Source: a virus. Taken from it: a stretch of DNA of 64,000 nt. The first letter of the stretch is position 1; every line of letters begins with the position of its first letter. Made by a program: the position numbers and the translations under genes. The stretch spans positions 62,001-126,000 of IMG/VR virus record IMGVR_UViG_3300042863_002243. The stretch is one strand, 5' to 3'. Below are positions 1-64,000 of the stretch, piece after piece. The notes below the pieces were generated by a model that saw nothing but the letters and a program-made list of their open reading frames with translations, made no database searches and had not been told where the DNA came from.

Positions 1-2393
1 ATCCTTCAACTTCTCCTGGAGACACAGAATTATATTTCTTTGACGGATACTTTTTCACTAAAGTACTATATAGAAATGACGGAACAACATTAATAAATCC
101 TTGCAATATATTTCATGGAAAAACTCTTCTTTCTGCTCCTTGGAAAACTATTAAAAATGGTGAAACCACTTACCCTAAAAATTTACTACTTGTTACAGAT
201 CTTGGAGAACTTGCTAAGATTGATTATGTGATACCACATATACATGCCACTTCAAAATTTCCGGGCACACAAGGATGGGATTTCGTTTATCATGATACTT
301 CTACACCTTTACCTGCGGTTCAATACATTTATAATGGAGGCATTGGATTCTCTCAATTAGGATTTAACTTTATTATAGGTAACGGAGGAGACAATCTCAC
401 ACTAAACTCTGATTACACTAGACCTGTCATGCCTAACGTAGATAAATACTCTTGGTATAAGCCTATTTGGCAGCGTTATAACATACATAAACTGAAAGAC
501 CAGTTTCCATCTTTAAACCTTAACGATGTCTTCTTATACGCTCCGCTACGAGATATTATAGAGGGAAAAGCAACCAAAGAAAGTTACTGGAGAAATTCAC
601 AAATAGAAAGAATAGCACAGAAGAAGTCTAGAAATCTTTTTGAGAATTTTGAATGGATAATCACATTGGGGAATAGCCAACCAGATCAAGGTGTTAAAGT
701 CACCGTTGATAAAGAAGGCGATGTGATTGCAATAGGAGACTTTCAAGGAACAATATTCATGGGAGAGGTTAATAACATAGGTACACAGGACGTTTATTTA
801 ACTAGTGCAGATTCTGGTGTTTATATTAGTAAGTATAATAAAGGAGGGGTTTTACAGTGGGCAAGATCCATCTCTACAACTTCACCACAAGGACCGATAT
901 ATGCTAGATCGGTTACGACCGATGTAAATTCTAATGTTTATGTAGCAAGTGATAACAATCTTACTGGATTCATAGAAATTGATAAGTATAATAGTTCTGG
1001 GCTTCTTTTAAACACTGTTAATATACCAATATCTCCCGATCAATTCTTAGGTGATATTAAAGTTGATAAGTACGAGAACATTTATATCTGTGGAGGATTC
1101 CAAGGCACATTAAATCTAGGAATTCACACCTTGTCATCGTCACAGGATGTAGGATTTATTGCTAAAATGGATTCAACCCTAAATTTTGTATGGGCAAAAG
1201 AACTAGACTCTACTACCTATTCAAGAGCTTATGAATTAACTATTATGAATGAGTCTGATATTTATATTACTGGATTATTCCAAAATGATATAGATCTAGG
1301 AGCTATTTCTTTAACAGGAGTCGGTATTCCTGATATGTTTGTTGGTAAATTTTACTCAGGGGATGGTGCTTGTATATGGGCAGAATCATTTGCTTATGAT
1401 GCTTCAACATCTTTCGTTTCTCCTTCTATTTGTTTAGATCCTAAGGGACATATATTAATTACAGGATCTTTCCAAGGAACTATGACAATACAGAATAGCA
1501 AAATCACATCATTCCCTGGATACGATGATATATTTGTTGTTAAAATTCTTTCAACTGGGAAATTAATATGGCTTAAAATGTGCGGAGGAGCATCAGGAGA
1601 CACTTCCCATGATATAGAAAGCGATTCAGAAGAGAATGTTTATATAACAGGATCTTATACATCTGGTTCTTATTTTTCACCAGAGGAGATTGATTCAAGA
1701 GGAGGCACAGACATATACTTAACTAAATTTAATAAAGACGGAACTTTAGTAGATATAGTTACTGCTGGCGGAATTAATAATGATTCGGGTGCAGATCTTG
1801 TACTTGATTCAGAGGAGAATATTTATATAACAGGTTACTTTGAAGGCGAAGCTGAATTTTCACCTTATGTAGTTACATCTCCTCCCGGAGGTAGTCTTGA
1901 TGCTTTCTTGGGTAAAATACCAAAGGAAAGATTTAATTCAGGCTATAAGATAGGAGCAGTTCAATCTTGGTTAGGGTCTCATTCATGGGCATGGAAGGAA
2001 GAAAAATTCTTCCAAGAAGAATTTGAAATACCTTTAGCTACCACTATATTTATAAATCCTATTGATTCTTTAGTACCTGGTAAGAAAGATCATATATGGA
2101 CTTTAACTGATACTGAAACAGGGGAAGTCATAGCTAAGATTAGAAAGACACCATATTTTATATGGACATTTGTAAATTCCGGATTTTATACAATCTCTTG
2201 TGAATTACAGGATGCTAATGGTAATCTTTATCAAACTGAGCACAAAGGAAAAATTAGAGTGATAGATCATAAAAATCCTACTGCTGGTGATTTAATTCCC
2301 GAGATAGTTAATCCTGAAGATTATCTTCTGAGATCAATATATTATGATAGAAAAGAAATGGGGTTTCCGCCTTTGTCTAAATTTGAAATTTAA
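1..2393 (+). CDS. Virion-associated SBBP beta-propeller protein, 5' partial
   Basis: The frame is open from base 3, and the apparent start at 228 is only an internal GTG, so at least 796 residues of a longer protein are visible and the true start lies before the window. The middle part is built from repeated blades with the pattern D-x-x-x-x-V-D-x-x-x-x-[IV]-Y-[IV]-x-G-x-F-x-G and aromatic W/A-[KR] turns, which is the style of SBBP beta-propeller repeats common in Bacteroidota surface proteins. About 80 residues near the C-terminus look like a PKD-type beta sandwich (IWTL, YTISCEL strands). It lies next to the virion module, so a baseplate or tail-surface role is inferred. The enzymatic or binding partner is unknown. 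Confidence 0.6.
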   Translation, partial: PSTSPGDTELYFFDGYFFTKVLYRNDGTTLINPCNIFHGKTLLSAPWKTIKNGETTYPKNLLLVTDLGELAKIDYVIPHIHATSKFPGTQGWDFVYHDTSTPLPAVQYIYNGGIGFSQLGFNFIIGNGGDNLTLNSDYTRPVMPNVDKYSWYKPIWQRYNIHKLKDQFPSLNLNDVFLYAPLRDIIEGKATKESYWRNSQIERIAQKKSRNLFENFEWIITLGNSQPDQGVKVTVDKEGDVIAIGDFQGTIFMGEVNNIGTQDVYLTSADSGVYISKYNKGGVLQWARSISTTSPQGPIYARSVTTDVNSNVYVASDNNLTGFIEIDKYNSSGLLLNTVNIPISPDQFLGDIKVDKYENIYICGGFQGTLNLGIHTLSSSQDVGFIAKMDSTLNFVWAKELDSTTYSRAYELTIMNESDIYITGLFQNDIDLGAISLTGVGIPDMFVGKFYSGDGACIWAESFAYDASTSFVSPSICLDPKGHILITGSFQGTMTIQNSKITSFPGYDDIFVVKILSTGKLIWLKMCGGASGDTSHDIESDSEENVYITGSYTSGSYFSPEEIDSRGGTDIYLTKFNKDGTLVDIVTAGGINNDSGADLVLDSEENIYITGYFEGEAEFSPYVVTSPPGGSLDAFLGKIPKERFNSGYKIGAVQSWLGSHSWAWKEEKFFQEEFEIPLATTIFINPIDSLVPGKKDHIWTLTDTETGEVIAKIRKTPYFIWTFVNSGFYTISCELQDANGNLYQTEHKGKIRVIDHKNPTAGDLIPEIVNPEDYLLRSIYYDRKEMGFPPLSKFEI

Positions 2394-2405
2394 TAATTAT
2401 TTCAA
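2383..2405. terminator. Weak AT-rich hairpin between convergent genes
   Basis: TTGAAAT and ATTTCAA form a 7-bp stem around a 9-base loop exactly at the junction of two convergent genes that are only 8 bases apart. The stem is AT-rich and has no clear T-tract, so a bidirectional terminator role is only a guess. Confidence 0.25.
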
Positions 2406-2695
2406 TAACATTCATCTATTAATTTAGCCAATTTTATATCCTTTTCAGTTATTATATCTCCTGCATCATGAGTTGATAACTTGAGAGATATTTTGTTATA
2501 AATCCAATTAATTTCGGGATGATGTTTTTCCTCTTCACATATTATTGAAATCTCATTTATAAATTTTAAAGCCTGTTTAAAATCCTGAAAATTAAAATTT
2601 CTTTCCAGTTTATTATAAACTTCTGTCCAATCGGAATTTGATTGGAATTTTTTATATGTCTTTAGATTTATCATATTATTAAAATTATATAACAT
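2402..2695 (-). CDS. Pterin-4a-carbinolamine dehydratase (PCD/DCoH-like)
   Basis: This 97-residue protein has the length and signature of 4a-hydroxytetrahydrobiopterin dehydratases. It shows a central E-E-K-H-H-P-E-I, then a Y-N spaced as expected, then L-S-T-H-D-A-G and a final L-A-x-L-I-D. The two adjacent histidines, the proline and the THD histidine match the known active-site pattern. The family dehydrates 4a-hydroxytetrahydropterin during pterin recycling. The gene overlaps the end of the upstream minus-strand gene by 11 bases, suggesting translational coupling. A second in-frame ATG 21 bases downstream (at 2674) is an alternative start. Why a phage carries it is unclear; support of a host or phage pterin-dependent hydroxylase is only inference. 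Confidence 0.88.
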   Translation of the reverse strand: MLYNFNNMINLKTYKKFQSNSDWTEVYNKLERNFNFQDFKQALKFINEISIICEEEKHHPEINWIYNKISLKLSTHDAGDIITEKDIKLAKLIDECY

Positions 2696-4205
2696 ACCGT
2701 GAAACTAATCCTTTATACCAGTTTATTTCGCCTTGATCTATTTTATAGTTTTCTCCCTTTATAAGTTGGTTATCTTTAGTAAATTCGGGACTTTCAAAAT
2801 ATGAAATTAACTCTCCTGGTTTAATTGCCTCTATTTTATCAATACAATCGCTGTTAATTAATGTTATTTCAACGCTCTGACCGTTCACTGTTTCATTTCC
2901 TGAGTGATAACCAGACATTCCGCAAATACTAGCTAATTTGTATTCTCTTTGGTCTATATCGCTATCGCTTTTATGGAAAAACTTAGTTCCTTTTTTTAGT
3001 GTTATTTTATAAACTGTTGGAAATAAATTTTGAGATAAATTCGGGATAGGCCTATCAGCATCTAATCCGAATCTCAAATAGCAATAATAGAAAGCATATG
3101 GTATATTATTAGTTACATACATAACTTTTCCTGAAACCCTTTCCCTATATCCTCCTTCTTTATTGATAAGGTATGATACATTTTCTAAATTAAGATTATT
3201 AAAGTTTTGCCCAGAATAAACAATATTTCCACCAATTAATCCATCTTCACTTTTTATGGCCACTTTAGTATCTTCAGTTCCTATTTCAACATATTCCATT
3301 CCATTCACATAATCCAAATTATTCATTGTCATATCCAATGCCATCTCTGATATTGTTTTATCTTTCAGATTTTCCTCAGCCCATGTTAATAAGTCCATAC
3401 CCCATCCCGAAATTTGAAAGTTGGGTTTATCTGGTATTATAGACATACCCCGTGACTTATTGAAGAGTTCTTCGTATCTACTTTGGACTTTATCATAGAG
3501 TTCAACTGTATTTACAAATTCGCCCGAGTTCCATTCAAAGCTTTTTAATTTATGATTTAACTCAATAGTATAAGCCTTGAATCTCTTAAATATGTCTGTT
3601 TCTAATATTTTTTTGTTTCCATCAGAAGCATTAAATTTATCTATAAAAGCATATGTGTCTCTGTTCTTAAAATTAGGACTCCCGTCGATACAGCTAAAGA
3701 ATTTATTAAACTCTTCTTTTTTTGATTCAAAATCATTTTTTATAAATGAAGAAATTTTGTTATATTTAGCGACATCTTCATTATATTTTTCTAACTCTTT
3801 AGTTAGTTTATTTTTTTGAACTACTTCTTTTATATTATCATATTCTCTAATTATGTATTGATAGAGTGAGCTAATATACATAATTAGATATTCGGCATCA
3901 TCTGATGATATTTCTCCTAGTTCTGAATACCAATCACCTGAATCGAGTATGGTTTTAAATTTCTCACGTAACCTAATAGCTATGTTCGAGCCTCCTTGAT
4001 TATTTTTATCTATTTTTTGCTGTAGTCTATCGGAAAATTCTTTCTTTTCTTCGTCATTTAATCCCTCGTAAATGTCTCTTAATAGCTTTACCTGAGCATT
4101 TATTTCTTTTCTATCGGCTCCGGTAAAGCTCCTAGCTATTTTACTAAAAATGCCTTCATTAACATTACTATCGATAAAATCATTAAAACTTTTTATTCTT
4201 TTCAT
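2685..4205 (-). CDS. Large protein with capsid-targeting-like N-terminus
   Basis: I do not recognise a family for this 506-residue protein. It begins MKRIKSFNDFIDSNVNEG, matching the recurrent phage N-terminal tag and containing a V-N-E/G site that a T4-type prohead protease could cut. The following segment (GIFSKIARSF) resembles the one after the tag in both MoxR proteins of this window. Residues of about 30-260 are charged and helical, probably coiled-coil; the last 150 residues are beta-rich. By analogy T4 packages the ADP-ribosyltransferase Alt with such a tag, and the C-terminal part could be an effector domain, but no catalytic motif was identified. It sits between phoH and the PCD gene on the minus strand. 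Confidence 0.6.
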   Translation of the reverse strand: MKRIKSFNDFIDSNVNEGIFSKIARSFTGADRKEINAQVKLLRDIYEGLNDEEKKEFSDRLQQKIDKNNQGGSNIAIRLREKFKTILDSGDWYSELGEISSDDAEYLIMYISSLYQYIIREYDNIKEVVQKNKLTKELEKYNEDVAKYNKISSFIKNDFESKKEEFNKFFSCIDGSPNFKNRDTYAFIDKFNASDGNKKILETDIFKRFKAYTIELNHKLKSFEWNSGEFVNTVELYDKVQSRYEELFNKSRGMSIIPDKPNFQISGWGMDLLTWAEENLKDKTISEMALDMTMNNLDYVNGMEYVEIGTEDTKVAIKSEDGLIGGNIVYSGQNFNNLNLENVSYLINKEGGYRERVSGKVMYVTNNIPYAFYYCYLRFGLDADRPIPNLSQNLFPTVYKITLKKGTKFFHKSDSDIDQREYKLASICGMSGYHSGNETVNGQSVEITLINSDCIDKIEAIKPGELISYFESPEFTKDNQLIKGENYKIDQGEINWYKGLVSRYVI

Positions 4206-4214
4206 CTAAAATAA

Positions 4215-4916
4215 TTATAAAGTGTATTCCCTATAAACCTCTAGCATTGCGGGTACAATAGGGTGTCTATGGTTTTTCTTAAGAGTTATCACATTAACCC
4301 CTTCAACTCTTGCAGCAAGGGTATTCATAAAGTCAAGCCCGGAGTCTTTTTTATTTTTTAAATCTATTTGAGATGTGTCTCCACATATTATCATTTTAGA
4401 ACCAATTCCAAGTCTTCCTAGTACCATTTCCATTTGGCTCATTGTTACGTTTTGAGCTTCATCTACAATCACACAAGAATTAACTAGAGTTCTACCTCTC
4501 ATGAAGGGGAAAGGTAAAATTTCTATAATTCCTTCACTAAGTAATTTTTCAATTTTAGTTTTGTCATAGACCATTTCTAAATTAGCGTAGATAGGAGCTA
4601 ACCATGGATCCATTTTTTCTTTTAAATCCCCTGGAAGAAATCCTATATCCTCTTTTGCTACTGTGGGTCTAGTAATAACTAGCTTTTCAATCTCCCTATT
4701 AAATAGCATATCTAGAGCTATTTGCACTGCTAGAAGCGTTTTACCTGATCCAGCTGCTCCTTTAAGAACACTAACTGGATTGGCCAAAATAATAGCTTTA
4801 GCTTCTTTTTGCTCTTCGTTTAGATTAATTTTAAATTTAATAGGATTTTTAGGTTTCCTTTTTTGAGTCCAATTGCTTCCTGTAGTCATAGATTTTTTAT
4901 TTTTTTTAAGAAACAT
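4215..4916 (-). CDS. phoH: PhoH-like P-loop ATPase
   Basis: The 233-residue product has a Walker A motif GAAGSGKT near residue 57, an I-T-R-P-T-V segment, the Walker B VIVDEAQN and the later CGDTSQIDL, which together define the PhoH family of RecD/helicase-like ATPases. Length fits the single-domain phage version. PhoH is widespread in large phages and is often used as a phage marker; its actual role (RNA handling or stress response) is not settled. The gene starts 84 bases from the divergent virion gene at 5001, so the two share an intergenic promoter region. It is the first gene of a three-gene minus-strand cluster. Confidence 0.95.
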   Translation of the reverse strand: MFLKKNKKSMTTGSNWTQKRKPKNPIKFKINLNEEQKEAKAIILANPVSVLKGAAGSGKTLLAVQIALDMLFNREIEKLVITRPTVAKEDIGFLPGDLKEKMDPWLAPIYANLEMVYDKTKIEKLLSEGIIEILPFPFMRGRTLVNSCVIVDEAQNVTMSQMEMVLGRLGIGSKMIICGDTSQIDLKNKKDSGLDFMNTLAARVEGVNVITLKKNHRHPIVPAMLEVYREYTL

Positions 4917-4972
4917 ATTCTATGTTTCTTTCTTTAATGATTGTCCTGTCTTTTTCTATTGTAAGTAATACA

Positions 4973-4983
4973 GGATATATATC
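4973..4983 (+). promoter_or_regulatory. GGATATATATC box, candidate late promoter
   Basis: The box lies 18 bases before the ATG at 5001 in the divergent region between phoH and the virion module. Its core GATATATATC is a perfect palindrome, so it could in principle also be read toward phoH. It belongs to a recurrent family of GATATATA boxes in this window. An A-rich AAAGGAAAA before the ATG may serve as ribosome binding site. Confidence 0.45.
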
Positions 4984-5000
4984 AAAAAAAGGAAAATCAA

Positions 5001-5924
5001 ATGGCAATCACAATTACTGAAATTCTTGGAACCGATTCAATTTCAGGTTCTAGATTAACTATCAATGCTAACTTTTTGTTGCTTGAGAATGCTTATAATG
5101 ATTTAGAAAACACATTTAATATAAACGTGTTGACTGGATCACTTGACGTATCTAGCGCAACAAATGGGCAAATTAAAGCAAAATCATTACTGGCTAACAG
5201 CTTAGTTATGCCTGCTTCTGGTTCACCTACTATACAACTATATGGAACAGGAGCTAGTGGAGGTTACATTATAGCTTCTAGCACAGTTGTAGGAGCTACT
5301 GGTATATTCTCTAATGTTCTACAATCAAACACTTTATCTGCTTCAGGAACAGCTACATTTGGAGCTACTGCAACATTTAATAGTGTGCTAAATGTGGAAG
5401 GAAGAATGAGTATCGGAGCGTCCGGTAATTTTGTTAACACTAACAGAAAAGCCACCGTGGGTTCTTCTACTGCTTTTCCTAATACACCAGGAGCAGGTGT
5501 TACTGGAACTTACTCAACCCCTTACCAATTAACTTTAACGGAAAATGTTATTTATATACAATCAAATTATGTTTCGAGTGCGTCAGCTGATGCTGGATTT
5601 ACTACAGGTTTTTTCTTTTACGCTACAACAGGCGCTGGAGCAACTGCTTCTGATATTCCTGCAGGTTATACTGTAACATTAGTCGACACAGCAACTTCCG
5701 CAGGAAAAATTGCTACTGGAGTTACTGGGGGTACTTCTCCTTATTATACTGGATTTTCAACTGGTGGAAGTGAAGGTGATTACACGGATCCTTTTATACA
5801 AACATCGGGAAATCCTTATAAAACATCATTAACTATTATGTGGGAGCCAAGAATAGGTCAATCAGGAGCTTCACAAAAAGGATCTTGGGTGGTTGTTAAC
5901 TCTACATCTGGATTTACATTCTAA
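5001..5924 (+). CDS. Putative tail fibre or baseplate appendage protein
   Basis: This 307-residue protein is rich in Gly, Ala, Ser and Thr and has repeated short beta-strand patterns typical of phage fibre shafts (residues about 60-150), followed by a compact C-terminal domain ending in SWVVVNSTSGFTF. The N-terminus, with I-N-A-N-F-L-L-L-E-N-A-Y, resembles the start of the collagen-bearing fibre protein at 17287 (I-N-Y-N-Y-D-Q-I-L), suggesting a shared attachment segment. No enzyme motif is visible. It is the first plus-strand gene of the virion module and is preceded by a GATATATA box, consistent with late expression. The exact structural position is not known. Confidence 0.5.
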   Translation: MAITITEILGTDSISGSRLTINANFLLLENAYNDLENTFNINVLTGSLDVSSATNGQIKAKSLLANSLVMPASGSPTIQLYGTGASGGYIIASSTVVGATGIFSNVLQSNTLSASGTATFGATATFNSVLNVEGRMSIGASGNFVNTNRKATVGSSTAFPNTPGAGVTGTYSTPYQLTLTENVIYIQSNYVSSASADAGFTTGFFFYATTGAGATASDIPAGYTVTLVDTATSAGKIATGVTGGTSPYYTGFSTGGSEGDYTDPFIQTSGNPYKTSLTIMWEPRIGQSGASQKGSWVVVNSTSGFTF

Positions 5925-5940
5925 TTAAGAAAAATAATCA

Positions 5941-8121
5941 ATGGCAAAAACACCTTATATAAGACCGATAGCAGTTCAGGGGGGTACATTTTATACCTTC
6001 TCTTCTGCTGCAGAAGATCTCACATTAACATTTAATAATTCATTAAAGAAATTTAGTTTTTCTAAGTATGCTCTTTTGAAGATTCCTGAAATGGGATCTC
6101 CGACATATAAAGAAAACACTTTGCAATTTAATGCCATTGATACAACTTTTCTTGATGCAGCTTCTGGTAATTTCGTGTTAACAAACCCTAATAATCTTAG
6201 TCCTTCTCCTGAAATTTCATTTCAGAATTATTGTTTAAATTTAGAATCTACTGTTATCTCGGATCCTAATTACAATGCAGAATTAAAAAGAAACGTTTCT
6301 GAAAGAATTTTTTGGAAATGGATAAAAGAATTAGGGGGTGTTAGATACAGATCAGCAAATACAAATGAGGTAGTAGCTTCTTTAAACCAGACTACAACCA
6401 CAACGGTTAATGGGTTTCCTTACTCAGATAAAAGATGGGTAGAAGAAGACACATTATTAACTGGCAATGGTACACCAACTCCTAGATATGAAAGAATAGT
6501 ACAATATATTGGTGATATTGATGTGGTAAACTCTGTACAAAATACGGATAATGCTTATTCGGAGGTTTATATTCATGTGCCAACAGGAGACGGAGGAACA
6601 CCATATGTTCTATTTAAAACTGTTGCTGATGAGAATTATTATCCCGATAGAACATTTACACATTTACCTCCAGATCCTTTAGACACTGAATATCTTCAAG
6701 GAAGAGATTCGGCTTCAGGTTTATATGGCCCTAACGGATTACCTAAATTGGCTATATTCGATCAAGACGTTTTAGGAGAACCTGGTGTCACTGGAATATC
6801 TGCAACTGGTACATTTTTAAGTAATTGGTATTCACCTAGAGATGAGGCTAATTCTTATTTTACTGATCCTAGTTTCTTTGACAATAGCAATTATACATTG
6901 GAAAAATATGTATCTACTGCACCTGCTGGATATAGTGTAAATTATAAAAGAAGTAACCTAGATGGAGTACAAATTGATTTTGAACCATCGTCTTATAAAG
7001 CCATTCAAAATTATGTAGGGATTTCTACAATAGAAGAATGGAACGGAACTCCCACTACAACTTCTTTTGAATTTAATGCAGTTCTTGTTTATTATGATGT
7101 TTACGATCCTAATAACCCAACAGATTCAGAAACAAATCTTTATGGTATTTTATTCTTAAATGATCCTGAGCCTGTTTCTATTAATGCAGCTAAATTCCCC
7201 AATTTCAAGAAATTTAAGCCGGATCCTATTACTAAATTAAATGGTAATTCTTACGGATTCAAAATAAATCTTAAGTTTGATACTGATGTGGAAAGCACAG
7301 GAGTAGAGCAAGCAATAAACGATTATTCTTCATTCTCGCTTTCTATCTTTATGGATGCAGCTACTGTTTTACAGGATGCAGCTAAGAATCTTAATGATAG
7401 AACATTAGAGATAATGGGAATGCAGGATCAAATTACTGCATTGACAGATCTTATTATTAATACAGACGATAGCACAGATATAAAATTAAGATTAGATACA
7501 GTTGAAAAATCATTACAAGCAAATCAAGCTCTTTTTGATAACACTCAAGATATCTTAAGTTTAATTGAAAGAAATAGCGATACTATACAAAATATATTAC
7601 AGAATCAGACATCTATAAATATGACTTATAACCTTGACCTTCTAAAAGATGGTGATGGTACTTTTGTTGATAGATCAACTCCTAATATATTAAAAGTTGA
7701 TGTTACACAGCAAGATTATAATATAGGAACTAATTCTTTATTTACTATTAATCCTGTTGCTGGTAACACAGTATCACTTCAACTTTACACTAATTACCTT
7801 AAGCATAAAAATAATGGATTATCTATAACAGCAAATAATGATATTGTTATTAAGATAGATGATACCACAAACAAATGGCAAAAGGGACAAGTTCTAAGAT
7901 TAGTAATAGGTGATGATATAGATTTGGGTGTTTATTCATTGGTTATTTTAACTGATGCTTTAGGGGAATATCCAAAAGGAACTCCTTCAGGAGTACCTTA
8001 TTCTAGTGTAGTTGCAGGATTTATAAATATTCAATTTCAAAATGCTTCTTACAAACCTATCTTTGATATTGTTTGTGTAGATGATAAAAATCTAATATTT
8101 GAAGTGGACCAAATAAAATAA
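5941..8121 (+). CDS. Large virion structural protein with coiled coil
   Basis: The product has 726 residues and no motif I can assign to a named family. Most of it is beta-rich with many Asn, Thr and Pro residues, as is common for baseplate and fibre proteins. Residues about 480-560 form a heptad-like helical segment (ILQDAA, LNDRTLEI, LRLDTVEKSL) predicted as coiled coil, which would suit trimerisation. The gene starts 16 bases after its neighbour and is followed 6 bases later by another long virion gene, so the block is probably co-transcribed. Virion function is inferred from size, composition and context. Confidence 0.45.
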   Translation: MAKTPYIRPIAVQGGTFYTFSSAAEDLTLTFNNSLKKFSFSKYALLKIPEMGSPTYKENTLQFNAIDTTFLDAASGNFVLTNPNNLSPSPEISFQNYCLNLESTVISDPNYNAELKRNVSERIFWKWIKELGGVRYRSANTNEVVASLNQTTTTTVNGFPYSDKRWVEEDTLLTGNGTPTPRYERIVQYIGDIDVVNSVQNTDNAYSEVYIHVPTGDGGTPYVLFKTVADENYYPDRTFTHLPPDPLDTEYLQGRDSASGLYGPNGLPKLAIFDQDVLGEPGVTGISATGTFLSNWYSPRDEANSYFTDPSFFDNSNYTLEKYVSTAPAGYSVNYKRSNLDGVQIDFEPSSYKAIQNYVGISTIEEWNGTPTTTSFEFNAVLVYYDVYDPNNPTDSETNLYGILFLNDPEPVSINAAKFPNFKKFKPDPITKLNGNSYGFKINLKFDTDVESTGVEQAINDYSSFSLSIFMDAATVLQDAAKNLNDRTLEIMGMQDQITALTDLIINTDDSTDIKLRLDTVEKSLQANQALFDNTQDILSLIERNSDTIQNILQNQTSINMTYNLDLLKDGDGTFVDRSTPNILKVDVTQQDYNIGTNSLFTINPVAGNTVSLQLYTNYLKHKNNGLSITANNDIVIKIDDTTNKWQKGQVLRLVIGDDIDLGVYSLVILTDALGEYPKGTPSGVPYSSVVAGFINIQFQNASYKPIFDIVCVDDKNLIFEVDQIK

Positions 8122-8127
8122 GATAAA

Positions 8128-11100
8128 ATGTCAAACACAAAAAATTCATTCTCTTCTTTAATAGCTCAATTTTTAAGGCTTCAAAAGAATTCTTTAGAAA
8201 TCATAAATAAATTGAATGATGTTGCGACATCATCTAAAGATTCTGTTCAAATTGAATTTTTAATGGACGATAACACTTCAGAGAATATTCAAATACCTTC
8301 TTATGGATTTTTAAAATCTGAGATTAATAGAATTGATAAAAATGTATTAGCACTTTCTGGGTTAGAAGACACTACAGCAAATATTAGAAAATCTGATGGC
8401 ACTGTTTCTAAGATATATCAGGCTAATATATTAAAGGATCCTTTATCACCAGGAAGTCTTCAAGTACCTGGTACATTTCAAGCTAGAAATAATTGGTTTT
8501 TTGAATCATTTTTAAATCCGCTTCTTTATGTTTCTATTGATGTAGAGAATCAGATCCCAGTAAATTCTGAAAATGTTTACGTAAAAAGAATTATAGCTAA
8601 CACTCAAACTGATGTGCAAAAAGCATATTTCGATGCTAATTTAAAAGGAAGAAATGATATTACTGATTCTGATTTTATTGATTCATTAAAAAGCCAGGGA
8701 ATTCAATATTTTACTGATGAGCAAATAAATGAATTAGAATTAAGAACAATAAGATATATTGGATCTTTTGGAGTACTTAGAATTTATGATGAAGAAACTC
8801 AGGTAACAGAAAATGGTATCACATCAACTAATACTGTTAGAAAATATAAGTTAACCACATTAAGATATACAGATACTTTAGCAACATCAACAGATTCTAG
8901 AACCCTAACAAAAGGTGACACTTTAATGACATCTGGGGGAACTAAATATGAAATAACATCAATTGACACTACTAATCAAACATTATCTCTAAAAAGATTA
9001 TTTGGATTTGAAGCAATAAAAATAGGAGATAATGCTCTTACAATTTATTCTAATGTTTTATCTGATAGAATGGTAGATGTTAATGTGGGATTTGATGAAA
9101 GACAAGCTATTTTTATTAAATCTATTGATGGCGATTTTAATGTTGCATCTAGTAAATATAGTCCTGGTGTTTGTTTCTTGTCTAATGAATTACAAATAAA
9201 CACATCCGATGGTGTTAAGACATTATCCGAATTCTATTCTTCACAAGTTTCGGATTTTAGTAAGATCTTTATTTCTTCTGCTAAAGAGAATGTTATTCCT
9301 GCAGTTTATGGACAAACCCCTTCTGCTCCTGTAGTTTCTCCTGGAAACTTTAAGGTAGTTAAAGTGAATTCACAGATAACAGATTCTAAAGAAAATGTAG
9401 ATTTTAAAGATAAGATTAAAATTAAAACATCTTTAAAAAATGAAATAGGTTCAATAGACAGAGCAATAGATCAGACAAGAAAACAACTTTCTGAACTAAC
9501 TACAACTTCTAAAGGGAAAACACCTACTGCTGAATACAAGAAATTAAACGATAAGATCACTTCATTAGGCAAAGATAAACAAATCAGAACAGATTTATTA
9601 GCTACTACAATTACCGAAGTTAATAATCTAACTATTGCAGCACCTGAATTAACGGAGGCTCCTAAATATAGAGTCAGAGGATTTTGGCCTATACCTGAGC
9701 CAATTATTGATTCTAAAACGGGAGAACAGAATATTGTTCAATTTAATGTGAGATACAGATACCTTTCATTAACAGGAAATTCTAATGGTACAACTCAGAT
9801 TGATTATGTAGACAATAATGGGGTACAAAAGACTGGACAATTTACAAATTGGACACAGTTTACAAGCGATTTAAGAAAGAAAGTATATGATTCTAATACT
9901 GGAACATATGTTTGGCAAATTGAAGATGTTAGTGATGCTAATACGGTAAATATAAATCAATTAGATATTGCTATAACCAAAGGAGAAAAGGTTGAAATAC
10001 AAGTTCAATCTATATCTGAAGCTGGTTGGCCCACTAATCCTTTGACTTCTGATTGGTCAACTTCTGCTATAGTAGAATTCCCTGCTAATTTGGTTGTGTC
10101 AATAGACAACGGTGCTTTTATAGCACAAAATAGTATGGATCAGGCTGTAGTTAAAGTACAGGAGGATTTACAAGCTAAAGGATTAGACCAACATTTATCT
10201 ACACAGTTTACATCTGGTGATAAATTTTATGCTCATAATTCATCTGCTATTGCATCAGGATTCTTTGATGGAGCAGGAAAAGCATTAGATTTATTTCAGA
10301 AGTTAACTCAAATTGATAATGAATTACAATCATTAAGAGCATTAGTAGCTAAAGCAAAAGGCACTTTAGGTGTTTATATAAGAAGCGGTGGTACCTCTAA
10401 TAAGATTAATCCTGGTAGTACAGTTAATTTATTTGCTGGATATTATGATCAATTAATAGATCTTTCAAATCCAGGTAATAAAGGTAAAATAGCATCTGTG
10501 ATTTATTACTTAGAATTAAGAAATGAAGCTGCTACGCCTTTAGAACTTTCTTCTTTAATACCTGGAGGACAAGGAGTTAAAGCACCTATCACAATAAGCG
10601 GACAGAACGATTATAACAATAACAGAAAATACGGAGAAACGCCAATTCAATTATCGGGTATTAACTCTGCTAATGTTGATGTTAATACACCGGGAGCATT
10701 TATACAAGCATCAGGATATCAAAGTGGTAATGCCTATTCACAATTTGTTTACACTAGGTATAAGAGTGTGGGATTAGGCGAGAATCTTTATTTTATTCCA
10801 CCTACGGGTTTAATATGGAATAGTACTCAAGGTACTGCTGATGGCGCATCACAATTACCTATAAATAATGATGGTATACTTATGCCTTTTGAGCAACCAG
10901 GAGCTCCTACAGGAGCTGGTGCTAATGCTAATATTTGGAGCGGAACTTATACTTCAGCTTTACCTGATGGAAATGGTAGTCTAAATGAATTCTGTGTACA
11001 TATATCGCATCCAGATATCAATGATGCATCTTCCAGTTCTTTTTCTAATTTAGAAAGACCATTAGTAATTGGATCTGGAACTATGGCTTATCCTGCATTC

Positions 11101-11625
11101 AGACATGCTTTAGGATTTGAGACTGACACTAATATAACATCTTCTTTATCAACAAGTTTACAAACACTTTCTACTCAACAATTAGAATACTATCCAGCTA
11201 ATTCGGCATCAGCATTTGGTATTGACGATAATGCTTATCCTAATAAATTAGGATTTATAGATTCTGATGAGTTCTTATGTGGTAAGTACTCTTGCGGATC
11301 TTATTTATTTATAGCACCAACCTCACACACTGCAATACAAATAGAAGGATCAACACAGTTAGCTAAAAAGACATTAGAGTTTGGACAAGAAAACGCAATA
11401 ACAGTTCCTTTAATTTTTCAAATGAGAGCTCAAGATAAATTAGGATTTATTGGAGGATGGAGAAATGCTGGTAACCTTAAAAATATCACATACAGTAAAA
11501 AAATAGGAATAGATATACAAGTAAGAAACGAGGATTTATTTTCTCTTGACGTTCTTGTAACCGGAAGCTATACTAAAACTTCGTTAGTTTCTCCAGCTTA
11601 TTCACAAAGTAATCAAACTATTTAA
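8128..11625 (+). CDS. Very large virion protein with fibronectin III-like domain
   Basis: The 1165-residue product has a helical coiled-coil stretch at about residues 430-495 (charged Lys/Glu/Asp heptads). It is followed by a fibronectin type III-like module at about 510-655 that includes FNVRYRYLS, W-T-Q-F-T and VEIQVQSISEAGWPT strands. A second helical segment lies near 680-755. The remainder is beta-rich. Fibronectin III-like domains are common in tail proteins that touch the cell surface. It is packed 6 bases after one long virion gene and 3 bases before another. Baseplate or tail fibre membership is inferred; no specific T4 counterpart can be named by eye. Confidence 0.5.
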   Translation: MSNTKNSFSSLIAQFLRLQKNSLEIINKLNDVATSSKDSVQIEFLMDDNTSENIQIPSYGFLKSEINRIDKNVLALSGLEDTTANIRKSDGTVSKIYQANILKDPLSPGSLQVPGTFQARNNWFFESFLNPLLYVSIDVENQIPVNSENVYVKRIIANTQTDVQKAYFDANLKGRNDITDSDFIDSLKSQGIQYFTDEQINELELRTIRYIGSFGVLRIYDEETQVTENGITSTNTVRKYKLTTLRYTDTLATSTDSRTLTKGDTLMTSGGTKYEITSIDTTNQTLSLKRLFGFEAIKIGDNALTIYSNVLSDRMVDVNVGFDERQAIFIKSIDGDFNVASSKYSPGVCFLSNELQINTSDGVKTLSEFYSSQVSDFSKIFISSAKENVIPAVYGQTPSAPVVSPGNFKVVKVNSQITDSKENVDFKDKIKIKTSLKNEIGSIDRAIDQTRKQLSELTTTSKGKTPTAEYKKLNDKITSLGKDKQIRTDLLATTITEVNNLTIAAPELTEAPKYRVRGFWPIPEPIIDSKTGEQNIVQFNVRYRYLSLTGNSNGTTQIDYVDNNGVQKTGQFTNWTQFTSDLRKKVYDSNTGTYVWQIEDVSDANTVNINQLDIAITKGEKVEIQVQSISEAGWPTNPLTSDWSTSAIVEFPANLVVSIDNGAFIAQNSMDQAVVKVQEDLQAKGLDQHLSTQFTSGDKFYAHNSSAIASGFFDGAGKALDLFQKLTQIDNELQSLRALVAKAKGTLGVYIRSGGTSNKINPGSTVNLFAGYYDQLIDLSNPGNKGKIASVIYYLELRNEAATPLELSSLIPGGQGVKAPITISGQNDYNNNRKYGETPIQLSGINSANVDVNTPGAFIQASGYQSGNAYSQFVYTRYKSVGLGENLYFIPPTGLIWNSTQGTADGASQLPINNDGILMPFEQPGAPTGAGANANIWSGTYTSALPDGNGSLNEFCVHISHPDINDASSSSFSNLERPLVIGSGTMAYPAFRHALGFETDTNITSSLSTSLQTLSTQQLEYYPANSASAFGIDDNAYPNKLGFIDSDEFLCGKYSCGSYLFIAPTSHTAIQIEGSTQLAKKTLEFGQENAITVPLIFQMRAQDKLGFIGGWRNAGNLKNITYSKKIGIDIQVRNEDLFSLDVLVTGSYTKTSLVSPAYSQSNQTI

Positions 11626-11628
11626 TAA

Positions 11629-14600
11629 GTGGCTAGAAAAATAATAAAACAGACCTCATCTTTTGGGGTACTTAGAGCAAATCCTAGAATATCTGGTAAT
11701 GTTAAAATAACCGTGGATTCTAGTAAAGGGATCTGGCTTAATTCGATAGATTCTAATTCGGAAATGTCTAATAGTGCTTATAAAGGATTTAGTATATCAC
11801 CGGATTCATCATTTGATAAGGATTTATATAGATTTTTTGACGAGGGGAAGACTCCACCGCAATTTGTTTTTGGACTTATTGGAGAAGAAGAACCTGTACA
11901 AAATCAAACAAATGATCTATCAAGTGTATACAATTTCTTTTATAGCTCAGGTGTATCACCTTTAGCTTCTGATAGATATTCGGAAGATTTCACTTATCTT
12001 GCACCTTTATGGATAGGTGAGGATATTCCTGATCATTTTGTTATATTCAAAGTGAATGATCCTATAGATTATTCTTATAAGATACCAGTTACATCTTTAG
12101 TAGTGGGAAAATTATATAAAGTATTACAAGACACAACAGTAGATGCTACTGCTCCTGGTTACTTACCTTATAAAATATCAAGTAATACTGTTACATATAC
12201 GGACGGAAATGTTTTTACTGCTGCATCTACATTATTTAATGTTACACAAGGAAGCGGAACAGTGATATTATTAGATTCTTCTTATAATATAAGCTCCGTA
12301 GAGGACACAGAAAACCATTTCTATGATAAGATCTTACCTAAGGCTACAATAGTGTCTACGTTCGATCTCACTGAAGATTCTGATATTGGTAAATATTTAA
12401 GAAAAATAAAAACAACTCCAGGATATACGGAGAATTTAATAGACGCAAGATTTGAAGATAATCAATTAACTACATTTAATGGGGTTAATTATAATGTTGG
12501 TATATTCGATAAAAAAGGTGATTATCTTTTTGATTATTATGAAAATGCAGAAACACAAATAGGATTTGAGGATTTTATAACTAATGGATTTAGAAATAAT
12601 GGAATTCTTAGTTATAAACTATTAAATATGGAATTCCTATTTAATGATACAGACTCGGAAAATTACACCATAAATAGATATTTTGGTCTTTATGTTAATG
12701 CTCCAGAGTTAGCTAAATTTAAACTTGATGGGGATTCACTATTTAAAAGTCTTGGATCTTCAGGAAATACACCAATCCCAGATAGAAATGATAAGGGATA
12801 TTATAGCCAAGAAAATAGTTATTTCCAATACAACGACAATGGTGTTAGAATTTATATAGATCCCAATTATATCACTGGTGTTCTTCCAAATTCTGATGAT
12901 GTAAACATTTTAGAGCAAACCAAATTATTTTGGATAAAAGATAAGAATGGAAATTTTCATTCATTAAAGAGAGAAATAGATTATGGAATAACTTCTCCGA
13001 CTTCTTCTTATACAACTTATGGATTAGGTCCAACAGAGAATGAATTAGTTATACAAGATGTTTCTTTAGATCTTAGTTTACTTACTGGTAAAGATGATTC
13101 AACAAAGAAACAATATAAAGCAGTAAGCACGGGGGAAAAAGGAAGAGGATATTCAGTAATAAGAATTGGCGGAACGTTAACAAACAACAATGAAAATTGT
13201 TTCTTATTTTATAATCCATTAGGAGCTTATGGAGTTCCTGGTTCTAAATATGATATACTTAGAGCTTCTGATATGTCATCGATTGTAGATGAATGGGGTC
13301 CTGGAAGTTTTTATTCTCAAGATAGCACATACTATTATCATGCAGGAGGAACAAAAGAAGATATAGCAAAAGCATTATCGGGATTATTAAACAGTTTTAA
13401 TTATAATTCATTTGAAGCATTTGAATCTGGTGATGAATTAGTAATAAGAACTAAAGCAACAGGTACACAGGAAAATAATAAATATTATCTTGACTTCTTT
13501 TTAAATCTGTCAACTAATCAAAGAATGCCAGATTCACAAAGAGGTATCGTTTTTATAAACGAGAAAGATGCCTGTGATATAAACCAAAAGCAATCTTTTG
13601 TTGGAGGATCTAATTATTCTAATACTAGAATAAAAGTTAAAATAGAAGATGCAAATAAAATAGAAGTTGGTAAAACTTTTATTGACACAGTAAAAAATAC
13701 ATCAACCGATTCTTTTAGCGGATTATCAACATATTCTAATAAGTCTTCATCTGTAGTTATAGGTAAGTATAGGTTCATTGATCAATATTCTAAAGATGAA
13801 AAAGGAGAGATTATAGGAATTAAAGACTTTGAAACTCATGCAACTTTAGAGATTAAGAATTTCACAGAAACTGTAGCCATTGGCTCATCTGGAGATATCT
13901 CTGCATTTAATACATACGATATACCTTTAGGAGTATTCTCATTCTACGGTCTAAGAGAGATTGATATGGATTTTTGGTCAAGTCAATATGGCTATACACC
14001 CACTGAGGAATATTATAAATACTTAGATGTTCAGCCTTCTGGAGTTACTAAAATAATTCCAGGTAAAACATATTTTGTATCTAATGGAGCAGAAATAACA
14101 TACGGGGCTTCATCTATAAATGGTCCTGATTTCTTTGAAGGTATTGCAGGAAATGAAGAATATACTCTGGTTACTTCCTCTACAGGAGCAGAGTCTAATG
14201 TTTTTCCTACATTATCATCAAGAGGTCTTATAACATCAGGAATAACGGGAAGTAATTTTGATTATACTTTCTATCCAGACCTAGATGCTTTCCCTGGATT
14301 TTATGGGATACAATCTCTACAATTTATTAATAATACTAATGGTATTGATACTAAATATGATGTATTAAATTTTGGTAAATTAGACTCTGAATATGATTAC
14401 ACTCAAGATAATTATAATCCTGAATTTGCTTTAAAAAGTAGGGTAAGTCCTTATATAACAAAATGGGTTTATAACGGAGGAACAGATATTAGAGGAAATG
14501 GATACAGACTAAATTCAAATATTGCTTTTAGTCCTCTAAATTTCTCACCAAGCTTTTTTAAAAGATCGCAAGATCCACAATACTTTACCCACGAATGGTA

Positions 14601-17244
14601 TCATCTACAGAAACCCCCTTATTCTATACCAGAATCAAATCTTCATATTGATAAAAATTATTTAGCAGAAGAAATAGATGAGACTTTATTGACTGATACC
14701 AATCCCTCTTTAAGAGATTATTTCTTAGATTATTTCTCAATTGAAGGTGAGGATCTTAATCCTTATTACCCTACAAGTTCAACAATTGATAAAATAGATT
14801 TAACGGAAAGATTCTCACTGTTCAATTTCAATTCAGGAAATGGATTTTCTGAAACATTATATAGAGGAGCTAAGGTAAGGATCAAGAGAACATTTACTGA
14901 TTATGCACAGGGGGAATCTATAAAATATGTAGATGATGATACATTTTATGATGATTACAAATTCTCTTGTGTAATAGTTCCTATAAAAAATATAAGTGAC
15001 GAGATACAGACACCGGTAAAAGTTAAAATTATTGAAAATAGAACTTTTAAAAATATCACTTTTGTTGTTGAGGTTCTTATTGAAGATGCTAGAGCATTAG
15101 ATTTTGAAAATATTAGCCCGGAACTTCAATATTTGAATCTTGACTATTTCTTACTTTATTCTCTAAAAGATAAACTAGATAGCCAATATTATCCAGTAAG
15201 CTCACCACCTAGTTGGTTACCTAATAATGATATTGAATTACCAAAAATAGGAGATGTTAAACTTTCTTCTTCTTTGAATGTCTCAACCAATCCCAATTCA
15301 CAAGGATTTTTCTCCATAGTTAATAGTTTTACAACAGGAGATTCTGGAACTATATATGTTGTACCAAATCCTAATTATGAATCAGATCTAAGAGAGGAAA
15401 TTAATTTTACATATTTACCTAGTGTGGTACCTTCTGTAGCTGGCCCAAATTCTACTAGTCCTGGATCTTTCTACGGAATAGTAGGAAATTCAGGAGTAGG
15501 AGGTGGTTATACTTTACCTTTCCCTACGGGAGTTTCAGAAGATGCTGTTAAATTCACAGCTATTGATTCTAATTATGGATTTGATTTCAGTGAAATTGGT
15601 TTAGCAGGTCCTTTAGATATACCATCAACCGCTAATTACACTGCTATTTCGAATATACCAATTTATCAAAGAGAAGGAGGCAAATCATACTGGGGTAATA
15701 TATTAGAAAAAATATCATTTGCTAATTTATCACTTTGGGTTAATACTGAATATCCATATATAGAATATAAGACTTATGTGTGGAACGAAACGACTAATAC
15801 CACGGATATTTTAGATAATCAGTTTGTTTTAGAATTCATTAAACCTTCTACATTTGTTCAAAATTCTATTCTATTCCCTGAAGAAATAGAAGATAAACCT
15901 CAAGAGCTTTCTTTATTTAACGTGGGATATAATATAACAGAATTAGAGGGAGAAACAGAATTATACAGATATGGCGGAGGTTATATTCCTAGCTTTAGAG
16001 AGATTCTAAAATTTGAGAATGTAAAGTATGACATACCTTTATGGACTACGCCTTCTGCTTATACATTTACTGTTAAAGTTACCGATAAAATAGAGGGGAC
16101 AGAACTATATGATTTAGGTGCTAATTTATGTTACGAAATAAACGGGAACACACAAGGGGAAATATCATTAATCAAAGGTGTCACTTATTTCTTTAATCTT
16201 AGCGATTCTAGTAATACTGGATATCATATATATTTTTCTCGAAATAATATTGGCAATTCTTATTCCACTGATGCTTTAACTCAAGGATATAGCTTAATTG
16301 GAACACCAGGAACTTCGGGATCTTATATAATGTTTAAGGTTCCTTATGACTTTTCTTCTGAAGTTTATTATGTTGCAGAGGGGGGAAAATATATGGGACA
16401 TAAAATAAATGTAATAGATTCTATAGAATATTCATATTGTTCTTTTGGTCCAAGTAAGGATAATTTTGGAAACGTTAAAAACGTTAACTATTATAAATAT
16501 GCAACCGATTGGATATTCAGAATAGGACAGAATTCTCCATATAATCCCACTTATAATTTAATAGGTGAAACACCAATAGATAAAAGAGATCTTTCTCTTT
16601 TTGAGAGCTCTTGGGACGCAGGATTTTATAGACAATACTCGGGTCCTACTGGATATGTGAGTTTGCCGGGAACTAAAAATATGAAAGAAGAAAAATCTTT
16701 CTTTGGTAGCAAAGTAATGCAAACCCCTGACACAATTAATTCACAAAAACAGATTGTTTATCCTAATTCACTTAAAGGCGTATTAGATCTTAATTATAAC
16801 AATTATGCTAATTACGAAATACTTTGGGAAAACACACCAACAGAACTAAGAGGTGTTCTATTAGTTGATAGAATGTTAACAAGATTCTTCTTAGAAAATG
16901 GAGGTAAAGAATCTTTTAATAAATTTATAATTCCTGAATTTGGATTTGGTAGTTTGTCTGATGTGGATGATGATTTTATAGAATACATAAAATTAAATGT
17001 ATTGCCTATTTTCCAATCTAAAGATAATGGATCTTATTTGAAAAAAACACCAGTTGCAGACACGCAGACATTAATTCCCGTTACTGGTGATCTTGCAGAT
17101 TATCAAAAATTAATAAATGGCTATTACCCTTCACAAGAGATTAGATACACTAAAGTTAATGAATTAAAATACGAATTTAGAATACCAAAGGATCCTTCAT
17201 TTAATTATTCTCTAGCATTTTCTATACAGATAGGGAAAATTTAA
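11629..17244 (+). CDS. Giant virion protein, probable baseplate or tail component
   Basis: At 1871 residues this is the largest protein of the window. It starts with GTG (GTGGCTAGAAAA) three bases after the previous stop. The composition is beta-rich and aromatic (many Tyr, Phe, Asn, Ser), without signal peptide or membrane segments. Early segments such as SEDFTYLAPLWIGEDIPDHF resemble aromatic motifs near residue 100 of the partial protein at the start of the window (FLYAPLRDI). No catalytic motif was found. Its position inside a run of five consecutive virion-like genes suggests a baseplate wedge, hub or long tail fibre, but I cannot choose between them. Confidence 0.45.
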   Translation: MARKIIKQTSSFGVLRANPRISGNVKITVDSSKGIWLNSIDSNSEMSNSAYKGFSISPDSSFDKDLYRFFDEGKTPPQFVFGLIGEEEPVQNQTNDLSSVYNFFYSSGVSPLASDRYSEDFTYLAPLWIGEDIPDHFVIFKVNDPIDYSYKIPVTSLVVGKLYKVLQDTTVDATAPGYLPYKISSNTVTYTDGNVFTAASTLFNVTQGSGTVILLDSSYNISSVEDTENHFYDKILPKATIVSTFDLTEDSDIGKYLRKIKTTPGYTENLIDARFEDNQLTTFNGVNYNVGIFDKKGDYLFDYYENAETQIGFEDFITNGFRNNGILSYKLLNMEFLFNDTDSENYTINRYFGLYVNAPELAKFKLDGDSLFKSLGSSGNTPIPDRNDKGYYSQENSYFQYNDNGVRIYIDPNYITGVLPNSDDVNILEQTKLFWIKDKNGNFHSLKREIDYGITSPTSSYTTYGLGPTENELVIQDVSLDLSLLTGKDDSTKKQYKAVSTGEKGRGYSVIRIGGTLTNNNENCFLFYNPLGAYGVPGSKYDILRASDMSSIVDEWGPGSFYSQDSTYYYHAGGTKEDIAKALSGLLNSFNYNSFEAFESGDELVIRTKATGTQENNKYYLDFFLNLSTNQRMPDSQRGIVFINEKDACDINQKQSFVGGSNYSNTRIKVKIEDANKIEVGKTFIDTVKNTSTDSFSGLSTYSNKSSSVVIGKYRFIDQYSKDEKGEIIGIKDFETHATLEIKNFTETVAIGSSGDISAFNTYDIPLGVFSFYGLREIDMDFWSSQYGYTPTEEYYKYLDVQPSGVTKIIPGKTYFVSNGAEITYGASSINGPDFFEGIAGNEEYTLVTSSTGAESNVFPTLSSRGLITSGITGSNFDYTFYPDLDAFPGFYGIQSLQFINNTNGIDTKYDVLNFGKLDSEYDYTQDNYNPEFALKSRVSPYITKWVYNGGTDIRGNGYRLNSNIAFSPLNFSPSFFKRSQDPQYFTHEWYHLQKPPYSIPESNLHIDKNYLAEEIDETLLTDTNPSLRDYFLDYFSIEGEDLNPYYPTSSTIDKIDLTERFSLFNFNSGNGFSETLYRGAKVRIKRTFTDYAQGESIKYVDDDTFYDDYKFSCVIVPIKNISDEIQTPVKVKIIENRTFKNITFVVEVLIEDARALDFENISPELQYLNLDYFLLYSLKDKLDSQYYPVSSPPSWLPNNDIELPKIGDVKLSSSLNVSTNPNSQGFFSIVNSFTTGDSGTIYVVPNPNYESDLREEINFTYLPSVVPSVAGPNSTSPGSFYGIVGNSGVGGGYTLPFPTGVSEDAVKFTAIDSNYGFDFSEIGLAGPLDIPSTANYTAISNIPIYQREGGKSYWGNILEKISFANLSLWVNTEYPYIEYKTYVWNETTNTTDILDNQFVLEFIKPSTFVQNSILFPEEIEDKPQELSLFNVGYNITELEGETELYRYGGGYIPSFREILKFENVKYDIPLWTTPSAYTFTVKVTDKIEGTELYDLGANLCYEINGNTQGEISLIKGVTYFFNLSDSSNTGYHIYFSRNNIGNSYSTDALTQGYSLIGTPGTSGSYIMFKVPYDFSSEVYYVAEGGKYMGHKINVIDSIEYSYCSFGPSKDNFGNVKNVNYYKYATDWIFRIGQNSPYNPTYNLIGETPIDKRDLSLFESSWDAGFYRQYSGPTGYVSLPGTKNMKEEKSFFGSKVMQTPDTINSQKQIVYPNSLKGVLDLNYNNYANYEILWENTPTELRGVLLVDRMLTRFFLENGGKESFNKFIIPEFGFGSLSDVDDDFIEYIKLNVLPIFQSKDNGSYLKKTPVADTQTLIPVTGDLADYQKLINGYYPSQEIRYTKVNELKYEFRIPKDPSFNYSLAFSIQIGKI

Positions 17245-17260
17245 TGAGGATCGAATTTTT

Positions 17261-17270
17261 GATATATATT
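17261..17270 (+). promoter_or_regulatory. GATATATATT box, candidate late promoter
   Basis: The box ends 16 bases before the ATG of the fibre protein at 17287 and matches the GATATATA family seen before many genes here. A TATAAATA string (the T4 late consensus) also occurs at 17276-17283, but it sits too close to the ATG to act for this gene. Confidence 0.4.
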
Positions 17271-17286
17271 GTAACTATAAATAGAG

Positions 17287-20061
17287 ATGCCGCAGATTAA
17301 CATATTAAACATTTTACAGGGAGACAATCAATCAACAATAGTTGACAAGATTAATTATAACTATGACCAAATACTTAGTGCTGGTGGTGGTCCGCAAGGA
17401 CAACAAGGACTGATAGGTCCTACAGGATCTGTTGGTCCACAAGGACCACAAGGTGTTCAAGGAGTACAAGGTCCTTCAGGGACTAAATGGTTTGTTCAAG
17501 ATAGCGCCCCAGCTATTAGTAATATAACAGGATCTAATCCATGGACATTTCCCACATTAGGAGATTATTGGTTAGACCCAGATTCTGCAAATCAAGAAGT
17601 TTATGTACTCTCTGCTACTGGATGGGTTGATACAGGATATGGATTAAATGCCGGAGAGTTATTTCAAAAAGTTACACCAATTGATATAGTTGGAGGTGCT
17701 ACTGGCTCTGGTATATTAATATCAGGAACTGGAACTAGTGGTGCTACTGCTGCCACATTGGTACTTTCAGATGCTTCAATTAGTGATTATACACCAGGAG
17801 GATCAGCAATATATAATGTTAATTACGAAGGAGCTAAATTAAAAATAGCCACTAGAAATGATAGACTTAAGATATTAAGTTTTGGCAGAGCTGATCTTGA
17901 TATTACAACAGGGGCAGGTGCTACTGGATACCTAAATAACCCTTCACTAGAATGGGATACATCAAGCCCAGTAGCTCCTAATTTTTATGATATCTCTTTA
18001 AGAAACCCAGGGGGATCTATAGGTATAATATCTTCAGCTACTGCAGCTTCGGGAGGAGTAAATATTCTTGCTAAGGGTGAAATAACAGCAACTAGTAGTG
18101 AGGATAACATAATGCTAAGAACCCCAATACCAAATAAAGGTACATTTATTAGTGCAGCTTCTAATGGTGGATTTCTAGAATTATCAAATCAATCATCAGG
18201 AAATCCTAGCAATAATACCAATGCTCCTTTATTTGCTAATGCAACAGGATTAGGTATTGGTTTAGGTACAGGTCAATTTAGACAATCAGGAGACGATTCA
18301 AGAAGATTAGGGGTATTTGGAAATACTAGTATATCTAAAACTCTTTCACTACATACTGGAGTTTTATTTACTGGTAATGCTTTATCTCCTCTAAATAACA
18401 ATAAAGGTGTATTATTTGTAGAGGGACACAGTATGTTCGGGCACACAAATCCTACCGGGGATAATTCAGGAGGAATACAAACAACAGGTATGGCAGAGGC
18501 GAGTAATAGATTTCCTCAATTATTTGTCACATCTCCTAACTACGGACCAGGAGTACAAGTAAGAACAAAGGGAGCTTCTACATATGCACCAAGAACTATA
18601 ATAGGTGACGGTGTATTTGATTTCACTTCTGCTGGTGGTGCAACATCATCTGCAGGTACTGGTCCTGACATCACACAAGAGTTTTACGCTAATAGTAGCC
18701 ACTTATTTGGCGCTGGTCCATTAATAAGTTATCAGCATAAGATATCAACACCAACAAATACCACAGGTTTTGCTCCTGTATTTAGTATTACTACGTATAC
18801 TAATTCAGGTGTTTATAGTGCTAATAATGTTGCATCAAGGACTTTAATTCAAACTAAAAATTCTAATAGGTTATTAGAAATAATGGCGAACGGTACAGGA
18901 GGAGGAAATAAGCTTAATCTAGTAGCTGGTACGTATCCATTACTAAGTGTAAATAGTGGTTCTGGAGCAACTGCAGGAGGAGTTTCTATAGGATCTTCTT
19001 CTAATACTTATTCTACTATATTATTACCCTTAACTGGATCAACTTTTATTGGAGGTAATGCTAATAATCACAGTTTACTTGTAACAGGAGTACAGACTAT
19101 AGGTACTGATAGTCCTATATCAATGTTTAATAATAGTGCAAAAGGACAAAACCAACTAGTTGGTGGTAATTCTTTACTTAAGATTTCAAGAGAGCTATAT
19201 TCAACAACAACATTATCAAAAGGATCGCCTTCTGCAGCTGGATACTCCGTTAATAATTATCCTAACGGATTAGAGATAACATCTTTTATACCTTTAACAT
19301 CAAGCACAAGCCTGAATGCCAATAAATCAGTAGCTATTGCAGTTGGCGCAAAAACATTAATTAGTGGTACAGCCATTGCTAATACTACTGGATTCTTTGT
19401 AAGCGATTCTGGGGAAAATATAGCTGTTGGACAGGCTATAGATTATACTGCTGCTATAGGAGTTTCCGGAGCCGGTACAGATTATGCTATTAAGGCAAAA
19501 GGAAGTGTTGGAGTAACGGGAGGAAATGTTGAGGTAACAGGAAATGTTGGTGTGACGGGAAATGTTGGAGTAACAGGAAATGTTGGTATTGTAGGTGATA
19601 CATCAGCAACGGGTGATCTTACTGTTACAAATGATGTAATTATTGGACCAAGTACAGGATCTTTAACATTAAATGCAAGTAGTAAGATAAAGAAAACGTG
19701 GACAGGATACGCATTTTTCTACTTTAATGAACCAGCCGATCCAATAATAGCTTATGACTTTGGTGATCCTTATACTACAGGAGCATTGCCTACTGGATTT
19801 GGTTATAATCAAGCTGGAGGTGCATCGAATGCGAATAGTGCAACAATTGTTTTAACACATCCTACTATAGATCCTTTAAAAACCACTGTACACGTAACTG
19901 GTAGATATGCAGGTTCCGGTTTTACCGATTCTTTATTTTGTTTCTTTACATCATCACCCCAAGTAACTACTACAAATATCTATATCCGGAGAATGATTAA
20001 TTGGAATGATGGTAATAACGTTAAGCTAGGATTTAATTTTACTATTATAGAATACTATTAA
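17287..20061 (+). CDS. Tail fibre-like protein with short collagen-like segment
   Basis: The 924-residue product opens with an I-V-D-K-I-N-Y-N-Y-D-Q-I-L attachment-like segment. A collagen-like stretch of about 12 G-x-y triplets follows at residues 37-70 (GPTGSVGPQGPQ and similar). The rest is a long Gly/Ser/Thr/Asn-rich beta region typical of fibre shafts, including a short repeat GNVGVTGNVGVTG near residues 745-765. The C-terminal 110 residues look like a compact head domain. A role in receptor contact or as a head/tail decoration is likely but inferred. It has its own candidate promoter in the 42-base gap before it. Confidence 0.6.
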   Translation: MPQINILNILQGDNQSTIVDKINYNYDQILSAGGGPQGQQGLIGPTGSVGPQGPQGVQGVQGPSGTKWFVQDSAPAISNITGSNPWTFPTLGDYWLDPDSANQEVYVLSATGWVDTGYGLNAGELFQKVTPIDIVGGATGSGILISGTGTSGATAATLVLSDASISDYTPGGSAIYNVNYEGAKLKIATRNDRLKILSFGRADLDITTGAGATGYLNNPSLEWDTSSPVAPNFYDISLRNPGGSIGIISSATAASGGVNILAKGEITATSSEDNIMLRTPIPNKGTFISAASNGGFLELSNQSSGNPSNNTNAPLFANATGLGIGLGTGQFRQSGDDSRRLGVFGNTSISKTLSLHTGVLFTGNALSPLNNNKGVLFVEGHSMFGHTNPTGDNSGGIQTTGMAEASNRFPQLFVTSPNYGPGVQVRTKGASTYAPRTIIGDGVFDFTSAGGATSSAGTGPDITQEFYANSSHLFGAGPLISYQHKISTPTNTTGFAPVFSITTYTNSGVYSANNVASRTLIQTKNSNRLLEIMANGTGGGNKLNLVAGTYPLLSVNSGSGATAGGVSIGSSSNTYSTILLPLTGSTFIGGNANNHSLLVTGVQTIGTDSPISMFNNSAKGQNQLVGGNSLLKISRELYSTTTLSKGSPSAAGYSVNNYPNGLEITSFIPLTSSTSLNANKSVAIAVGAKTLISGTAIANTTGFFVSDSGENIAVGQAIDYTAAIGVSGAGTDYAIKAKGSVGVTGGNVEVTGNVGVTGNVGVTGNVGIVGDTSATGDLTVTNDVIIGPSTGSLTLNASSKIKKTWTGYAFFYFNEPADPIIAYDFGDPYTTGALPTGFGYNQAGGASNANSATIVLTHPTIDPLKTTVHVTGRYAGSGFTDSLFCFFTSSPQVTTTNIYIRRMINWNDGNNVKLGFNFTIIEYY

Positions 20062-20062
20062 T

Positions 20063-20266
20063 ATGAAGAAATGGTTTATTGAACAATATAATGATATACA
20101 TGATAATCTTTCCGCAATAGAGAAAGAGATTGGATATCATTTAGAGAACAAAGAGAATCTTATCGGTCGCGAAGAGATTATCGAGTCTCTTAAAACCAAA
20201 GCTCAATTAGAGATTGAGCGATTAAATAAAACAAGAGAAGATGAAAGAAGAATCTTTAATTACTAA
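20063..20266 (+). CDS. Small charged helical protein, unknown
   Basis: This 67-residue product is strongly charged and predicted all helical (repeated E-K-E, E-E-I-I-E-S-L, E-I-E-R-L patterns). No family was recognised. It starts one base after the fibre gene stop and overlaps the next gene by 26 bases, which argues for a real, translationally coupled gene. Its small size between fibre and membrane-anchored genes would fit a chaperone or lysis accessory, but nothing in the sequence proves that. Confidence 0.5.
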   Translation: MKKWFIEQYNDIHDNLSAIEKEIGYHLENKENLIGREEIIESLKTKAQLEIERLNKTREDERRIFNY

Positions 20267-21038
20267 AATGCTTAAAAGAAAGGACATTGTGCTACTAGCA
20301 ATAGTTGCTGCACTTTGTTTATTGCTATTTAGACAGTGCGACAGCAACTTATCACTTAAGTCACAGATCAAGATACAGAATATGAATTTAGATGCGTTAA
20401 AAGACACTGTACGCATTCAAGAAAATAAAGCTGGTGAAGCAACATATGTGAGAAAGACCCTATTGTCTTCCAAGGAAGATTTAGAAAAACTCAATAAAGG
20501 ATTAGCTGAAGAATTAGATAAACAGAAGGGAAAAGTCATAGTGATTGAGAAGGTAATAACTGAGACTAAAGTTGATACACATTATGTAAATAATTATCTC
20601 ACTAGTTATCAAAACGGTAATTATAGTTTAGATTGGAAATATGATTCTTTATTTTCTGTAAACAATTACAGAAAATTTTCAGGTAAGAGTTTCTTTATTG
20701 TAGACACAATTAATAATAGTGTTATTCCAGGAAAAACCAGAATAGACCAAGACGAAATGGGATTCTCATTTATCACTGGTCTTAGAGAGAAAGATAAAGC
20801 TCTTGAAATATTTGTAACCCCTAAATATCCAGGAATGAAAATCACAGATATCGAAGGTGCTGTTATAGATCCTTATAAGTCGGATGTGCTTAAGTCAATG
20901 TTTCCCAACAAAAAATGGTCAGTTGGACCTTATGTTGGAATTGGTGTGGGAGCAGGATATGGACTTAATGGCAAACCTATTGCTGGACCTGTATTCAATA
21001 TAGGATTAGGTGTTCAGTATTCTTGGTTTAAATTTTAA
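20241..21038 (+). CDS. Membrane-anchored coiled-coil protein
   Basis: The 265-residue product has an N-terminal transmembrane helix (residues about 16-31, IVLLAIVAALCLLLF) after a short positively charged segment. A coiled-coil region follows at about residues 38-115, and the C-terminal half is beta-rich, ending with the glycine-rich WSVGPYVGIGVGAGYG and an aromatic terminus. This layout recurs in phages of Bacteroidota, and an inner-membrane spanin-like or envelope-associated role is possible. Overlap with the small gene before it and a 14-base gap to the next virion gene indicate one operon. Function is unproven. Confidence 0.45.
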   Translation: MKEESLITKMLKRKDIVLLAIVAALCLLLFRQCDSNLSLKSQIKIQNMNLDALKDTVRIQENKAGEATYVRKTLLSSKEDLEKLNKGLAEELDKQKGKVIVIEKVITETKVDTHYVNNYLTSYQNGNYSLDWKYDSLFSVNNYRKFSGKSFFIVDTINNSVIPGKTRIDQDEMGFSFITGLREKDKALEIFVTPKYPGMKITDIEGAVIDPYKSDVLKSMFPNKKWSVGPYVGIGVGAGYGLNGKPIAGPVFNIGLGVQYSWFKF

Positions 21039-21052
21039 GGAATATATACGAC

Positions 21053-23398
21053 ATGGCTTATACATCAACACAAAGGTTTGTTAAAATCACTGATTACTTA
21101 TTATTAGAGTATAATTACACAACTGCACCAACTCCTGAAATATATTATGTTAATACTGGATTCCCTGCAATAGGATTTGAAAAAATAGTAAATGGGTATT
21201 TTGATAACACTGTACAGATATTAAATGATCCTAATGCAGAAGCCACAACAAACAATGTTAGGGATTTAAGTGTAGTCCAGATTGACAAAAATAGATTTGT
21301 TACATTAGATAAAGATTACTTAGTTCCTTATTTAGATACAGATCCTAAATTAACTTCAGTAAGTAATCTTCCTGTAGTGTTTCCTTCTAACATAGGAGTT
21401 TATTATGACTCTGTAAAATTCCATATTGTATCAGGATACAATTTTGATAATCTTGATGGTGTAATTTTGCAAGCTAAATATCAAGAAAGAACTGGGAAAA
21501 AAGCCACGGTAATGCAGATTTTGTTACAAAAATCTGATGTATTATTATCAGTTTTAAATCCTAATCCTATTTATTTAGGGGGTGCTTTATATGACAGATA
21601 TGTAGAGGTTAAGATTCCTGCCTATGCTAATATGGTTTATGAGTTTGAAGTACTGAATGGAAATTCCACACAGTCAAGCACATTAGCTGCAAAGATATCT
21701 TCAGATGGAAAAGGATTCTTAAAAGATGCTCCTGTAGAGTTTACAATATTTGAAGTCACACAGACTGTTCTTAAAAATGGATATCAGAATTATATAGGTC
21801 AAACTAGATCACAGCTCAGTATATTTCCCAAAGATAATTTTAGTTCTTTAGCTGGGGTTATTCAGGAGAATCAATTTTATAATTATTTAGAATTCTATCC
21901 CACATGGGATGGTAATTTTTTAGAAGATTTCTTAACAGCAGAAGGAAAGGTGGGAAATACCTATTATGTTGTTAATGAGCTAGAGGTAAAAGAGCAAGTG
22001 GGTCTTTCTTATATAACTACATACAATTTTTCTAGCACACAAATAGACGATTTTAACTCTCCTTCTATATTTAGGCCAGTTTTAACTAATCCTTTATCCA
22101 CATCTTTTGTTGTGAATTACACTATGAGATTGGTTAATAAAGGAAATCAGAATCAGATCATAAGAAGATCTACATTTTCTTCCTTTGATATAAACAAATA
22201 CGGAAAAGAAAATAATGTAATAAATCTTACTACTGGTGCATATGCTCAGAAAGTTTATAATAAAATAATACAAGCACCTAATCTTATTTCTGGTGTGGGA
22301 GTTGCTCCTAATGTCACTCCATTAGAAAAGAAAATACCAGTATTTTATAAAGATAATAATATTTCAGTAACACAGGAAACTATAATTATAGATAAAGACG
22401 GTAATGTGATATCAGAAACATCAGGTCCAGACGTAACACAATTATACGGTCAAGGTAAAGCCAAGATTTTAATAGATCCTTTTGATAACTTCTATAAATT
22501 CACAGTGTATAATTTAAAAGATGCAACAACTCCAGAGATAATAGATCTTGGTAATTCTTTAACTTATTATATGGTATTTTTAGATTCTAGTGGTCAGAGT
22601 GTTAGGGTGGAAAATATAAAGAATAAAACATCAATATCTAATCCTTCACAGGGACAGGTTTCATTTAAGGTTGTTGGATCTAATTCTAAAAAAATTCTTG
22701 GATTTATTAGTAAAGAATTTTATATAGTTTCTAAGACCCCAGATGGCATAGAAACTAAGCTATATTCTGGATCTTGGCAAAATCAGTCTGAGTTTTTAGC
22801 AAGTACTAATACAATTCAAGTTGCTACTACAACTGGAGTTACTGGAGCTACTACAACCACAACTACAACTGTTTCTTCAACAGGAACAACAGGAACAACG
22901 GGAACTTCAACAACTACAGGAAATCAAATTAATTCTAAAGTACCAATTACTAAAGTTAACAAAGCTATAAAAGATTATGTTTTGGGAAGTAGCTCTATAC
23001 TAAGTGTTAAACCCGCTACACAATTAAATTCTACAGGATCTGGAGTTTCTGTTGGAAAATCATCATTATCCATACAAAGTTCTTTACAATCGGTTAATAT
23101 AAATATACCAGCTTTAGCTGATTCAATAGCAGGTAAAGAATCACTAATATTTGGAGCAACAGTGATTGTGTCTGATGTACAAAAAGTAGTTAATTATTAT
23201 TTTACACCAGGATCCCCTGGAGCAACATTATTTAAAGGTATAAAACCTAGTCAATTCTTAACTGCAGCTTTACAGATTCACCCTAAATTAGCAAATGGAA
23301 CTTTTGATCCCACATATGTCAAATATTGTAATGCTTTAGTATTTCCTGTTACTAATGATCCTGAAGCAGCTGCAAATAAAGGTAAGACAAAGAAATAA
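21053..23398 (+). CDS. Virion structural protein with Thr-rich linker
   Basis: The 781-residue product is beta-rich through residue 575. It then carries a Thr/Gly/Ser linker (residues about 590-625, TTTTTTVSSTGTTGTTG type), followed by a C-terminal domain of about 150 residues. No enzymatic motif is present. The stretch LEYNYTTAPTPEIYYVN at the start suggests an assembly interface but is not diagnostic. It is preceded by an AATATATAC box 3 bases before the ATG and followed 7 bases later by a small tail-tube-like gene. Baseplate membership is inferred from context only. Confidence 0.45.
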   Translation: MAYTSTQRFVKITDYLLLEYNYTTAPTPEIYYVNTGFPAIGFEKIVNGYFDNTVQILNDPNAEATTNNVRDLSVVQIDKNRFVTLDKDYLVPYLDTDPKLTSVSNLPVVFPSNIGVYYDSVKFHIVSGYNFDNLDGVILQAKYQERTGKKATVMQILLQKSDVLLSVLNPNPIYLGGALYDRYVEVKIPAYANMVYEFEVLNGNSTQSSTLAAKISSDGKGFLKDAPVEFTIFEVTQTVLKNGYQNYIGQTRSQLSIFPKDNFSSLAGVIQENQFYNYLEFYPTWDGNFLEDFLTAEGKVGNTYYVVNELEVKEQVGLSYITTYNFSSTQIDDFNSPSIFRPVLTNPLSTSFVVNYTMRLVNKGNQNQIIRRSTFSSFDINKYGKENNVINLTTGAYAQKVYNKIIQAPNLISGVGVAPNVTPLEKKIPVFYKDNNISVTQETIIIDKDGNVISETSGPDVTQLYGQGKAKILIDPFDNFYKFTVYNLKDATTPEIIDLGNSLTYYMVFLDSSGQSVRVENIKNKTSISNPSQGQVSFKVVGSNSKKILGFISKEFYIVSKTPDGIETKLYSGSWQNQSEFLASTNTIQVATTTGVTGATTTTTTTVSSTGTTGTTGTSTTTGNQINSKVPITKVNKAIKDYVLGSSSILSVKPATQLNSTGSGVSVGKSSLSIQSSLQSVNINIPALADSIAGKESLIFGATVIVSDVQKVVNYYFTPGSPGATLFKGIKPSQFLTAALQIHPKLANGTFDPTYVKYCNALVFPVTNDPEAAANKGKTKK

Positions 23399-23405
23399 TT
23401 AACAA

Positions 23406-23957
23406 ATGATTTTAAATGCTAGACAGAATGGTTTCATCTTTAATTTTCCTAAGGGATTTGTAGTTGATAGTGTAATTGATAAGTATTCTAAATATGTTAA
23501 GAGAATGCCCATTCCTTATGACACAGTAAATGACTTTATAAATTCAACTATTCAGCAAGTTAATTTTCCCACACTCAGAACTATAGATACTGTGGAACAA
23601 ATTAGACCTGGTGGTTTTAAACAAACTTATAAGAGTGCTACAACTCTACAAAATTTAATACAAAGAGATTTCACTGTCACTTTTAAGTTGGGCGAAGGAT
23701 TTATAAACTATTGGATTTTGTATGAGAACATAATAAAGTTCTTGGATTTCCAAAATCCGGAACAATATCTACAGGACTTTAGATTATTATTACTTGATAA
23801 TGAGGGAGTTGTTATGGCTAGCGTGCTTCTACAACAGCCGGTCTTCACTTCATTATCTGAAATACAATTGAACTACGCTTCAAGTACACCTCAATTTTCT
23901 ACTTTCTCAATAGGATTTAAATGTAATTACGTGGATGTTAAACTTGAAATCGGATAA
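23406..23957 (+). CDS. Putative tail-tube-fold virion protein
   Basis: The 183-residue product has the size and general pattern of T4 gp19-like tail tube or baseplate tube proteins: an N-terminal RMPIPYDTVNDFINSTIQQV segment, a conserved-looking NFPTL, then alternating strands with DFTVTFKLGEGFINYW and a C-terminal FSTFSIGFKCNYVDV strand pair. It overlaps the following resolvase gene by 23 bases. Assignment to the tail-tube fold rests on pattern and length, without a diagnostic motif, so a different small baseplate protein is equally possible. Confidence 0.4.
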   Translation: MILNARQNGFIFNFPKGFVVDSVIDKYSKYVKRMPIPYDTVNDFINSTIQQVNFPTLRTIDTVEQIRPGGFKQTYKSATTLQNLIQRDFTVTFKLGEGFINYWILYENIIKFLDFQNPEQYLQDFRLLLLDNEGVVMASVLLQQPVFTSLSEIQLNYASSTPQFSTFSIGFKCNYVDVKLEIG

Positions 23958-24633
23958 GAGAATAGTCGGTGTCGATTTTTCGTTGAACTCTCCTGGGTTT
24001 TGTATACTAACAAATGATAGCTGTAAATGGATAAGTCTTCATAGAACAACTAACATCATAGATAAGATGCTTAAAAAAGAGGGATCTCCTTTTAAAGTTC
24101 TCAATGATAATGGGAGTGTCTCAATAAATATTATTTCCAAGAAAGAATTTACTGGAGAATATCACGAGAAGGAAAGACAGAAGATTTTAAACGCTGTTTA
24201 TTTTTCTGAAGTTGCTTTGGATCTTTTATCCCCATATCTCGACGAGAACACTATAGTGGGTATGGAAGGTTTATCTTTTGGATCTAATGGTAATTCACTT
24301 ATAGATATTTCTATGACAACCGCTCTAATTAGAGCTGGTGTAGTTAAGAAAATAAATCCTGATAATTTCTATGTGATCTCTCCGACCACACTTAAGAAAT
24401 TTGCAGTAAAAGGAAATGCTAAGAAAGATGAGCTTTACTGTAAGCTTATAGAAGACAGAATATCTGAGGACAGATTAAAACCACTTTTGAATGTTTTGAA
24501 GGAATATAAAGATTTATGGATCAAAGGAGCGGGTAAAGTTGAGAACCCTTGTTCTGATATAATTGATGCAACATGGATCTGTTTGTTTATTGAGGATAAT
24601 TTAGAGAAACTTTTATCTGGTAGTAAGATATAA
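23935..24633 (+). CDS. RuvC-like Holliday junction resolvase (RNase H fold)
   Basis: The 232-residue product starts with the first acidic strand of an RNase H fold, RIVGVDFSLNSPGF (Asp14). It then has the second acidic strand VGMEGLSFGSNGN near residue 105, a P-T-T-L-K-K-F-A-V-K-G-N-A-K-K-D segment typical of RuvC-like proteins, and a late D-I-I-D-A-T-W helix that supplies the last catalytic acids. Such proteins cut branched DNA and would replace the T4 endonuclease VII role in genome maturation. The start at 23935 lies inside the previous gene and the frame then heads a nucleic acid module (SSB, primase, UvsY-like, UvsW). Confidence 0.8.
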   Translation: MLNLKSDKRIVGVDFSLNSPGFCILTNDSCKWISLHRTTNIIDKMLKKEGSPFKVLNDNGSVSINIISKKEFTGEYHEKERQKILNAVYFSEVALDLLSPYLDENTIVGMEGLSFGSNGNSLIDISMTTALIRAGVVKKINPDNFYVISPTTLKKFAVKGNAKKDELYCKLIEDRISEDRLKPLLNVLKEYKDLWIKGAGKVENPCSDIIDATWICLFIEDNLEKLLSGSKI

Positions 24634-24636
24634 ATA
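24627..24636 (+). promoter_or_regulatory. GATATAAATA box, T4 late-promoter-like
   Basis: The string contains TATAAATA, identical to the T4 late promoter consensus, and overlaps the stop codon region of the resolvase gene, 35 bases before the SSB start. It may drive the SSB gene separately from its upstream neighbour. Confidence 0.45.
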
Positions 24637-24671
24637 CTAAATAATATAAATTAAAAAAAACTTGAATTATT

Positions 24672-25637
24672 ATGGAAGAAAATTTTGACATCTTTAATCT
24701 TGACAATGAATCGTTTGTTAAGCAGGAAATTAAAACAAAGGACGATGATGAGTTTATTTATAAACCTTATCCCGAATTAGGAAAAGACGGAGTGTATAAA
24801 TCTTTAATTAGATTCTTACCTAACATCACAAATCCTAAAAAATCTAAAATTCACCAATATTATGTTTGGTTGAAAGATCCAGTAGACGGAGCAAATCACA
24901 AAGCTATTTGTCCATCTACGGTAGGAAAAAAATCAATACTTAAAGATCTTTTTTGGAAGCTTAAAAATTCTGCTTCTGCTAAGGATCAGGATTTATCTAA
25001 ATCATTCTCTAGAAAAGAAGATTTTTATTCTTTAATTCAAGTAGTTAAAGATGCAAATCGACCAGACTTGGAAGGTAAAATTATGATATTCAAATTCGGT
25101 AGAAAGGTTAACGATATGATCGAGCAACAAATCAAACCAGAATTCGGAAATCCTTCAAATCCTTATGACTTATTCGAAGGTAAAAACTTCGGTCTTCAAG
25201 TGAGAAAAGTTGGAGAATGGAACAACTATGATCTTTGTCAATTTGTAGGAGATAAAATGGCTTTAATTATTGATGGAGTATCAGTAGAAAGATCTGAAGA
25301 AGGTAGAGAGATGGTTACAAACTTTCTTAAGACTGGTCCTTTAGATATAGAAAAATATGATTATTCTGATTGGGACGATGAAGAGAATGAAAAAATCATG
25401 AGAATTATTAGAAACACAATTCCTGACGGAAGAATGGTTTCTGAGATTATCGGAACTAGTTCAGATTCTAAACCAGTAAGTACAACTGCTTCTGTAGATT
25501 CATTCTACGAAGATGCTAATAGCAGAACATCAACCCAAGAATCTAATGATACAGAGGATGAAGCTCCTGCTAAACCTGCTAAAGCACCAGCTAAAAAATC
25601 TGCACCATCTTTGGATGATCTTTATAACGATCTATAA
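24672..25637 (+). CDS. 32: Single-stranded DNA-binding protein, gp32-like
   Basis: The 321-residue product matches T4 gp32 (301 aa) in layout: a short N-terminal segment, a central OB-like core with IMIFKFGRKVNDMI and NPYDLFEGKNFGLQVRKVG, the N-N-Y-D strand, then a long acidic tail ending SLDDLYNDL. T4 gp32 ends in the very similar DLDDLLNDL. The tail recruits replication and recombination partners in T4. The Cys/His zinc site of T4 gp32 is not conserved here: only a single Cys (A-I-C-P-S) remains in that region. The gene directly precedes the primase gene, supporting a replisome role. Confidence 0.9.
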   Translation: MEENFDIFNLDNESFVKQEIKTKDDDEFIYKPYPELGKDGVYKSLIRFLPNITNPKKSKIHQYYVWLKDPVDGANHKAICPSTVGKKSILKDLFWKLKNSASAKDQDLSKSFSRKEDFYSLIQVVKDANRPDLEGKIMIFKFGRKVNDMIEQQIKPEFGNPSNPYDLFEGKNFGLQVRKVGEWNNYDLCQFVGDKMALIIDGVSVERSEEGREMVTNFLKTGPLDIEKYDYSDWDDEENEKIMRIIRNTIPDGRMVSEIIGTSSDSKPVSTTASVDSFYEDANSRTSTQESNDTEDEAPAKPAKAPAKKSAPSLDDLYNDL

Positions 25638-25650
25638 ATAATGGATTGTT

Positions 25651-26724
25651 ATGGAAACAAAGGATATAAGTGTCCTATCAGTAGATAGGGTTAAAGGAAT
25701 AGTTAATTCTGCTTTACTTAAGTTCTTTGGTAATGATCCTCAAAGATTAAAAATCTATCAAGGGGGCAACAGACTAAACTTCTGTTGCCCTTATTGTGGA
25801 GACTCCAAAGACGCTAAGAAAAAAAGAGGAAATCTTTATGTCGATACATTAACATATAAATGTTATAATGGTGGATGTGCGGTCTTCAAAAATCTAAATC
25901 AATTTACTAGAGATTTTGAAATCAACGGAATGCTTTCCACTGATGAAATTGCAGAGATAGCAGAGATATCTAGAAATTCGACTATAAGGAAAAAAATAAG
26001 AAATTCTTTAGATTACTTTTTTTCTGAAAATTACAAAGATATACTTGTTGGTAGAGAGGAATTTAAACATGCATTAAATCTTCTAGAAGTGAAAGGAACA
26101 TACGGAGAGAAATGGTTAATCGAAAGAAATCATGTACCCGATAATAAATTCCTATGGGATCCTAAAAGAAGGAACTTATATCTCCTGAATCTATCCGGAG
26201 ATGAAACAAAGATACTTGGTCTACAGATTAGGCCTATAGTAAAAAAGAATAGTGGAAGTAAATACTACACTTACAAGCTTAGTGGTATTTACAAAAATCT
26301 CCTAAAAGAAACAAACCCCGAAATTATATTAAAAGCCGAAGAAGTTGATCCAATATCTAGCGTTTTTGGATTCTCTACTGTGGATCTAGATTCAATGATA
26401 ACAACTTTTGAAGGTCCTTTAGATGCTTGGCTTTGTCCTAATGCAATAGCATTATGTTCTATAAATAATCCTTTTCCTTTTGATGTAACAAACAAAAGAT
26501 GGTTATTAGATAGCGATGAGGTTGGGAGACAAAAAGCCAGAGAATTTTTGGAAGCGGGCGAGGAAGTTTTTCTATGGGGAAAATTTATAAAAGAATGTGA
26601 ATTACCAGAAAGGGATAAATGGGATTTAAACGATGTGGTTAATTATGTAAGATCCACAGGAAAGAAGATCAAAAGATTAGATAATTACTTTTCTGTTGAT
26701 AAATGGGATATTATAGATATATGA
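25651..26724 (+). CDS. 61: DNA primase, gp61-like
   Basis: The 357-residue product (T4 gp61 is 342 aa) has an N-terminal zinc-ribbon with C-C-P-Y-C and a second C-Y-N-G-G-C pair about 20 residues later. A TOPRIM-like region follows with TTFEGPLDAWLCPNA (acidic Glu) and a later WLLDSDEVGR (Asp-x-Asp), the metal-binding pattern of primases. It would synthesise RNA primers on the lagging strand with a replicative helicase that is not in this window. The gene starts 13 bases after gp32 and its TGA overlaps the next ATG (ATGA). A strong 10-bp hairpin lies in its early coding region. Confidence 0.9.
   Translation: METKDISVLSVDRVKGIVNSALLKFFGNDPQRLKIYQGGNRLNFCCPYCGDSKDAKKKRGNLYVDTLTYKCYNGGCAVFKNLNQFTRDFEINGMLSTDEIAEIAEISRNSTIRKKIRNSLDYFFSENYKDILVGREEFKHALNLLEVKGTYGEKWLIERNHVPDNKFLWDPKRRNLYLLNLSGDETKILGLQIRPIVKKNSGSKYYTYKLSGIYKNLLKETNPEIILKAEEVDPISSVFGFSTVDLDSMITTFEGPLDAWLCPNAIALCSINNPFPFDVTNKRWLLDSDEVGRQKAREFLEAGEEVFLWGKFIKECELPERDKWDLNDVVNYVRSTGKKIKRLDNYFSVDKWDIIDI
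25764..25790 (+). promoter_or_regulatory. Perfect 10-bp hairpin inside primase coding sequence
   Basis: GGGCAACAGA and TCTGTTGCCC form a perfect 10-bp stem around a 7-base loop, about 115 bases into the primase gene and overlapping the codons for the zinc ribbon. Its GC content is well above that of the surrounding sequence. No T-tract follows, so it is not a classic terminator; an mRNA control or processing element is possible. Confidence 0.45.
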
Positions 26725-26906
26725 AATATAAAAAGAACAACAACAAATTTAAGTTCCCTGTAGATATAAAAGGTGATTTAGATGTTCCCGATTTTGATAT
26801 ATCTGATAATTTTTCCACAGAGATAGTAAAGAATAAGATAGACTCGGAAGTTAAAGAGATATCAAAAAATAAGAAAAAGAAATGTCAGAGCAACAACCTA
26901 ATGTAG
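26721..26906 (+). CDS. Small basic/acidic protein between primase and UvsY-like gene
   Basis: Starting at the ATG that overlaps the primase stop (ATGA), the product has 61 residues with a Lys/Asn-rich start, an acidic middle (D-L-D-V-P-D-F-D-I-S-D) and a basic end. An upstream in-frame start at 26703 is less likely because it lies inside primase. The 3' end overlaps the UvsY-like gene by 25 bases. The overlap at both ends supports translational coupling. No family was recognised; an accessory replication or recombination role is only suggested by position. Confidence 0.5.
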   Translation: MKYKKNNNKFKFPVDIKGDLDVPDFDISDNFSTEIVKNKIDSEVKEISKNKKKKCQSNNLM

Positions 26907-27349
26907 AGAAGAAAGATTTCGATAAAGGATTTCAAATAGAAAGAGAAGAATGGACAGAAAAAATTAGAGAACTTTCTATTAGAATGAAAAATATTAGAGA
27001 ACTTGCAGATGTGCAGGTAGATCTTTATTATAATAGACAGATATTATTAGAATACTCTGCTAAGTTGGGTCAGGTAATGAGCAAGCTTAATGCTAAATTT
27101 AGAAAAGATAAGTCTAATAGATTAAAATACTATTCTGAAATGTCTCAAGTAAAATATGGGGCTAATGAAAAAACCCCTTTAATAGAAGGGGATCTTTCTG
27201 AATTAAAAGAAAGAATGGATCTTGTTGATGGACAAATATCTTTCCTTAACGAGACTATGAAAACTGTCGATCACATGCTTTATGGTGTGAAATCAAGAAT
27301 ATCTTTAGAGGAATATTTAAGATCAGGAGCGGTTAAAAATAACTATTAA
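26882..27349 (+). CDS. uvsY: UvsY-like recombination mediator
   Basis: The 155-residue product is all-helical and rich in charged residues, similar in size to T4 UvsY (137 aa). It shares the general layout of a Lys/Arg-rich central part with a K-x-x-Y-Y-S signature (RLKYYSEMSQVKYG) and a C-terminal helix pair ending in V-K-S-R-I-S. The gene lies directly in front of the UvsW helicase gene with a 2-base gap; uvsW and uvsY are also neighbours in T4, which strengthens the call. UvsY loads the UvsX recombinase on gp32-covered single strands. A uvsX gene is not in this window. Confidence 0.6.
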   Translation: MSEQQPNVEKKDFDKGFQIEREEWTEKIRELSIRMKNIRELADVQVDLYYNRQILLEYSAKLGQVMSKLNAKFRKDKSNRLKYYSEMSQVKYGANEKTPLIEGDLSELKERMDLVDGQISFLNETMKTVDHMLYGVKSRISLEEYLRSGAVKNNY

Positions 27350-27351
27350 TA

Positions 27352-28893
27352 ATGTTAAAATTTGTAGTAAGTGAAGATAGAAATTGGTTAAGTCTTATAG
27401 ATTACGAAGAGGAATTTGAAAGAAAACAGATTGATATATCTTTAACTAGAAAAATACATAATCATTATTTTCATCCATTAGTTAAGAAAAAACATTGGGA
27501 CGGAGCAATATGCTTTGTTGATAAAAGGTTACCTATTTGGAGAGTGCCTTCTGGACTTTGGTCTGAGGTATACCAGATATGCGAAAAATATAAAATAGAG
27601 GTAGAAATAAACGGACTAGAAAGAATCATCGATAATTCTTTTACCTTAGAAAAATACACTGAATGGTGTAATAAATTCTTTAAGGGGGGTGTCGGAGGGG
27701 ATCCTGAAAAAATGCCTAGGGATTACCAAATAGAAACAGCATGGAAGATTATAAAATTTAAACTTTCTGTTTCCGAGGTAGCAACAAGTTCTGGTAAGAC
27801 CCTAATCGCTTTTATGGTAATGGCTTATCTTAAGGAGGTTTTAAAGGTGAAAAAATTCCTTATGGTAGTTCCTAACACCAATCTAGTTATACAAGGATCT
27901 GAAGATTTTGAAGAATATGGTCTAGAGAAATTAGAAGACTGCGAGATACAACAAATTCATGGATCTAATAAGAAAAAGATCTCTGGTGGATTAATGATAG
28001 GTACATATCAATCTTTAGTTAAAATGGATCCTGAATTTTTTGATGATGTGGAAGCTGTATTTGTAGATGAATGTCACCAAGCTCAAAGTGCATCTATTAA
28101 AAAGGTAGTTGCATTATGTAAAGACTCTAAATGGAGATTTGGGCTATCTGGAACATTAGCTAATAAAAATACTGCAGAGTATTTAACTATACAACAATTT
28201 CTTGGACCTTTAATTATGGAGATTTCTCCAAAGTTTTTATTTGATAACAAATATGCTACTCCTGTTTCTATTAAGATAGTTAAAATGGATTGGATGGACG
28301 AGGAAGTTAAAGAGAAGCTTGCTACATTAAAAGAAACTAAAAATGAGATGGAGGGTAACGAGCTTTTTAATCTAGAAAGAAAGCTTGTTGTTAATTCTGA
28401 CAAGAGACTTAATTATATTATAAATTTTGTTCTTAAAACATCAAAGAATTCTCTTTTACTTTTTCAATCTGTTGGCGAGGGATATGGTAAAAGAATATAT
28501 GACGGAATAAGAGAAGGGTCTAATGATAGAGAGGTTTATTATATAGACGGTGACACTGCTCCTGATAAAAGAGATATTTTCACTAAAAGAATGGAAGAAG
28601 GTATTAATAAAGTAATGGTTGCTTCTTTTGGCACTATGTCTACTGGTATATCTGTTAAAAATATACACAATATATTTCTTATTGAATCATATAAATCTGA
28701 AGTACTGATTAAGCAGAGTTTAGGTAGGGGGATGAGACTATTTGATGGTAAAGAGAAAGTTAATATTATAGACTTTGTTGATGACTTCTCTTTTGGTGGA
28801 AAAGACAACTATTTGCTTAAACATTCTAAGGAAAGAATTGAAATTTATAAAAAAGAGCAATTTGAATACAAGATATATGAGATCAAAATTTAG
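27352..28893 (+). CDS. uvsW: UvsW-like superfamily 2 helicase
   Basis: The 513-residue product matches T4 UvsW in length (503 aa). An N-terminal domain of about 120 residues is followed by RDYQIETAWK, a Walker A-like TSSGKT, the DEAH-type VDECHQ, the motif III FGLSGTL and the motif VI QSLGRGMR. UvsW unwinds R-loops and branched recombination intermediates and helps to switch T4 from origin-dependent to recombination-dependent replication. Its place after the SSB, primase and UvsY-like genes fits. A candidate late promoter begins just after its stop. Confidence 0.92.
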   Translation: MLKFVVSEDRNWLSLIDYEEEFERKQIDISLTRKIHNHYFHPLVKKKHWDGAICFVDKRLPIWRVPSGLWSEVYQICEKYKIEVEINGLERIIDNSFTLEKYTEWCNKFFKGGVGGDPEKMPRDYQIETAWKIIKFKLSVSEVATSSGKTLIAFMVMAYLKEVLKVKKFLMVVPNTNLVIQGSEDFEEYGLEKLEDCEIQQIHGSNKKKISGGLMIGTYQSLVKMDPEFFDDVEAVFVDECHQAQSASIKKVVALCKDSKWRFGLSGTLANKNTAEYLTIQQFLGPLIMEISPKFLFDNKYATPVSIKIVKMDWMDEEVKEKLATLKETKNEMEGNELFNLERKLVVNSDKRLNYIINFVLKTSKNSLLLFQSVGEGYGKRIYDGIREGSNDREVYYIDGDTAPDKRDIFTKRMEEGINKVMVASFGTMSTGISVKNIHNIFLIESYKSEVLIKQSLGRGMRLFDGKEKVNIIDFVDDFSFGGKDNYLLKHSKERIEIYKKEQFEYKIYEIKI

Positions 28894-28898
28894 AATTC

Positions 28899-28910
28899 GG
28901 ATATATAAAA
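28899..28910 (+). promoter_or_regulatory. GGATATATAAAA box, candidate late promoter
   Basis: The box lies directly after the UvsW stop and 18 bases before the ATG of the tagged protein at 28928. It is nearly identical to the box before the second MoxR gene (60769). Confidence 0.5.
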
Positions 28911-28927
28911 GAAATAATTAAATCTCA

Positions 28928-29527
28928 ATGAGAAACATCAAAGAATATAGAGATTTCTGTATTAATGAATCTGAAGAATTATTCTTTAGCAGACACTTAG
29001 GAAATGATGCTAAGACATATGGTGATAGGGCTAAAAATCATTATAACCTACCTGAAGATGCTAGTATATTACAAAAAACTCAAAGGTTCTTTGGGTACAT
29101 CGAAGACAAGCTAAACAATATTGCACAAGCAGGACAAGATATAACAAGACAAAATAGAGCTGTTAGAGGCGGGGGTTTAAATACTGGATATGAAATGTTA
29201 TTCGGTCTTCCGGCTATTGTACCAGGAGTACTTAAAAGAGTATTCGGACCTACTAAATATGAGATTTCTAAAAGAGTACCAGCTAAGGATGAAGATGTAG
29301 ATGTTGAGTTCATGAGACACACAAATGAGGATTTTGCTAAAAATGAACTACCGAACATTAAAACTGAGCAACAATTAGAAGATAATATCACCGAGCTTTA
29401 TCAAAAAGCTCAGGTTAATAAAGGACAGGTACCTGCTCTAGATGATATAGGAATGAATAGAGCTTACCTTTATTATACAAAACAAAAAAATCCTAATCAA
29501 CCTATATTCCAACCAAATAACGCATAA
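28928..29527 (+). CDS. Unknown protein with capsid-targeting-like tag
   Basis: The 199-residue product begins MRNIKEYRDFCINESEE, fitting the recurrent N-terminal tag with an I-N-E/S site. Beyond it no family was recognised. Residues about 75-115 are small and hydrophobic (GYEMLFGLPAIVPGVLKRVF), possibly an amphipathic or membrane-active helix. The C-terminal half is charged and helical. It is preceded by a GGATATATAAAA box and followed 4 bases later by another late-type gene. If the tag is cleaved as in T4, the mature protein would start at about residue 15 and reside inside the head. Confidence 0.55.
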   Translation: MRNIKEYRDFCINESEELFFSRHLGNDAKTYGDRAKNHYNLPEDASILQKTQRFFGYIEDKLNNIAQAGQDITRQNRAVRGGGLNTGYEMLFGLPAIVPGVLKRVFGPTKYEISKRVPAKDEDVDVEFMRHTNEDFAKNELPNIKTEQQLEDNITELYQKAQVNKGQVPALDDIGMNRAYLYYTKQKNPNQPIFQPNNA

Positions 29528-29531
29528 AAAA

Positions 29532-30284
29532 ATGAAAAAATTCTCTTTAGTAATAGAAAAGAAAAGACAAGACTTAAAAGAAGCAGAACTTGTAACTGAA
29601 AGAAATCAGTATTTAGATTTCTCTAAGAAGTACAATAAAGAACATGGTGTTTCTGGACCTTTTGATAAAAAATTCAAAGGTGATGAAAAATCACAGGAAG
29701 AGTACATGCAAGGTCTTTCAATGGCTTGGGACGAGTACAAGAAAAAGAAAGGTATTAAACTTAAATCTAATAGCAAAGACTTTGCTTTCAAAAAGAAAAT
29801 GAATGAGTCTAAATCTTCTGATATGGCTAAGCAGATGATCGGTGATGGCGGAGATCCTAACTATCATTTTGTTACTATGTGTGACGATTACATGTTTGAG
29901 AAAGAAGATGCTATGATGAATTATAGTAAAGAGCCAATGTCTGCTCCTTTAAAGATCAAAACCACACCGGATTTTGGAATCTATACATTCGGTCCTTTTA
30001 TGAATATAGAAGAATCAAAAATGTTTGCTGAAAGCATCGAATTAGATGAGATCAACGGACCAAGAATGGTAACTATACAAGACAGAAAAAATGGTGAAGT
30101 ATTCTCTAAATTCTTATCATGTAAAATGCAACCAGTTTGGGACGAGCATATTGAAGAGCATGTAGGAAGCATGGAAGATGAAGAAGACGAAGAAGAGGAA
30201 GAAGATCCTAACATGGAATACACTTATGGTGATGAAGATGAAGGTACTGACGATGTAGTTTACGATGAGGATGAGGAGGAATAA
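29532..30284 (+). CDS. Unknown protein with extreme acidic C-terminus
   Basis: The 250-residue product starts MKKFSLVIEKKRQ, a possible diverged version of the tag (V-I-E). It has a basic, helical first half (Lys/Asp/Glu rich) and a compact middle domain (YHFVTMCDDYMF; FGIYTFGPFMNIEES). The terminal 45 residues are almost entirely Glu, Asp, Tyr and Gly. Such acidic tails occur in scaffolding, internal head or DNA-mimic proteins, none of which can be proven here. The TAA is followed within 3 bases by the next start, suggesting coupling. Confidence 0.5.
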   Translation: MKKFSLVIEKKRQDLKEAELVTERNQYLDFSKKYNKEHGVSGPFDKKFKGDEKSQEEYMQGLSMAWDEYKKKKGIKLKSNSKDFAFKKKMNESKSSDMAKQMIGDGGDPNYHFVTMCDDYMFEKEDAMMNYSKEPMSAPLKIKTTPDFGIYTFGPFMNIEESKMFAESIELDEINGPRMVTIQDRKNGEVFSKFLSCKMQPVWDEHIEEHVGSMEDEEDEEEEEDPNMEYTYGDEDEGTDDVVYDEDEEE

Positions 30285-30286
30285 AA

Positions 30287-30733
30287 ATGATGAATCAATT
30301 ACAAAGTCAAGCTCTATATCCAGTACTGCAACACTATACTGGTGAAAAGATAACTTCAATATCTGTTCTTGATGATCATAATCTTATTTTTAATACTTTC
30401 ATTGGTGATGATGGTTTTGTTAATCAGAACACAGATGGAGATTGGGAAATAATAATAGAAAACAAAATTGTCTATACAATAGAGAAGGATGTTTTTGAGG
30501 TTCTTGTAAAACCAAGTAGAAAAAGTTCATTAGAGAATTACGTTGGTATTCTTAATGATCTTTTTAATGATAAAAAAATAAGCAATAGATCAAGGATATT
30601 GGTTTTTAATATCCTCCTATTTCTAGAAGAATATATAATAAACTCAGACTTTCTTCCAAAGAAGAATTTAAGAGTTGGTCCTTTTAGTATTTTTAATTAC
30701 AAGGGGAATAAATTTGTTTACTGTTTAAATTAA
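30287..30733 (+). CDS. Hypothetical protein
   Basis: The 148-residue product has an N-terminal part with beta strands (KITSISVLDDHNLIF; GDWEIIIENKIVYTI) and a helical C-terminal half ending in a short beta hairpin. No family or motif was recognised and no membrane segment is present. It is tightly packed between two genes (2 and 3 bases). Inside its coding sequence, AGGATATT and AATATCCT at 30593-30615 form a perfect 8-bp stem around a 7-base loop, which may be chance. Confidence 0.45.
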   Translation: MMNQLQSQALYPVLQHYTGEKITSISVLDDHNLIFNTFIGDDGFVNQNTDGDWEIIIENKIVYTIEKDVFEVLVKPSRKSSLENYVGILNDLFNDKKISNRSRILVFNILLFLEEYIINSDFLPKKNLRVGPFSIFNYKGNKFVYCLN

Positions 30734-30736
30734 AAA

Positions 30737-32770
30737 ATGTCTGGAATAAAATATTTAGCCGATATCTACGAAAAAAAAGGAAAGGATTTTATAGAAAAAC
30801 TTTTCAGCCAGGAACTTAGTGTTACTGAGAATCTTGATGGATCATCTTTTTCTTTCGAAAAAGATTTTACTGGTGACAATATTTCTTTTTATAAAAAAGA
30901 TCAGGAAAATCCTATAACTAAAGTTGATAGGATATTAATGAGATACTACGATAAGCCTATAAATTATATAGATTCCCTTCCGGAGTCAGTAAAAGCTGAG
31001 ATACCAAAAGGATGGAGATTTGGTATGGCTTATTTTCCTAATACAAAGCCAGTAAGAATTGAATATGAAAGACTTCCAAAAAATCATTTAATTCTAACAC
31101 ATATTCTTGTAAGGGACGAATTTGGCGAAACCACAAGAACTATACAGGAGAAAGACGAACTAGATGAATGGGCAGATAAGCTCGGAGTAGAAAAAGCACC
31201 TATTATTTTCCAAGGAAAATTAAACGACGATCAGAAAATGTCTATTATGGATTTTTTATCAACTCCATTAATGGATTTAAAAACACGTTTCAAGACTGAA
31301 AGTTTTTCTAAGTATCTAATATCTTTATTAAATCCAGAAATAATTAAGACCACTTTAGGTAAGGATTTACAAGGAGAGATAGACTCCTTGGTTTTTAGAT
31401 TCGAGGAAGATGGTAAGGAAGATGTTGTTTTAGCTAAAATGGTTGATCCAGTTTTTTATGAAATAACAAGAGATAGAAAAGTTACAAGGTCTTCTTACTT
31501 CCCTAGCGACATTTATTCTCTTTGTCTAATAGATATTATGAATTTCATATTAGAAAGAGGTGTAGAGAGCTTTAGCGCAGAAGGAACTGAGCCTGAGGAG
31601 AGGTATATTAATTTTGTATTCTCCGTTTTTAAAACTTTTTCGTACGAAGAGGGAGAAAGATATATTGGTGCAGACTTTGATAAACCTGAGTATCTTAAAT
31701 CTGAAAACTTTGACATTAATAAGGAACTAATAGTCGATAAAGATGTTGTTGAGTATTTAGATAAAGATGAAGTTTATTGTGATATCCTCCAAATGGTATT
31801 AAATTCATTTAGAAAATTCAAAAGAAAACCTCATGGGTTTTTCACTGAGGGTCTAATAGAACAATTCAATCTTCTTGTTGAAGAGATAGCTGATTATATA
31901 AATGCTAAAAGAAAAGATAGGATAGAAGAATCTTTAGGAGTTCCCACATTTGTTTGGTTTAAAAAAACAGGAAGTAGATTTAAAATCACTGACGATGAAT
32001 CTTTAGAAGATGAAATAGATTTAGATTCTATTATAGAAAATACAGTATTTAATGAGTCTGATCTATTATCCGAATCATTAAATGATATCAATGAAAAAGA
32101 TGACGAATCTATTGAAGAATTAAAAAAATCCGAAGATGACGCATCTGAGTTCTTTTCATTTAAAGATTTTAAAAAAGTGGTATCAACTCATAAAGAGAAA
32201 AAGAAAACAAAAATATTAAATGAGGAAAACCAAAAAGTTAATTTAATAATTGGTAAATTCCAGCCATTTAATAACGGACACCTTAAAATGTGTACAAGAC
32301 TTAAAAAAGAAAATGACCTCCCCGTTTTTCTTTGTGTAGTTCATCCAGGAGGAGAAACTTCATCTAAAAAATACCCTTTTTCCGAAGAGGCTATTAAGAA
32401 GTCTATAGGATCTTTAACAGCAGAAAATGATAAATTATTTGCTGGTTATAAAATAGTTCCTACTGATCTTTTAGAAGATGCTATTAAATCTATTGCAGAG
32501 AATGTAAATCCTATATCAGTTTGTATAGGAGAGAAAGACTTCGAGAATATGGTTTTACAAAGAGACTGGGTTAGAAATAAATACGATCTTAATGGAAATG
32601 ATATTGAAATATTTAAAACTCCATATTGGTCTAATAATGAAGAGATAAGATCGTATATACAAAATACAGATTTCCAGAAATTCAAAAATAAAGTACCTAA
32701 ATCTATTGCTGTTCTTTTTAATGAGTTTGTAAAGGAAATTCAAGAATCTTCTAATGAAGATAATATATAA
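30737..32770 (+). CDS. Fusion of RNA-ligase-like domain and NMNAT-like nucleotidyltransferase
   Basis: The 677-residue product has two domains. Residues 1-250 resemble an Rnl2-type nucleotidyltransferase: V-T-E-N-L-D-G-S-S-F aligns with the ligase motif I (E-K-I-H-G-T-N-F in T4 Rnl2). A motif III-like GWRFGMAYF, a motif IV-like EIDSLVFRF and a motif V-like VLAKMVDP follow. The catalytic lysine position is Asn32, so ligase adenylylation is probably lost. Residues about 500-677 form a cytidylyltransferase-type domain with IIGKFQPFNNGH (residues 504-515) and a late N-N-E-E-I-R-S-Y-I, as in NMN adenylyltransferases; the usual first His of HxGH is Asn512. Between them sits a tag-like FFSFKDFKKV (472-481). 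Function may be regulatory, or NAD- or RNA-end-related. Confidence 0.6.
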   Translation: MSGIKYLADIYEKKGKDFIEKLFSQELSVTENLDGSSFSFEKDFTGDNISFYKKDQENPITKVDRILMRYYDKPINYIDSLPESVKAEIPKGWRFGMAYFPNTKPVRIEYERLPKNHLILTHILVRDEFGETTRTIQEKDELDEWADKLGVEKAPIIFQGKLNDDQKMSIMDFLSTPLMDLKTRFKTESFSKYLISLLNPEIIKTTLGKDLQGEIDSLVFRFEEDGKEDVVLAKMVDPVFYEITRDRKVTRSSYFPSDIYSLCLIDIMNFILERGVESFSAEGTEPEERYINFVFSVFKTFSYEEGERYIGADFDKPEYLKSENFDINKELIVDKDVVEYLDKDEVYCDILQMVLNSFRKFKRKPHGFFTEGLIEQFNLLVEEIADYINAKRKDRIEESLGVPTFVWFKKTGSRFKITDDESLEDEIDLDSIIENTVFNESDLLSESLNDINEKDDESIEELKKSEDDASEFFSFKDFKKVVSTHKEKKKTKILNEENQKVNLIIGKFQPFNNGHLKMCTRLKKENDLPVFLCVVHPGGETSSKKYPFSEEAIKKSIGSLTAENDKLFAGYKIVPTDLLEDAIKSIAENVNPISVCIGEKDFENMVLQRDWVRNKYDLNGNDIEIFKTPYWSNNEEIRSYIQNTDFQKFKNKVPKSIAVLFNEFVKEIQESSNEDNI

Positions 32771-32779
32771 TTAAAAAAA

Positions 32780-33616
32780 ATGAAGAAGATATTAAGCTTT
32801 AAAGATTTTTCACTATACGAATATCAAAAATTTGACAACTCACTATACAATAAAATTAACGAAGCTACATTTACGGACGAGGTGGAGAAAAGAAAATATG
32901 ATCCGGTAGCTTTCAAAAAAATGAGGGCTGCAGTTTTCTTTCTAAACGCACAATATCCTTTCTTTGGAGGTCTTTTGTCTAGATTAATCATTAGAGAAAA
33001 TAGAGGTATAAAAACAATGTGTACTGATGGAGTAAGTATTCACTACAGCCCAGGATTTGTACATGAACATACTGATGATGAAATAATGTGGGTAATAGCC
33101 CATGAGGTTTTACATTGTGCTTTATTACATTTCCTAAGAATGCCAGGAAAGGATTCTAAAACAGTAAGTATATGGAATTATGCTACAGATTATGCTTTAA
33201 ATCAGATGCTTACACCAGTCGATGAATCAAATCCAGGTAATCCTAAGCCTAGCGAAAAGAGAGGAGACTCTATAGGTAAAATGCCAAAGGGAGCATTATA
33301 TCCTGGATGTGGAAGAGTTTCTTACGATAAAGAATTTGTTGGATTATCTGCTGATAGCATTTATGGTATTTTAATTAAAAATGGATTTCAACCAGATCCG
33401 GAAGATTCGCAAGCTGTTAATCCTCCACCACCTCCACCACCACCAGCTCCTCCACAGATACCTGTAGTCGGAGATATTATATTCGACCCAGCTAGTGGTA
33501 ACTACGGTGTGGTAAATAGCGTAGATGAAGATAATGATTCAGTGGATTATGATCCTATACCAAAATCTAAGGTTCCTGAATATATTAGAAAAAAATACGA
33601 GCAAGACAATTTATAA
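32780..33616 (+). CDS. DUF2201-type HExxH metallopeptidase-like protein, copy 1, tagged
   Basis: The 278-residue product begins MKKILSFKDFSLYEYQKF (tag with L-Y-E). Its core contains the zinc-binding motif H-E-V-L-H-C-A-L-L-H (residues 108-117) followed by WNYATDYALNQML, the pattern of the putative metallopeptidase domain that in bacteria is paired with a VWA-like domain (DUF2201). After a proline-run linker (PPPPPPPPAPP) it ends in a small beta domain with VVGDIIFDPASGNYGVV. A paralogue with the same order of parts is at 62294. The VWA partner follows after 9 bases and a MoxR ATPase comes next, giving a complete three-gene cassette. Proteolytic activity is unproven. Confidence 0.78.
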   Translation: MKKILSFKDFSLYEYQKFDNSLYNKINEATFTDEVEKRKYDPVAFKKMRAAVFFLNAQYPFFGGLLSRLIIRENRGIKTMCTDGVSIHYSPGFVHEHTDDEIMWVIAHEVLHCALLHFLRMPGKDSKTVSIWNYATDYALNQMLTPVDESNPGNPKPSEKRGDSIGKMPKGALYPGCGRVSYDKEFVGLSADSIYGILIKNGFQPDPEDSQAVNPPPPPPPPAPPQIPVVGDIIFDPASGNYGVVNSVDEDNDSVDYDPIPKSKVPEYIRKKYEQDNL

Positions 33617-33625
33617 AATCGTAAT

Positions 33626-34609
33626 ATGAAAACAACAATAACCGGAATAAGAATCCAAGAAATGGATCCACCTGCAGGAACGGGAGGAACAGGACCAACT
33701 CCGCCACCACCACCTATTGGAGATCCTGAAAACGTTGATAAATGGAAAGAAGATGAGGATGAGAAAAAAAGGGATCAAGATGGAAAACCAGAAGAAGAAG
33801 ATGATGAGGATACTTTCGAAAGAGGCTTAACTGGAGGTGGAGGAACTTCTAATGTTGGGGGAGTATTACCAACAGGATCTCTAGGAGATCTTGGTGGAGA
33901 TTCTGGATTAAATGGTGAAACATTAGGAGAAGAATGGGAGACATCATTAAAAAGATCAGAAAATGCTGGAAACGTACCTGCTTCTGTTAAAAGAGCATTA
34001 GATAAATTAAAAAGACCTGTTATTGATTGGAAATCTGAACTTGAGAAATATATTGATGATGCAGTATCAAAAACTAAATATAAATTACCTGCTAGAAGAT
34101 TTATTGGAGGCGGTGATGCTCAATACGGATATAAAAGATATAAAGAGGACTTTGAGAACTTAGTGATTGCTATAGACACATCAGGATCTATAACTAGACC
34201 TATGATTGAGCAATTTCTTTCAGAGACAATGAAAATTACAGAGGATTACGCTCCACAAAAAACAGTAATACTTTATTGTGATACCCAAGTTTATGCCCCA
34301 GATATTTTAGAACCAGGAGATACTCCAGATTTTAATAAGATTGCTGGAGGTGGGGGAACTAATTTTTGGCCTCCTTTTAAATGGGTGGAAAAAAACATAC
34401 TTGACGTGGGTGAAACCCCAACGGTATTTATATACTTCACTGATGGATTTGCAGAATTTCCTAAATCATCCGAATACGGAATAGATGGTTATGATGATAG
34501 ATGTATTTGGGTATTCTTATCTTTTAATGGAGAGCCTTTTGGAAACGATCAACCTTTTGGTGAAAGAATAGATATCACACTGGCAAATAAAGAAGTGGAA
34601 ACTATATAA
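33626..34609 (+). CDS. VWA-domain protein with MIDAS motif, copy 1
   Basis: The 327-residue product has a Pro/Gly/acidic low-complexity N-terminal region, in which G-I-R-I-Q-E-M could be a diverged protease site. A helical linker (VKRALDKLKRPVIDWKSEL) follows, then a von Willebrand A domain. The MIDAS residues are visible: D-T-S-G-S at 184-188, a G-G-G-G-T-N-F-W threonine, and F-T-D-G. VWA proteins of this type work with MoxR AAA ATPases to mature or remodel partner complexes. It lies between the metallopeptidase-like gene and the MoxR gene. The segment RRFIGGGDAQYG is shared with the second copy at 63232. Confidence 0.8.
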   Translation: MKTTITGIRIQEMDPPAGTGGTGPTPPPPPIGDPENVDKWKEDEDEKKRDQDGKPEEEDDEDTFERGLTGGGGTSNVGGVLPTGSLGDLGGDSGLNGETLGEEWETSLKRSENAGNVPASVKRALDKLKRPVIDWKSELEKYIDDAVSKTKYKLPARRFIGGGDAQYGYKRYKEDFENLVIAIDTSGSITRPMIEQFLSETMKITEDYAPQKTVILYCDTQVYAPDILEPGDTPDFNKIAGGGGTNFWPPFKWVEKNILDVGETPTVFIYFTDGFAEFPKSSEYGIDGYDDRCIWVFLSFNGEPFGNDQPFGERIDITLANKEVETI

Positions 34610-34614
34610 AAATA

Positions 34615-34624
34615 GATATATAAG
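34615..34624 (+). promoter_or_regulatory. GATATATAAG box, candidate late promoter
   Basis: The box sits in the 38-base gap before the first MoxR gene, 24 bases ahead of its ATG, and is followed by AAGGATG at the start codon, a fair ribosome binding site for this genome. Confidence 0.48.
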
Positions 34625-34647
34625 AAATAAAATAAGAAATATTAAGG

Positions 34648-36237
34648 ATGAAAAAAATCTATAACTTTAAAGAATTCGTAAATGAATCTTACAATGTAGA
34701 CGAAGGGGTATTATCTAATATCGGTAGCAAGATTTCACAATGGGCTAAACAGCTTATGACCGCAGTAAGAAATGGCATTATTAGAATGATCTCATCTGGT
34801 CCTAAAAAGGGATTACCTGCTTATGTGTTATTTAATTCAGATGAAGGATCTATCTCAGATCAAGTTGAAAAATTCTATCGCGGAACACCTTATTATGATA
34901 TGAACAATATCAATAATCCTTCCGTAGCAAACGAGGCAGTGATTCCTTTGGAATGGGATAGAGAGGATGATGTACCTAATTCACTTCCCGAAGAAATAGA
35001 ATCAGATATTAGAAGAAGTCTTAAAGCTTGTTTATCCATTGCAGATCAAATGGATGCCACAACTGATATGGACGAAAAAGCAAGATTACAAAGGGAATTA
35101 AGAAAAGTTAAACCATATTTTATTTATGGAGCACCTGGTATTGGTAAAACACAAATCATAGCTAAAATATGCGATGAGCTTGGGTTAAACCTATTGAATT
35201 GCGATGGATTAAGTGCAGAACCAGTAGACTTTGCTGGTGTACCTAAAGTGGTAGATATTGAAGCTCCATCAGCAGAAAATCCATTAGGTAGGGGGGTTAC
35301 AAGATCTAACGTAAGTGCGGATATTTTACCATATGATAACGGAAAAGGTGGAAAAGGGGGTATCTTATTTATTGATGAATTCAACCGTATGCCTGTTGAA
35401 GTACAAAAGATATTCTTATTATTAGCTCAGCAAAGAAGACTTGGTGTTAATTATGACATGCCTAATAGATGGTATATCGTAGCAGCAGGAAATAGAAAAG
35501 TTGATGACCCTAAGGGTGGTATTGTTGAAATGGGATCTGCATTACAGGATAGATTTGAGATTGTCAATCTTATTACTAATCCAGCATCAATGAGAAAATA
35601 TGTAGAGACTACTCCTGGATTATCTGATATATTCCTACCAGAACTTCTTGATTTCTTAGATTTTGATGCTAGTTGGTTCCACATGAATGATCCAACTGCT
35701 AAGAAATTAAAATACCCTACTCCTAGAGCTTGGGAAGATGCTTCTAGAGCAGTTAGAAGGGTTCTTCAAGAGTATGAACAAAAAGGAATATCAGAAGTGC
35801 CTCATAGCGTATTAGCAAGAGAATTTCAGAAGAACGTAGGTAGAGATGCTGCTGTAATGTTCTTAGATTTCTATAAGATAGCTCAGCAGATCCCAGTTAA
35901 AGAATTATCGCTTCCTTTTACTGATCCTGATAGAGCTCCTATTCCTAGTGAATACCAAGGAAAAACTAAAAAATCAGGTACTACTAATAGAACTGATTAT
36001 GAGCACGCTTTATTCACTGCTGTAATTAGAAAAAGCACGGAATTACCAAAATTAACAAGCACTGAGTCTTGTAACTTTTCAAAATGGTTAAGAAGAGTTA
36101 ATGCACCAGAGATGGGAGCAATGGCAATCACATCATTCTTCCAAAAACATCCTCATTTATTAGAAGATTATGCAACTATGGAATGTTTAGGACCATTAGC
36201 TGATCAATGGGGAGCAGAAATTGGAGTTCAATTTTAA
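34648..36237 (+). CDS. MoxR-family AAA+ ATPase, copy 1, capsid-targeting-like tag
   Basis: The 529-residue product begins MKKIYNFKEFVNESYN and then has a second acidic-glycine site, V-D-E-G-V-L-S-N-I. The AAA+ core shows Walker A GAPGIGKT at 161-168, Walker B LFIDEFNR with Asp243-Glu244, a sensor-type AAGNRK, and a C-terminal lid. This matches MoxR ATPases, which act with VWA proteins. The N-terminal 100 residues, including S-G-P-K-K-G-L-P, align with those of the paralogue at 60798. It closes the cassette metallopeptidase-VWA-MoxR. ATP-driven remodelling is expected; the substrate is unknown. The tag suggests packaging in the head. Confidence 0.88.
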   Translation: MKKIYNFKEFVNESYNVDEGVLSNIGSKISQWAKQLMTAVRNGIIRMISSGPKKGLPAYVLFNSDEGSISDQVEKFYRGTPYYDMNNINNPSVANEAVIPLEWDREDDVPNSLPEEIESDIRRSLKACLSIADQMDATTDMDEKARLQRELRKVKPYFIYGAPGIGKTQIIAKICDELGLNLLNCDGLSAEPVDFAGVPKVVDIEAPSAENPLGRGVTRSNVSADILPYDNGKGGKGGILFIDEFNRMPVEVQKIFLLLAQQRRLGVNYDMPNRWYIVAAGNRKVDDPKGGIVEMGSALQDRFEIVNLITNPASMRKYVETTPGLSDIFLPELLDFLDFDASWFHMNDPTAKKLKYPTPRAWEDASRAVRRVLQEYEQKGISEVPHSVLAREFQKNVGRDAAVMFLDFYKIAQQIPVKELSLPFTDPDRAPIPSEYQGKTKKSGTTNRTDYEHALFTAVIRKSTELPKLTSTESCNFSKWLRRVNAPEMGAMAITSFFQKHPHLLEDYATMECLGPLADQWGAEIGVQF

Positions 36238-36240
36238 TAG

Positions 36241-36513
36241 ATGAAAAAATTCAGTGAAATAATGGAAGGTCATACATCAAAGTATGACCTTTCTAATAGT
36301 AAGAGATTATTAGAAGAAGCCATGGAAAAAATAAACATGGTTAGAGAGGAGTTTTCTAAATTAGAAGATGCTGATGTGACTGAGTTAGAAGAGGGATGGA
36401 ATCTAATAGATAGATACTACGGTAATTTAACCAAGGGACAAATATTCAAAAGAAGAAAGAAAGATCAATACATACCTAATACATCCGCTAAAATTCCGGA
36501 GAGAGGTTTTTAA
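36241..36513 (+). CDS. Small tagged protein after MoxR
   Basis: The 90-residue product starts MKKFSEIMEGHTSKYD, a short form of the tag with I-M-E/G. The rest is a helical, acidic segment (LLEEAMEKINMVREEF) and a basic C-terminus (FKRRKKDQY). It begins 3 bases after the MoxR stop and is probably co-translated with it. No family was recognised. It resembles T4 internal proteins in size and charge, which is the main hint at function. Confidence 0.5.
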   Translation: MKKFSEIMEGHTSKYDLSNSKRLLEEAMEKINMVREEFSKLEDADVTELEEGWNLIDRYYGNLTKGQIFKRRKKDQYIPNTSAKIPERGF

Positions 36514-36517
36514 TTAA

Positions 36518-36527
36518 GATATATAGA
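36518..36527 (+). promoter_or_regulatory. AGATATATAG box, candidate late promoter
   Basis: The box fills the gap between the small tagged gene and the gene at 36530, ending 2 bases before its ATG. At that distance it would give a nearly leaderless transcript for this gene, so it may instead serve a later gene or be a chance match. Confidence 0.35.
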
Positions 36528-36529
36528 AT

Positions 36530-37063
36530 ATGAAACACATTAAATTATTTGAAAATTTCTTAAATGAAGATGGATACGGAAGAGACTTCTTTGTAAAAAA
36601 GAAAGACGGTAAACTTTCTCAATATTTTTTTAAGATTGAGGGAGAAGAGGAGGATCTAGGATTTGTAATAAATCTTGGTAAACTATCTAGAAATATCACC
36701 ATAGAATCTGCAGAGAATAGTTATGCTGTTCTTTCCGTAGAGCCTATCAGAGAATCTGTGATGGATGATTTTTTAGTGAAAGATTCGGATTTTAAATCAA
36801 GAGAAGATGATCAATTCACATTGACTAAATCTGAATATATGAGATTCTATAAGATTGTTGGTGAATGTATAAAAGATTACTTACAATCTAATCCTAAGGT
36901 TTCTATTATTTATGATGAGGTACCTTTAAATCTTGATATGGATTTTGAAGAGTATTCAGATAAAGTTAAATCTCTTATGGATGAATGGAGCTACGGTAAA
37001 TGGAGCTCACAAGAGGGAGCAACAAAGAAAACATTAATTTATTCTAGAAGAGACCATGATTAA
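36530..37063 (+). CDS. Unknown tagged protein
   Basis: The 177-residue product begins MKHIKLFENFLNEDGYG, a clear tag with L-N-E/D. Downstream are a beta-rich part (LSQYFFKIEGEEEDLGFVIN) and two acidic helical segments; the C-terminal part includes VSIIYDEVPLNLDMDF. No family was recognised. It overlaps the following gene by 8 bases. The mature protein after cleavage would be about 163 residues, similar in size to T4 internal head proteins. Confidence 0.52.
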   Translation: MKHIKLFENFLNEDGYGRDFFVKKKDGKLSQYFFKIEGEEEDLGFVINLGKLSRNITIESAENSYAVLSVEPIRESVMDDFLVKDSDFKSREDDQFTLTKSEYMRFYKIVGECIKDYLQSNPKVSIIYDEVPLNLDMDFEEYSDKVKSLMDEWSYGKWSSQEGATKKTLIYSRRDHD

Positions 37064-37373
37064 TAATATTCTTTCATATGATGAATTTATATTAGAATCT
37101 AGGATACCTATAGCTTGGGCTAAGCCTTCAGTAACAACTACTAAGGTACTTTCATTCATAGGAGAGAAAGAAAAAGTAACCAAGAAAGAACTATTAGAAT
37201 TCTTAGATAGTATACCAGAAGATGCTTCAGGTAAGAAACCCAGTATGTCTTGGGTTAGAAATCAGAAGAAATATATCAAGTATAAAATACAAGAAGAAGA
37301 TGCTAACCACTTTGAATTGACCGCTTTAGGCAAGAGAGTTTTAAAATCTTTCAGGATTAATGAAACAAAATGA
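37056..37373 (+). CDS. Small tagged protein, possible winged-helix fold
   Basis: The 105-residue product starts MINNILSYDEFILESRIP, a tag with I-L-E/S. The rest has the helix and wing-like pattern VLSFIGEKEKVTKKELLEFL and HFELTALGKRVLKSF, which looks like a winged helix-turn-helix, although no family match can be proven. A DNA-binding protein delivered with the genome would be a reasonable hypothesis. It overlaps the preceding gene by 8 bases. Confidence 0.45.
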   Translation: MINNILSYDEFILESRIPIAWAKPSVTTTKVLSFIGEKEKVTKKELLEFLDSIPEDASGKKPSMSWVRNQKKYIKYKIQEEDANHFELTALGKRVLKSFRINETK

Positions 37374-37407
37374 AATAATTAGGATACAATTATTAAAATA
37401 AACAATT

Positions 37408-37587
37408 ATGGAAAATTACGAAAAAATTAAAGAATTAGTAGAAAGCATGCAAAAAGACATGGAAGCTTTCTATGTAAAAGGTAACAAATCAGCAGGAACA
37501 CGAGTTCGTACTGCTTGCCAAGACCTTAAAAAATTGGCTCAAGATCTAAGAGTAAATGTACAAGAAACTAAGAACACTAAAGCTTAA
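37408..37587 (+). CDS. Histone H1-like mini-protein (Bacteroidota type)
   Basis: The 59-residue product was found by reading the gap between two annotated genes. It has an acidic helical first third, then Y-V-K-G-N-K-S-A-G-T-R-V-R-T-A and L-K-K-L-A-Q-D-L-R. This matches the small histone H1-like proteins common in Bacteroidota, which carry G-N-K-x-A-G-T-R-x-R followed by a basic helix. Such proteins bind and condense DNA. The gene has an ATG after AACAATT and lies 5 bases before the next gene. In a phage it may compact the genome, alter host chromatin or be packaged. It is also good evidence for the host phylum. Confidence 0.75.
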   Translation: MENYEKIKELVESMQKDMEAFYVKGNKSAGTRVRTACQDLKKLAQDLRVNVQETKNTKA

Positions 37588-37592
37588 TTAAA

Positions 37593-37823
37593 ATGGGATA
37601 CTACATTTGTAAAGTTAGCTTTTTTAGTGGGGAAGTTTCTAAAAGTACAGGAAAAGCGAAAGCTTCTAGGTCTGAAATTTTAGTCGAAGCAGAAACAGTA
37701 ACACATGCCGAAACTAGACTTCATGAACATTTAGCTGGAGACAATTCTACTGCTCATTTAGACTTTGAAGTTACTTCTGTTGCTCAATCTAAGATTGAGT
37801 CAGTGGTACATCTTAAAGGCTAA
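37593..37823 (+). CDS. DUF4494-like small protein
   Basis: The 76-residue product has the pattern M-G-Y-Y-I-C-K-V-S-F, a short loop, then SEILVEAETVTHAETRLHEHL and a late FEVTSVAQSKIESVV. This resembles the Bacteroidota DUF4494 family (K-V-R-Y ... E-x-Y-L-V-D-A-x-S-x-T-E-A-E ... F-E-V-T-x-I). Its function is unknown. It lies between the histone-like gene and a clear terminator, so the two probably share a transcript. A 17-base dyad, CTCAATCT-A-AGATTGAG, lies at 37783-37799 near its 3' end. Confidence 0.6.
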   Translation: MGYYICKVSFFSGEVSKSTGKAKASRSEILVEAETVTHAETRLHEHLAGDNSTAHLDFEVTSVAQSKIESVVHLKG

Positions 37824-37834
37824 AAAACACTTTT

Positions 37835-37871
37835 AACTCCTGATGGATATATAATCTATCAGGGGTTTTTT
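37835..37871 (+). terminator. Rho-independent terminator with promoter-like loop
   Basis: AACTCCTGAT and ATCAGGGGTT form a 10-bp stem (one G-T pair), followed by six Ts at 37866-37871, 11 bases after the DUF4494-like stop. The loop, GGATATATAATCT (37845-37857), is itself a match to the GGATATATAA box found before many genes. The element could end one transcript and start the next one (gene at 37896). Confidence 0.85.
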
Positions 37872-37895
37872 GTATCCTCTGGTTTCAATAATTAT

Positions 37896-38069
37896 ATGAA
37901 GAAGAGAAAAACTACATCAGCAGAAACTAGCTCATATCTACCACCAGATTCACCAGTGAAGATACCGGTAGGAGATACGGGTTTTAATATGGTTAAGAAA
38001 AACTACAATAGGTTTATATGGACTTGGAATGAATATATAGACAAGAAACCTAAAATTACAAAAAGTTAA
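37896..38069 (+). CDS. Small basic hypothetical protein
   Basis: This 57-residue product is too short for most gene tracks but is cleanly placed after the terminator and 2 bases before the next gene. It is basic at both ends (M-K-K-R-K-T-T and K-K-P-K-I-T-K-S) with a central V-G-D-T-G-F-N-M-V-K-K-N-Y-N-R-F-I-W-T-W. No family was recognised. Its start (ATG after AATTAT) is 39 bases downstream of the promoter-like loop of the terminator. Confidence 0.5.
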   Translation: MKKRKTTSAETSSYLPPDSPVKIPVGDTGFNMVKKNYNRFIWTWNEYIDKKPKITKS

Positions 38070-38071
38070 TT

Positions 38072-38410
38072 ATGCCAGCAGTTTCTAAGACACAGCAAAG
38101 ATTAATGGGACAGGCTTACGGAGTCAGAAAATTTATGGATACTAACGGTAAAGATGGTATTGATCCCGATAGTATAAAATCTGCTTATAGACAAACTATT
38201 GTTGAGCTAGCAAGTAATATGAAGAAGAAATCTTTAAAGGATTTTGCTTCAACCAAACATAATAAATTACCAGAGGAAGTTGAAGAGGGAGAAATTCCTG
38301 CAATATATAATTATCTTAAACCTGAATCTAATAAACCAGGCAAAAAATCTAAATCTTCCAAGATGTCAAATCTTGCAGATTATAGAGAATTTATATCTAA
38401 TAAAAAATAA
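38072..38410 (+). CDS. DUF3008-like phage protein with C-terminal tag-like motif
   Basis: The 112-residue product begins MPAVSKTQQRLMGQAYG, the signature of small phage proteins of the DUF3008 type. A middle L-K-D-F-A-S-T-K-H-N-K-L-P-E follows, as in relatives of this family. It ends in a basic linker and N-L-A-D-Y-R-E-F-I-S-N-K-K, which resembles the capsid tag but lies at the C-terminus and lacks the cleavable glutamate. The next gene ends in a similar D-Y-K-S-F-L-T-N. Function is unknown. The position is in the late cluster. Confidence 0.6.
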   Translation: MPAVSKTQQRLMGQAYGVRKFMDTNGKDGIDPDSIKSAYRQTIVELASNMKKKSLKDFASTKHNKLPEEVEEGEIPAIYNYLKPESNKPGKKSKSSKMSNLADYREFISNKK

Positions 38411-38413
38411 AAT

Positions 38414-38887
38414 ATGGAAGAAGTAAACGAAGATTGTGGATGTGGTGGTACAACTGACAACATCAGAAGTTTTAATACTAATAGTACACCTAGATACTCT
38501 CAAGATCCTTTAGTTGGTAGAAGAGTTAGTCTAAGAGACGGTAGAAGTGGATTAGTTGATGATTCGATTAGAAACAATACAGGAGAAGTAATAGGATATG
38601 TAATTGAAGGCGATAGAGGTAACTACAGAGTCTTTAAAGATAAAATAGTTGGTCCAATGGAAGAAAGTGGAGGTGCAATGGCATCTTTATCTAGTACACC
38701 AGGAATGGGAGATGTGATTCCCCCTGGACCAGGAAGAACAGGATCTGGTGATCAATTCCCTTCATTAACTGTGGGAACACCTGCAGCTGGAAAGAAAAAG
38801 AAAAAGAAAGATTCTAATAAGAATCCTCTTGATTCATCTGTGATGGATTATAAAAGCTTTCTTACTAATTCAAAAAAGAATCAATAA
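38414..38887 (+). CDS. Phage protein with SH3/KOW-like core and C-terminal tag-like motif
   Basis: The 157-residue product has a Cys-Gly N-terminus (D-C-G-C-G-G), then a small beta domain (LVGRRVSLRDGRSGLVDDSI; GYVIEGDRGNYRVFKDKIVG), a Gly/Pro-rich linker with ASLSSTPGMGDVIPPGPG, a Lys run and the C-terminal V-M-D-Y-K-S-F-L-T-N-S-K-K-N-Q. The TPGMG.V.PP linker recurs in phage virion-type proteins. The last element parallels the C-terminus of the preceding gene. The two genes are 3 bases apart. Function is not known; a head-associated role is inferred. Confidence 0.5.
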   Translation: MEEVNEDCGCGGTTDNIRSFNTNSTPRYSQDPLVGRRVSLRDGRSGLVDDSIRNNTGEVIGYVIEGDRGNYRVFKDKIVGPMEESGGAMASLSSTPGMGDVIPPGPGRTGSGDQFPSLTVGTPAAGKKKKKKDSNKNPLDSSVMDYKSFLTNSKKNQ

Positions 38888-38888
38888 G

Positions 38889-39470
38889 ATGAATCATATA
38901 CGATCATTTAGAAGTCTTTTTGAAGGAGTAAGTGCAGTAACAACTAATTGGTATATTGTAGATAACGAAGCTTCTTTTGATAAGATAAAAGGTAATGGAT
39001 ATATGCTTTTTAGCCAGGTAGGCATAATGACTATCGTTTATGTTAAACCTAAAGTAGAGGAAGAAGCTAGATTGGATTTTTATTTTGATAAAGCAAAATC
39101 ACCAGATAAGAAAAGCATTTGTGTTTGTAAGATAATAGCTAATGACGGTAAAGTTAGGAGCTCTAAAAATTTTGATGATGTAACTACAGATAATGTTTGG
39201 GACATAACAGCTACGTTTTTTGATTATTGTGATTTAGAGAAGTCTGAAAAATCAATTAGAGATAAATTCATGATGGGATATTCTAAGACAATAAAGGATA
39301 TCTTTAAAGGTGATACAGAAAGAATACCCGGATCATTTAAAACATATTTGAATTATATGAAAGAATGGGCAAAGAAATCTATAGAGGGTGTTTCTTTAGA
39401 TAAGAATGAAGATAATTACGATTTCCGAGAGATGATTAAAGAATTTATTGCTTTCTTTAAAAAATCATAA
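38889..39470 (+). CDS. Unknown tagged protein
   Basis: The 193-residue product begins MNHIRSFRSLFEGVSA, a tag with L-F-E/G similar to the short T4 Alt-type leader. The middle is a beta-rich domain (WYIVDNEASFDKIKGNGYMLF; MTIVYVKPKVEEEARL) containing a conserved-looking KSICVCKIIANDGK. The C-terminal third is helical and ends EFIAFFKKS. No family was recognised. It starts 1 base after the previous stop and ends convergently with the minus-strand gene, with a 6-base overlap of the two ends. Confidence 0.5.
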   Translation: MNHIRSFRSLFEGVSAVTTNWYIVDNEASFDKIKGNGYMLFSQVGIMTIVYVKPKVEEEARLDFYFDKAKSPDKKSICVCKIIANDGKVRSSKNFDDVTTDNVWDITATFFDYCDLEKSEKSIRDKFMMGYSKTIKDIFKGDTERIPGSFKTYLNYMKEWAKKSIEGVSLDKNEDNYDFREMIKEFIAFFKKS

Positions 39471-39770
39471 TTTTTCTTTCTGTCTCAATTGGATAAGATA
39501 ATTTTCCCAGATTGATCCTCCTTCTTTTATACCAGGTTTAGCGCTCTTGTGTAACTTAGCTCTTTGTGACATTATATACGATGCTATAATAGCATCTTTT
39601 AATTCTATTTCTTTTTTATCCAACATTTCTTGTAATCTTCTTATTGATTTTAGAGCTTCGTCCCTATTTGCAAATCTTAATCCTTTAGGATAGCTTTGTC
39701 CTGAGTCGAAAGGTTTAATATCATTTAGATAAATCTGTTCGAATAATTTGAAGGTTAGAATTTTTTTCAC
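39465..39770 (-). CDS. Small tagged protein on minus strand
   Basis: The 101-residue product starts with GTG (39770) and reads MKKILTFKLFEQIYLND, a tag with L-F-E/Q. The body is helical and charged (LKSIRRLQEMLDKKEIELKD; IMSQRAKLHKSAKPGIKEGG) without a recognised family. Upstream on its strand is GAATATATAATAAG, a version of the late box. It is one of only four minus-strand genes. It lies divergently from the polymerase N-terminal gene with 54 bases between them. Confidence 0.5.
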   Translation of the reverse strand: MKKILTFKLFEQIYLNDIKPFDSGQSYPKGLRFANRDEALKSIRRLQEMLDKKEIELKDAIIASYIMSQRAKLHKSAKPGIKEGGSIWENYLIQLRQKEKL

Positions 39771-39824
39771 TTATTATATATTCTAAAATGAAACCTCTTT
39801 CAATTATTATTATAAGATAAGAGT

Positions 39825-41231
39825 ATGATAATCGATATAGAAAATACAGGAGGCGGTTTAACGGTCTCACATTACACCGAAGAAGGTGAAGTTAATATGT
39901 TAAAAATCCCAGTACCAAAGGCATTACAATTTGTTTGGCAAAAGACACAGGATTACGATAAAGCCAAAGATAAAGAATGGCTTTCTTGGGACGCAAAACC
40001 TATTAAGAAAGTTTCTTCCACAAAATTTGATAAGTATAGAGTAGTAGAAATATTAGAAGCTATAGATCCGGAGATAACTAAACCTTTATGGGATTATCAG
40101 ACTCCGAAAAAATACTTTGTCGATATAGAGGTAGAGATCACAGATAATCGTGCAGATTCATTAGACACTGAGAATGCTAAGAATAGAGTGCTTTCAATAG
40201 GAATGGCTTCTTCTCACGGAAAGGTACTAGTGATTGGTCTACAAGATATGACACCCGAAAGGATTCTTAAAATTGAAAAAAGAATTAAAGAGCATTTTAA
40301 AGACCAGGAAGGAGATTGGACATTTAATTATAGGAAGTTTGAAAGTGAATTTGATATGATGTACACATTTCTTTCTAAGTTAGTTCCAAAAATGCCTTTA
40401 ATTACTGGATGGAACTGGTTTGGGTATGACTGGCCTTATTTGATAAACAGAGCTAGGAGATTAGGTATAGATCCTAAAATTGCTTCACCGAGTGGAGTTC
40501 TTCTAGGAAAGAATCAAATACCTATGCATGTACTAATGGTTGACTATCTGGACATTTACAAAAAATGGGATAGGGTAGTTAAGATCAGAGAATCTAATTC
40601 TTTAGACTATGTGGCAACTCAAGCAATTGGTATTAAAAAAATTGCTTATAATGGAACATTAAAAGATTTATATGAATCTGATTTTGATACATTCATATTC
40701 TATAATGCTATTGACTGTGGTCTTGTTCATTATATTGATAGAAGACTCGATACTCTTTCTACATTCTTTAAAATAGCAGAAGTTAGTAGAGTGGAGATTA
40801 ATAGAGCACTTTCTCCTGTATGGACTACAGAAGTACTTATGTTAAGAAAATTCTTAGAAAGAAAAAGAGTTATACTAAGTGAAAGAAAAGAAGAGAACCA
40901 CGTAAAATTTGAAGGAGCCTATGTAAAGAAACCAGAGAGAGGAATTTATGAATGGATCGCTTGCTTTGACTTTGCTTCACTGTATCCTAATACTATGATG
41001 CAATGGGGAATTTCACCAGAGGTTTATATAGGAAAGAATCTAAAAGAAATACCAGAAGGAGCAATTAAGACATCATCAGGAGCAGTATTTTACAGCAAAG
41101 AAGGAAAGGAACCTATACTTAGAGAAATATTACAAGGATTATACTCGCAAAGGAAAGCAACTAAGAAGAAATATTTTGAATGTGAAAAAGAAATAGAAAA
41201 AATTAAAAAAGTAATAAAAACAAAACAATAA
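39825..41231 (+). CDS. 43A: Family B DNA polymerase, N-terminal half (exonuclease plus motif A), gp43-like
   Basis: The 468-residue product covers the first half of a T4 gp43-type polymerase. It has Exo I (FVDIEVE, Asp100/Glu102), Exo II (WNWFGYDWPYLINR), Exo III (YNAIDCGLVHY) and polymerase motif A (CFDFASLYPN, Asp382). It stops 85 residues after motif A, in a charged helix (KKKYFECEKEIEKIKK) that corresponds to the first fingers helix. Motifs B and C are missing here and are found in the protein at 59582, which starts at the second fingers helix. Together they give 859 residues, close to T4 gp43 (898). No intein motif is seen at the end. Separate chains probably assemble into one enzyme. 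Confidence 0.93.
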   Translation: MIIDIENTGGGLTVSHYTEEGEVNMLKIPVPKALQFVWQKTQDYDKAKDKEWLSWDAKPIKKVSSTKFDKYRVVEILEAIDPEITKPLWDYQTPKKYFVDIEVEITDNRADSLDTENAKNRVLSIGMASSHGKVLVIGLQDMTPERILKIEKRIKEHFKDQEGDWTFNYRKFESEFDMMYTFLSKLVPKMPLITGWNWFGYDWPYLINRARRLGIDPKIASPSGVLLGKNQIPMHVLMVDYLDIYKKWDRVVKIRESNSLDYVATQAIGIKKIAYNGTLKDLYESDFDTFIFYNAIDCGLVHYIDRRLDTLSTFFKIAEVSRVEINRALSPVWTTEVLMLRKFLERKRVILSERKEENHVKFEGAYVKKPERGIYEWIACFDFASLYPNTMMQWGISPEVYIGKNLKEIPEGAIKTSSGAVFYSKEGKEPILREILQGLYSQRKATKKKYFECEKEIEKIKKVIKTKQ

Positions 41232-41240
41232 AAATAAATT

Positions 41241-41705
41241 ATGGCAAATTCAGACAACACATGCGCAGATCTTCCAGTAGAAGATTTTCACACAGGAGCA
41301 AACGATACATTCGGTTTGATCTACGACAAACAAAAAGAATTACAAACTAGATACGGGTTTGATTTTAGCGATTGGACGCTAAAACAAATTGCAGATTTCT
41401 GGATGGTAAATAAACACGCAATGAGTGACGAACTAAATGAAATGTTTGACTCATTAGGAGGCGTTAAAGATGGTATTGGATCTGCAGCTTGGAAATACTG
41501 GAAAGGAGACAATAAGAAAGCAGCAGAGATGAAAATCTCAGATTTAACAGAATCCGACAAATTGGAATTATTTTATGAGTGGATTGATGGTTTACATTTC
41601 TTTATGAATTTTGCAATTTCTATGGGTATGACAAGTAAGGATATTATTAATCTTTATATGGCAAAAAATTCAGAAAATCACGACAGACAGCAAAGAGGTT
41701 ATTAA
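41241..41705 (+). CDS. Dimeric (all-alpha) dUTPase
   Basis: The 154-residue product shows the all-alpha NTP pyrophosphatase pattern: an acidic MSDELNEMFD helix, A-W-K-Y-W-K, then LELFYEWIDGLHFFMNFA with acidic residues for metal binding, and the C-terminal L-Y-M-A-K-N-S-E-N-H-D-R-Q-Q-R-G-Y. The ending K-N-x-x-N-x-x-R-Q-x-x-G-Y is typical of dimeric dUTPases. The enzyme hydrolyses dUTP to dUMP, keeping uracil out of DNA and feeding thymidylate synthesis. It lies 9 bases after the polymerase fragment and just before nrdB, a coherent nucleotide-supply cluster. Confidence 0.85.
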   Translation: MANSDNTCADLPVEDFHTGANDTFGLIYDKQKELQTRYGFDFSDWTLKQIADFWMVNKHAMSDELNEMFDSLGGVKDGIGSAAWKYWKGDNKKAAEMKISDLTESDKLELFYEWIDGLHFFMNFAISMGMTSKDIINLYMAKNSENHDRQQRGY

Positions 41706-41714
41706 TATATAAAA
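41704..41714 (+). promoter_or_regulatory. TAATATATAAA box before nrdB
   Basis: The box overlaps the dUTPase stop and ends 14 bases before the ATG of nrdB. It resembles the GATATATAA family but lacks the leading G, so confidence is lower. Confidence 0.35.
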
Positions 41715-41728
41715 GACAAAAAACATAA

Positions 41729-42709
41729 ATGGAAAAGTTACTTACGCCGAATCCTAGAAGATTCTCATTATTCCCAGTACAAGAACCAGATATCTGGATG
41801 ATGTACAAAACTGCAGAAGCTTCTTTCTGGACAGCAGAAGAGATTGATTTAGCACAAGATATTTCTCATTGGAGAGATAAGCTTAATGATAACGAAAGAT
41901 ATTTTATTAAGAACGTAATTGCTTTCTTTAATAACTCTGATGGGATAGTTAATGAAAATCTTGCAGCTAACTTTTTCAATCAAGTTCAGTATCCAGAAGC
42001 TAGATGCTTTTATGGATTTCAATTAGCTATTGAGAATATACACGGGGAGGTTTATTCACTTCTTATAGATTCTTACATATCTGATGAGGAAGAGAAAGAA
42101 CATCTATTTAATGCTATTGATACTGTTCCTGCTGTTAAAAGAAAAGCAGATTGGGCAATGAAATGGATTGATAATGGAACATTCACTGAGAATATGATTG
42201 CATTTGCTGCTGTTGAAGGTATTTTCTTTTCTGGATCTTTCTGTTCTATATACTGGCTAAAGAAAAGAGGACTTATGCCAGGTCTTTGCTTTGCCAATGA
42301 ATTAATCTCTAGAGACGAAGGTCTACATTGTGATTTTGCTTGTTTACTTTACACTAAACACATCGAAAATAAACTTCCAGAGGAAACAGTGAAAGCTATT
42401 ATTAGTGAAGCTGTAGAGATCGAGAAGGAGTTTGTTACTTCATCTTTACCTGTTAGATTAATTGGTATGAACGCTGATCTTATGTGCGAGTATATTGAAT
42501 TTGTAGCAGATAGGCTTTTAACATCTCTGGGATGTTCTAAAATCTATGATACTAAATGTCCTTTTGATTTTATGATAAATATTGCTTTAGAAAACAAAGG
42601 AAATTTCTTCGAGGGTAGAGTTGGCTCATATCAGAAATCAGGAGTTATGGACAGTACCAAAGATAATGGAAATACAGGAAAAGCTTTTACAATGGATGCG
42701 GATTTTTAA
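41729..42709 (+). CDS. nrdB: Ribonucleotide reductase class I small subunit
   Basis: The 326-residue product has the diiron carboxylate ligands in the expected order: W-T-A-E-E-I-D-L, the I-V-N-E-N-L helix, and [16 protein letters not shown] with the Glu-x-x-His pair and the nearby Tyr that carries the radical in related subunits. Later ligands are in [14 protein letters not shown]. The C-terminus F-T-M-D-A-D-F is almost the F-T-L-D-A-D-F of eukaryotic R2, the peptide that docks into the large subunit. It supplies dNTPs together with nrdA at 45429, from which it is separated by a long collagen-like gene. Confidence 0.95.
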
Positions 42710-42731
42710 TTTCCAATAACATAGTAATTAT

Positions 42732-45167
<2,436 letters not shown>

Positions 45168-45168
45168 T

Positions 45169-45333
45169 ATGTACGATCACGTATACAGAATAACTGATTA
45201 CCAAATAGAGGTAGATGGCGTAATGGAAAACCGTCAAAGAATTCAATATTGGAATAACGAGGAAGATTATCTGATAGAGGAATATTACGGAGCACCGGGG
45301 GAAATACGTTCAGGATACACCCAAATTCAATAA
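45169..45333 (+). CDS. Small acidic hypothetical protein
   Basis: This 54-residue product starts 1 base after the collagen-like stop and is acidic and aromatic (Y-D-H-V-Y-R-I, Q-Y-W-N-N-E-E-D-Y-L-I-E-E-Y-Y-G). No family was recognised. Tight spacing to the collagen-like gene suggests that it is co-expressed, perhaps as a small assembly factor. The 95 bases between it and nrdA are AT-rich and contain no clear hairpin or GATATATA box. Confidence 0.45.
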   Translation: MYDHVYRITDYQIEVDGVMENRQRIQYWNNEEDYLIEEYYGAPGEIRSGYTQIQ

Positions 45334-45428
45334 AAAAAGCGAAATAAATATTATTATTAGTGGAAACTAATGGGTTTATTTTTCTATAATTTTTTACATC
45401 AAATAAAATAAATAAAAATATAAAAATA

Positions 45429-47798
45429 ATGGAAGTAACAAAAAGAGACGGAGCTAAAGAAAGAGTTAAGCTTGATAAAATTTTAAATCGTGTTAAGAAG
45501 CAATCTTATGGTTTAAATATGGATTATATTGAGCCAATGGAAATTGCAAAGAAAGTTATACATGGTTTATATGATGGTATTTCTTCAGTAGAACTTGATA
45601 CTTTAGCAGCAGAAACAGCAGCTGCTTTAACTCCTACTCATCCTGACTATTCTATTTTAGCTTCCAGAATATGTGTTACTTCATTACATAAAAGAACTCC
45701 TAAAAGTTTTTCAAGTGTGATCGATCAGCTTTATAACTATGTTGATCCTAAAACTGGATTAAAAGCCCCAATGATTGCTGATGATGTCTATGATATTATT
45801 ATGAAGAATTCTAAAGATATAGATTCTCAAATTATTGCTGATAGGGATTTAGATTATGATTATTTTGGATTTAAGACTTTAGAAAAATCATATCTTTTAA
45901 AGATTGACGGTTTACCAGCAGAAAGACCACAACAAATGTTAATGAGAGTTGCTATTGGTATACATAAAGAAGATTTAGCTTCTGCTTATAAAACATATGA
46001 CTTAATGAGTCAAGGTTACTTCACACATGCTACACCTACTTTATTTAATGCAGGTACTAGAAGACCTCAGCTTTCTTCTTGTTTCTTAGTTTCAATGGAT
46101 GGGGATTCAATTCAAGGCATTTATAAAACATTAGCAGACGTAGCTCAGATCTCTAAAAATGCGGGAGGTATTGGTTTACATATACATAATGTAAGAGGCA
46201 CAGGAGCTTATATTAGAGGAACAAATGGTACTTCTAATGGAATTATCCCGATGTTAAAAGTATTTAATGAGACTGCAAGATACGTAGATCAAGGCGGAGG
46301 AAGAAGAAAAGGTTCCTTTGCTATTTATTTAGAGCCTTGGCATTGTGATGTTGAAGACTTCTTAAATCTTAGAAAAAATCACGGTAAAGAAGAAATGAGA
46401 GCTAGAGATCTTTTCTTAGCTTTATGGACTCCTGATTTATTTATGCAGAGAGTTAAAGAAGATGGCGAATGGACTTTGTTCTCTCCAGACGAAGCTCCTG
46501 GATTAGATGATGTTTATGGTGATGACTTTGTTAAGCTTTATACAAAATATGAAGAAGAAGGAAGAGGAAGAAAAACGATCAAAGCACAGGAGCTTTGGTA
46601 TAAAATAATTGAAGCACAGATTGAAACAGGAACTCCTTATATGCTTTATAAGGATGCAGCTAATATCAAATCCAACCAGAAAAATTTAGGGACTATTAAA
46701 TCTTCAAATCTTTGTACGGAGATTATGGAATATTCAGATTCTAAAGAAACTGCAGTTTGTAATTTAGCTTCTATTGCATTACCTAAATTTATTATTCCTG
46801 GTAAGAAACCTAAATATGATCTTATTGCTCTTAAGGATATAGCTTACACCGCTACAATCAATCTTAATAGGGTAATTGATGTTAACTATTATCCTACAAA
46901 AGAGACTAAGACTTCTAATATGAAGCACAGGCCAATTGGTATTGGTGTTCAAGGTCTAGCTGATACTTTTGCTATTCTAAAAATACCTTTTGAATCTGAT
47001 GAAGCTAAAAATTTAGATAGAGATATTTTTGAAGCAATTTATTACGGAGCTATGTGTGCTTCAGTTGATCTTGCAGAAAAAGAAGGAGCGTATCAAACCT
47101 TCAAAGGATCACCACTATCTAAAGGATTATTCCAATTTGATCTATGGAATGAATCACCAAGTACAAGATGGGATTGGGAGGAATTAAGAGAAAGAGTTTT
47201 AACTCACGGAGCTAGAAACTCTTTATTGCTTGCACCTATGCCTACTGCTTCTACAAGTCAGATCTTAGGAAACAACGAATGCTTTGAACCATTCACTTCC
47301 AATATTTATATCAGAAAAACATTATCTGGTGAATTCCCAGTAGTTAATAAACATCTTGTTAAAGATCTAGTTAAACTTAATATGTGGGATGACAATCTTA
47401 GAGATAAGATCATAATCAATAATGGATCAGTTCAGGATATTGCAGAAATACCTGATGAGATTAAGATCATTTATAAAACTGCTTGGGAAATGAGTCAGAA
47501 GATCATTATAGATCATGCTGCAGCACGAGCACCTTTTATATGTCAAAGTCAAAGTATGAATTTGTTTGTTCAAGATGCCAACTTTGCCAAACTTTCTTCT
47601 GCTCATTTTTATGGGTGGGATAAAGGACTAAAGACTGGTAGTTATTATATAAGAACTAAAGCTGCTACTACAGCTATAAAAGGTCTAGGTATAGATCTTA
47701 GTAGAAACCAAGACATTCCTAAATCTGAAGATGATAACTACAGTGATTTATCTTGTAGTATAGACAACCCAGAAGATTGTGAAGCTTGTGGATCATAA
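45429..47798 (+). CDS. nrdA: Ribonucleotide reductase class I large subunit
   Basis: The 789-residue product has an N-terminal ATP-cone ([11 protein letters not shown]) and the reductase core with L-S-S-C-F-L-V (first redox Cys), N-L-C-T-E-I-M-E (catalytic Asn, Cys, Glu) and A-V-C-N-L-A-S-I (second redox Cys). P-M-P-T-A-S-T is also present. The last residues [14 protein letters not shown] carry the Cys pair that relays electrons and closely resemble the tail of eukaryotic R1. Length is normal for class Ia. It converts ribonucleoside diphosphates to deoxy forms with NrdB (41729). No intron or homing endonuclease interrupts it. Confidence 0.96.
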
Positions 47799-47810
47799 GA
47801 TATAAAAAAA

Positions 47811-48458
47811 ATGAATAGACCTAAGAAGCTTAGCAATTTTAAAGAATTCGTAAAAGAATACGGAGATATAGATGGAAAAGAAGATACCAAAAAAACCCCA
47901 TGTATAATTTTAGCAGGACCTCCGGGATGTGGTAAGGGAACACAAGCTAGAATTATAGCCAAAGGTATGAGATGGAAACACATTTCAACTGGGGATATAT
48001 TAAGGGATTCTGATAATAAAGAGATCAAGAAGTTAATGAAAACTGGTAATCTTCTTCCTGATGAGATTGTAGGTAAAGAGCTTATAGATTATCTTAAAAA
48101 ATTAACTAAACATAGCGATCCTAAGGGATATATTTTTGACGGATATCCTAGAAATCTTCAACAGAAGGCTATATTTGACGAGATTTGTAGAATTAATAAT
48201 ATCTCATTAGAATATGTTTTCTTTTTAAATGTCGCAGAGAAGATATTAAGGGAAAGAATAAAAGAAAGAAGTAAATCTTCGGGAAGATCTGATGATAAAA
48301 ACGAGGAAGCATTCCAAATTAGAATGGATGAATATAATGAACAGACGTTACCTATGATAGAATCTATGAGAAAAGGAGGAGGATTTTTGGAAATATCAGG
48401 GGAAAATAAATTGGATGATATTACTAAGCTGATATTTAATAAAATTAATGAAATTTAA
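47811..48458 (+). CDS. adk: Adenylate kinase with capsid-targeting-like tag
   Basis: The 215-residue product begins MNRPKKLSNFKEFVKEYGD, a version of the tag with V-K-E/Y, and the kinase starts only after about residue 28. P-loop GPPGCGKGT, the STGDILR substrate loop, FDGYPRN and RIKERSK are the standard adenylate kinase motifs. The lid is short and has no zinc site. It would interconvert AMP, ADP and ATP. It follows nrdA by 12 bases (AGATATAAAAAAAATG), so metabolic coupling is natural, but the added leader suggests that the enzyme may be packaged in the head. Confidence 0.9.
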   Translation: MNRPKKLSNFKEFVKEYGDIDGKEDTKKTPCIILAGPPGCGKGTQARIIAKGMRWKHISTGDILRDSDNKEIKKLMKTGNLLPDEIVGKELIDYLKKLTKHSDPKGYIFDGYPRNLQQKAIFDEICRINNISLEYVFFLNVAEKILRERIKERSKSSGRSDDKNEEAFQIRMDEYNEQTLPMIESMRKGGGFLEISGENKLDDITKLIFNKINEI

Positions 48459-48495
48459 TTGCAATTTTATTGTATAATAGTTAAATCTTAAAAAT

Positions 48496-49743
48496 ATGTC
48501 AAAATCAAAAACAGAAGAAATAGTTAAGGCAACTCCTACTATATGTCTTACTATGATCGTTAAGAATGAATCTAAAGTCATAAGGAAATGCATAGATTCA
48601 GTTAGAGATTATATTAGTTATTGGGTTATTGTTGATACTGGATCAACCGATGGAACTCAAGATCTTATTAAAGAAATAATGGCCGAATATGGTATTCCTG
48701 GAGAATTACACGAAAGACCATGGGTAGATTTTGGATATAATAGAACAGAAAATCTTAAACTTGCCAAAGACAAATCTGACTATAGACTTATTATAGATGC
48801 TGATGATGTGTTATTCGTAGAGAACGGAGAAAATCCATTTATTAACCTAACTGAAGACTTCTATAAGATTAAATTAAGATTGGGAAGTCTGGCATATTAT
48901 AGAACACAAGTAATTAGAGGAGATCAAGATTGGAAATATATTGGTGTACTTCATGAATATCTTTCTGGACCTGAAGGAATAGATCTAACCGAAGAATTTT
49001 TACCCGAAGGTGTTGAAATGCACGCAGCAGTATCCGGGCATAATAGAGATATCAAAGGGAAAGATAAGTATTACAATGATGCTTTAATATTTGAAAAGGC
49101 CATTATAACTACACCTAAGGAGGAACTTCCTATTGATTTAGAAAGAAGATATGTTTTTTATATGGCTCAAAGTTATAGAGATGCTGGAATGCACGAAAGA
49201 TCTATAGAAGCTTATCAAAGAAGAGTAGATCTAGGTGGATGGGCAGAAGAGGTTTACGTCTCTAAATATTGGATTGCTAGACAGAAACACTCATTAAACA
49301 AATCAGACGAGGAGATTATTGATGCTTATTTAAAAGCTTGGGAATATAGACCTAATAGACTTGAATCCCTTTATCATTTAATAAAATTCTTAGGAAGTAA
49401 AAAAAGATATGCTTTGGCTTTTGCTCTAGCTGCTGTTGGAATGAAAACAGGATCTTGCTCAGATATTCTTTTCGTTGAAGATGAGATCTGGAAATGGAGA
49501 ATGCCTGATGAATATTCAGTATTGGCTTATTATAATGGAAATGCAGAGGAAGCACACAAAGTAACCACAATAATTATTAATTCCCCTCTATTTGATAAGA
49601 TTTCTCCTAACGAACAAGAAAGAATCAGAAAGAATATGGAATTCTATAGTAAAGCTATTACAAAAGCTACAGAACCTACAGAACCTACAGAACTTATAGA
49701 AGCTACAGAAGATGTAGAAGCTACAGAAGAAGTTAAAAACTAG
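48496..49743 (+). CDS. Family 2 glycosyltransferase with TPR-like C-terminus
   Basis: The 415-residue product begins with a GT-A fold: ICLTMIVKNESKVIRKCIDS, IVDTGSTDGT, and the metal-binding IIDADD in place of DxD. The remainder (about 220-380) is helical with repeat-like Y-R-D-A-G-M and Y-N-G-N-A-E-E-A-H segments, similar to TPR tails of such enzymes. The end is a tandem A-T-E-P-T-E type repeat rich in Glu and Thr. Possible targets are phage DNA bases, a host surface polymer or the acidic collagen-like fibre upstream; the sequence does not decide. It follows adk by 37 bases. Confidence 0.85.
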   Translation: MSKSKTEEIVKATPTICLTMIVKNESKVIRKCIDSVRDYISYWVIVDTGSTDGTQDLIKEIMAEYGIPGELHERPWVDFGYNRTENLKLAKDKSDYRLIIDADDVLFVENGENPFINLTEDFYKIKLRLGSLAYYRTQVIRGDQDWKYIGVLHEYLSGPEGIDLTEEFLPEGVEMHAAVSGHNRDIKGKDKYYNDALIFEKAIITTPKEELPIDLERRYVFYMAQSYRDAGMHERSIEAYQRRVDLGGWAEEVYVSKYWIARQKHSLNKSDEEIIDAYLKAWEYRPNRLESLYHLIKFLGSKKRYALAFALAAVGMKTGSCSDILFVEDEIWKWRMPDEYSVLAYYNGNAEEAHKVTTIIINSPLFDKISPNEQERIRKNMEFYSKAITKATEPTEPTELIEATEDVEATEEVKN

Positions 49744-49760
49744 GAATTAGTGAGGACGGA

Positions 49761-49771
49761 AGATATATAAC
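49761..49771 (+). promoter_or_regulatory. AGATATATAAC box, candidate late promoter
   Basis: The box ends 14 bases before the ATG of a tagged protein (49786), in the short gap after the glycosyltransferase gene. Confidence 0.45.
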
Positions 49772-49785
49772 ATAAAAGTTATATC

Positions 49786-50271
49786 ATGAGAATTTTAAAA
49801 TTTTCCGAATTCCTTAATGAGCAATCAGTTTATAATACAGGAGTCCCTTTATACAGAGGCACAAGTTTTGAGCCAGAAAGAACTATTAAAAGAAATCAAT
49901 TAATTTCTGAATTAAGAAGTCTTTTAACTCAAGTAATGAATGGTACTCTTTCCGAAATATCTTTAGTAGCAGAAATACCTACACAAGGTAAAAATGCTCC
50001 ACAATATTTGAAAGATATTTATTCTGAAATGGGATACAATCCAGGTAAAGATATGGAAGATGAGTACGATGAAGAAAACGACACTTATCTTGGTAACAGA
50101 GACAGAACTGGAGATGAACCATCTACAAACATATTTGTAGATTCTGAATTTTTAGTTAAAGATGTAGATGAAGCTAGAAATGTTATTATAGCAATTCCTT
50201 ATTCATTAAAAAAGAAAAACATCTTAGTTGAACTTACTCCAGAAATGATTGATGAAGCATTCATTAAATAA
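49786..50271 (+). CDS. Unknown tagged protein
   Basis: The 161-residue product begins MRILKFSEFLNEQSVYN, a clear tag with L-N-E/Q. The middle has short hydrophobic strands (LYRGTSFEPERTIKRNQLIS; EISLVAEIP), followed by an acidic segment (DMEDEYDEENDTY) and a C-terminal FVDSEFLVKDVDEARNVIIAIP. The start L-Y-R-G-T with acidic context is faintly similar to ADP-ribosyltransferase entry motifs, but the rest does not support that. It is followed after 6 bases by the DUF192-like gene. Confidence 0.5.
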   Translation: MRILKFSEFLNEQSVYNTGVPLYRGTSFEPERTIKRNQLISELRSLLTQVMNGTLSEISLVAEIPTQGKNAPQYLKDIYSEMGYNPGKDMEDEYDEENDTYLGNRDRTGDEPSTNIFVDSEFLVKDVDEARNVIIAIPYSLKKKNILVELTPEMIDEAFIK

Positions 50272-50277
50272 TTAATT

Positions 50278-50637
50278 ATGGAATACGAAGATTTTCATTT
50301 AGTAAAAATCGGGGACCATACTTTTGTTTTAGAACAATGTAAAGATTTTTCAAAGGGACTTTCTAATAGAGAGCATCTTCTCGAAAATGAGGGGATGCTT
50401 TTTAATTTTAAAGAATCTGGTCCTAAAAGCTTTCATATGAAAGATTGTTATCTACCTCTTGATATTCTATTCATAAAAGAAGGCAAAATCCAAAAAATTT
50501 ATCACAATTGTAGTCCATGCGAAACTGATGAGTGTCAAAAATTTGAACATGATTCCGCAGATACTATTATTGAACTCCTAGGAGGCACATGTGAGAGCAA
50601 TAATATTAGCGAAGGACTAATCTACAGACTGATGTAG
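50278..50637 (+). CDS. DUF192-like protein
   Basis: The 119-residue product shows the DUF192 pattern: F-V-L-E-Q-C-K-D-F-S-K-G-L-S-N-R-E-H-L, then E-G-M-L-F-N-F, S-F-H-M-K-D-C-Y-L-P-L-D-I-L-F-I and a following K-E-G-K-I-Q-K-I. Its biochemical role is not known, although it is found in bacteria and phages. It also has an unusual Cys-rich part (N-C-S-P-C-E-T-D-E-C). A strong hairpin with T-tract lies within its coding region. Confidence 0.8.
   Translation: MEYEDFHLVKIGDHTFVLEQCKDFSKGLSNREHLLENEGMLFNFKESGPKSFHMKDCYLPLDILFIKEGKIQKIYHNCSPCETDECQKFEHDSADTIIELLGGTCESNNISEGLIYRLM
50372..50403 (+). terminator. Intragenic terminator-like hairpin in DUF192 gene
   Basis: AGCATCTTCTC and GAGGGGATGCT form an 11-bp stem (two G-T pairs) around a GAAAAT loop, followed by TTTTT and then AATTTT. 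The element has the geometry of a Rho-independent terminator but lies about 95 bases into the coding region, so it might attenuate downstream expression. Confidence 0.5.
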
Positions 50638-50711
50638 GAAACTTTTCCCTCTTTTACTGTTAAAATATATGTTACTAAGGTAAATTGTATTTTATAAAAA
50701 TTAAATCTTGA

Positions 50712-52499
50712 ATGTCATCTAACAAAGAAATTAAAGTATTATCAGAGAGGGAGCACATCCTATTAAGACCAACCGTTTATGTTGGGAGCGTTAAACCAAC
50801 AGACGAGAAAGTACCAGTGATTCGCGATAGCCGTGTTTTTGTTGAGTCTAAGACCATATCAGTTGGAATGTATAAGTTATTTGATGAGGTATTCTCTAAC
50901 TCATTAGACGAAGCTAAACGAATGAATGGCAAGATGAAGAAAATCACTATAGCTATTGATTCTAAAAGCAATTCCGTTTCTGTTAAAGATTCTGGTAATG
51001 GATTTTATAAAGGTACGGAGATTAATAAGATAAGTGAAAAATCTAATATCGAAACTGCAGTATCACAATTAAGAGCAGGATCAAATTTCGAGAATGATGA
51101 TGTTGAAGAATCACTAGTGGGTACTAATGGTATGGGTGTCAGCTTAGTTAATGTACTTTCTAAATATTTCAGTATCGAAACAGTAAATGATAAATTCTAT
51201 TACTTTCAGGAATGGAAAAATTACGAGGGTAAAGATCCTAAGGTCTCTAAGAGATCGTCTGATATGAAAACTGGTACTTCAGTTACATTCACACCTCTTT
51301 CTGAAACATTTGGATATTCTAAATGGGACAAAGAAGTTCTTTCATCTATACTTATTCTAAAATACGATCTAATCAAAAGAGACCCGATTATAGGTAAACT
51401 TGAAATAGAATTATCTTGGGACGGGGAGTCAATAGATCTATCTCCTGAATTTTTACCACAGGATTCTTTTAAGATTAATACAGAGATAGGTCAGATAACA
51501 ATATGGGAAAAGTATGAAGGATCAGGATCATTAAGCTTTGTTAACTCCGCTCTTTGTTCTGGAATACACCAGAAGATATTTAATGACTTTGTAAACACAA
51601 AATTAGAAGACACATTAGGTCATCACTTTTACGATTGTCTAATTGTGCTAAATCTTCCACCTAAGTATGTTAAATTCGGAGATCAGAATAAAACTAGATT
51701 TGTTACAACAAGGGAAGAGATTGATAATTTACTGATGAATAAATTTGGAGCTAAGTTACAAGGACTTTTTAAAACCGAACTATTTGAAAGAATAGCAAAG
51801 AAAGTTGAAGAGAGAAAGAATGATGGATACGTAAAAAAACTTAGAGCAGAGAAAAGAAAAGTAAATCTTAAACATTCACACAAGTACTTTCCTGCACAAA
51901 AAGCTATTGCAGAAAATCTATTTATAGTTGAAGGACTTTCTGCTATGGGATCTATATTACAAAAAAGAAATCCTAAGGAAGATGGAGTTTATGCTCTAAA
52001 AGGCAAGATAAAGAATTGTAAAAATATTGGGGATCTTTCAGATAACAAAGAGATTCTTGAATTAATGCACATTCTAGGATTAGATCCCAGTTCTAGAAAC
52101 AACGAAATTATAGGTTACAAAAGAATAGTTATTGCTACTGACCCAGATCCGGATGGATCGCATATCACATCTTTATTAATAAATCTTTTTTATAAATGGT
52201 TTCCTACTGTTATTAAAAATAAAAGGTTAAGTTCATTAAAAATCCCTCTTGTTTCTGTAGGTGATGGAAAGAAAAGAAAATACTATTGGGACATGGATGA
52301 TTTTAAAACTGCTAAGCCCACTGGTAATGTTAGATACTTAAAAGGATTAGGTTCTCTTTCTTTAGAAGATTGGGAATGGGTAATGAATAGAAAAGATTTT
52401 GTTGGAATAGATGAAAATTCAGATAGTAAGGAAAAACTAGAAATGGCATTTGGTGATTCTTCTGAGGCTCGGAAAAAATGGTTATCTAATATTAAATAG
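50712..52499 (+). CDS. 39: Type II topoisomerase ATPase/TOPRIM subunit, gp39-like
   Basis: The 595-residue product combines a GHKL ATPase domain (LRPTVYVGSV; DEVFSNSLDEA; GTNGMGVSLVNVLS) and a C-terminal TOPRIM domain (N-L-F-I-V-E-G-L-S-A, then D-P-D-P-D-G-S-H-I). In T4 these parts are split between gp39 and gp60; here they are in one chain. With the gp52-like subunit at 57411 it would form the ATP-dependent topoisomerase needed for replication initiation and relief of supercoils. The gene starts 74 bases after the DUF192-like gene. No GATATATA box is close to its start. Confidence 0.93.
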   Translation: MSSNKEIKVLSEREHILLRPTVYVGSVKPTDEKVPVIRDSRVFVESKTISVGMYKLFDEVFSNSLDEAKRMNGKMKKITIAIDSKSNSVSVKDSGNGFYKGTEINKISEKSNIETAVSQLRAGSNFENDDVEESLVGTNGMGVSLVNVLSKYFSIETVNDKFYYFQEWKNYEGKDPKVSKRSSDMKTGTSVTFTPLSETFGYSKWDKEVLSSILILKYDLIKRDPIIGKLEIELSWDGESIDLSPEFLPQDSFKINTEIGQITIWEKYEGSGSLSFVNSALCSGIHQKIFNDFVNTKLEDTLGHHFYDCLIVLNLPPKYVKFGDQNKTRFVTTREEIDNLLMNKFGAKLQGLFKTELFERIAKKVEERKNDGYVKKLRAEKRKVNLKHSHKYFPAQKAIAENLFIVEGLSAMGSILQKRNPKEDGVYALKGKIKNCKNIGDLSDNKEILELMHILGLDPSSRNNEIIGYKRIVIATDPDPDGSHITSLLINLFYKWFPTVIKNKRLSSLKIPLVSVGDGKKRKYYWDMDDFKTAKPTGNVRYLKGLGSLSLEDWEWVMNRKDFVGIDENSDSKEKLEMAFGDSSEARKKWLSNIK

Positions 52500-52507
52500 A
52501 TATATAC
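52499..52507 (+). promoter_or_regulatory. GATATATAC box, candidate late promoter
   Basis: The box overlaps the stop codon of the topoisomerase gene (TAGATATATAC) and ends 4 bases before the ATG at 52512, so it may direct a nearly leaderless transcript or serve a later start. Confidence 0.35.
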
Positions 52508-52511
52508 TTTA

Positions 52512-53264
52512 ATGATTTTAAGATTAAGCGATTTTGTTAATGAGCAGGATTCGAATATTCCTGATGGAAGCGAGGGAACTCAAGCTCCCGTTAAGAGCTA
52601 TGCAGGTAAACTAAAAATAAACTGGGATATGCCAGACCTTGCTGAGGAAATATCTCATTATGACGATAAAGCTAAATTGGAATTCTACCAGCATAATATT
52701 ACTATTGGTAATAAAGATATAGGTAAAGTTGCTGCTAGATCCACCAAGTTTTTTAAATATATTAATGAGCCATTTAAAAAAGGACACATGGAAACAATTC
52801 CTATTGTTTCTGAGGATGGATTTGATGTTAATAGTATTCAGAATTTAATGGCTTATGAGTTTGATAACATCATTGCTGGAGCATATGGTAGATCTTACGG
52901 AGATGTTCTAATAAAAATATCAGATGATCTTAAAAGAAAAGGCACTTTATCATTGCCTGCTCCTATTGTGATTAAATTTATAAATTTTGGAGAGACAAGA
53001 ACATCTTCAGAATACAGCTATTATCTTTTTTCTGGTAATAGGATAGCTAACTTAGCATTACAATATAATATTCCACTAAGAGCTTTAGTATTAGATTTAG
53101 TTCCTTCAAGAAGAGACGTTAGAGAATTTGCACAAAAATCAGGTGCTACTACAGATCCGGTTAAATTCAAAAAGCTTCTTAGAAGAGAAACTGGTAAAGA
53201 AACTCTTGACGATCTTAATGCTAGAGAAAGATTTAAAATTATACAATCTCTTAAAGATTTCTAA
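52512..53264 (+). CDS. ParB/sulfiredoxin-like domain protein with capsid-targeting-like tag
   Basis: The 250-residue product begins MILRLSDFVNEQDSN, a tag with V-N-E/Q. Residues about 95-200 contain T-I-P-I-V-S-E-D-G-F, A-P-I-V-I-K-F and Y-L-F-S-G-N-R-I-A-N-L-A-L-Q-Y-N-I-P-L-R-A-L. This is reminiscent of the ParB-type nuclease/sulfiredoxin fold, where G-N-H-R or G-x-x-R is followed by A-A and V-P-V; the His usual in many ParB domains is absent. The C-terminus is helical and basic. It could bind or cut DNA or act on nucleotides. Its tag implies head packaging, which makes the possible DNA role notable. Confidence 0.5.
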   Translation: MILRLSDFVNEQDSNIPDGSEGTQAPVKSYAGKLKINWDMPDLAEEISHYDDKAKLEFYQHNITIGNKDIGKVAARSTKFFKYINEPFKKGHMETIPIVSEDGFDVNSIQNLMAYEFDNIIAGAYGRSYGDVLIKISDDLKRKGTLSLPAPIVIKFINFGETRTSSEYSYYLFSGNRIANLALQYNIPLRALVLDLVPSRRDVREFAQKSGATTDPVKFKKLLRRETGKETLDDLNARERFKIIQSLKDF

Positions 53265-53315
53265 TTCATTTAGAAAAAACTCCGGAATCATCTGAGCCCC
53301 TATTTAATTTCTAGA

Positions 53316-53323
53316 TATATTTG
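53316..53323 (+). promoter_or_regulatory. TATATTTG element, Bacteroidota -7-like
   Basis: TATATTTG matches the TAnnTTTG -7 element of Bacteroidota housekeeping promoters and overlaps an AGATATAT box. No clear TTG was found in the -33 area. It is 4 bases before the ATG at 53328 but 22 bases before a second ATG at 53346, which would make the later ATG the better start. Confidence 0.4.
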
Positions 53324-53327
53324 TAGT

Positions 53328-54251
53328 ATGGTATACAAAAATAATATGGGATATTGTTGTATATGCCTTTCTTTAGATAAGGAAGGTGTTACTACAAATA
53401 GAGGAATGGTTAAAAAAACATTTCTTAGAGAAGGATTAAAGTATGTTTCTGAGCTAGCTTTAAAAAACACTAGCGATTTAATTCGTATAATCAAATTCAA
53501 TTCTGATAATTCAATAAAAATGTATAGAATAAGTTCTGATATGTTTCCTTGGATGTCTGAATATGAAATAGACGATCTTCCTGATATAAAAGAGATATTA
53601 AATAACCTAGAGGAAGCTGGTAGAATAGCAAAAGAAGCTGGACAAAGACTTAGCTTCCATCCATCACATTTTTGTGTGATTGCTTCACTAAATCCTGAGG
53701 TTGTTACAAAATCTGTAAAAGAGCTTAGACAGCATGCAGAAATTATGGACAAAATGGGATTAGAAAGAAGCTATAAATATCCTATAAATATACACATCAA
53801 TACAACTAAGCCATCCAAAGAAGAATCTGCTGAAAGATTCATAAAAGAATATAATAAATTACCAGATACTGTTAAATCTAGATTAGTACTCGAGAATGAT
53901 GACAAAAAAAGTCAATTCACACCAACGGATCTTTACACCTTGATATATAAAAGAATAGGAGTACCTATTACTTATGATTATTTACATCATAAATGTAATC
54001 CGGACGAATTATCTGAAATGGAAGCTTTGGAACTTTGTATATCTACTTGGCCAGAAAATATACCAGCTCTAACTCACTTTTCGGATTCGAGAAAGCTTTT
54101 TGAAGATTCTAGTGTTAAAGATGTAGCACACTCCGATTGGATATGGAGTAAAATAGAAACTTATGGGAAAGTTTTTGATATAGAATTAGAAGTAAAGATG
54201 AAAGATCTTGCTCTATTAAAATATTTAGATAAATGGAAGAATCAGATTTAA
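53328..54251 (+). CDS. uvdE: UV damage endonuclease (UvdE family)
   Basis: The 307-residue product has the UvdE TIM-barrel pattern: an early M-G-Y-C-C-I, then R-I-I-K-F-N with M-Y-R-I-S-S-D-M-F-P, L-S-F-H-P-S-H-F, INIHINTT, L-V-L-E-N-D-D-K, T-Y-D-Y-L-H-H-K-C and A-L-T-H-F-S-D-S. These Asp, Glu and His residues coordinate metals in the family. The enzyme nicks DNA 5' of UV photoproducts. T4 uses the unrelated DenV for the same task. The start may be 53346 (M-G-Y-C-C), because the upstream six residues add nothing to the fold. The 3' end overlaps the next gene by 19 bases. Confidence 0.95.
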   Translation: MVYKNNMGYCCICLSLDKEGVTTNRGMVKKTFLREGLKYVSELALKNTSDLIRIIKFNSDNSIKMYRISSDMFPWMSEYEIDDLPDIKEILNNLEEAGRIAKEAGQRLSFHPSHFCVIASLNPEVVTKSVKELRQHAEIMDKMGLERSYKYPINIHINTTKPSKEESAERFIKEYNKLPDTVKSRLVLENDDKKSQFTPTDLYTLIYKRIGVPITYDYLHHKCNPDELSEMEALELCISTWPENIPALTHFSDSRKLFEDSSVKDVAHSDWIWSKIETYGKVFDIELEVKMKDLALLKYLDKWKNQI

Positions 54252-54439
54252 CAAACAAAAAATGGATCCCAGAGAATGAGCTTTATTTATTAAGTGTATC
54301 TGAAGGGATAATAGAAAATTATCCTAATATAGATCTTGAAAAAGAACTGAATGATGCAGGATACATTATTGAAGATTTAATACAGCCAGATAGAATTAAA
54401 ATCTTCATGGAAAGACTCCAGGAAAAATATCCAGATTAA
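54233..54439 (+). CDS. Small acidic hypothetical protein
   Basis: The 68-residue product starts within the end of the UvdE gene (19-base overlap) and is acidic and helical (I-D-L-E-K-E-L-N-D-A, I-E-D-L-I-Q-P-D-R). No family was recognised. Overlap and lack of strong alternatives make it a probable real gene, translated by coupling. Function is unknown. Confidence 0.45.
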   Translation: MEESDLTNKKWIPENELYLLSVSEGIIENYPNIDLEKELNDAGYIIEDLIQPDRIKIFMERLQEKYPD

Positions 54440-54470
54440 TGGTATTTATTATTGGGATTAAAAAATAGAG

Positions 54471-55529
54471 ATGGAGAATTATTACAATATATTAGGTGTA
54501 CAAGAAAATTCTGATCAGAACTCGATAAAAAAAGCTTATCGTGAGATGGCTAAAAAATATCACCCGGATAAAAACAAAGAACCCAACGCTGAAGAAAAAT
54601 TTAAAAAAATAACCGAGGCATACGAAAATATTGGTGATCCAGCTAAAAGACAGGAATACGATAGGAAAAGAAGCTTTCAGAATCCTTTCTCTAGCGGATT
54701 TGATGATTTTAGTAGATTTAACACCAATTGGAATCACACAGATCCTTTTGCTGACCATTATTCTCATGGTAGGGGATTTACACCGGAAGCTCCTAAAGGT
54801 ACTTCATTAAATATAACACTTAAATTAGATTTACAAGATATACTTAAAGGTGTTGATAAGAGGATAAAAATCAAGAGAGATAAAAAATGTAATCCCTGTT
54901 CAGGAACTGGTTCGGAAAATGGTGCTTCTTTCCAGACATGTGGTACATGTAAAGGATCGGGATTTATAACAGTAAATAGAATAAATGGATTTGTTCAGAT
55001 GAATTCAGTTAGCACTTGCGGTTCATGTGGAGGTGTAGGTAAGGTAGTACTTGAAGTTTGTTTATATTGTTTAGGTAATGGACTAAAATCAGAGGAAGAT
55101 ATTATAGATGTCAACATACCTGCTGGAGCATCAGATGGTATGCAATTTGTTGTTTCTGGTAAAGGTAACGAGGGTAAAGGTAACGGTAAAAGCGGGGATC
55201 TTTATGTTAAGATTAAAGAAATACCTAATACTGAATTTATTAGAAAAGGAGTTGATCTTATCACTAGTAAACAAATAACTTTTATAGAAGCAATATTAGG
55301 AACTAATATAGATGTGGAAATGCCTGATGGAGAGAGTGTTAAAACAGTAGTATCTCCAGGAACTGTACCTGGTACAGTTCTAAGTTTTGCTCAGAAAGGA
55401 ATTCCTGTTTTAGGATATGGTGGTATTGGTAATTTTCTTGTTGAATTAAATATAAAAATCCCAGAAAATCTTACGGACGATCAGAAAAAATTCTTAGAAG
55501 AATTAAGACAAAACGAAATATTTAATTGA
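54471..55529 (+). CDS. dnaJ: DnaJ-type co-chaperone
   Basis: The 352-residue product is a full type I Hsp40. The J domain has K-K-Y-H-P-D-K-N (HPD motif) near residues 30-36. A Gly/Phe-rich part (NPFSSGFDDFSRF) follows, then four zinc motifs C-N-P-C-S-G-T-G, C-G-T-C-K-G-S-G, C-G-S-C-G-G-V-G and C-L-Y-C-L-G-N-G, and two substrate-binding barrels. It would recruit host DnaK for folding or complex remodelling. No DnaK or GrpE gene is in this window. It is followed by a membrane protein whose ATG overlaps the DnaJ stop by 4 bases. Confidence 0.96.
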   Translation: MENYYNILGVQENSDQNSIKKAYREMAKKYHPDKNKEPNAEEKFKKITEAYENIGDPAKRQEYDRKRSFQNPFSSGFDDFSRFNTNWNHTDPFADHYSHGRGFTPEAPKGTSLNITLKLDLQDILKGVDKRIKIKRDKKCNPCSGTGSENGASFQTCGTCKGSGFITVNRINGFVQMNSVSTCGSCGGVGKVVLEVCLYCLGNGLKSEEDIIDVNIPAGASDGMQFVVSGKGNEGKGNGKSGDLYVKIKEIPNTEFIRKGVDLITSKQITFIEAILGTNIDVEMPDGESVKTVVSPGTVPGTVLSFAQKGIPVLGYGGIGNFLVELNIKIPENLTDDQKKFLEELRQNEIFN

Positions 55530-55852
55530 TTATGACTTTTATATTTTATATACTTGGTGTTTGGGGACTTACACATATTCTAGTAGCTTCTAAAATTCTT
55601 GAGGGATTTAGAAATTGGTTATTAATAAACTCCCCTTTCTTTGGCGATATGCTTAATTGCTATCAATGTACTTCATTCTGGGCATCAATGATTTTATACT
55701 TCTTTTTTGATAATTTAAGGCTAGAAACTATAGATTTTATTATAAAAGGTTATAGAATAAGCCCCGATTTTTTATTGTATTCTTTTATTGGGTCTGGTAT
55801 AGTTTCTTTTATTGCTGTCATATTATCTCTATTGATAAAAAGATCCAAATAA
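55526..55852 (+). CDS. Membrane protein, DUF1360-like
   Basis: The 108-residue product has about three hydrophobic helices (residues 2-22, 49-64 and 83-104) and a conserved-looking N-C-Y-Q-C-T-S-F-W-A-S segment between the first two. That C-x-x-C-x-x-F-W pattern occurs in small phage and bacterial membrane proteins of the DUF1360 type. Its function is unknown; lysis or membrane alteration would be guesses. It overlaps dnaJ by 4 bases, implying coupled translation. A GGATATATAG box follows the gene directly. Confidence 0.6.
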   Translation: MIMTFIFYILGVWGLTHILVASKILEGFRNWLLINSPFFGDMLNCYQCTSFWASMILYFFFDNLRLETIDFIIKGYRISPDFLLYSFIGSGIVSFIAVILSLLIKRSK

Positions 55853-55854
55853 TT

Positions 55855-55864
55855 GGATATATAG
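55855..55864 (+). promoter_or_regulatory. GGATATATAG box, candidate late promoter
   Basis: The box ends 3 bases before the ATG at 55868. The short spacing recalls the boxes before the tagged genes at 36530 and 52512. Confidence 0.4.
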
Positions 55865-55867
55865 ATT

Positions 55868-57361
55868 ATGGACAAAAAATTATTTACGTTTAAACAATTT
55901 ATAAACGAGCAAGACGATGCAATACCATCGAGTGCAACTGGATCACCAGATACAGGAAAACCTGAGACTGAAAGAGAAGCAAAATCCAGAATTGCAACGG
56001 GTATAATCAAAGGTCTATTTGGTGAAAATGTTGGACTTACTGGAGGTGTGGATTCTTTTATAGACCAAACCAAGGAAGTTAAAGAATCTTTACCGTATAG
56101 AGGATGTGGTGCTAGCGAGCCTTATAAATTAGAGAAAAATCCTCTTTCTGTAATGACTATTAAAATACTTCTTAATTATCTTCAGGAAAAAAAAGTGGGA
56201 GATTATAGTAGAATTATAACAGAATTGAATGAGAAAAGAGCAGTAATAATAGGAATAAGAAATAAGCTTGAAATAAAGAAGGAGACATCAAATCAGGATA
56301 GATTCACGGATGCTCTTTATTTTATTCCTGGTAATGCTAAAGATGGATCTGATGTTGTGAGTGCCACTGGACCTACCGGACCTACTGGATCTACTGGACC
56401 TGCACCAGTTAAAGAAACACCTGTTAAAGATAAATCTGTATTTGATAGAATAAAGGACAAAAAGAATGAATCTATGGAAGATAGATTAAATTCTATTAAC
56501 TACGTGATTGAATCTGGTGTTTTTACTTTCGAAGAATATTATTCATTGAACGAAGAAAAGAATCAAATATTATCAATTCTAAACGAGGACGATGACGACA
56601 ATCCAAGTAGTTGGTTTGCCCCTGGTGCTTTTAAAAGAAGAATTGAAAAGGCTAAAAAAGATGCAGAGGATGCTAAAAACAAAAATAATCCTACGGGACC
56701 AATTGTACCAACTGGACCAACTGGACCAACTGGACCAATACCACCAGCAAGTCTTGGAGATAAAATAACTCCATATCAAATAACAACTGTACCTAGTTTA
56801 GCATACTACGGAAAGAAACCAATGAATCCTAAAGGTGTTGGTGTTAAACTTCCAGGAGATACCCTATACATTCTTAAAGAAAGCTCCTTAGGTAGTGGCA
56901 ATAAATATAAAATGATGGTAGAGGGTGAACCAATTAAAGTTGGAAGATACCCTATCGGAGTAACTAAATTTGAAAGTTACAAACCAGCTGAGGTTTACAC
57001 TGAATCTTGTGGAATGCAAATACACAGGTCGTCTACGAAAGGTGTTGGTATTTGTGTGGGACCTTGGTCAGCAGGATGTCAAGTATTTGCTGACAATCAA
57101 GAATGGCAGGATTTCATATCTAAAGCTGAGAAAGAACAGATGAATGCTACTAAATTTTATTACGCATTAATACAATTAGATGATATTCCAAAAGAGGTTA
57201 TGGACGATGCAATGAAAGGCCTTGTTTATCAAGGATCTGTAGATCTTGCTTCAACAAACCCTACTGGAAGTACTGGAAGTACTGGAACTACCGGATCTAC
57301 GGGAACTACAGGAGCTAATAAAAAAGCAAGAGTACTTACTAACTTCGATAATATCTCTTAA
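55868..57361 (+). CDS. Tagged L,D-transpeptidase-like protein with collagen-like linkers
   Basis: The 497-residue product begins MDKKLFTFKQFINEQDDA, a tag with I-N-E/Q. Residues about 50-160 are helical. G-P-T-G linkers follow at about 169-178 and 277-292, and a third, G-S-T-G-S-T-G, lies near 467-480. The region 300-440 resembles a YkuD/L,D-transpeptidase catalytic core: G-M-Q-I-H-R-S-S with His386, then W-S-A-G-C-Q-V-F with Cys404. Such enzymes act on peptidoglycan cross-links. A head-packaged wall-active enzyme could help genome entry, but a late lysis role is also possible. Confidence 0.65.
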   Translation: MDKKLFTFKQFINEQDDAIPSSATGSPDTGKPETEREAKSRIATGIIKGLFGENVGLTGGVDSFIDQTKEVKESLPYRGCGASEPYKLEKNPLSVMTIKILLNYLQEKKVGDYSRIITELNEKRAVIIGIRNKLEIKKETSNQDRFTDALYFIPGNAKDGSDVVSATGPTGPTGSTGPAPVKETPVKDKSVFDRIKDKKNESMEDRLNSINYVIESGVFTFEEYYSLNEEKNQILSILNEDDDDNPSSWFAPGAFKRRIEKAKKDAEDAKNKNNPTGPIVPTGPTGPTGPIPPASLGDKITPYQITTVPSLAYYGKKPMNPKGVGVKLPGDTLYILKESSLGSGNKYKMMVEGEPIKVGRYPIGVTKFESYKPAEVYTESCGMQIHRSSTKGVGICVGPWSAGCQVFADNQEWQDFISKAEKEQMNATKFYYALIQLDDIPKEVMDDAMKGLVYQGSVDLASTNPTGSTGSTGTTGSTGTTGANKKARVLTNFDNIS

Positions 57362-57371
57362 TAGAAACTTT

Positions 57372-57424
57372 ATTCTATTCCACTGATAAAATAATAAAAT
57401 AATTTATTTAGTGGAGAATAGAAT
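57372..57424 (+). promoter_or_regulatory. Hairpin sequestering the GTG start of the topoisomerase gene
   Basis: ATTCTATTCCACT (57372-57384) pairs with AGTGGAGAATAGAAT (57410-57424): 13 base pairs with a 2-base bulge, around a 25-base AT-rich loop. The GTG start at 57411 lies in the right arm, so folding would hide the initiation site. This is a candidate translational control element. Confidence 0.55.
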
Positions 57425-58820
57425 AACGATCTCGGATCAAATCAATGTTGACTATAGAAAGTATGCCTTGTATGTTATACAGAGTAGAGGTATACCTAAT
57501 TTTTATGATGCTTTAACTCCTGTTCAGAGACTAATTCTACAGAATTCTCCCAGTATTTTTAAGAAGACTGTTGGTGTAATTGGTGAGGTTTTTAGTACTG
57601 GCCTTTATCATCATGGGGATTCTTCAATGGCTCAGGCCATATCAAAATTAGCTAGACCATTTTCGTGTGCAGAACAGATACTATTAGGTGATGGATTCTT
57701 CGGAACCCCTGTTAATCCTTCACCATCTGCTCCAAGATATACGCAAGTAAAAATTTCTAGTAAGTACAAAGAAATAATTGAAAAGTATAAAGATCTAAAT
57801 GTACCTAATGAAGAAGGCGGGTATGATTGGATACATGTTGATTACCCTATTGGTTTATCAACTCACATTGTAGGTATTGCAGTAGGATATAAATCTAATA
57901 TATTACCAAGAAAACCTGATGATGTTGTTGCATATTTAGAAGGCAACAGAACAAAGAAGCTAAAGCCTTATTTTAAAGGATTTAAAGGAAATGTATCTAA
58001 AATGGATGGACTTAAATCCTCATGGCTTATTGAAGGAGACGTTGAGATCGACTTAGCTACAAGGACTTTTAAAATCAATTCAATATCTCCATTACAAAGA
58101 TATGAATCATTTTTTATAAGACTCAATTCTTTATTAGAAAGAAAAGGCCTAAATTATAAAATGGATAATTTTTCCACTGATAATGTTAAGATAAGTATCA
58201 AATTCAGATGTACAGATCAGGAATTTAAAGATATGTCAGTCCTTTTAGCAAAAGAAACTAAGCAAATTGTCACAGAAAATATTGTATTTGTTAGAGATGG
58301 AAATGTTTTAGAGTATGATTTTATAGAGGATTACTTAGATGAATTTATTTTACAGAAAGAAAAAACAATACTTAAAAGATATGAAAGAGATCTTGTGTAT
58401 CTTAATGATGAACTAGAATATCTTGAAGCAAAATTAAAATTCCTATTGTTCATGTCTGATAAGAAAAGGGCATCTGACGAAGTTATGGGATTTTTATCTA
58501 AGTATAGAAGAGAAATATCAAGGAGATTAGAATCAATATCATTGATTAAATTGAATAAGGAGGAAATTATTAAGACTTCTGTGGAAATTAATTCAATAAA
58601 GGATGATATAAAGAATAAGAATCAAGAGATTAAAGATCAGAAAATTAAACTTAAATTAGCTGAAAAATTAAATTCGACTTTATCTAAAAAGAGTTCTAAA
58701 GCAACTTCATTACTAGGAGAAGTTAAGGAGGAATTTCACGAAGGTATAAGATTTTTTGATCCTGAAGATGATATAGAAGAACAAGAAGAAGAAACAAAAT
58801 TAAATATAGAAAATGACTAA
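57411..58820 (+). CDS. 52: Type II topoisomerase DNA-cleavage subunit, gp52-like
   Basis: The 469-residue product starts with GTG and has the T4 gp52/ParC breakage-reunion layout: Y-V-I-Q-S-R-G-I-P-N-F-Y-D-A-L-T-P-V-Q-R, H-H-G-D-S-S-M, and S-A-P-R-Y-T with Tyr110 as the catalytic residue. The C-terminal third is a long coiled coil with acidic end. T4 gp52 is 442 residues. It acts with the gp39-like subunit (50712), 5 kb upstream. The start codon is enclosed in a hairpin. Its 3' end overlaps the next gene by 8 bases, which may couple its expression to the clamp-like gene. Confidence 0.92.
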   Translation: MENRITISDQINVDYRKYALYVIQSRGIPNFYDALTPVQRLILQNSPSIFKKTVGVIGEVFSTGLYHHGDSSMAQAISKLARPFSCAEQILLGDGFFGTPVNPSPSAPRYTQVKISSKYKEIIEKYKDLNVPNEEGGYDWIHVDYPIGLSTHIVGIAVGYKSNILPRKPDDVVAYLEGNRTKKLKPYFKGFKGNVSKMDGLKSSWLIEGDVEIDLATRTFKINSISPLQRYESFFIRLNSLLERKGLNYKMDNFSTDNVKISIKFRCTDQEFKDMSVLLAKETKQIVTENIVFVRDGNVLEYDFIEDYLDEFILQKEKTILKRYERDLVYLNDELEYLEAKLKFLLFMSDKKRASDEVMGFLSKYRREISRRLESISLIKLNKEEIIKTSVEINSIKDDIKNKNQEIKDQKIKLKLAEKLNSTLSKKSSKATSLLGEVKEEFHEGIRFFDPEDDIEEQEEETKLNIEND

Positions 58821-59580
58821 GAAAAATCAAATTTGGAATTTTAGAATCTCTAACCCTAATAATTTTATTGCTTTCCTTAAGAAGCTAAAACTTGTAGACA
58901 AGAGTGTACCTTTAGAAATTGAGGGAAGTAATTTATTTGCAAAAGTTAGAACACCTGATAAATCAGTAATTAAATTTGTAAGTGTAGATGTTAACGATAT
59001 TCTTGAAGGCGATTTTCCTTCCACAAGATTAAAGATCGGAATTCTGGAAATAGGTAAATTGATTGATGTTTTTAAATACTTTGGACCAGAGGAAGAACTA
59101 AATCTTATAATAGATTCACAAGAATATGAAGGCGGATTAATAGCTACTGGTCTTAAATTCTCGTCTTCTTCATTAAACATTTTTATTAAATGTGCAGATA
59201 TTAGTTTACTTGCATATATTGATGATAATATACAAAGACAGATTCATTCCACCGAAGGATCGGAAGTTAATTTTGAAATCACAAGAGAGAACTTCCAAAA
59301 GGTAGCTTCTTTAACTGGAATAGAAACGAACTCTGAAGAACTTCTTAATTTTGATATTGAAGAAAATGGGGTTATCATTAGAGGAAATTCATTCCAATAT
59401 AATTTAATTAAAGGTAGAACTGCAAACGGATTTGAAAGTCCTAGCGTATATACAATCTATAAAAATCAATTCTCTTATATCGACCAAGAAGCATCAGAGA
59501 TTCACTTTCACGAAAATAGAATCTTAGTAAAGTCAATTGAGTCAGATTCAATAATTGCAATAGGTTTAGTAGAGGTATAA
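58813..59580 (+). CDS. Putative sliding clamp (gp45-like)
   Basis: The 255-residue product has the size (T4 gp45 is 228 aa) and strand-rich pattern of a DNA clamp: IWNFRISNPNNFIAFLKKL, L-F-A-K-V-R-T-P-D-K-S-V-I-K-F, and repeated I-L-E-I-G and V-N-F-E-I-T strand-helix units in two halves. No unique motif defines clamps by eye. Its position, overlapping the gp52-like gene and 1 base before the polymerase C-terminal half, is the main support. In T4, gene 45 is likewise upstream of 43. Alternative: another replisome beta protein. Confidence 0.5.
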   Translation: MTKKNQIWNFRISNPNNFIAFLKKLKLVDKSVPLEIEGSNLFAKVRTPDKSVIKFVSVDVNDILEGDFPSTRLKIGILEIGKLIDVFKYFGPEEELNLIIDSQEYEGGLIATGLKFSSSSLNIFIKCADISLLAYIDDNIQRQIHSTEGSEVNFEITRENFQKVASLTGIETNSEELLNFDIEENGVIIRGNSFQYNLIKGRTANGFESPSVYTIYKNQFSYIDQEASEIHFHENRILVKSIESDSIIAIGLVEV

Positions 59581-59581
59581 T

Positions 59582-60757
59582 ATGGAAGAAATAGATTACA
59601 TGTCAATGAGCTTAGAAGAGCTCAATCAAAAACTTTCGGAGTATCAAAAAAAATCTTCGGATTTCTATAATACTGAACAAGGTATTAAGCTAACACTTAA
59701 CAGTATATACGGAGCGACTGGGAATCAGTATTTTGCTTTGTTCAATACAGATGTTGCAGAGAGTGTTACATTACAAGGCCAGGACATTTGGAAATTTGCT
59801 GAGAAGATAATAAACAGGTATTTCAATGATATGTGGCATCTTGATACGGAGCTTCACGAAAAAATGGGAGTTCGTAATGTCAGAAAAATAACATTAGACT
59901 TTATTATATACGGAGATACAGATTCCAATTATATCAATCTAGGAGCTGTTATGGATTCTTGTGAATTTGATTCAGATCTAGAACCATTTGAATTTGTAAA
60001 AAGACTTAATGAATTTAGACTTAAAGAATACATTAAGAAATGCTATGACATCTATTCTGAAAAATGGGGCACAGATAACTATCAGGATTTTGAGCTAGAG
60101 AGTTTATCATATGCTGGTATATTCTTGGGTAAAAAGAAATATGTATTACATATAGCTTGGCAGGATCCTAATAAGGATTTATTTCCTAGGCTTTCTAAAG
60201 TTAAATCGACTGGTATCGAATTAGCTCAAGGTGGTACTGCTCCTTTCGCTAGAGAGAAACTTACGTTCTTATTACAGCATATTTTCGAGAAAGGTAAAGC
60301 TTTTGATATTAGAGAATTTGTAAAGATCCTTAAGAATATAAAATCGGAATTTAAGGTACAAAGCCCAGATCAAATATCTGTAGGAACTTCTGTTAATAAT
60401 ATAGAGAAATTCATTGTAAACGACACAACAAAATTCGAAGTTGCAAAAGGATGTCCAATGCACGTAAGAGCAGCAGGATATCACAACTATCTTCTTAATA
60501 ATTCCAAGCATAAAGTTAAATACAGCTTAATCAGATCATCTGAGAAGATTAAGTACTATTATGTTAAGGTAAACAACGAGAGAGAGAATAATGTATTTGG
60601 ATATCTTAACGGAGCTTATCCCTATGAGCTAGCTCCCCCCGTAGATTTTGACGAACAATTCAATCGAGTAATTTTAGATCCAATAAATAGATTCATTGAA
60701 GCTATGGGATACTCTCCTTTATCACCCAACCTACTTCTTGTAAGAGCTTTGTTTTAA
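59582..60757 (+). CDS. 43B: Family B DNA polymerase, C-terminal half (motifs B and C), gp43-like
   Basis: The 391-residue product starts at a fingers-type helix (SLEELNQKLSEYQKK), then has motif B in T-L-N-S-I-Y-G-A-T-G-N (Asn40), motif C Y-G-D-T-D-S (Asp112 and Asp114) and the K-K-K-Y-V motif (FLGKKKYVLHIAW). It continues through a thumb-like region to the end. It lacks exonuclease motifs and motif A, which are in the protein at 39825. The start is 1 base after the clamp-like stop. No intein is seen. The two chains together equal a T4 gp43-sized polymerase, as in the known split gp43 of some Aeromonas phages, but here about 18 kb apart. Confidence 0.93.
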   Translation: MEEIDYMSMSLEELNQKLSEYQKKSSDFYNTEQGIKLTLNSIYGATGNQYFALFNTDVAESVTLQGQDIWKFAEKIINRYFNDMWHLDTELHEKMGVRNVRKITLDFIIYGDTDSNYINLGAVMDSCEFDSDLEPFEFVKRLNEFRLKEYIKKCYDIYSEKWGTDNYQDFELESLSYAGIFLGKKKYVLHIAWQDPNKDLFPRLSKVKSTGIELAQGGTAPFAREKLTFLLQHIFEKGKAFDIREFVKILKNIKSEFKVQSPDQISVGTSVNNIEKFIVNDTTKFEVAKGCPMHVRAAGYHNYLLNNSKHKVKYSLIRSSEKIKYYYVKVNNERENNVFGYLNGAYPYELAPPVDFDEQFNRVILDPINRFIEAMGYSPLSPNLLLVRALF

Positions 60758-60768
60758 TTTATTTTTTT

Positions 60769-60780
60769 GGATATATAAAA
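60769..60780 (+). promoter_or_regulatory. GGATATATAAAA box, candidate late promoter
   Basis: The box lies 18 bases before the ATG of the second MoxR gene, after a T-run, and equals the box at 28899. Confidence 0.5.
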
Positions 60781-60797
60781 GGATCTAAAAAAATTAA

Positions 60798-62297
60798 ATG
60801 AAAAATAGTAGAATAAAAAACTTCAATGATTTTGTTAATGAATCTTACAATCCGGAGCTTAACGAAGGTTTCTTTTCCAGTATAGCTAATCTTATAAAAA
60901 AAGTTGGTGGCTGGGCAGGAGAAATGATCAAAGCAATAGGACAGGGTTTAATTAAACCAATACCTTCTGGACCAATGAAAGGTATGCCTGTAGCAATGTT
61001 ATTCTTACCTGAAAATGGGCCTATCTATCAGCAAATGTTGAAATATCAGCAAGGGATTAATCCTATAATGGAAGCAAGAATACCTTTAGAATACACAGGT
61101 GAAGACCAGAGTGTTAGAAACATTTCAGCTGAGCAATTAAAGAATGACGTAGTTAAATTATATAGGAGTAAAGACAGAGGGGGAAGAGCTAAACCCATCT
61201 TTATTTATGGAGCACCTGGTATTGGTAAGACTGAAATAGTCGGACAAGCAGCAGATGAGCTTGGTGTACCTGTTATGAAGTTGGATCTTCAATTTATGAA
61301 TCCGGAAGATTTCTTAGGAATACCTAGTAGACATGATATAACTCCTGTTGAGGTCGAAGACGGTAAAGTTACTAATTTTGGTAAAGGATTCACTAGAGCA
61401 AATCCCCCTGCATTATTACCACCAGATAATGGTAAAGATAATAGAGGTGGTATCATATTTATGGATGAGATGAACAGAGCTAATAAAGCAGTTCTAAACT
61501 CTATCATGCAATTCGTACAAAAAGGAGAAGTTGGGCCTTACAAATTACCAGACAAATGGGTTATTGTTGCAGCGGGTAACAGACCAGAAGAAGCGGAAGG
61601 CGTAGCAGATTTTGACTTTGCACTTGCTGACCGTTTCACTATTAAGAACTATGTTCCTACAATTGAAGGATATGCTTCATGGGCAGATAAGAACGAAAAA
61701 ATTCTGCCTGAACTTGTAACATTCTTAACATTTAATCAGGAGTATTTCCACAATTTAGATGCTGATAAAAAATCATTAAACTACCCAACACCTAGATCCT
61801 GGACAGATGGAGCTTTAATTCTTCATGATGAGATAACAGATCAAAGAGTTAATACTTGGAGAGATATACCTAGAGAAGAAATTCTTAACATTTTCTATGA
61901 TCAAGTTGGGCCTCAAGCAGCTGGTAAATTTGTTGCTTATCTTGATATACTTAGAAAAGTTAGTGATACAGAGATGGATAATATGATTAACAATCCTGCA
62001 TCTGCTAAGATGGTTGCTGAAGCACAAGCACCAGGAGGTAAAAGTATCCTTTATGGGCTTATTGAAATGGTGATGAAAAGAGTAGATTCTTATTCTCCGC
62101 AAAGTCTTTATAATGTAATGGAGTACTTTAATAGATATAACGAATTAGAACCTCTTAGCTGGCTGTATAAAGATATTCTAGTAAGATACCCAGATTTTAG
62201 ATTTGGAGGTTCATCATCTACACCAGAAGATGAATTAAAACACAAAGCAGCTTTACTAGTAACTGGAGGAGCTAAAAGTAAAGGACTTCAACAATGA
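60798..62297 (+). CDS. MoxR-family AAA+ ATPase, copy 2, capsid-targeting-like tag
   Basis: The 499-residue product begins MKNSRIKNFNDFVNESYN and continues with L-N-E-G-F-F-S-S-I, parallel to copy 1 (34648). Walker A is GAPGIGKT at 138-145, Walker B is I-I-F-M-D-E-M-N-R with Asp223-Glu224, and a sensor A-A-G-N-R-P is present. The paralogues also share S-G-P-M-K-G-M-P near residue 55. Its TGA overlaps the ATG of the metallopeptidase-like gene (ATGA). The gene order here is MoxR-metallopeptidase-VWA, whereas copy 1 has metallopeptidase-VWA-MoxR. Substrate is unknown. Confidence 0.88.
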   Translation: MKNSRIKNFNDFVNESYNPELNEGFFSSIANLIKKVGGWAGEMIKAIGQGLIKPIPSGPMKGMPVAMLFLPENGPIYQQMLKYQQGINPIMEARIPLEYTGEDQSVRNISAEQLKNDVVKLYRSKDRGGRAKPIFIYGAPGIGKTEIVGQAADELGVPVMKLDLQFMNPEDFLGIPSRHDITPVEVEDGKVTNFGKGFTRANPPALLPPDNGKDNRGGIIFMDEMNRANKAVLNSIMQFVQKGEVGPYKLPDKWVIVAAGNRPEEAEGVADFDFALADRFTIKNYVPTIEGYASWADKNEKILPELVTFLTFNQEYFHNLDADKKSLNYPTPRSWTDGALILHDEITDQRVNTWRDIPREEILNIFYDQVGPQAAGKFVAYLDILRKVSDTEMDNMINNPASAKMVAEAQAPGGKSILYGLIEMVMKRVDSYSPQSLYNVMEYFNRYNELEPLSWLYKDILVRYPDFRFGGSSSTPEDELKHKAALLVTGGAKSKGLQQ

Positions 62298-63226
62298 TAA
62301 GAAAATTAAACGAGAATAAATATAAAACTGGCAAGATAATTACTAGTTTTTCTAATTATGTAAGGTTTATAAATGAATCCTATTCTTTTGATCCTGAAGA
62401 GGTTAATAGGAAAATTAAAAGAGTAATTCTATGGATAAACATCAATCAAGGATTCTACGGTGAATTACTAAGCCACGTAAATATATTCGGATCATCTAAT
62501 ATTGATCCTAAGACTATGTGCACAAACGGTAGGGATATTATATTCCATCCCGAATTTGTAATGAATCAGACAGAAGCAGCATTAAGGTTTGTTCTATGTC
62601 ACGAAATTCTTCATTGTATAGGAGATCATGGTAAAAGAAGAGAAAATAGGAATCCCCAAGGATGGAATATAGCTTGCGATTATGCTATAAATCCTCTACT
62701 CCAGGGAGAGACAGGATTCGAATGGCCAGTATCAGAGGACGGATCTAGAGCAGGTTTATATGATGCTAGATTTGAAGGAATGAGAGCGGAAGATATTTAT
62801 CAACAATTAGAAGATGAAGGTGCTCTTAATAAACTTATTAATGATCCTAATGTTAAAAAACAAACAGATACTGGTAGGGTAGAAGACGAGGATAAAGAAC
62901 AACCAGAGCCTGACTCTGATCTGGTTATACAAGAAGGTGATTTCCCTCAAGAGGATGAACCTGGAGATGAGCCTGGTGATGAGCCCGGAGATGAACCTGG
63001 TGATGAACCTGGAGAACCTGGTGACGAGCCTGGAGAACCTGGTGACGAGCCTGGAGAACCTGGTGATGAGCCTGGAGAACCTGGTGATGAGCCTGGAGAA
63101 CCTGGTGATGAGCCTGGAGATAATAAAAAACAATTACCTAGAGTTGGACAGAAAGTTATAACAAAAGAAGGAAAAGAAGGAACTATAACCAAAGTTTATC
63201 CTAATGGGGATATAGAAATTAGTTAA
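62294..63226 (+). CDS. DUF2201-type HExxH metallopeptidase-like protein, copy 2, tagged
   Basis: The 310-residue product carries the tag at residues 16-30 (ITSFSNYVRFINES, with I-N-E/S) behind a short Lys/Asn-rich extension. Zinc motif H-E-I-L-H-C-I-G-D-H lies at 103-112, then W-N-I-A-C-D-Y-A-I-N-P-L-L, matching copy 1. A long P-G-D-E-type linker (about 221-276) replaces the proline run of copy 1 and leads to the same kind of small C-terminal beta domain (VGQKVITKEGKEGTITKV). It overlaps MoxR copy 2 and is followed 5 bases later by the VWA gene. Peptidase activity is inferred from HExxH only. Confidence 0.75.
   Translation: MIRKLNENKYKTGKIITSFSNYVRFINESYSFDPEEVNRKIKRVILWININQGFYGELLSHVNIFGSSNIDPKTMCTNGRDIIFHPEFVMNQTEAALRFVLCHEILHCIGDHGKRRENRNPQGWNIACDYAINPLLQGETGFEWPVSEDGSRAGLYDARFEGMRAEDIYQQLEDEGALNKLINDPNVKKQTDTGRVEDEDKEQPEPDSDLVIQEGDFPQEDEPGDEPGDEPGDEPGDEPGEPGDEPGEPGDEPGEPGDEPGEPGDEPGEPGDEPGDNKKQLPRVGQKVITKEGKEGTITKVYPNGDIEIS
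62954..63120 (+). repeat. Tandem repeat encoding a PGDE linker
   Basis: A GATGAGCCTGGAGAACCTGG-like unit of 12 or 18 bases repeats about 10 times inside the metallopeptidase copy 2 gene. It encodes an acidic Pro/Gly linker. Open frames on the reverse strand over this array are artefacts of the repeat. Confidence 0.9.
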
Positions 63227-63231
63227 ATTAT

Positions 63232-64000
63232 ATGTTAATTAAAGACGGGGATTATTCAGTAATATCTGATAATAAGAATAAAGATAATACACCTGAGACA
63301 GGGAATACAACTAATACAGGGAAACCAGAAGGCGGTGATCCTAATTTTGAAGATACTCCTAAAAAAATGGAAGACATACCTACAGTTGGTAGTGAATCAC
63401 CTGGGGTAAAAACATTTAGGGATTTTGATACAACTGGTTCTTCTACACAAAAAGCAAAAGAGGTAAAAGCAGATAAGCCAAGTAAGATATTTAAAGGAGA
63501 TTTAAAGACACCAAATTGGGCTGATATATCTAATCAGGCTTTAAGTAGATCTAAGCTATCTGACAAAGCTAAAAGACTGGTAAGGGCTTTAAAAACTAGT
63601 GAACCTCTAGTTAATTGGAAAAAAGAATTAAAGAAATTCTTTGATAATACATTCAAATCTAGCGAATGGGTTTTACCTAATAAAAGATTCCTTGCTGGCG
63701 GTGATATGATATACGGTCGTAAAGAAACTGGAGAAGACACTTTAAAAACAATTGTTGCTGCTGTAGATACTTCAGGTTCGATTTCGAAAGAACAGGTTAA
63801 AGCATTTGTTAATGAGATAATGTATCTATGTAAAACATTTGATGCTGACAAGACTATAATTATATACTGTAGTGATGATATTGATAATGTTGATATAGTT
63901 AAAAAAGGGGGTCAGCCAGATCTCACTAAAATAGCTTCTACTGGGGGTAATGATAAAGGATTTATTCCGCCATTCCAATGGGTCGAGAAGAATAAAATAA
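63232..64000 (+). CDS. VWA-domain protein, copy 2, 3' partial
   Basis: The frame is open from the ATG at 63232 to the window end (256 residues visible). A low-complexity acidic and Thr/Gly-rich N-terminus contains V-K-T-F-R-D-F-D-T. A linker like that of copy 1 (LVNWKKELKKFFDNTF; R-F-L-A-G-G-D-M-I-Y-G) comes next, then a VWA core with D-T-S-G-S at 179-183. The end shows G-F-I-P-P-F-Q-W-V-E-K-N, equal to W-P-P-F-K-W-V-E-K-N of copy 1. At the position of the MIDAS Thr (G-G-G-G-T in copy 1), this copy has T-G-G-N. It completes the second MoxR-metallopeptidase-VWA cassette. Confidence 0.75.
   Translation, partial: MLIKDGDYSVISDNKNKDNTPETGNTTNTGKPEGGDPNFEDTPKKMEDIPTVGSESPGVKTFRDFDTTGSSTQKAKEVKADKPSKIFKGDLKTPNWADISNQALSRSKLSDKAKRLVRALKTSEPLVNWKKELKKFFDNTFKSSEWVLPNKRFLAGGDMIYGRKETGEDTLKTIVAAVDTSGSISKEQVKAFVNEIMYLCKTFDADKTIIIYCSDDIDNVDIVKKGGQPDLTKIASTGGNDKGFIPPFQWVEKNKI

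Follow-up and report, generated by a model that had tools for sequence, protein, structure and literature searches.

The open-access literature, in the parts available to us, covers the capsid-targeting sequences (CTS) of phage T4, the inner bodies of phiKZ-type phages and an annotated fusion of protease and scaffold. As far as the available text of the mutational work on the T4 protein IPIII goes, positions 4 and 7 (Y and F of MKTYQEFIAE) control targeting while positions 8 and 10 (I and E) control cutting (PMC9026906), and T4 proteins bearing this tag are described as injected (PMC9391042, available in part). The annotation 'prohead core scaffolding protein and protease' is already in use (PMC9723584, available in part). 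Mahaphages, with genomes of 634, 636, 642 and 735 kb, have predicted Bacteroidetes hosts according to the accessible portion of PMC7162821. For Bacteroidetes phages or huge phages, no report of a large set of CTS-tagged proteins was found in the accessible parts of the open-access literature, a scope that leaves aside subscription papers and most preprints.

Here we analyse a 64,000-nucleotide stretch of viral DNA (the window; positions 62001-126000 of a 148,938-base virus contig), in which a first-pass annotation had recognized about 15 proteins with a T4-like capsid-targeting tag. Our results support that interpretation: the tags are quite probably T4-type CTS, through which cargo would be loaded into proheads and then trimmed by the protease. 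They also suggest that a large kit of proteins is packed in advance by this virus, as by its giant relatives, and is perhaps delivered into the cell with the DNA.

Tagged proteins in the window and on its contig

Open reading frames (ORFs) of the contig were called mechanically, and the whole contig was scanned along with the window for a strict motif, [FYL]xx[FL][VILC]xE (core form [FY]xxF[VIL]xE), and for a spaced motif that allows up to five residues between F and [LIV]xE. The strict motif occurs within the first 25 residues of 16 of the 153 contig ORFs, where 1.4 would be expected from its frequency elsewhere in the proteome and shuffled N-termini give 1.5 ± 1.2; the spaced motif occurs in 26 of 168 ORFs (1.5 ± 1.2 in shuffles). 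Among the contig proteins, F-x-x-F-[VIL]-N-E is confined to N-termini, with nine occurrences. A leave-one-out profile retrieved 20 of the contig genes at q ≤ 0.05. The tag of this phage has the form I-x-x-[FY]-x-x-F-[VIL]-x-E and is shared by about 25 otherwise unrelated proteins, as is typical for T4-type CTS. Nearly all strict tags have their predicted cut 11-17 residues into the protein; in some tags [LIV]xE is shifted or absent. At least 12 further tagged ORFs are located outside the window; the earlier count was too low because only the window had been visible at that stage.

The resemblance to MKTYQEFIAE that had been pointed out extends to the mutationally defined IPIII residues: column counts in this genome and three relatives show that the invariant tag columns [FY], F, [VIL] and E equal T4 positions 4, 7, 8 and 10, comprising the aromatic and F residues of targeting and the I/L/V and E residues of processing. 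In the T4 genome, used as a control, the two internal-protein ORFs with MKTYQEFIAE (100 and 193 aa) were recovered.

ORFs were found at all 15 positions named previously, and 12 of them hold as tagged (nine strict, three spaced). The nine with the strict motif, within their first 28 residues, all lie on the plus strand (a slash marks the predicted cut). They encode a MoxR-type AAA ATPase at 34648..36237 (MKKIYNFKEFVNE/S; PF07728, E 2e-6); a 177-aa protein without a Pfam match at 36530..37063 (MKHIKLFENFLNE/D); a 105-aa protein at 37056..37373 (MINNILSYDEFILE/S), whose 32% identical homologue in the environmental contig G006 is tagged too (MTNERHTLSFDEFINEE); an adenylate kinase at 47811..48458 (MNRPKKLSNFKEFVKE/Y; ADK, E 2e-34); a 161-aa protein at 49786..50271 (MRILKFSEFLNE/Q), which has the highest profile score; a 250-aa protein at 52512..53264 (MILRLSDFVNE/Q); a 497-aa protein at 55868..57361 (MDKKLFTFKQFINE/Q) with collagen-like linkers, no Pfam match and, judged by eye, a possible L,D-transpeptidase-like part; a second MoxR-type AAA ATPase at 60798..62297 (MKNSRIKNFNDFVNE/SYNPELNE/GFFSS; PF07728, E 5e-10); and a metallopeptidase (DUF2201_N) at 62294..63226 (YVRFINE/S at residues 22-28; PF13203, E 4e-21).

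Three others possess the I-x-x-[FY]-x-x-F core followed by [LIV]xE 1-5 residues further on, namely a 506-aa protein at 2685..4205 on the minus strand (MKRIKSFNDFIDSNVNE/GIFSKIARSF; profile q 0.04) without Pfam or PHROG matches, a 199-aa protein at 28928..29527 on the plus strand (MRNIKEYRDFCINE/S) with no family assignment and no match in the PHROG search, and the other DUF2201_N metallopeptidase at 32780..33616 on the plus strand (MKKILSFKDFSLYE; PF13203, E 2e-23), whose huge-phage homologue (LR756500, 200318) is tagged too. The remaining three are weak candidates, each non-significant when tested singly: 36241..36513 (+; MKKFSEIME/G) matches neither the strict nor the spaced motif, 38889..39470 (+; MNHIRSFRSLFE/G, start MNHIRSFRSLFEG) has a shortened motif, and 39465..39770 (-; GTG start; MKKILTFKLFE/Q, MKKILTFKLFEQ; profile p 0.05) keeps the targeting core with a shortened processing part.

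Pfam matches bear out the claim that enzymes of unrelated families are tagged, as this phage has two MoxR-type ATPases, two DUF2201 metallopeptidases and the adenylate kinase in its set, together with two OmpA-like proteins, a CHAP and a nucleotidyltransferase (both weak matches) and numerous orphans. Among ten core or tagged proteins searched against PHROGs, one had OmpA-like matches and the other nine had none. Tagged proteins of the relatives include a T4 RNA ligase 1 homologue, polyphosphate kinase 2, an HNH endonuclease, a HAD/PNK3P-type phosphatase, LicD, PAP2, leucine-rich and DUF285 repeats, and a DHH-like protein below the Pfam cut-off. Alignments with solved adenylate kinases begin only at query residue 23-34, many solved bacterial enzymes pairing their own residue 3 with query residue 32, and T4 RNA ligase 1, in one of its solved forms, aligns with the relative's enzyme from query residue 28; hence the tags are N-terminal additions before the enzyme.

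The tags avoid certain gene modules: none of the 63 tail, replication and glycan genes (modules assigned from homologies and gene position) is tagged, compared with 21 of 105 others (p 4e-5). Occurrences of the motif in the glycan gene 24031 and the RNA ligase 135723 are probably due to chance. A contig region of about 24 kb with sugar-synthesis and glycosyl-transfer-like genes (G000:12617-36511) has no tagged gene. Where two tags have a residue in common, 242 of 442 codon comparisons give identity and codon usage alone predicts 247, indicating that the likeness is kept at the protein level rather than by copied DNA; on this comparison we rejected shared DNA copying as the cause of the tags.

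Several other features of the region were observed. Two sets of MoxR ATPase, metallopeptidase and vWA-like genes are present (window 32780-36237 and 60798-64000), and in both the MoxR and the metallopeptidase are tagged; such a pair may possibly be a head-packaged chaperone or protease pair. A second candidate cut, [LV]NE/G[IF]F, appears in several tagged proteins (window 4126-4205 on the minus strand and 60798-60890; contig 1831-1920) and is followed by an amphipathic stretch (GIFSKIARSF, GFFSSIANLI), although as a statistic the second site [LV]NEG[FIL] after the tag is weak (7 vs 3.3). Tag-like words are found at the C-termini encoded by window 38072-38410 and 38414-38887 (DYREFISNKK and DYKSFLTNSKK), and a very acidic gp67-like protein at contig 9083-9739 has F-x-x-F words at both ends (SFEEFNS... 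RFDNFFN). The 801-aa collagen-like (GPTGETG)n protein at window 42762-45167 is overlapped on the same strand by a long artefact ORF in another frame, and the DNA polymerase is divided into two ORFs about 18 kb apart (window 39825-41231 and 59582-60757).

Protease-scaffold fusion and capsid protein

Peptidase_S77 had no match in the window's own contig, because this contig starts inside the gene for the gp23-type major capsid protein. The protease and capsid genes were therefore read from a second contig, which reaches 17.6 kb further left and whose overlap, checked over 18.6 kb and 2.4 kb, is 100% identical. There, Peptidase_S77 (PF03420, E 6.6e-12) and a scaffold are fused in a protein of 678 aa, and the gp23-type capsid gene follows directly. 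The first-pass annotation had named the lack of a gp21-like protease and scaffold in the full genome as grounds against its own proposal; with both present on the identical longer contig, these grounds fall away.

Key residues of the protease motifs GELDHP and SSRAAG are conserved across five phages, and the gp21-type protease of the array fusion retains the catalytic H73 and S128. The scaffold half comprises 13 YSEYLAENLDKNIS-type units in an array, spaced mostly by 14 residues and nearly all with [LI]xE. An aligned [LI]xE at the end of the N-terminal arm (for instance HSLNE/SAGAYN) is also found in capsid proteins of this clade and of related Bacteroidetes phages (this phage, G005, G006, LR756500, LR756502, PTm1 and MaF61); sites of this kind are present and conserved in the sequences of both scaffold and gp23-type capsid protein. 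An internal methionine occurs at a similar place in the fusion of three genomes; as a start for a separate scaffold it was rejected, since it has no clear ribosome-binding site. An AlphaFold2 model of the fusion (mean pLDDT 41, the array drawn as a helix) was unusable.

When the T4 heptad YQEFIAE was compared with all proteins, the scaffold array came out on top in four genomes and took third place in the remaining one of the five, and it was not the closest match to permuted heptads. The rank of the scaffold by each genome's own tag profile is moderate (6/168, 159/635 and 52/937), and gp22, the scaffold of T4 itself, is not conspicuous; for these two reasons we keep it as a hypothesis that the tag acts by resembling a scaffold unit.

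Based on these data, we propose that during prohead formation the aromatic pair would dock each tagged protein on an inner core built by the scaffold half of the gp21-type protease fusion. The protease would then cut after [LIV]xE in the capsid protein, scaffold and tags; scaffold pieces and tag peptides would exit, and the trimmed cargo would remain with the DNA and presumably be part of the virion. Upon infection, at least part of the cargo may enter the cell and act before phage gene expression. We infer injection into the host because of the T4 precedent and the enzyme content, and are less sure of it than of targeting and trimming.

Tags in related phages and alternative explanations

The fused protease-scaffold is 35-39% identical over most of its length to proteins of LR756500-504 and LR745206. 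Three related huge-phage genomes (238-642 kb) possess at least 20 tags each, with a consensus specific for each genome: about 20-27 in LR756500 (MKYI[KLQ][ES]Y[EKD][ED]F[LIV]xE), about 20-26 in LR756502 (I[KR][RKN][YF]xxF[IV][NK]E) and about 20-25 in G006 (MK[HN][IVL]xxF[ED]xF[IL]NE). Around 80 protease loci of environmental phages we counted 85 tagged ORFs against 16 expected. Where the gene is complete, most of these loci have both fusion and array; on many array-bearing contigs the nearest 10 kb are free of tags. Three good T4-like tags (MKNFFSFINEA, MKTFTCFINEA and MKTFFNFVNES) occur in the Chryseobacterium phage MA9V-1, and PAU, PTm1, MaF61 and Lak-B5 have a gp21-type protease and no tag excess. 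The metallopeptidase tag is kept in the LR756500 homologue (30-35% identity) and missing from those of LR756502 and Lak, a pattern that gain and loss of a module would give; the metallopeptidase itself was not found in twelve further relatives. Relatives with no tag excess, array-bearing contigs with no nearby tag and untagged homologues weigh against our explanation.

Two further arrangements were noted in these genomes. Fourteen ORFs of LR756500 (e.g. 11706, 13446, 124308, 197835, 313382 and 331856; L072, L078, L081, L087 and L088 are among them) end in a common C-terminal motif, NADDFGFFDN, and nine of them also have a strict N-terminal tag (p 1e-9), with near-tags in several more, so that they are doubly marked. 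In LR756502 the tagged RNA ligase 1 homologue (L135; 491256-492961) adjoins a tagged 145-aa ORF with which it shares the start MK(K)LHRYNSFI.

The tags could instead serve assembly only, docking proteins on the prohead core for head building, after which these would be digested or left behind rather than injected. Several tagged genes (contig 882-5519 and 9083-10727) do adjoin the capsid gene and have the appearance of core components, and the accessible part of PMC7824862 proposes a role in jumbo-phage virion assembly for MoxR together with a metallopeptidase-vWA partner. However, we consider this explanation unlikely, given that the adenylate kinase here and the RNA ligase 1, polyphosphate kinase 2 and HNH nuclease of the relatives have no obvious role in assembly, and that the T4 proteins with this tag are, in the text available, injected (PMC9391042). 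It seems less probable still that the N-terminal helix directs docking at a membrane, a replication site or a partner such as the sliding clamp, with [LIV]xE being incidental. The short amphipathic nature of the targeting core would fit such a role, as would the tags without a clean cleavage site, the cutting being a prediction from sequence; but no replication protein is tagged, a displaced [LIV]xE recurs a few residues later in the spaced form (in the strict motif E is fixed by definition), and YQEFIAE, unlike its permuted forms, ranks the scaffold array first in all but one of the five genomes, where the array comes third.

Clusters of tagged paralogues with near-identical starts in LR756500 and G006 could further suggest that one gene start was recently copied onto many genes and has no function. 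We give this hardly any credence, as codon differences among the tags of this phage match the codon-usage prediction, the tags occur on unrelated families, and they persist in homologues only 30-32% identical. Capsid targeting followed by trimming is thus our preferred explanation. A bolder version, which we regard as tentative and rather doubtful, is that large to huge phages use a swappable loading code: the core would be a polymer of tag-like 14-residue units, gain of one unit at the N-terminus would suffice for loading, and a single protease would dissolve the core and free the cargo, delivering dozens of first-strike counter-defence enzymes, with nucleotide and RNA-repair enzymes in the kit. 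The hosts of such a clade are probably Bacteroidetes.

Significance and comparison with known systems

If our interpretation is true, sequence alone would mark virion cargo among the hundreds of unknown genes of huge phages, a long-standing gap, and the tag scan would be applicable to any related metagenomic genome. A mechanism proven for a few T4 proteins would extend to about 20-30 per genome, pointing to enzymes packed beforehand as a kit (RNA ligase, kinases, ATPase-peptidase pairs) and suggesting a short portable tag to load proteins into large phage heads.

Like the inner-body (ejection) proteins of phiKZ and SPN3US, the set belongs to a large phage; theirs are head-packaged and trimmed after glutamate by a gp21-related protease, whereas here this is predicted. 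Most SPN3US propeptides are much longer, e.g. 124-127 residues in the available text of PMC5694885, in contrast to the 12-17 residue tag with [LIV]xE described here, and a long propeptide of the phiKZ type is not seen, the predicted cut lying 11-17 residues from the start. An S77 protease and scaffold in one ORF adjoining the capsid gene is shared with Bacteroidetes jumbo phages (PTm1 ORF-300, MA9V-1) and bS21 phages. The 14-residue YxxY[LIV]AE array was counted in the present clade and is absent from the descriptions of the PTm1, MA9V-1 and bS21 fusions in the portions available. Lak phages, placed in the same clade as Mahaphage by the accessible part of PMC7162821, have no excess of this motif. 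The Mahaphage clade (LR756501-504, LR745206) has a protease-scaffold 37-39% identical over 88-93% and at least 20 tags in LR756502, but its genomes are 634-735 kb and it has its own tag consensus. As for the T4 CTS (IPI-III, Alt; cut by gp21), the tags agree with it in their N-terminal position, length of 10-19 residues, aromatic and F three apart and [IL]xE cleavage site (MKTYQEFIAE compared with MKKIYNFKEFVNE here), and in being accompanied by an S77 protease and a gp23-type capsid. Unlike T4, which tags a handful of proteins, this phage has about 25, among them enzymes of unrelated families, and its protease and scaffold form one polypeptide, the scaffold being a tandem array of tag-like units.
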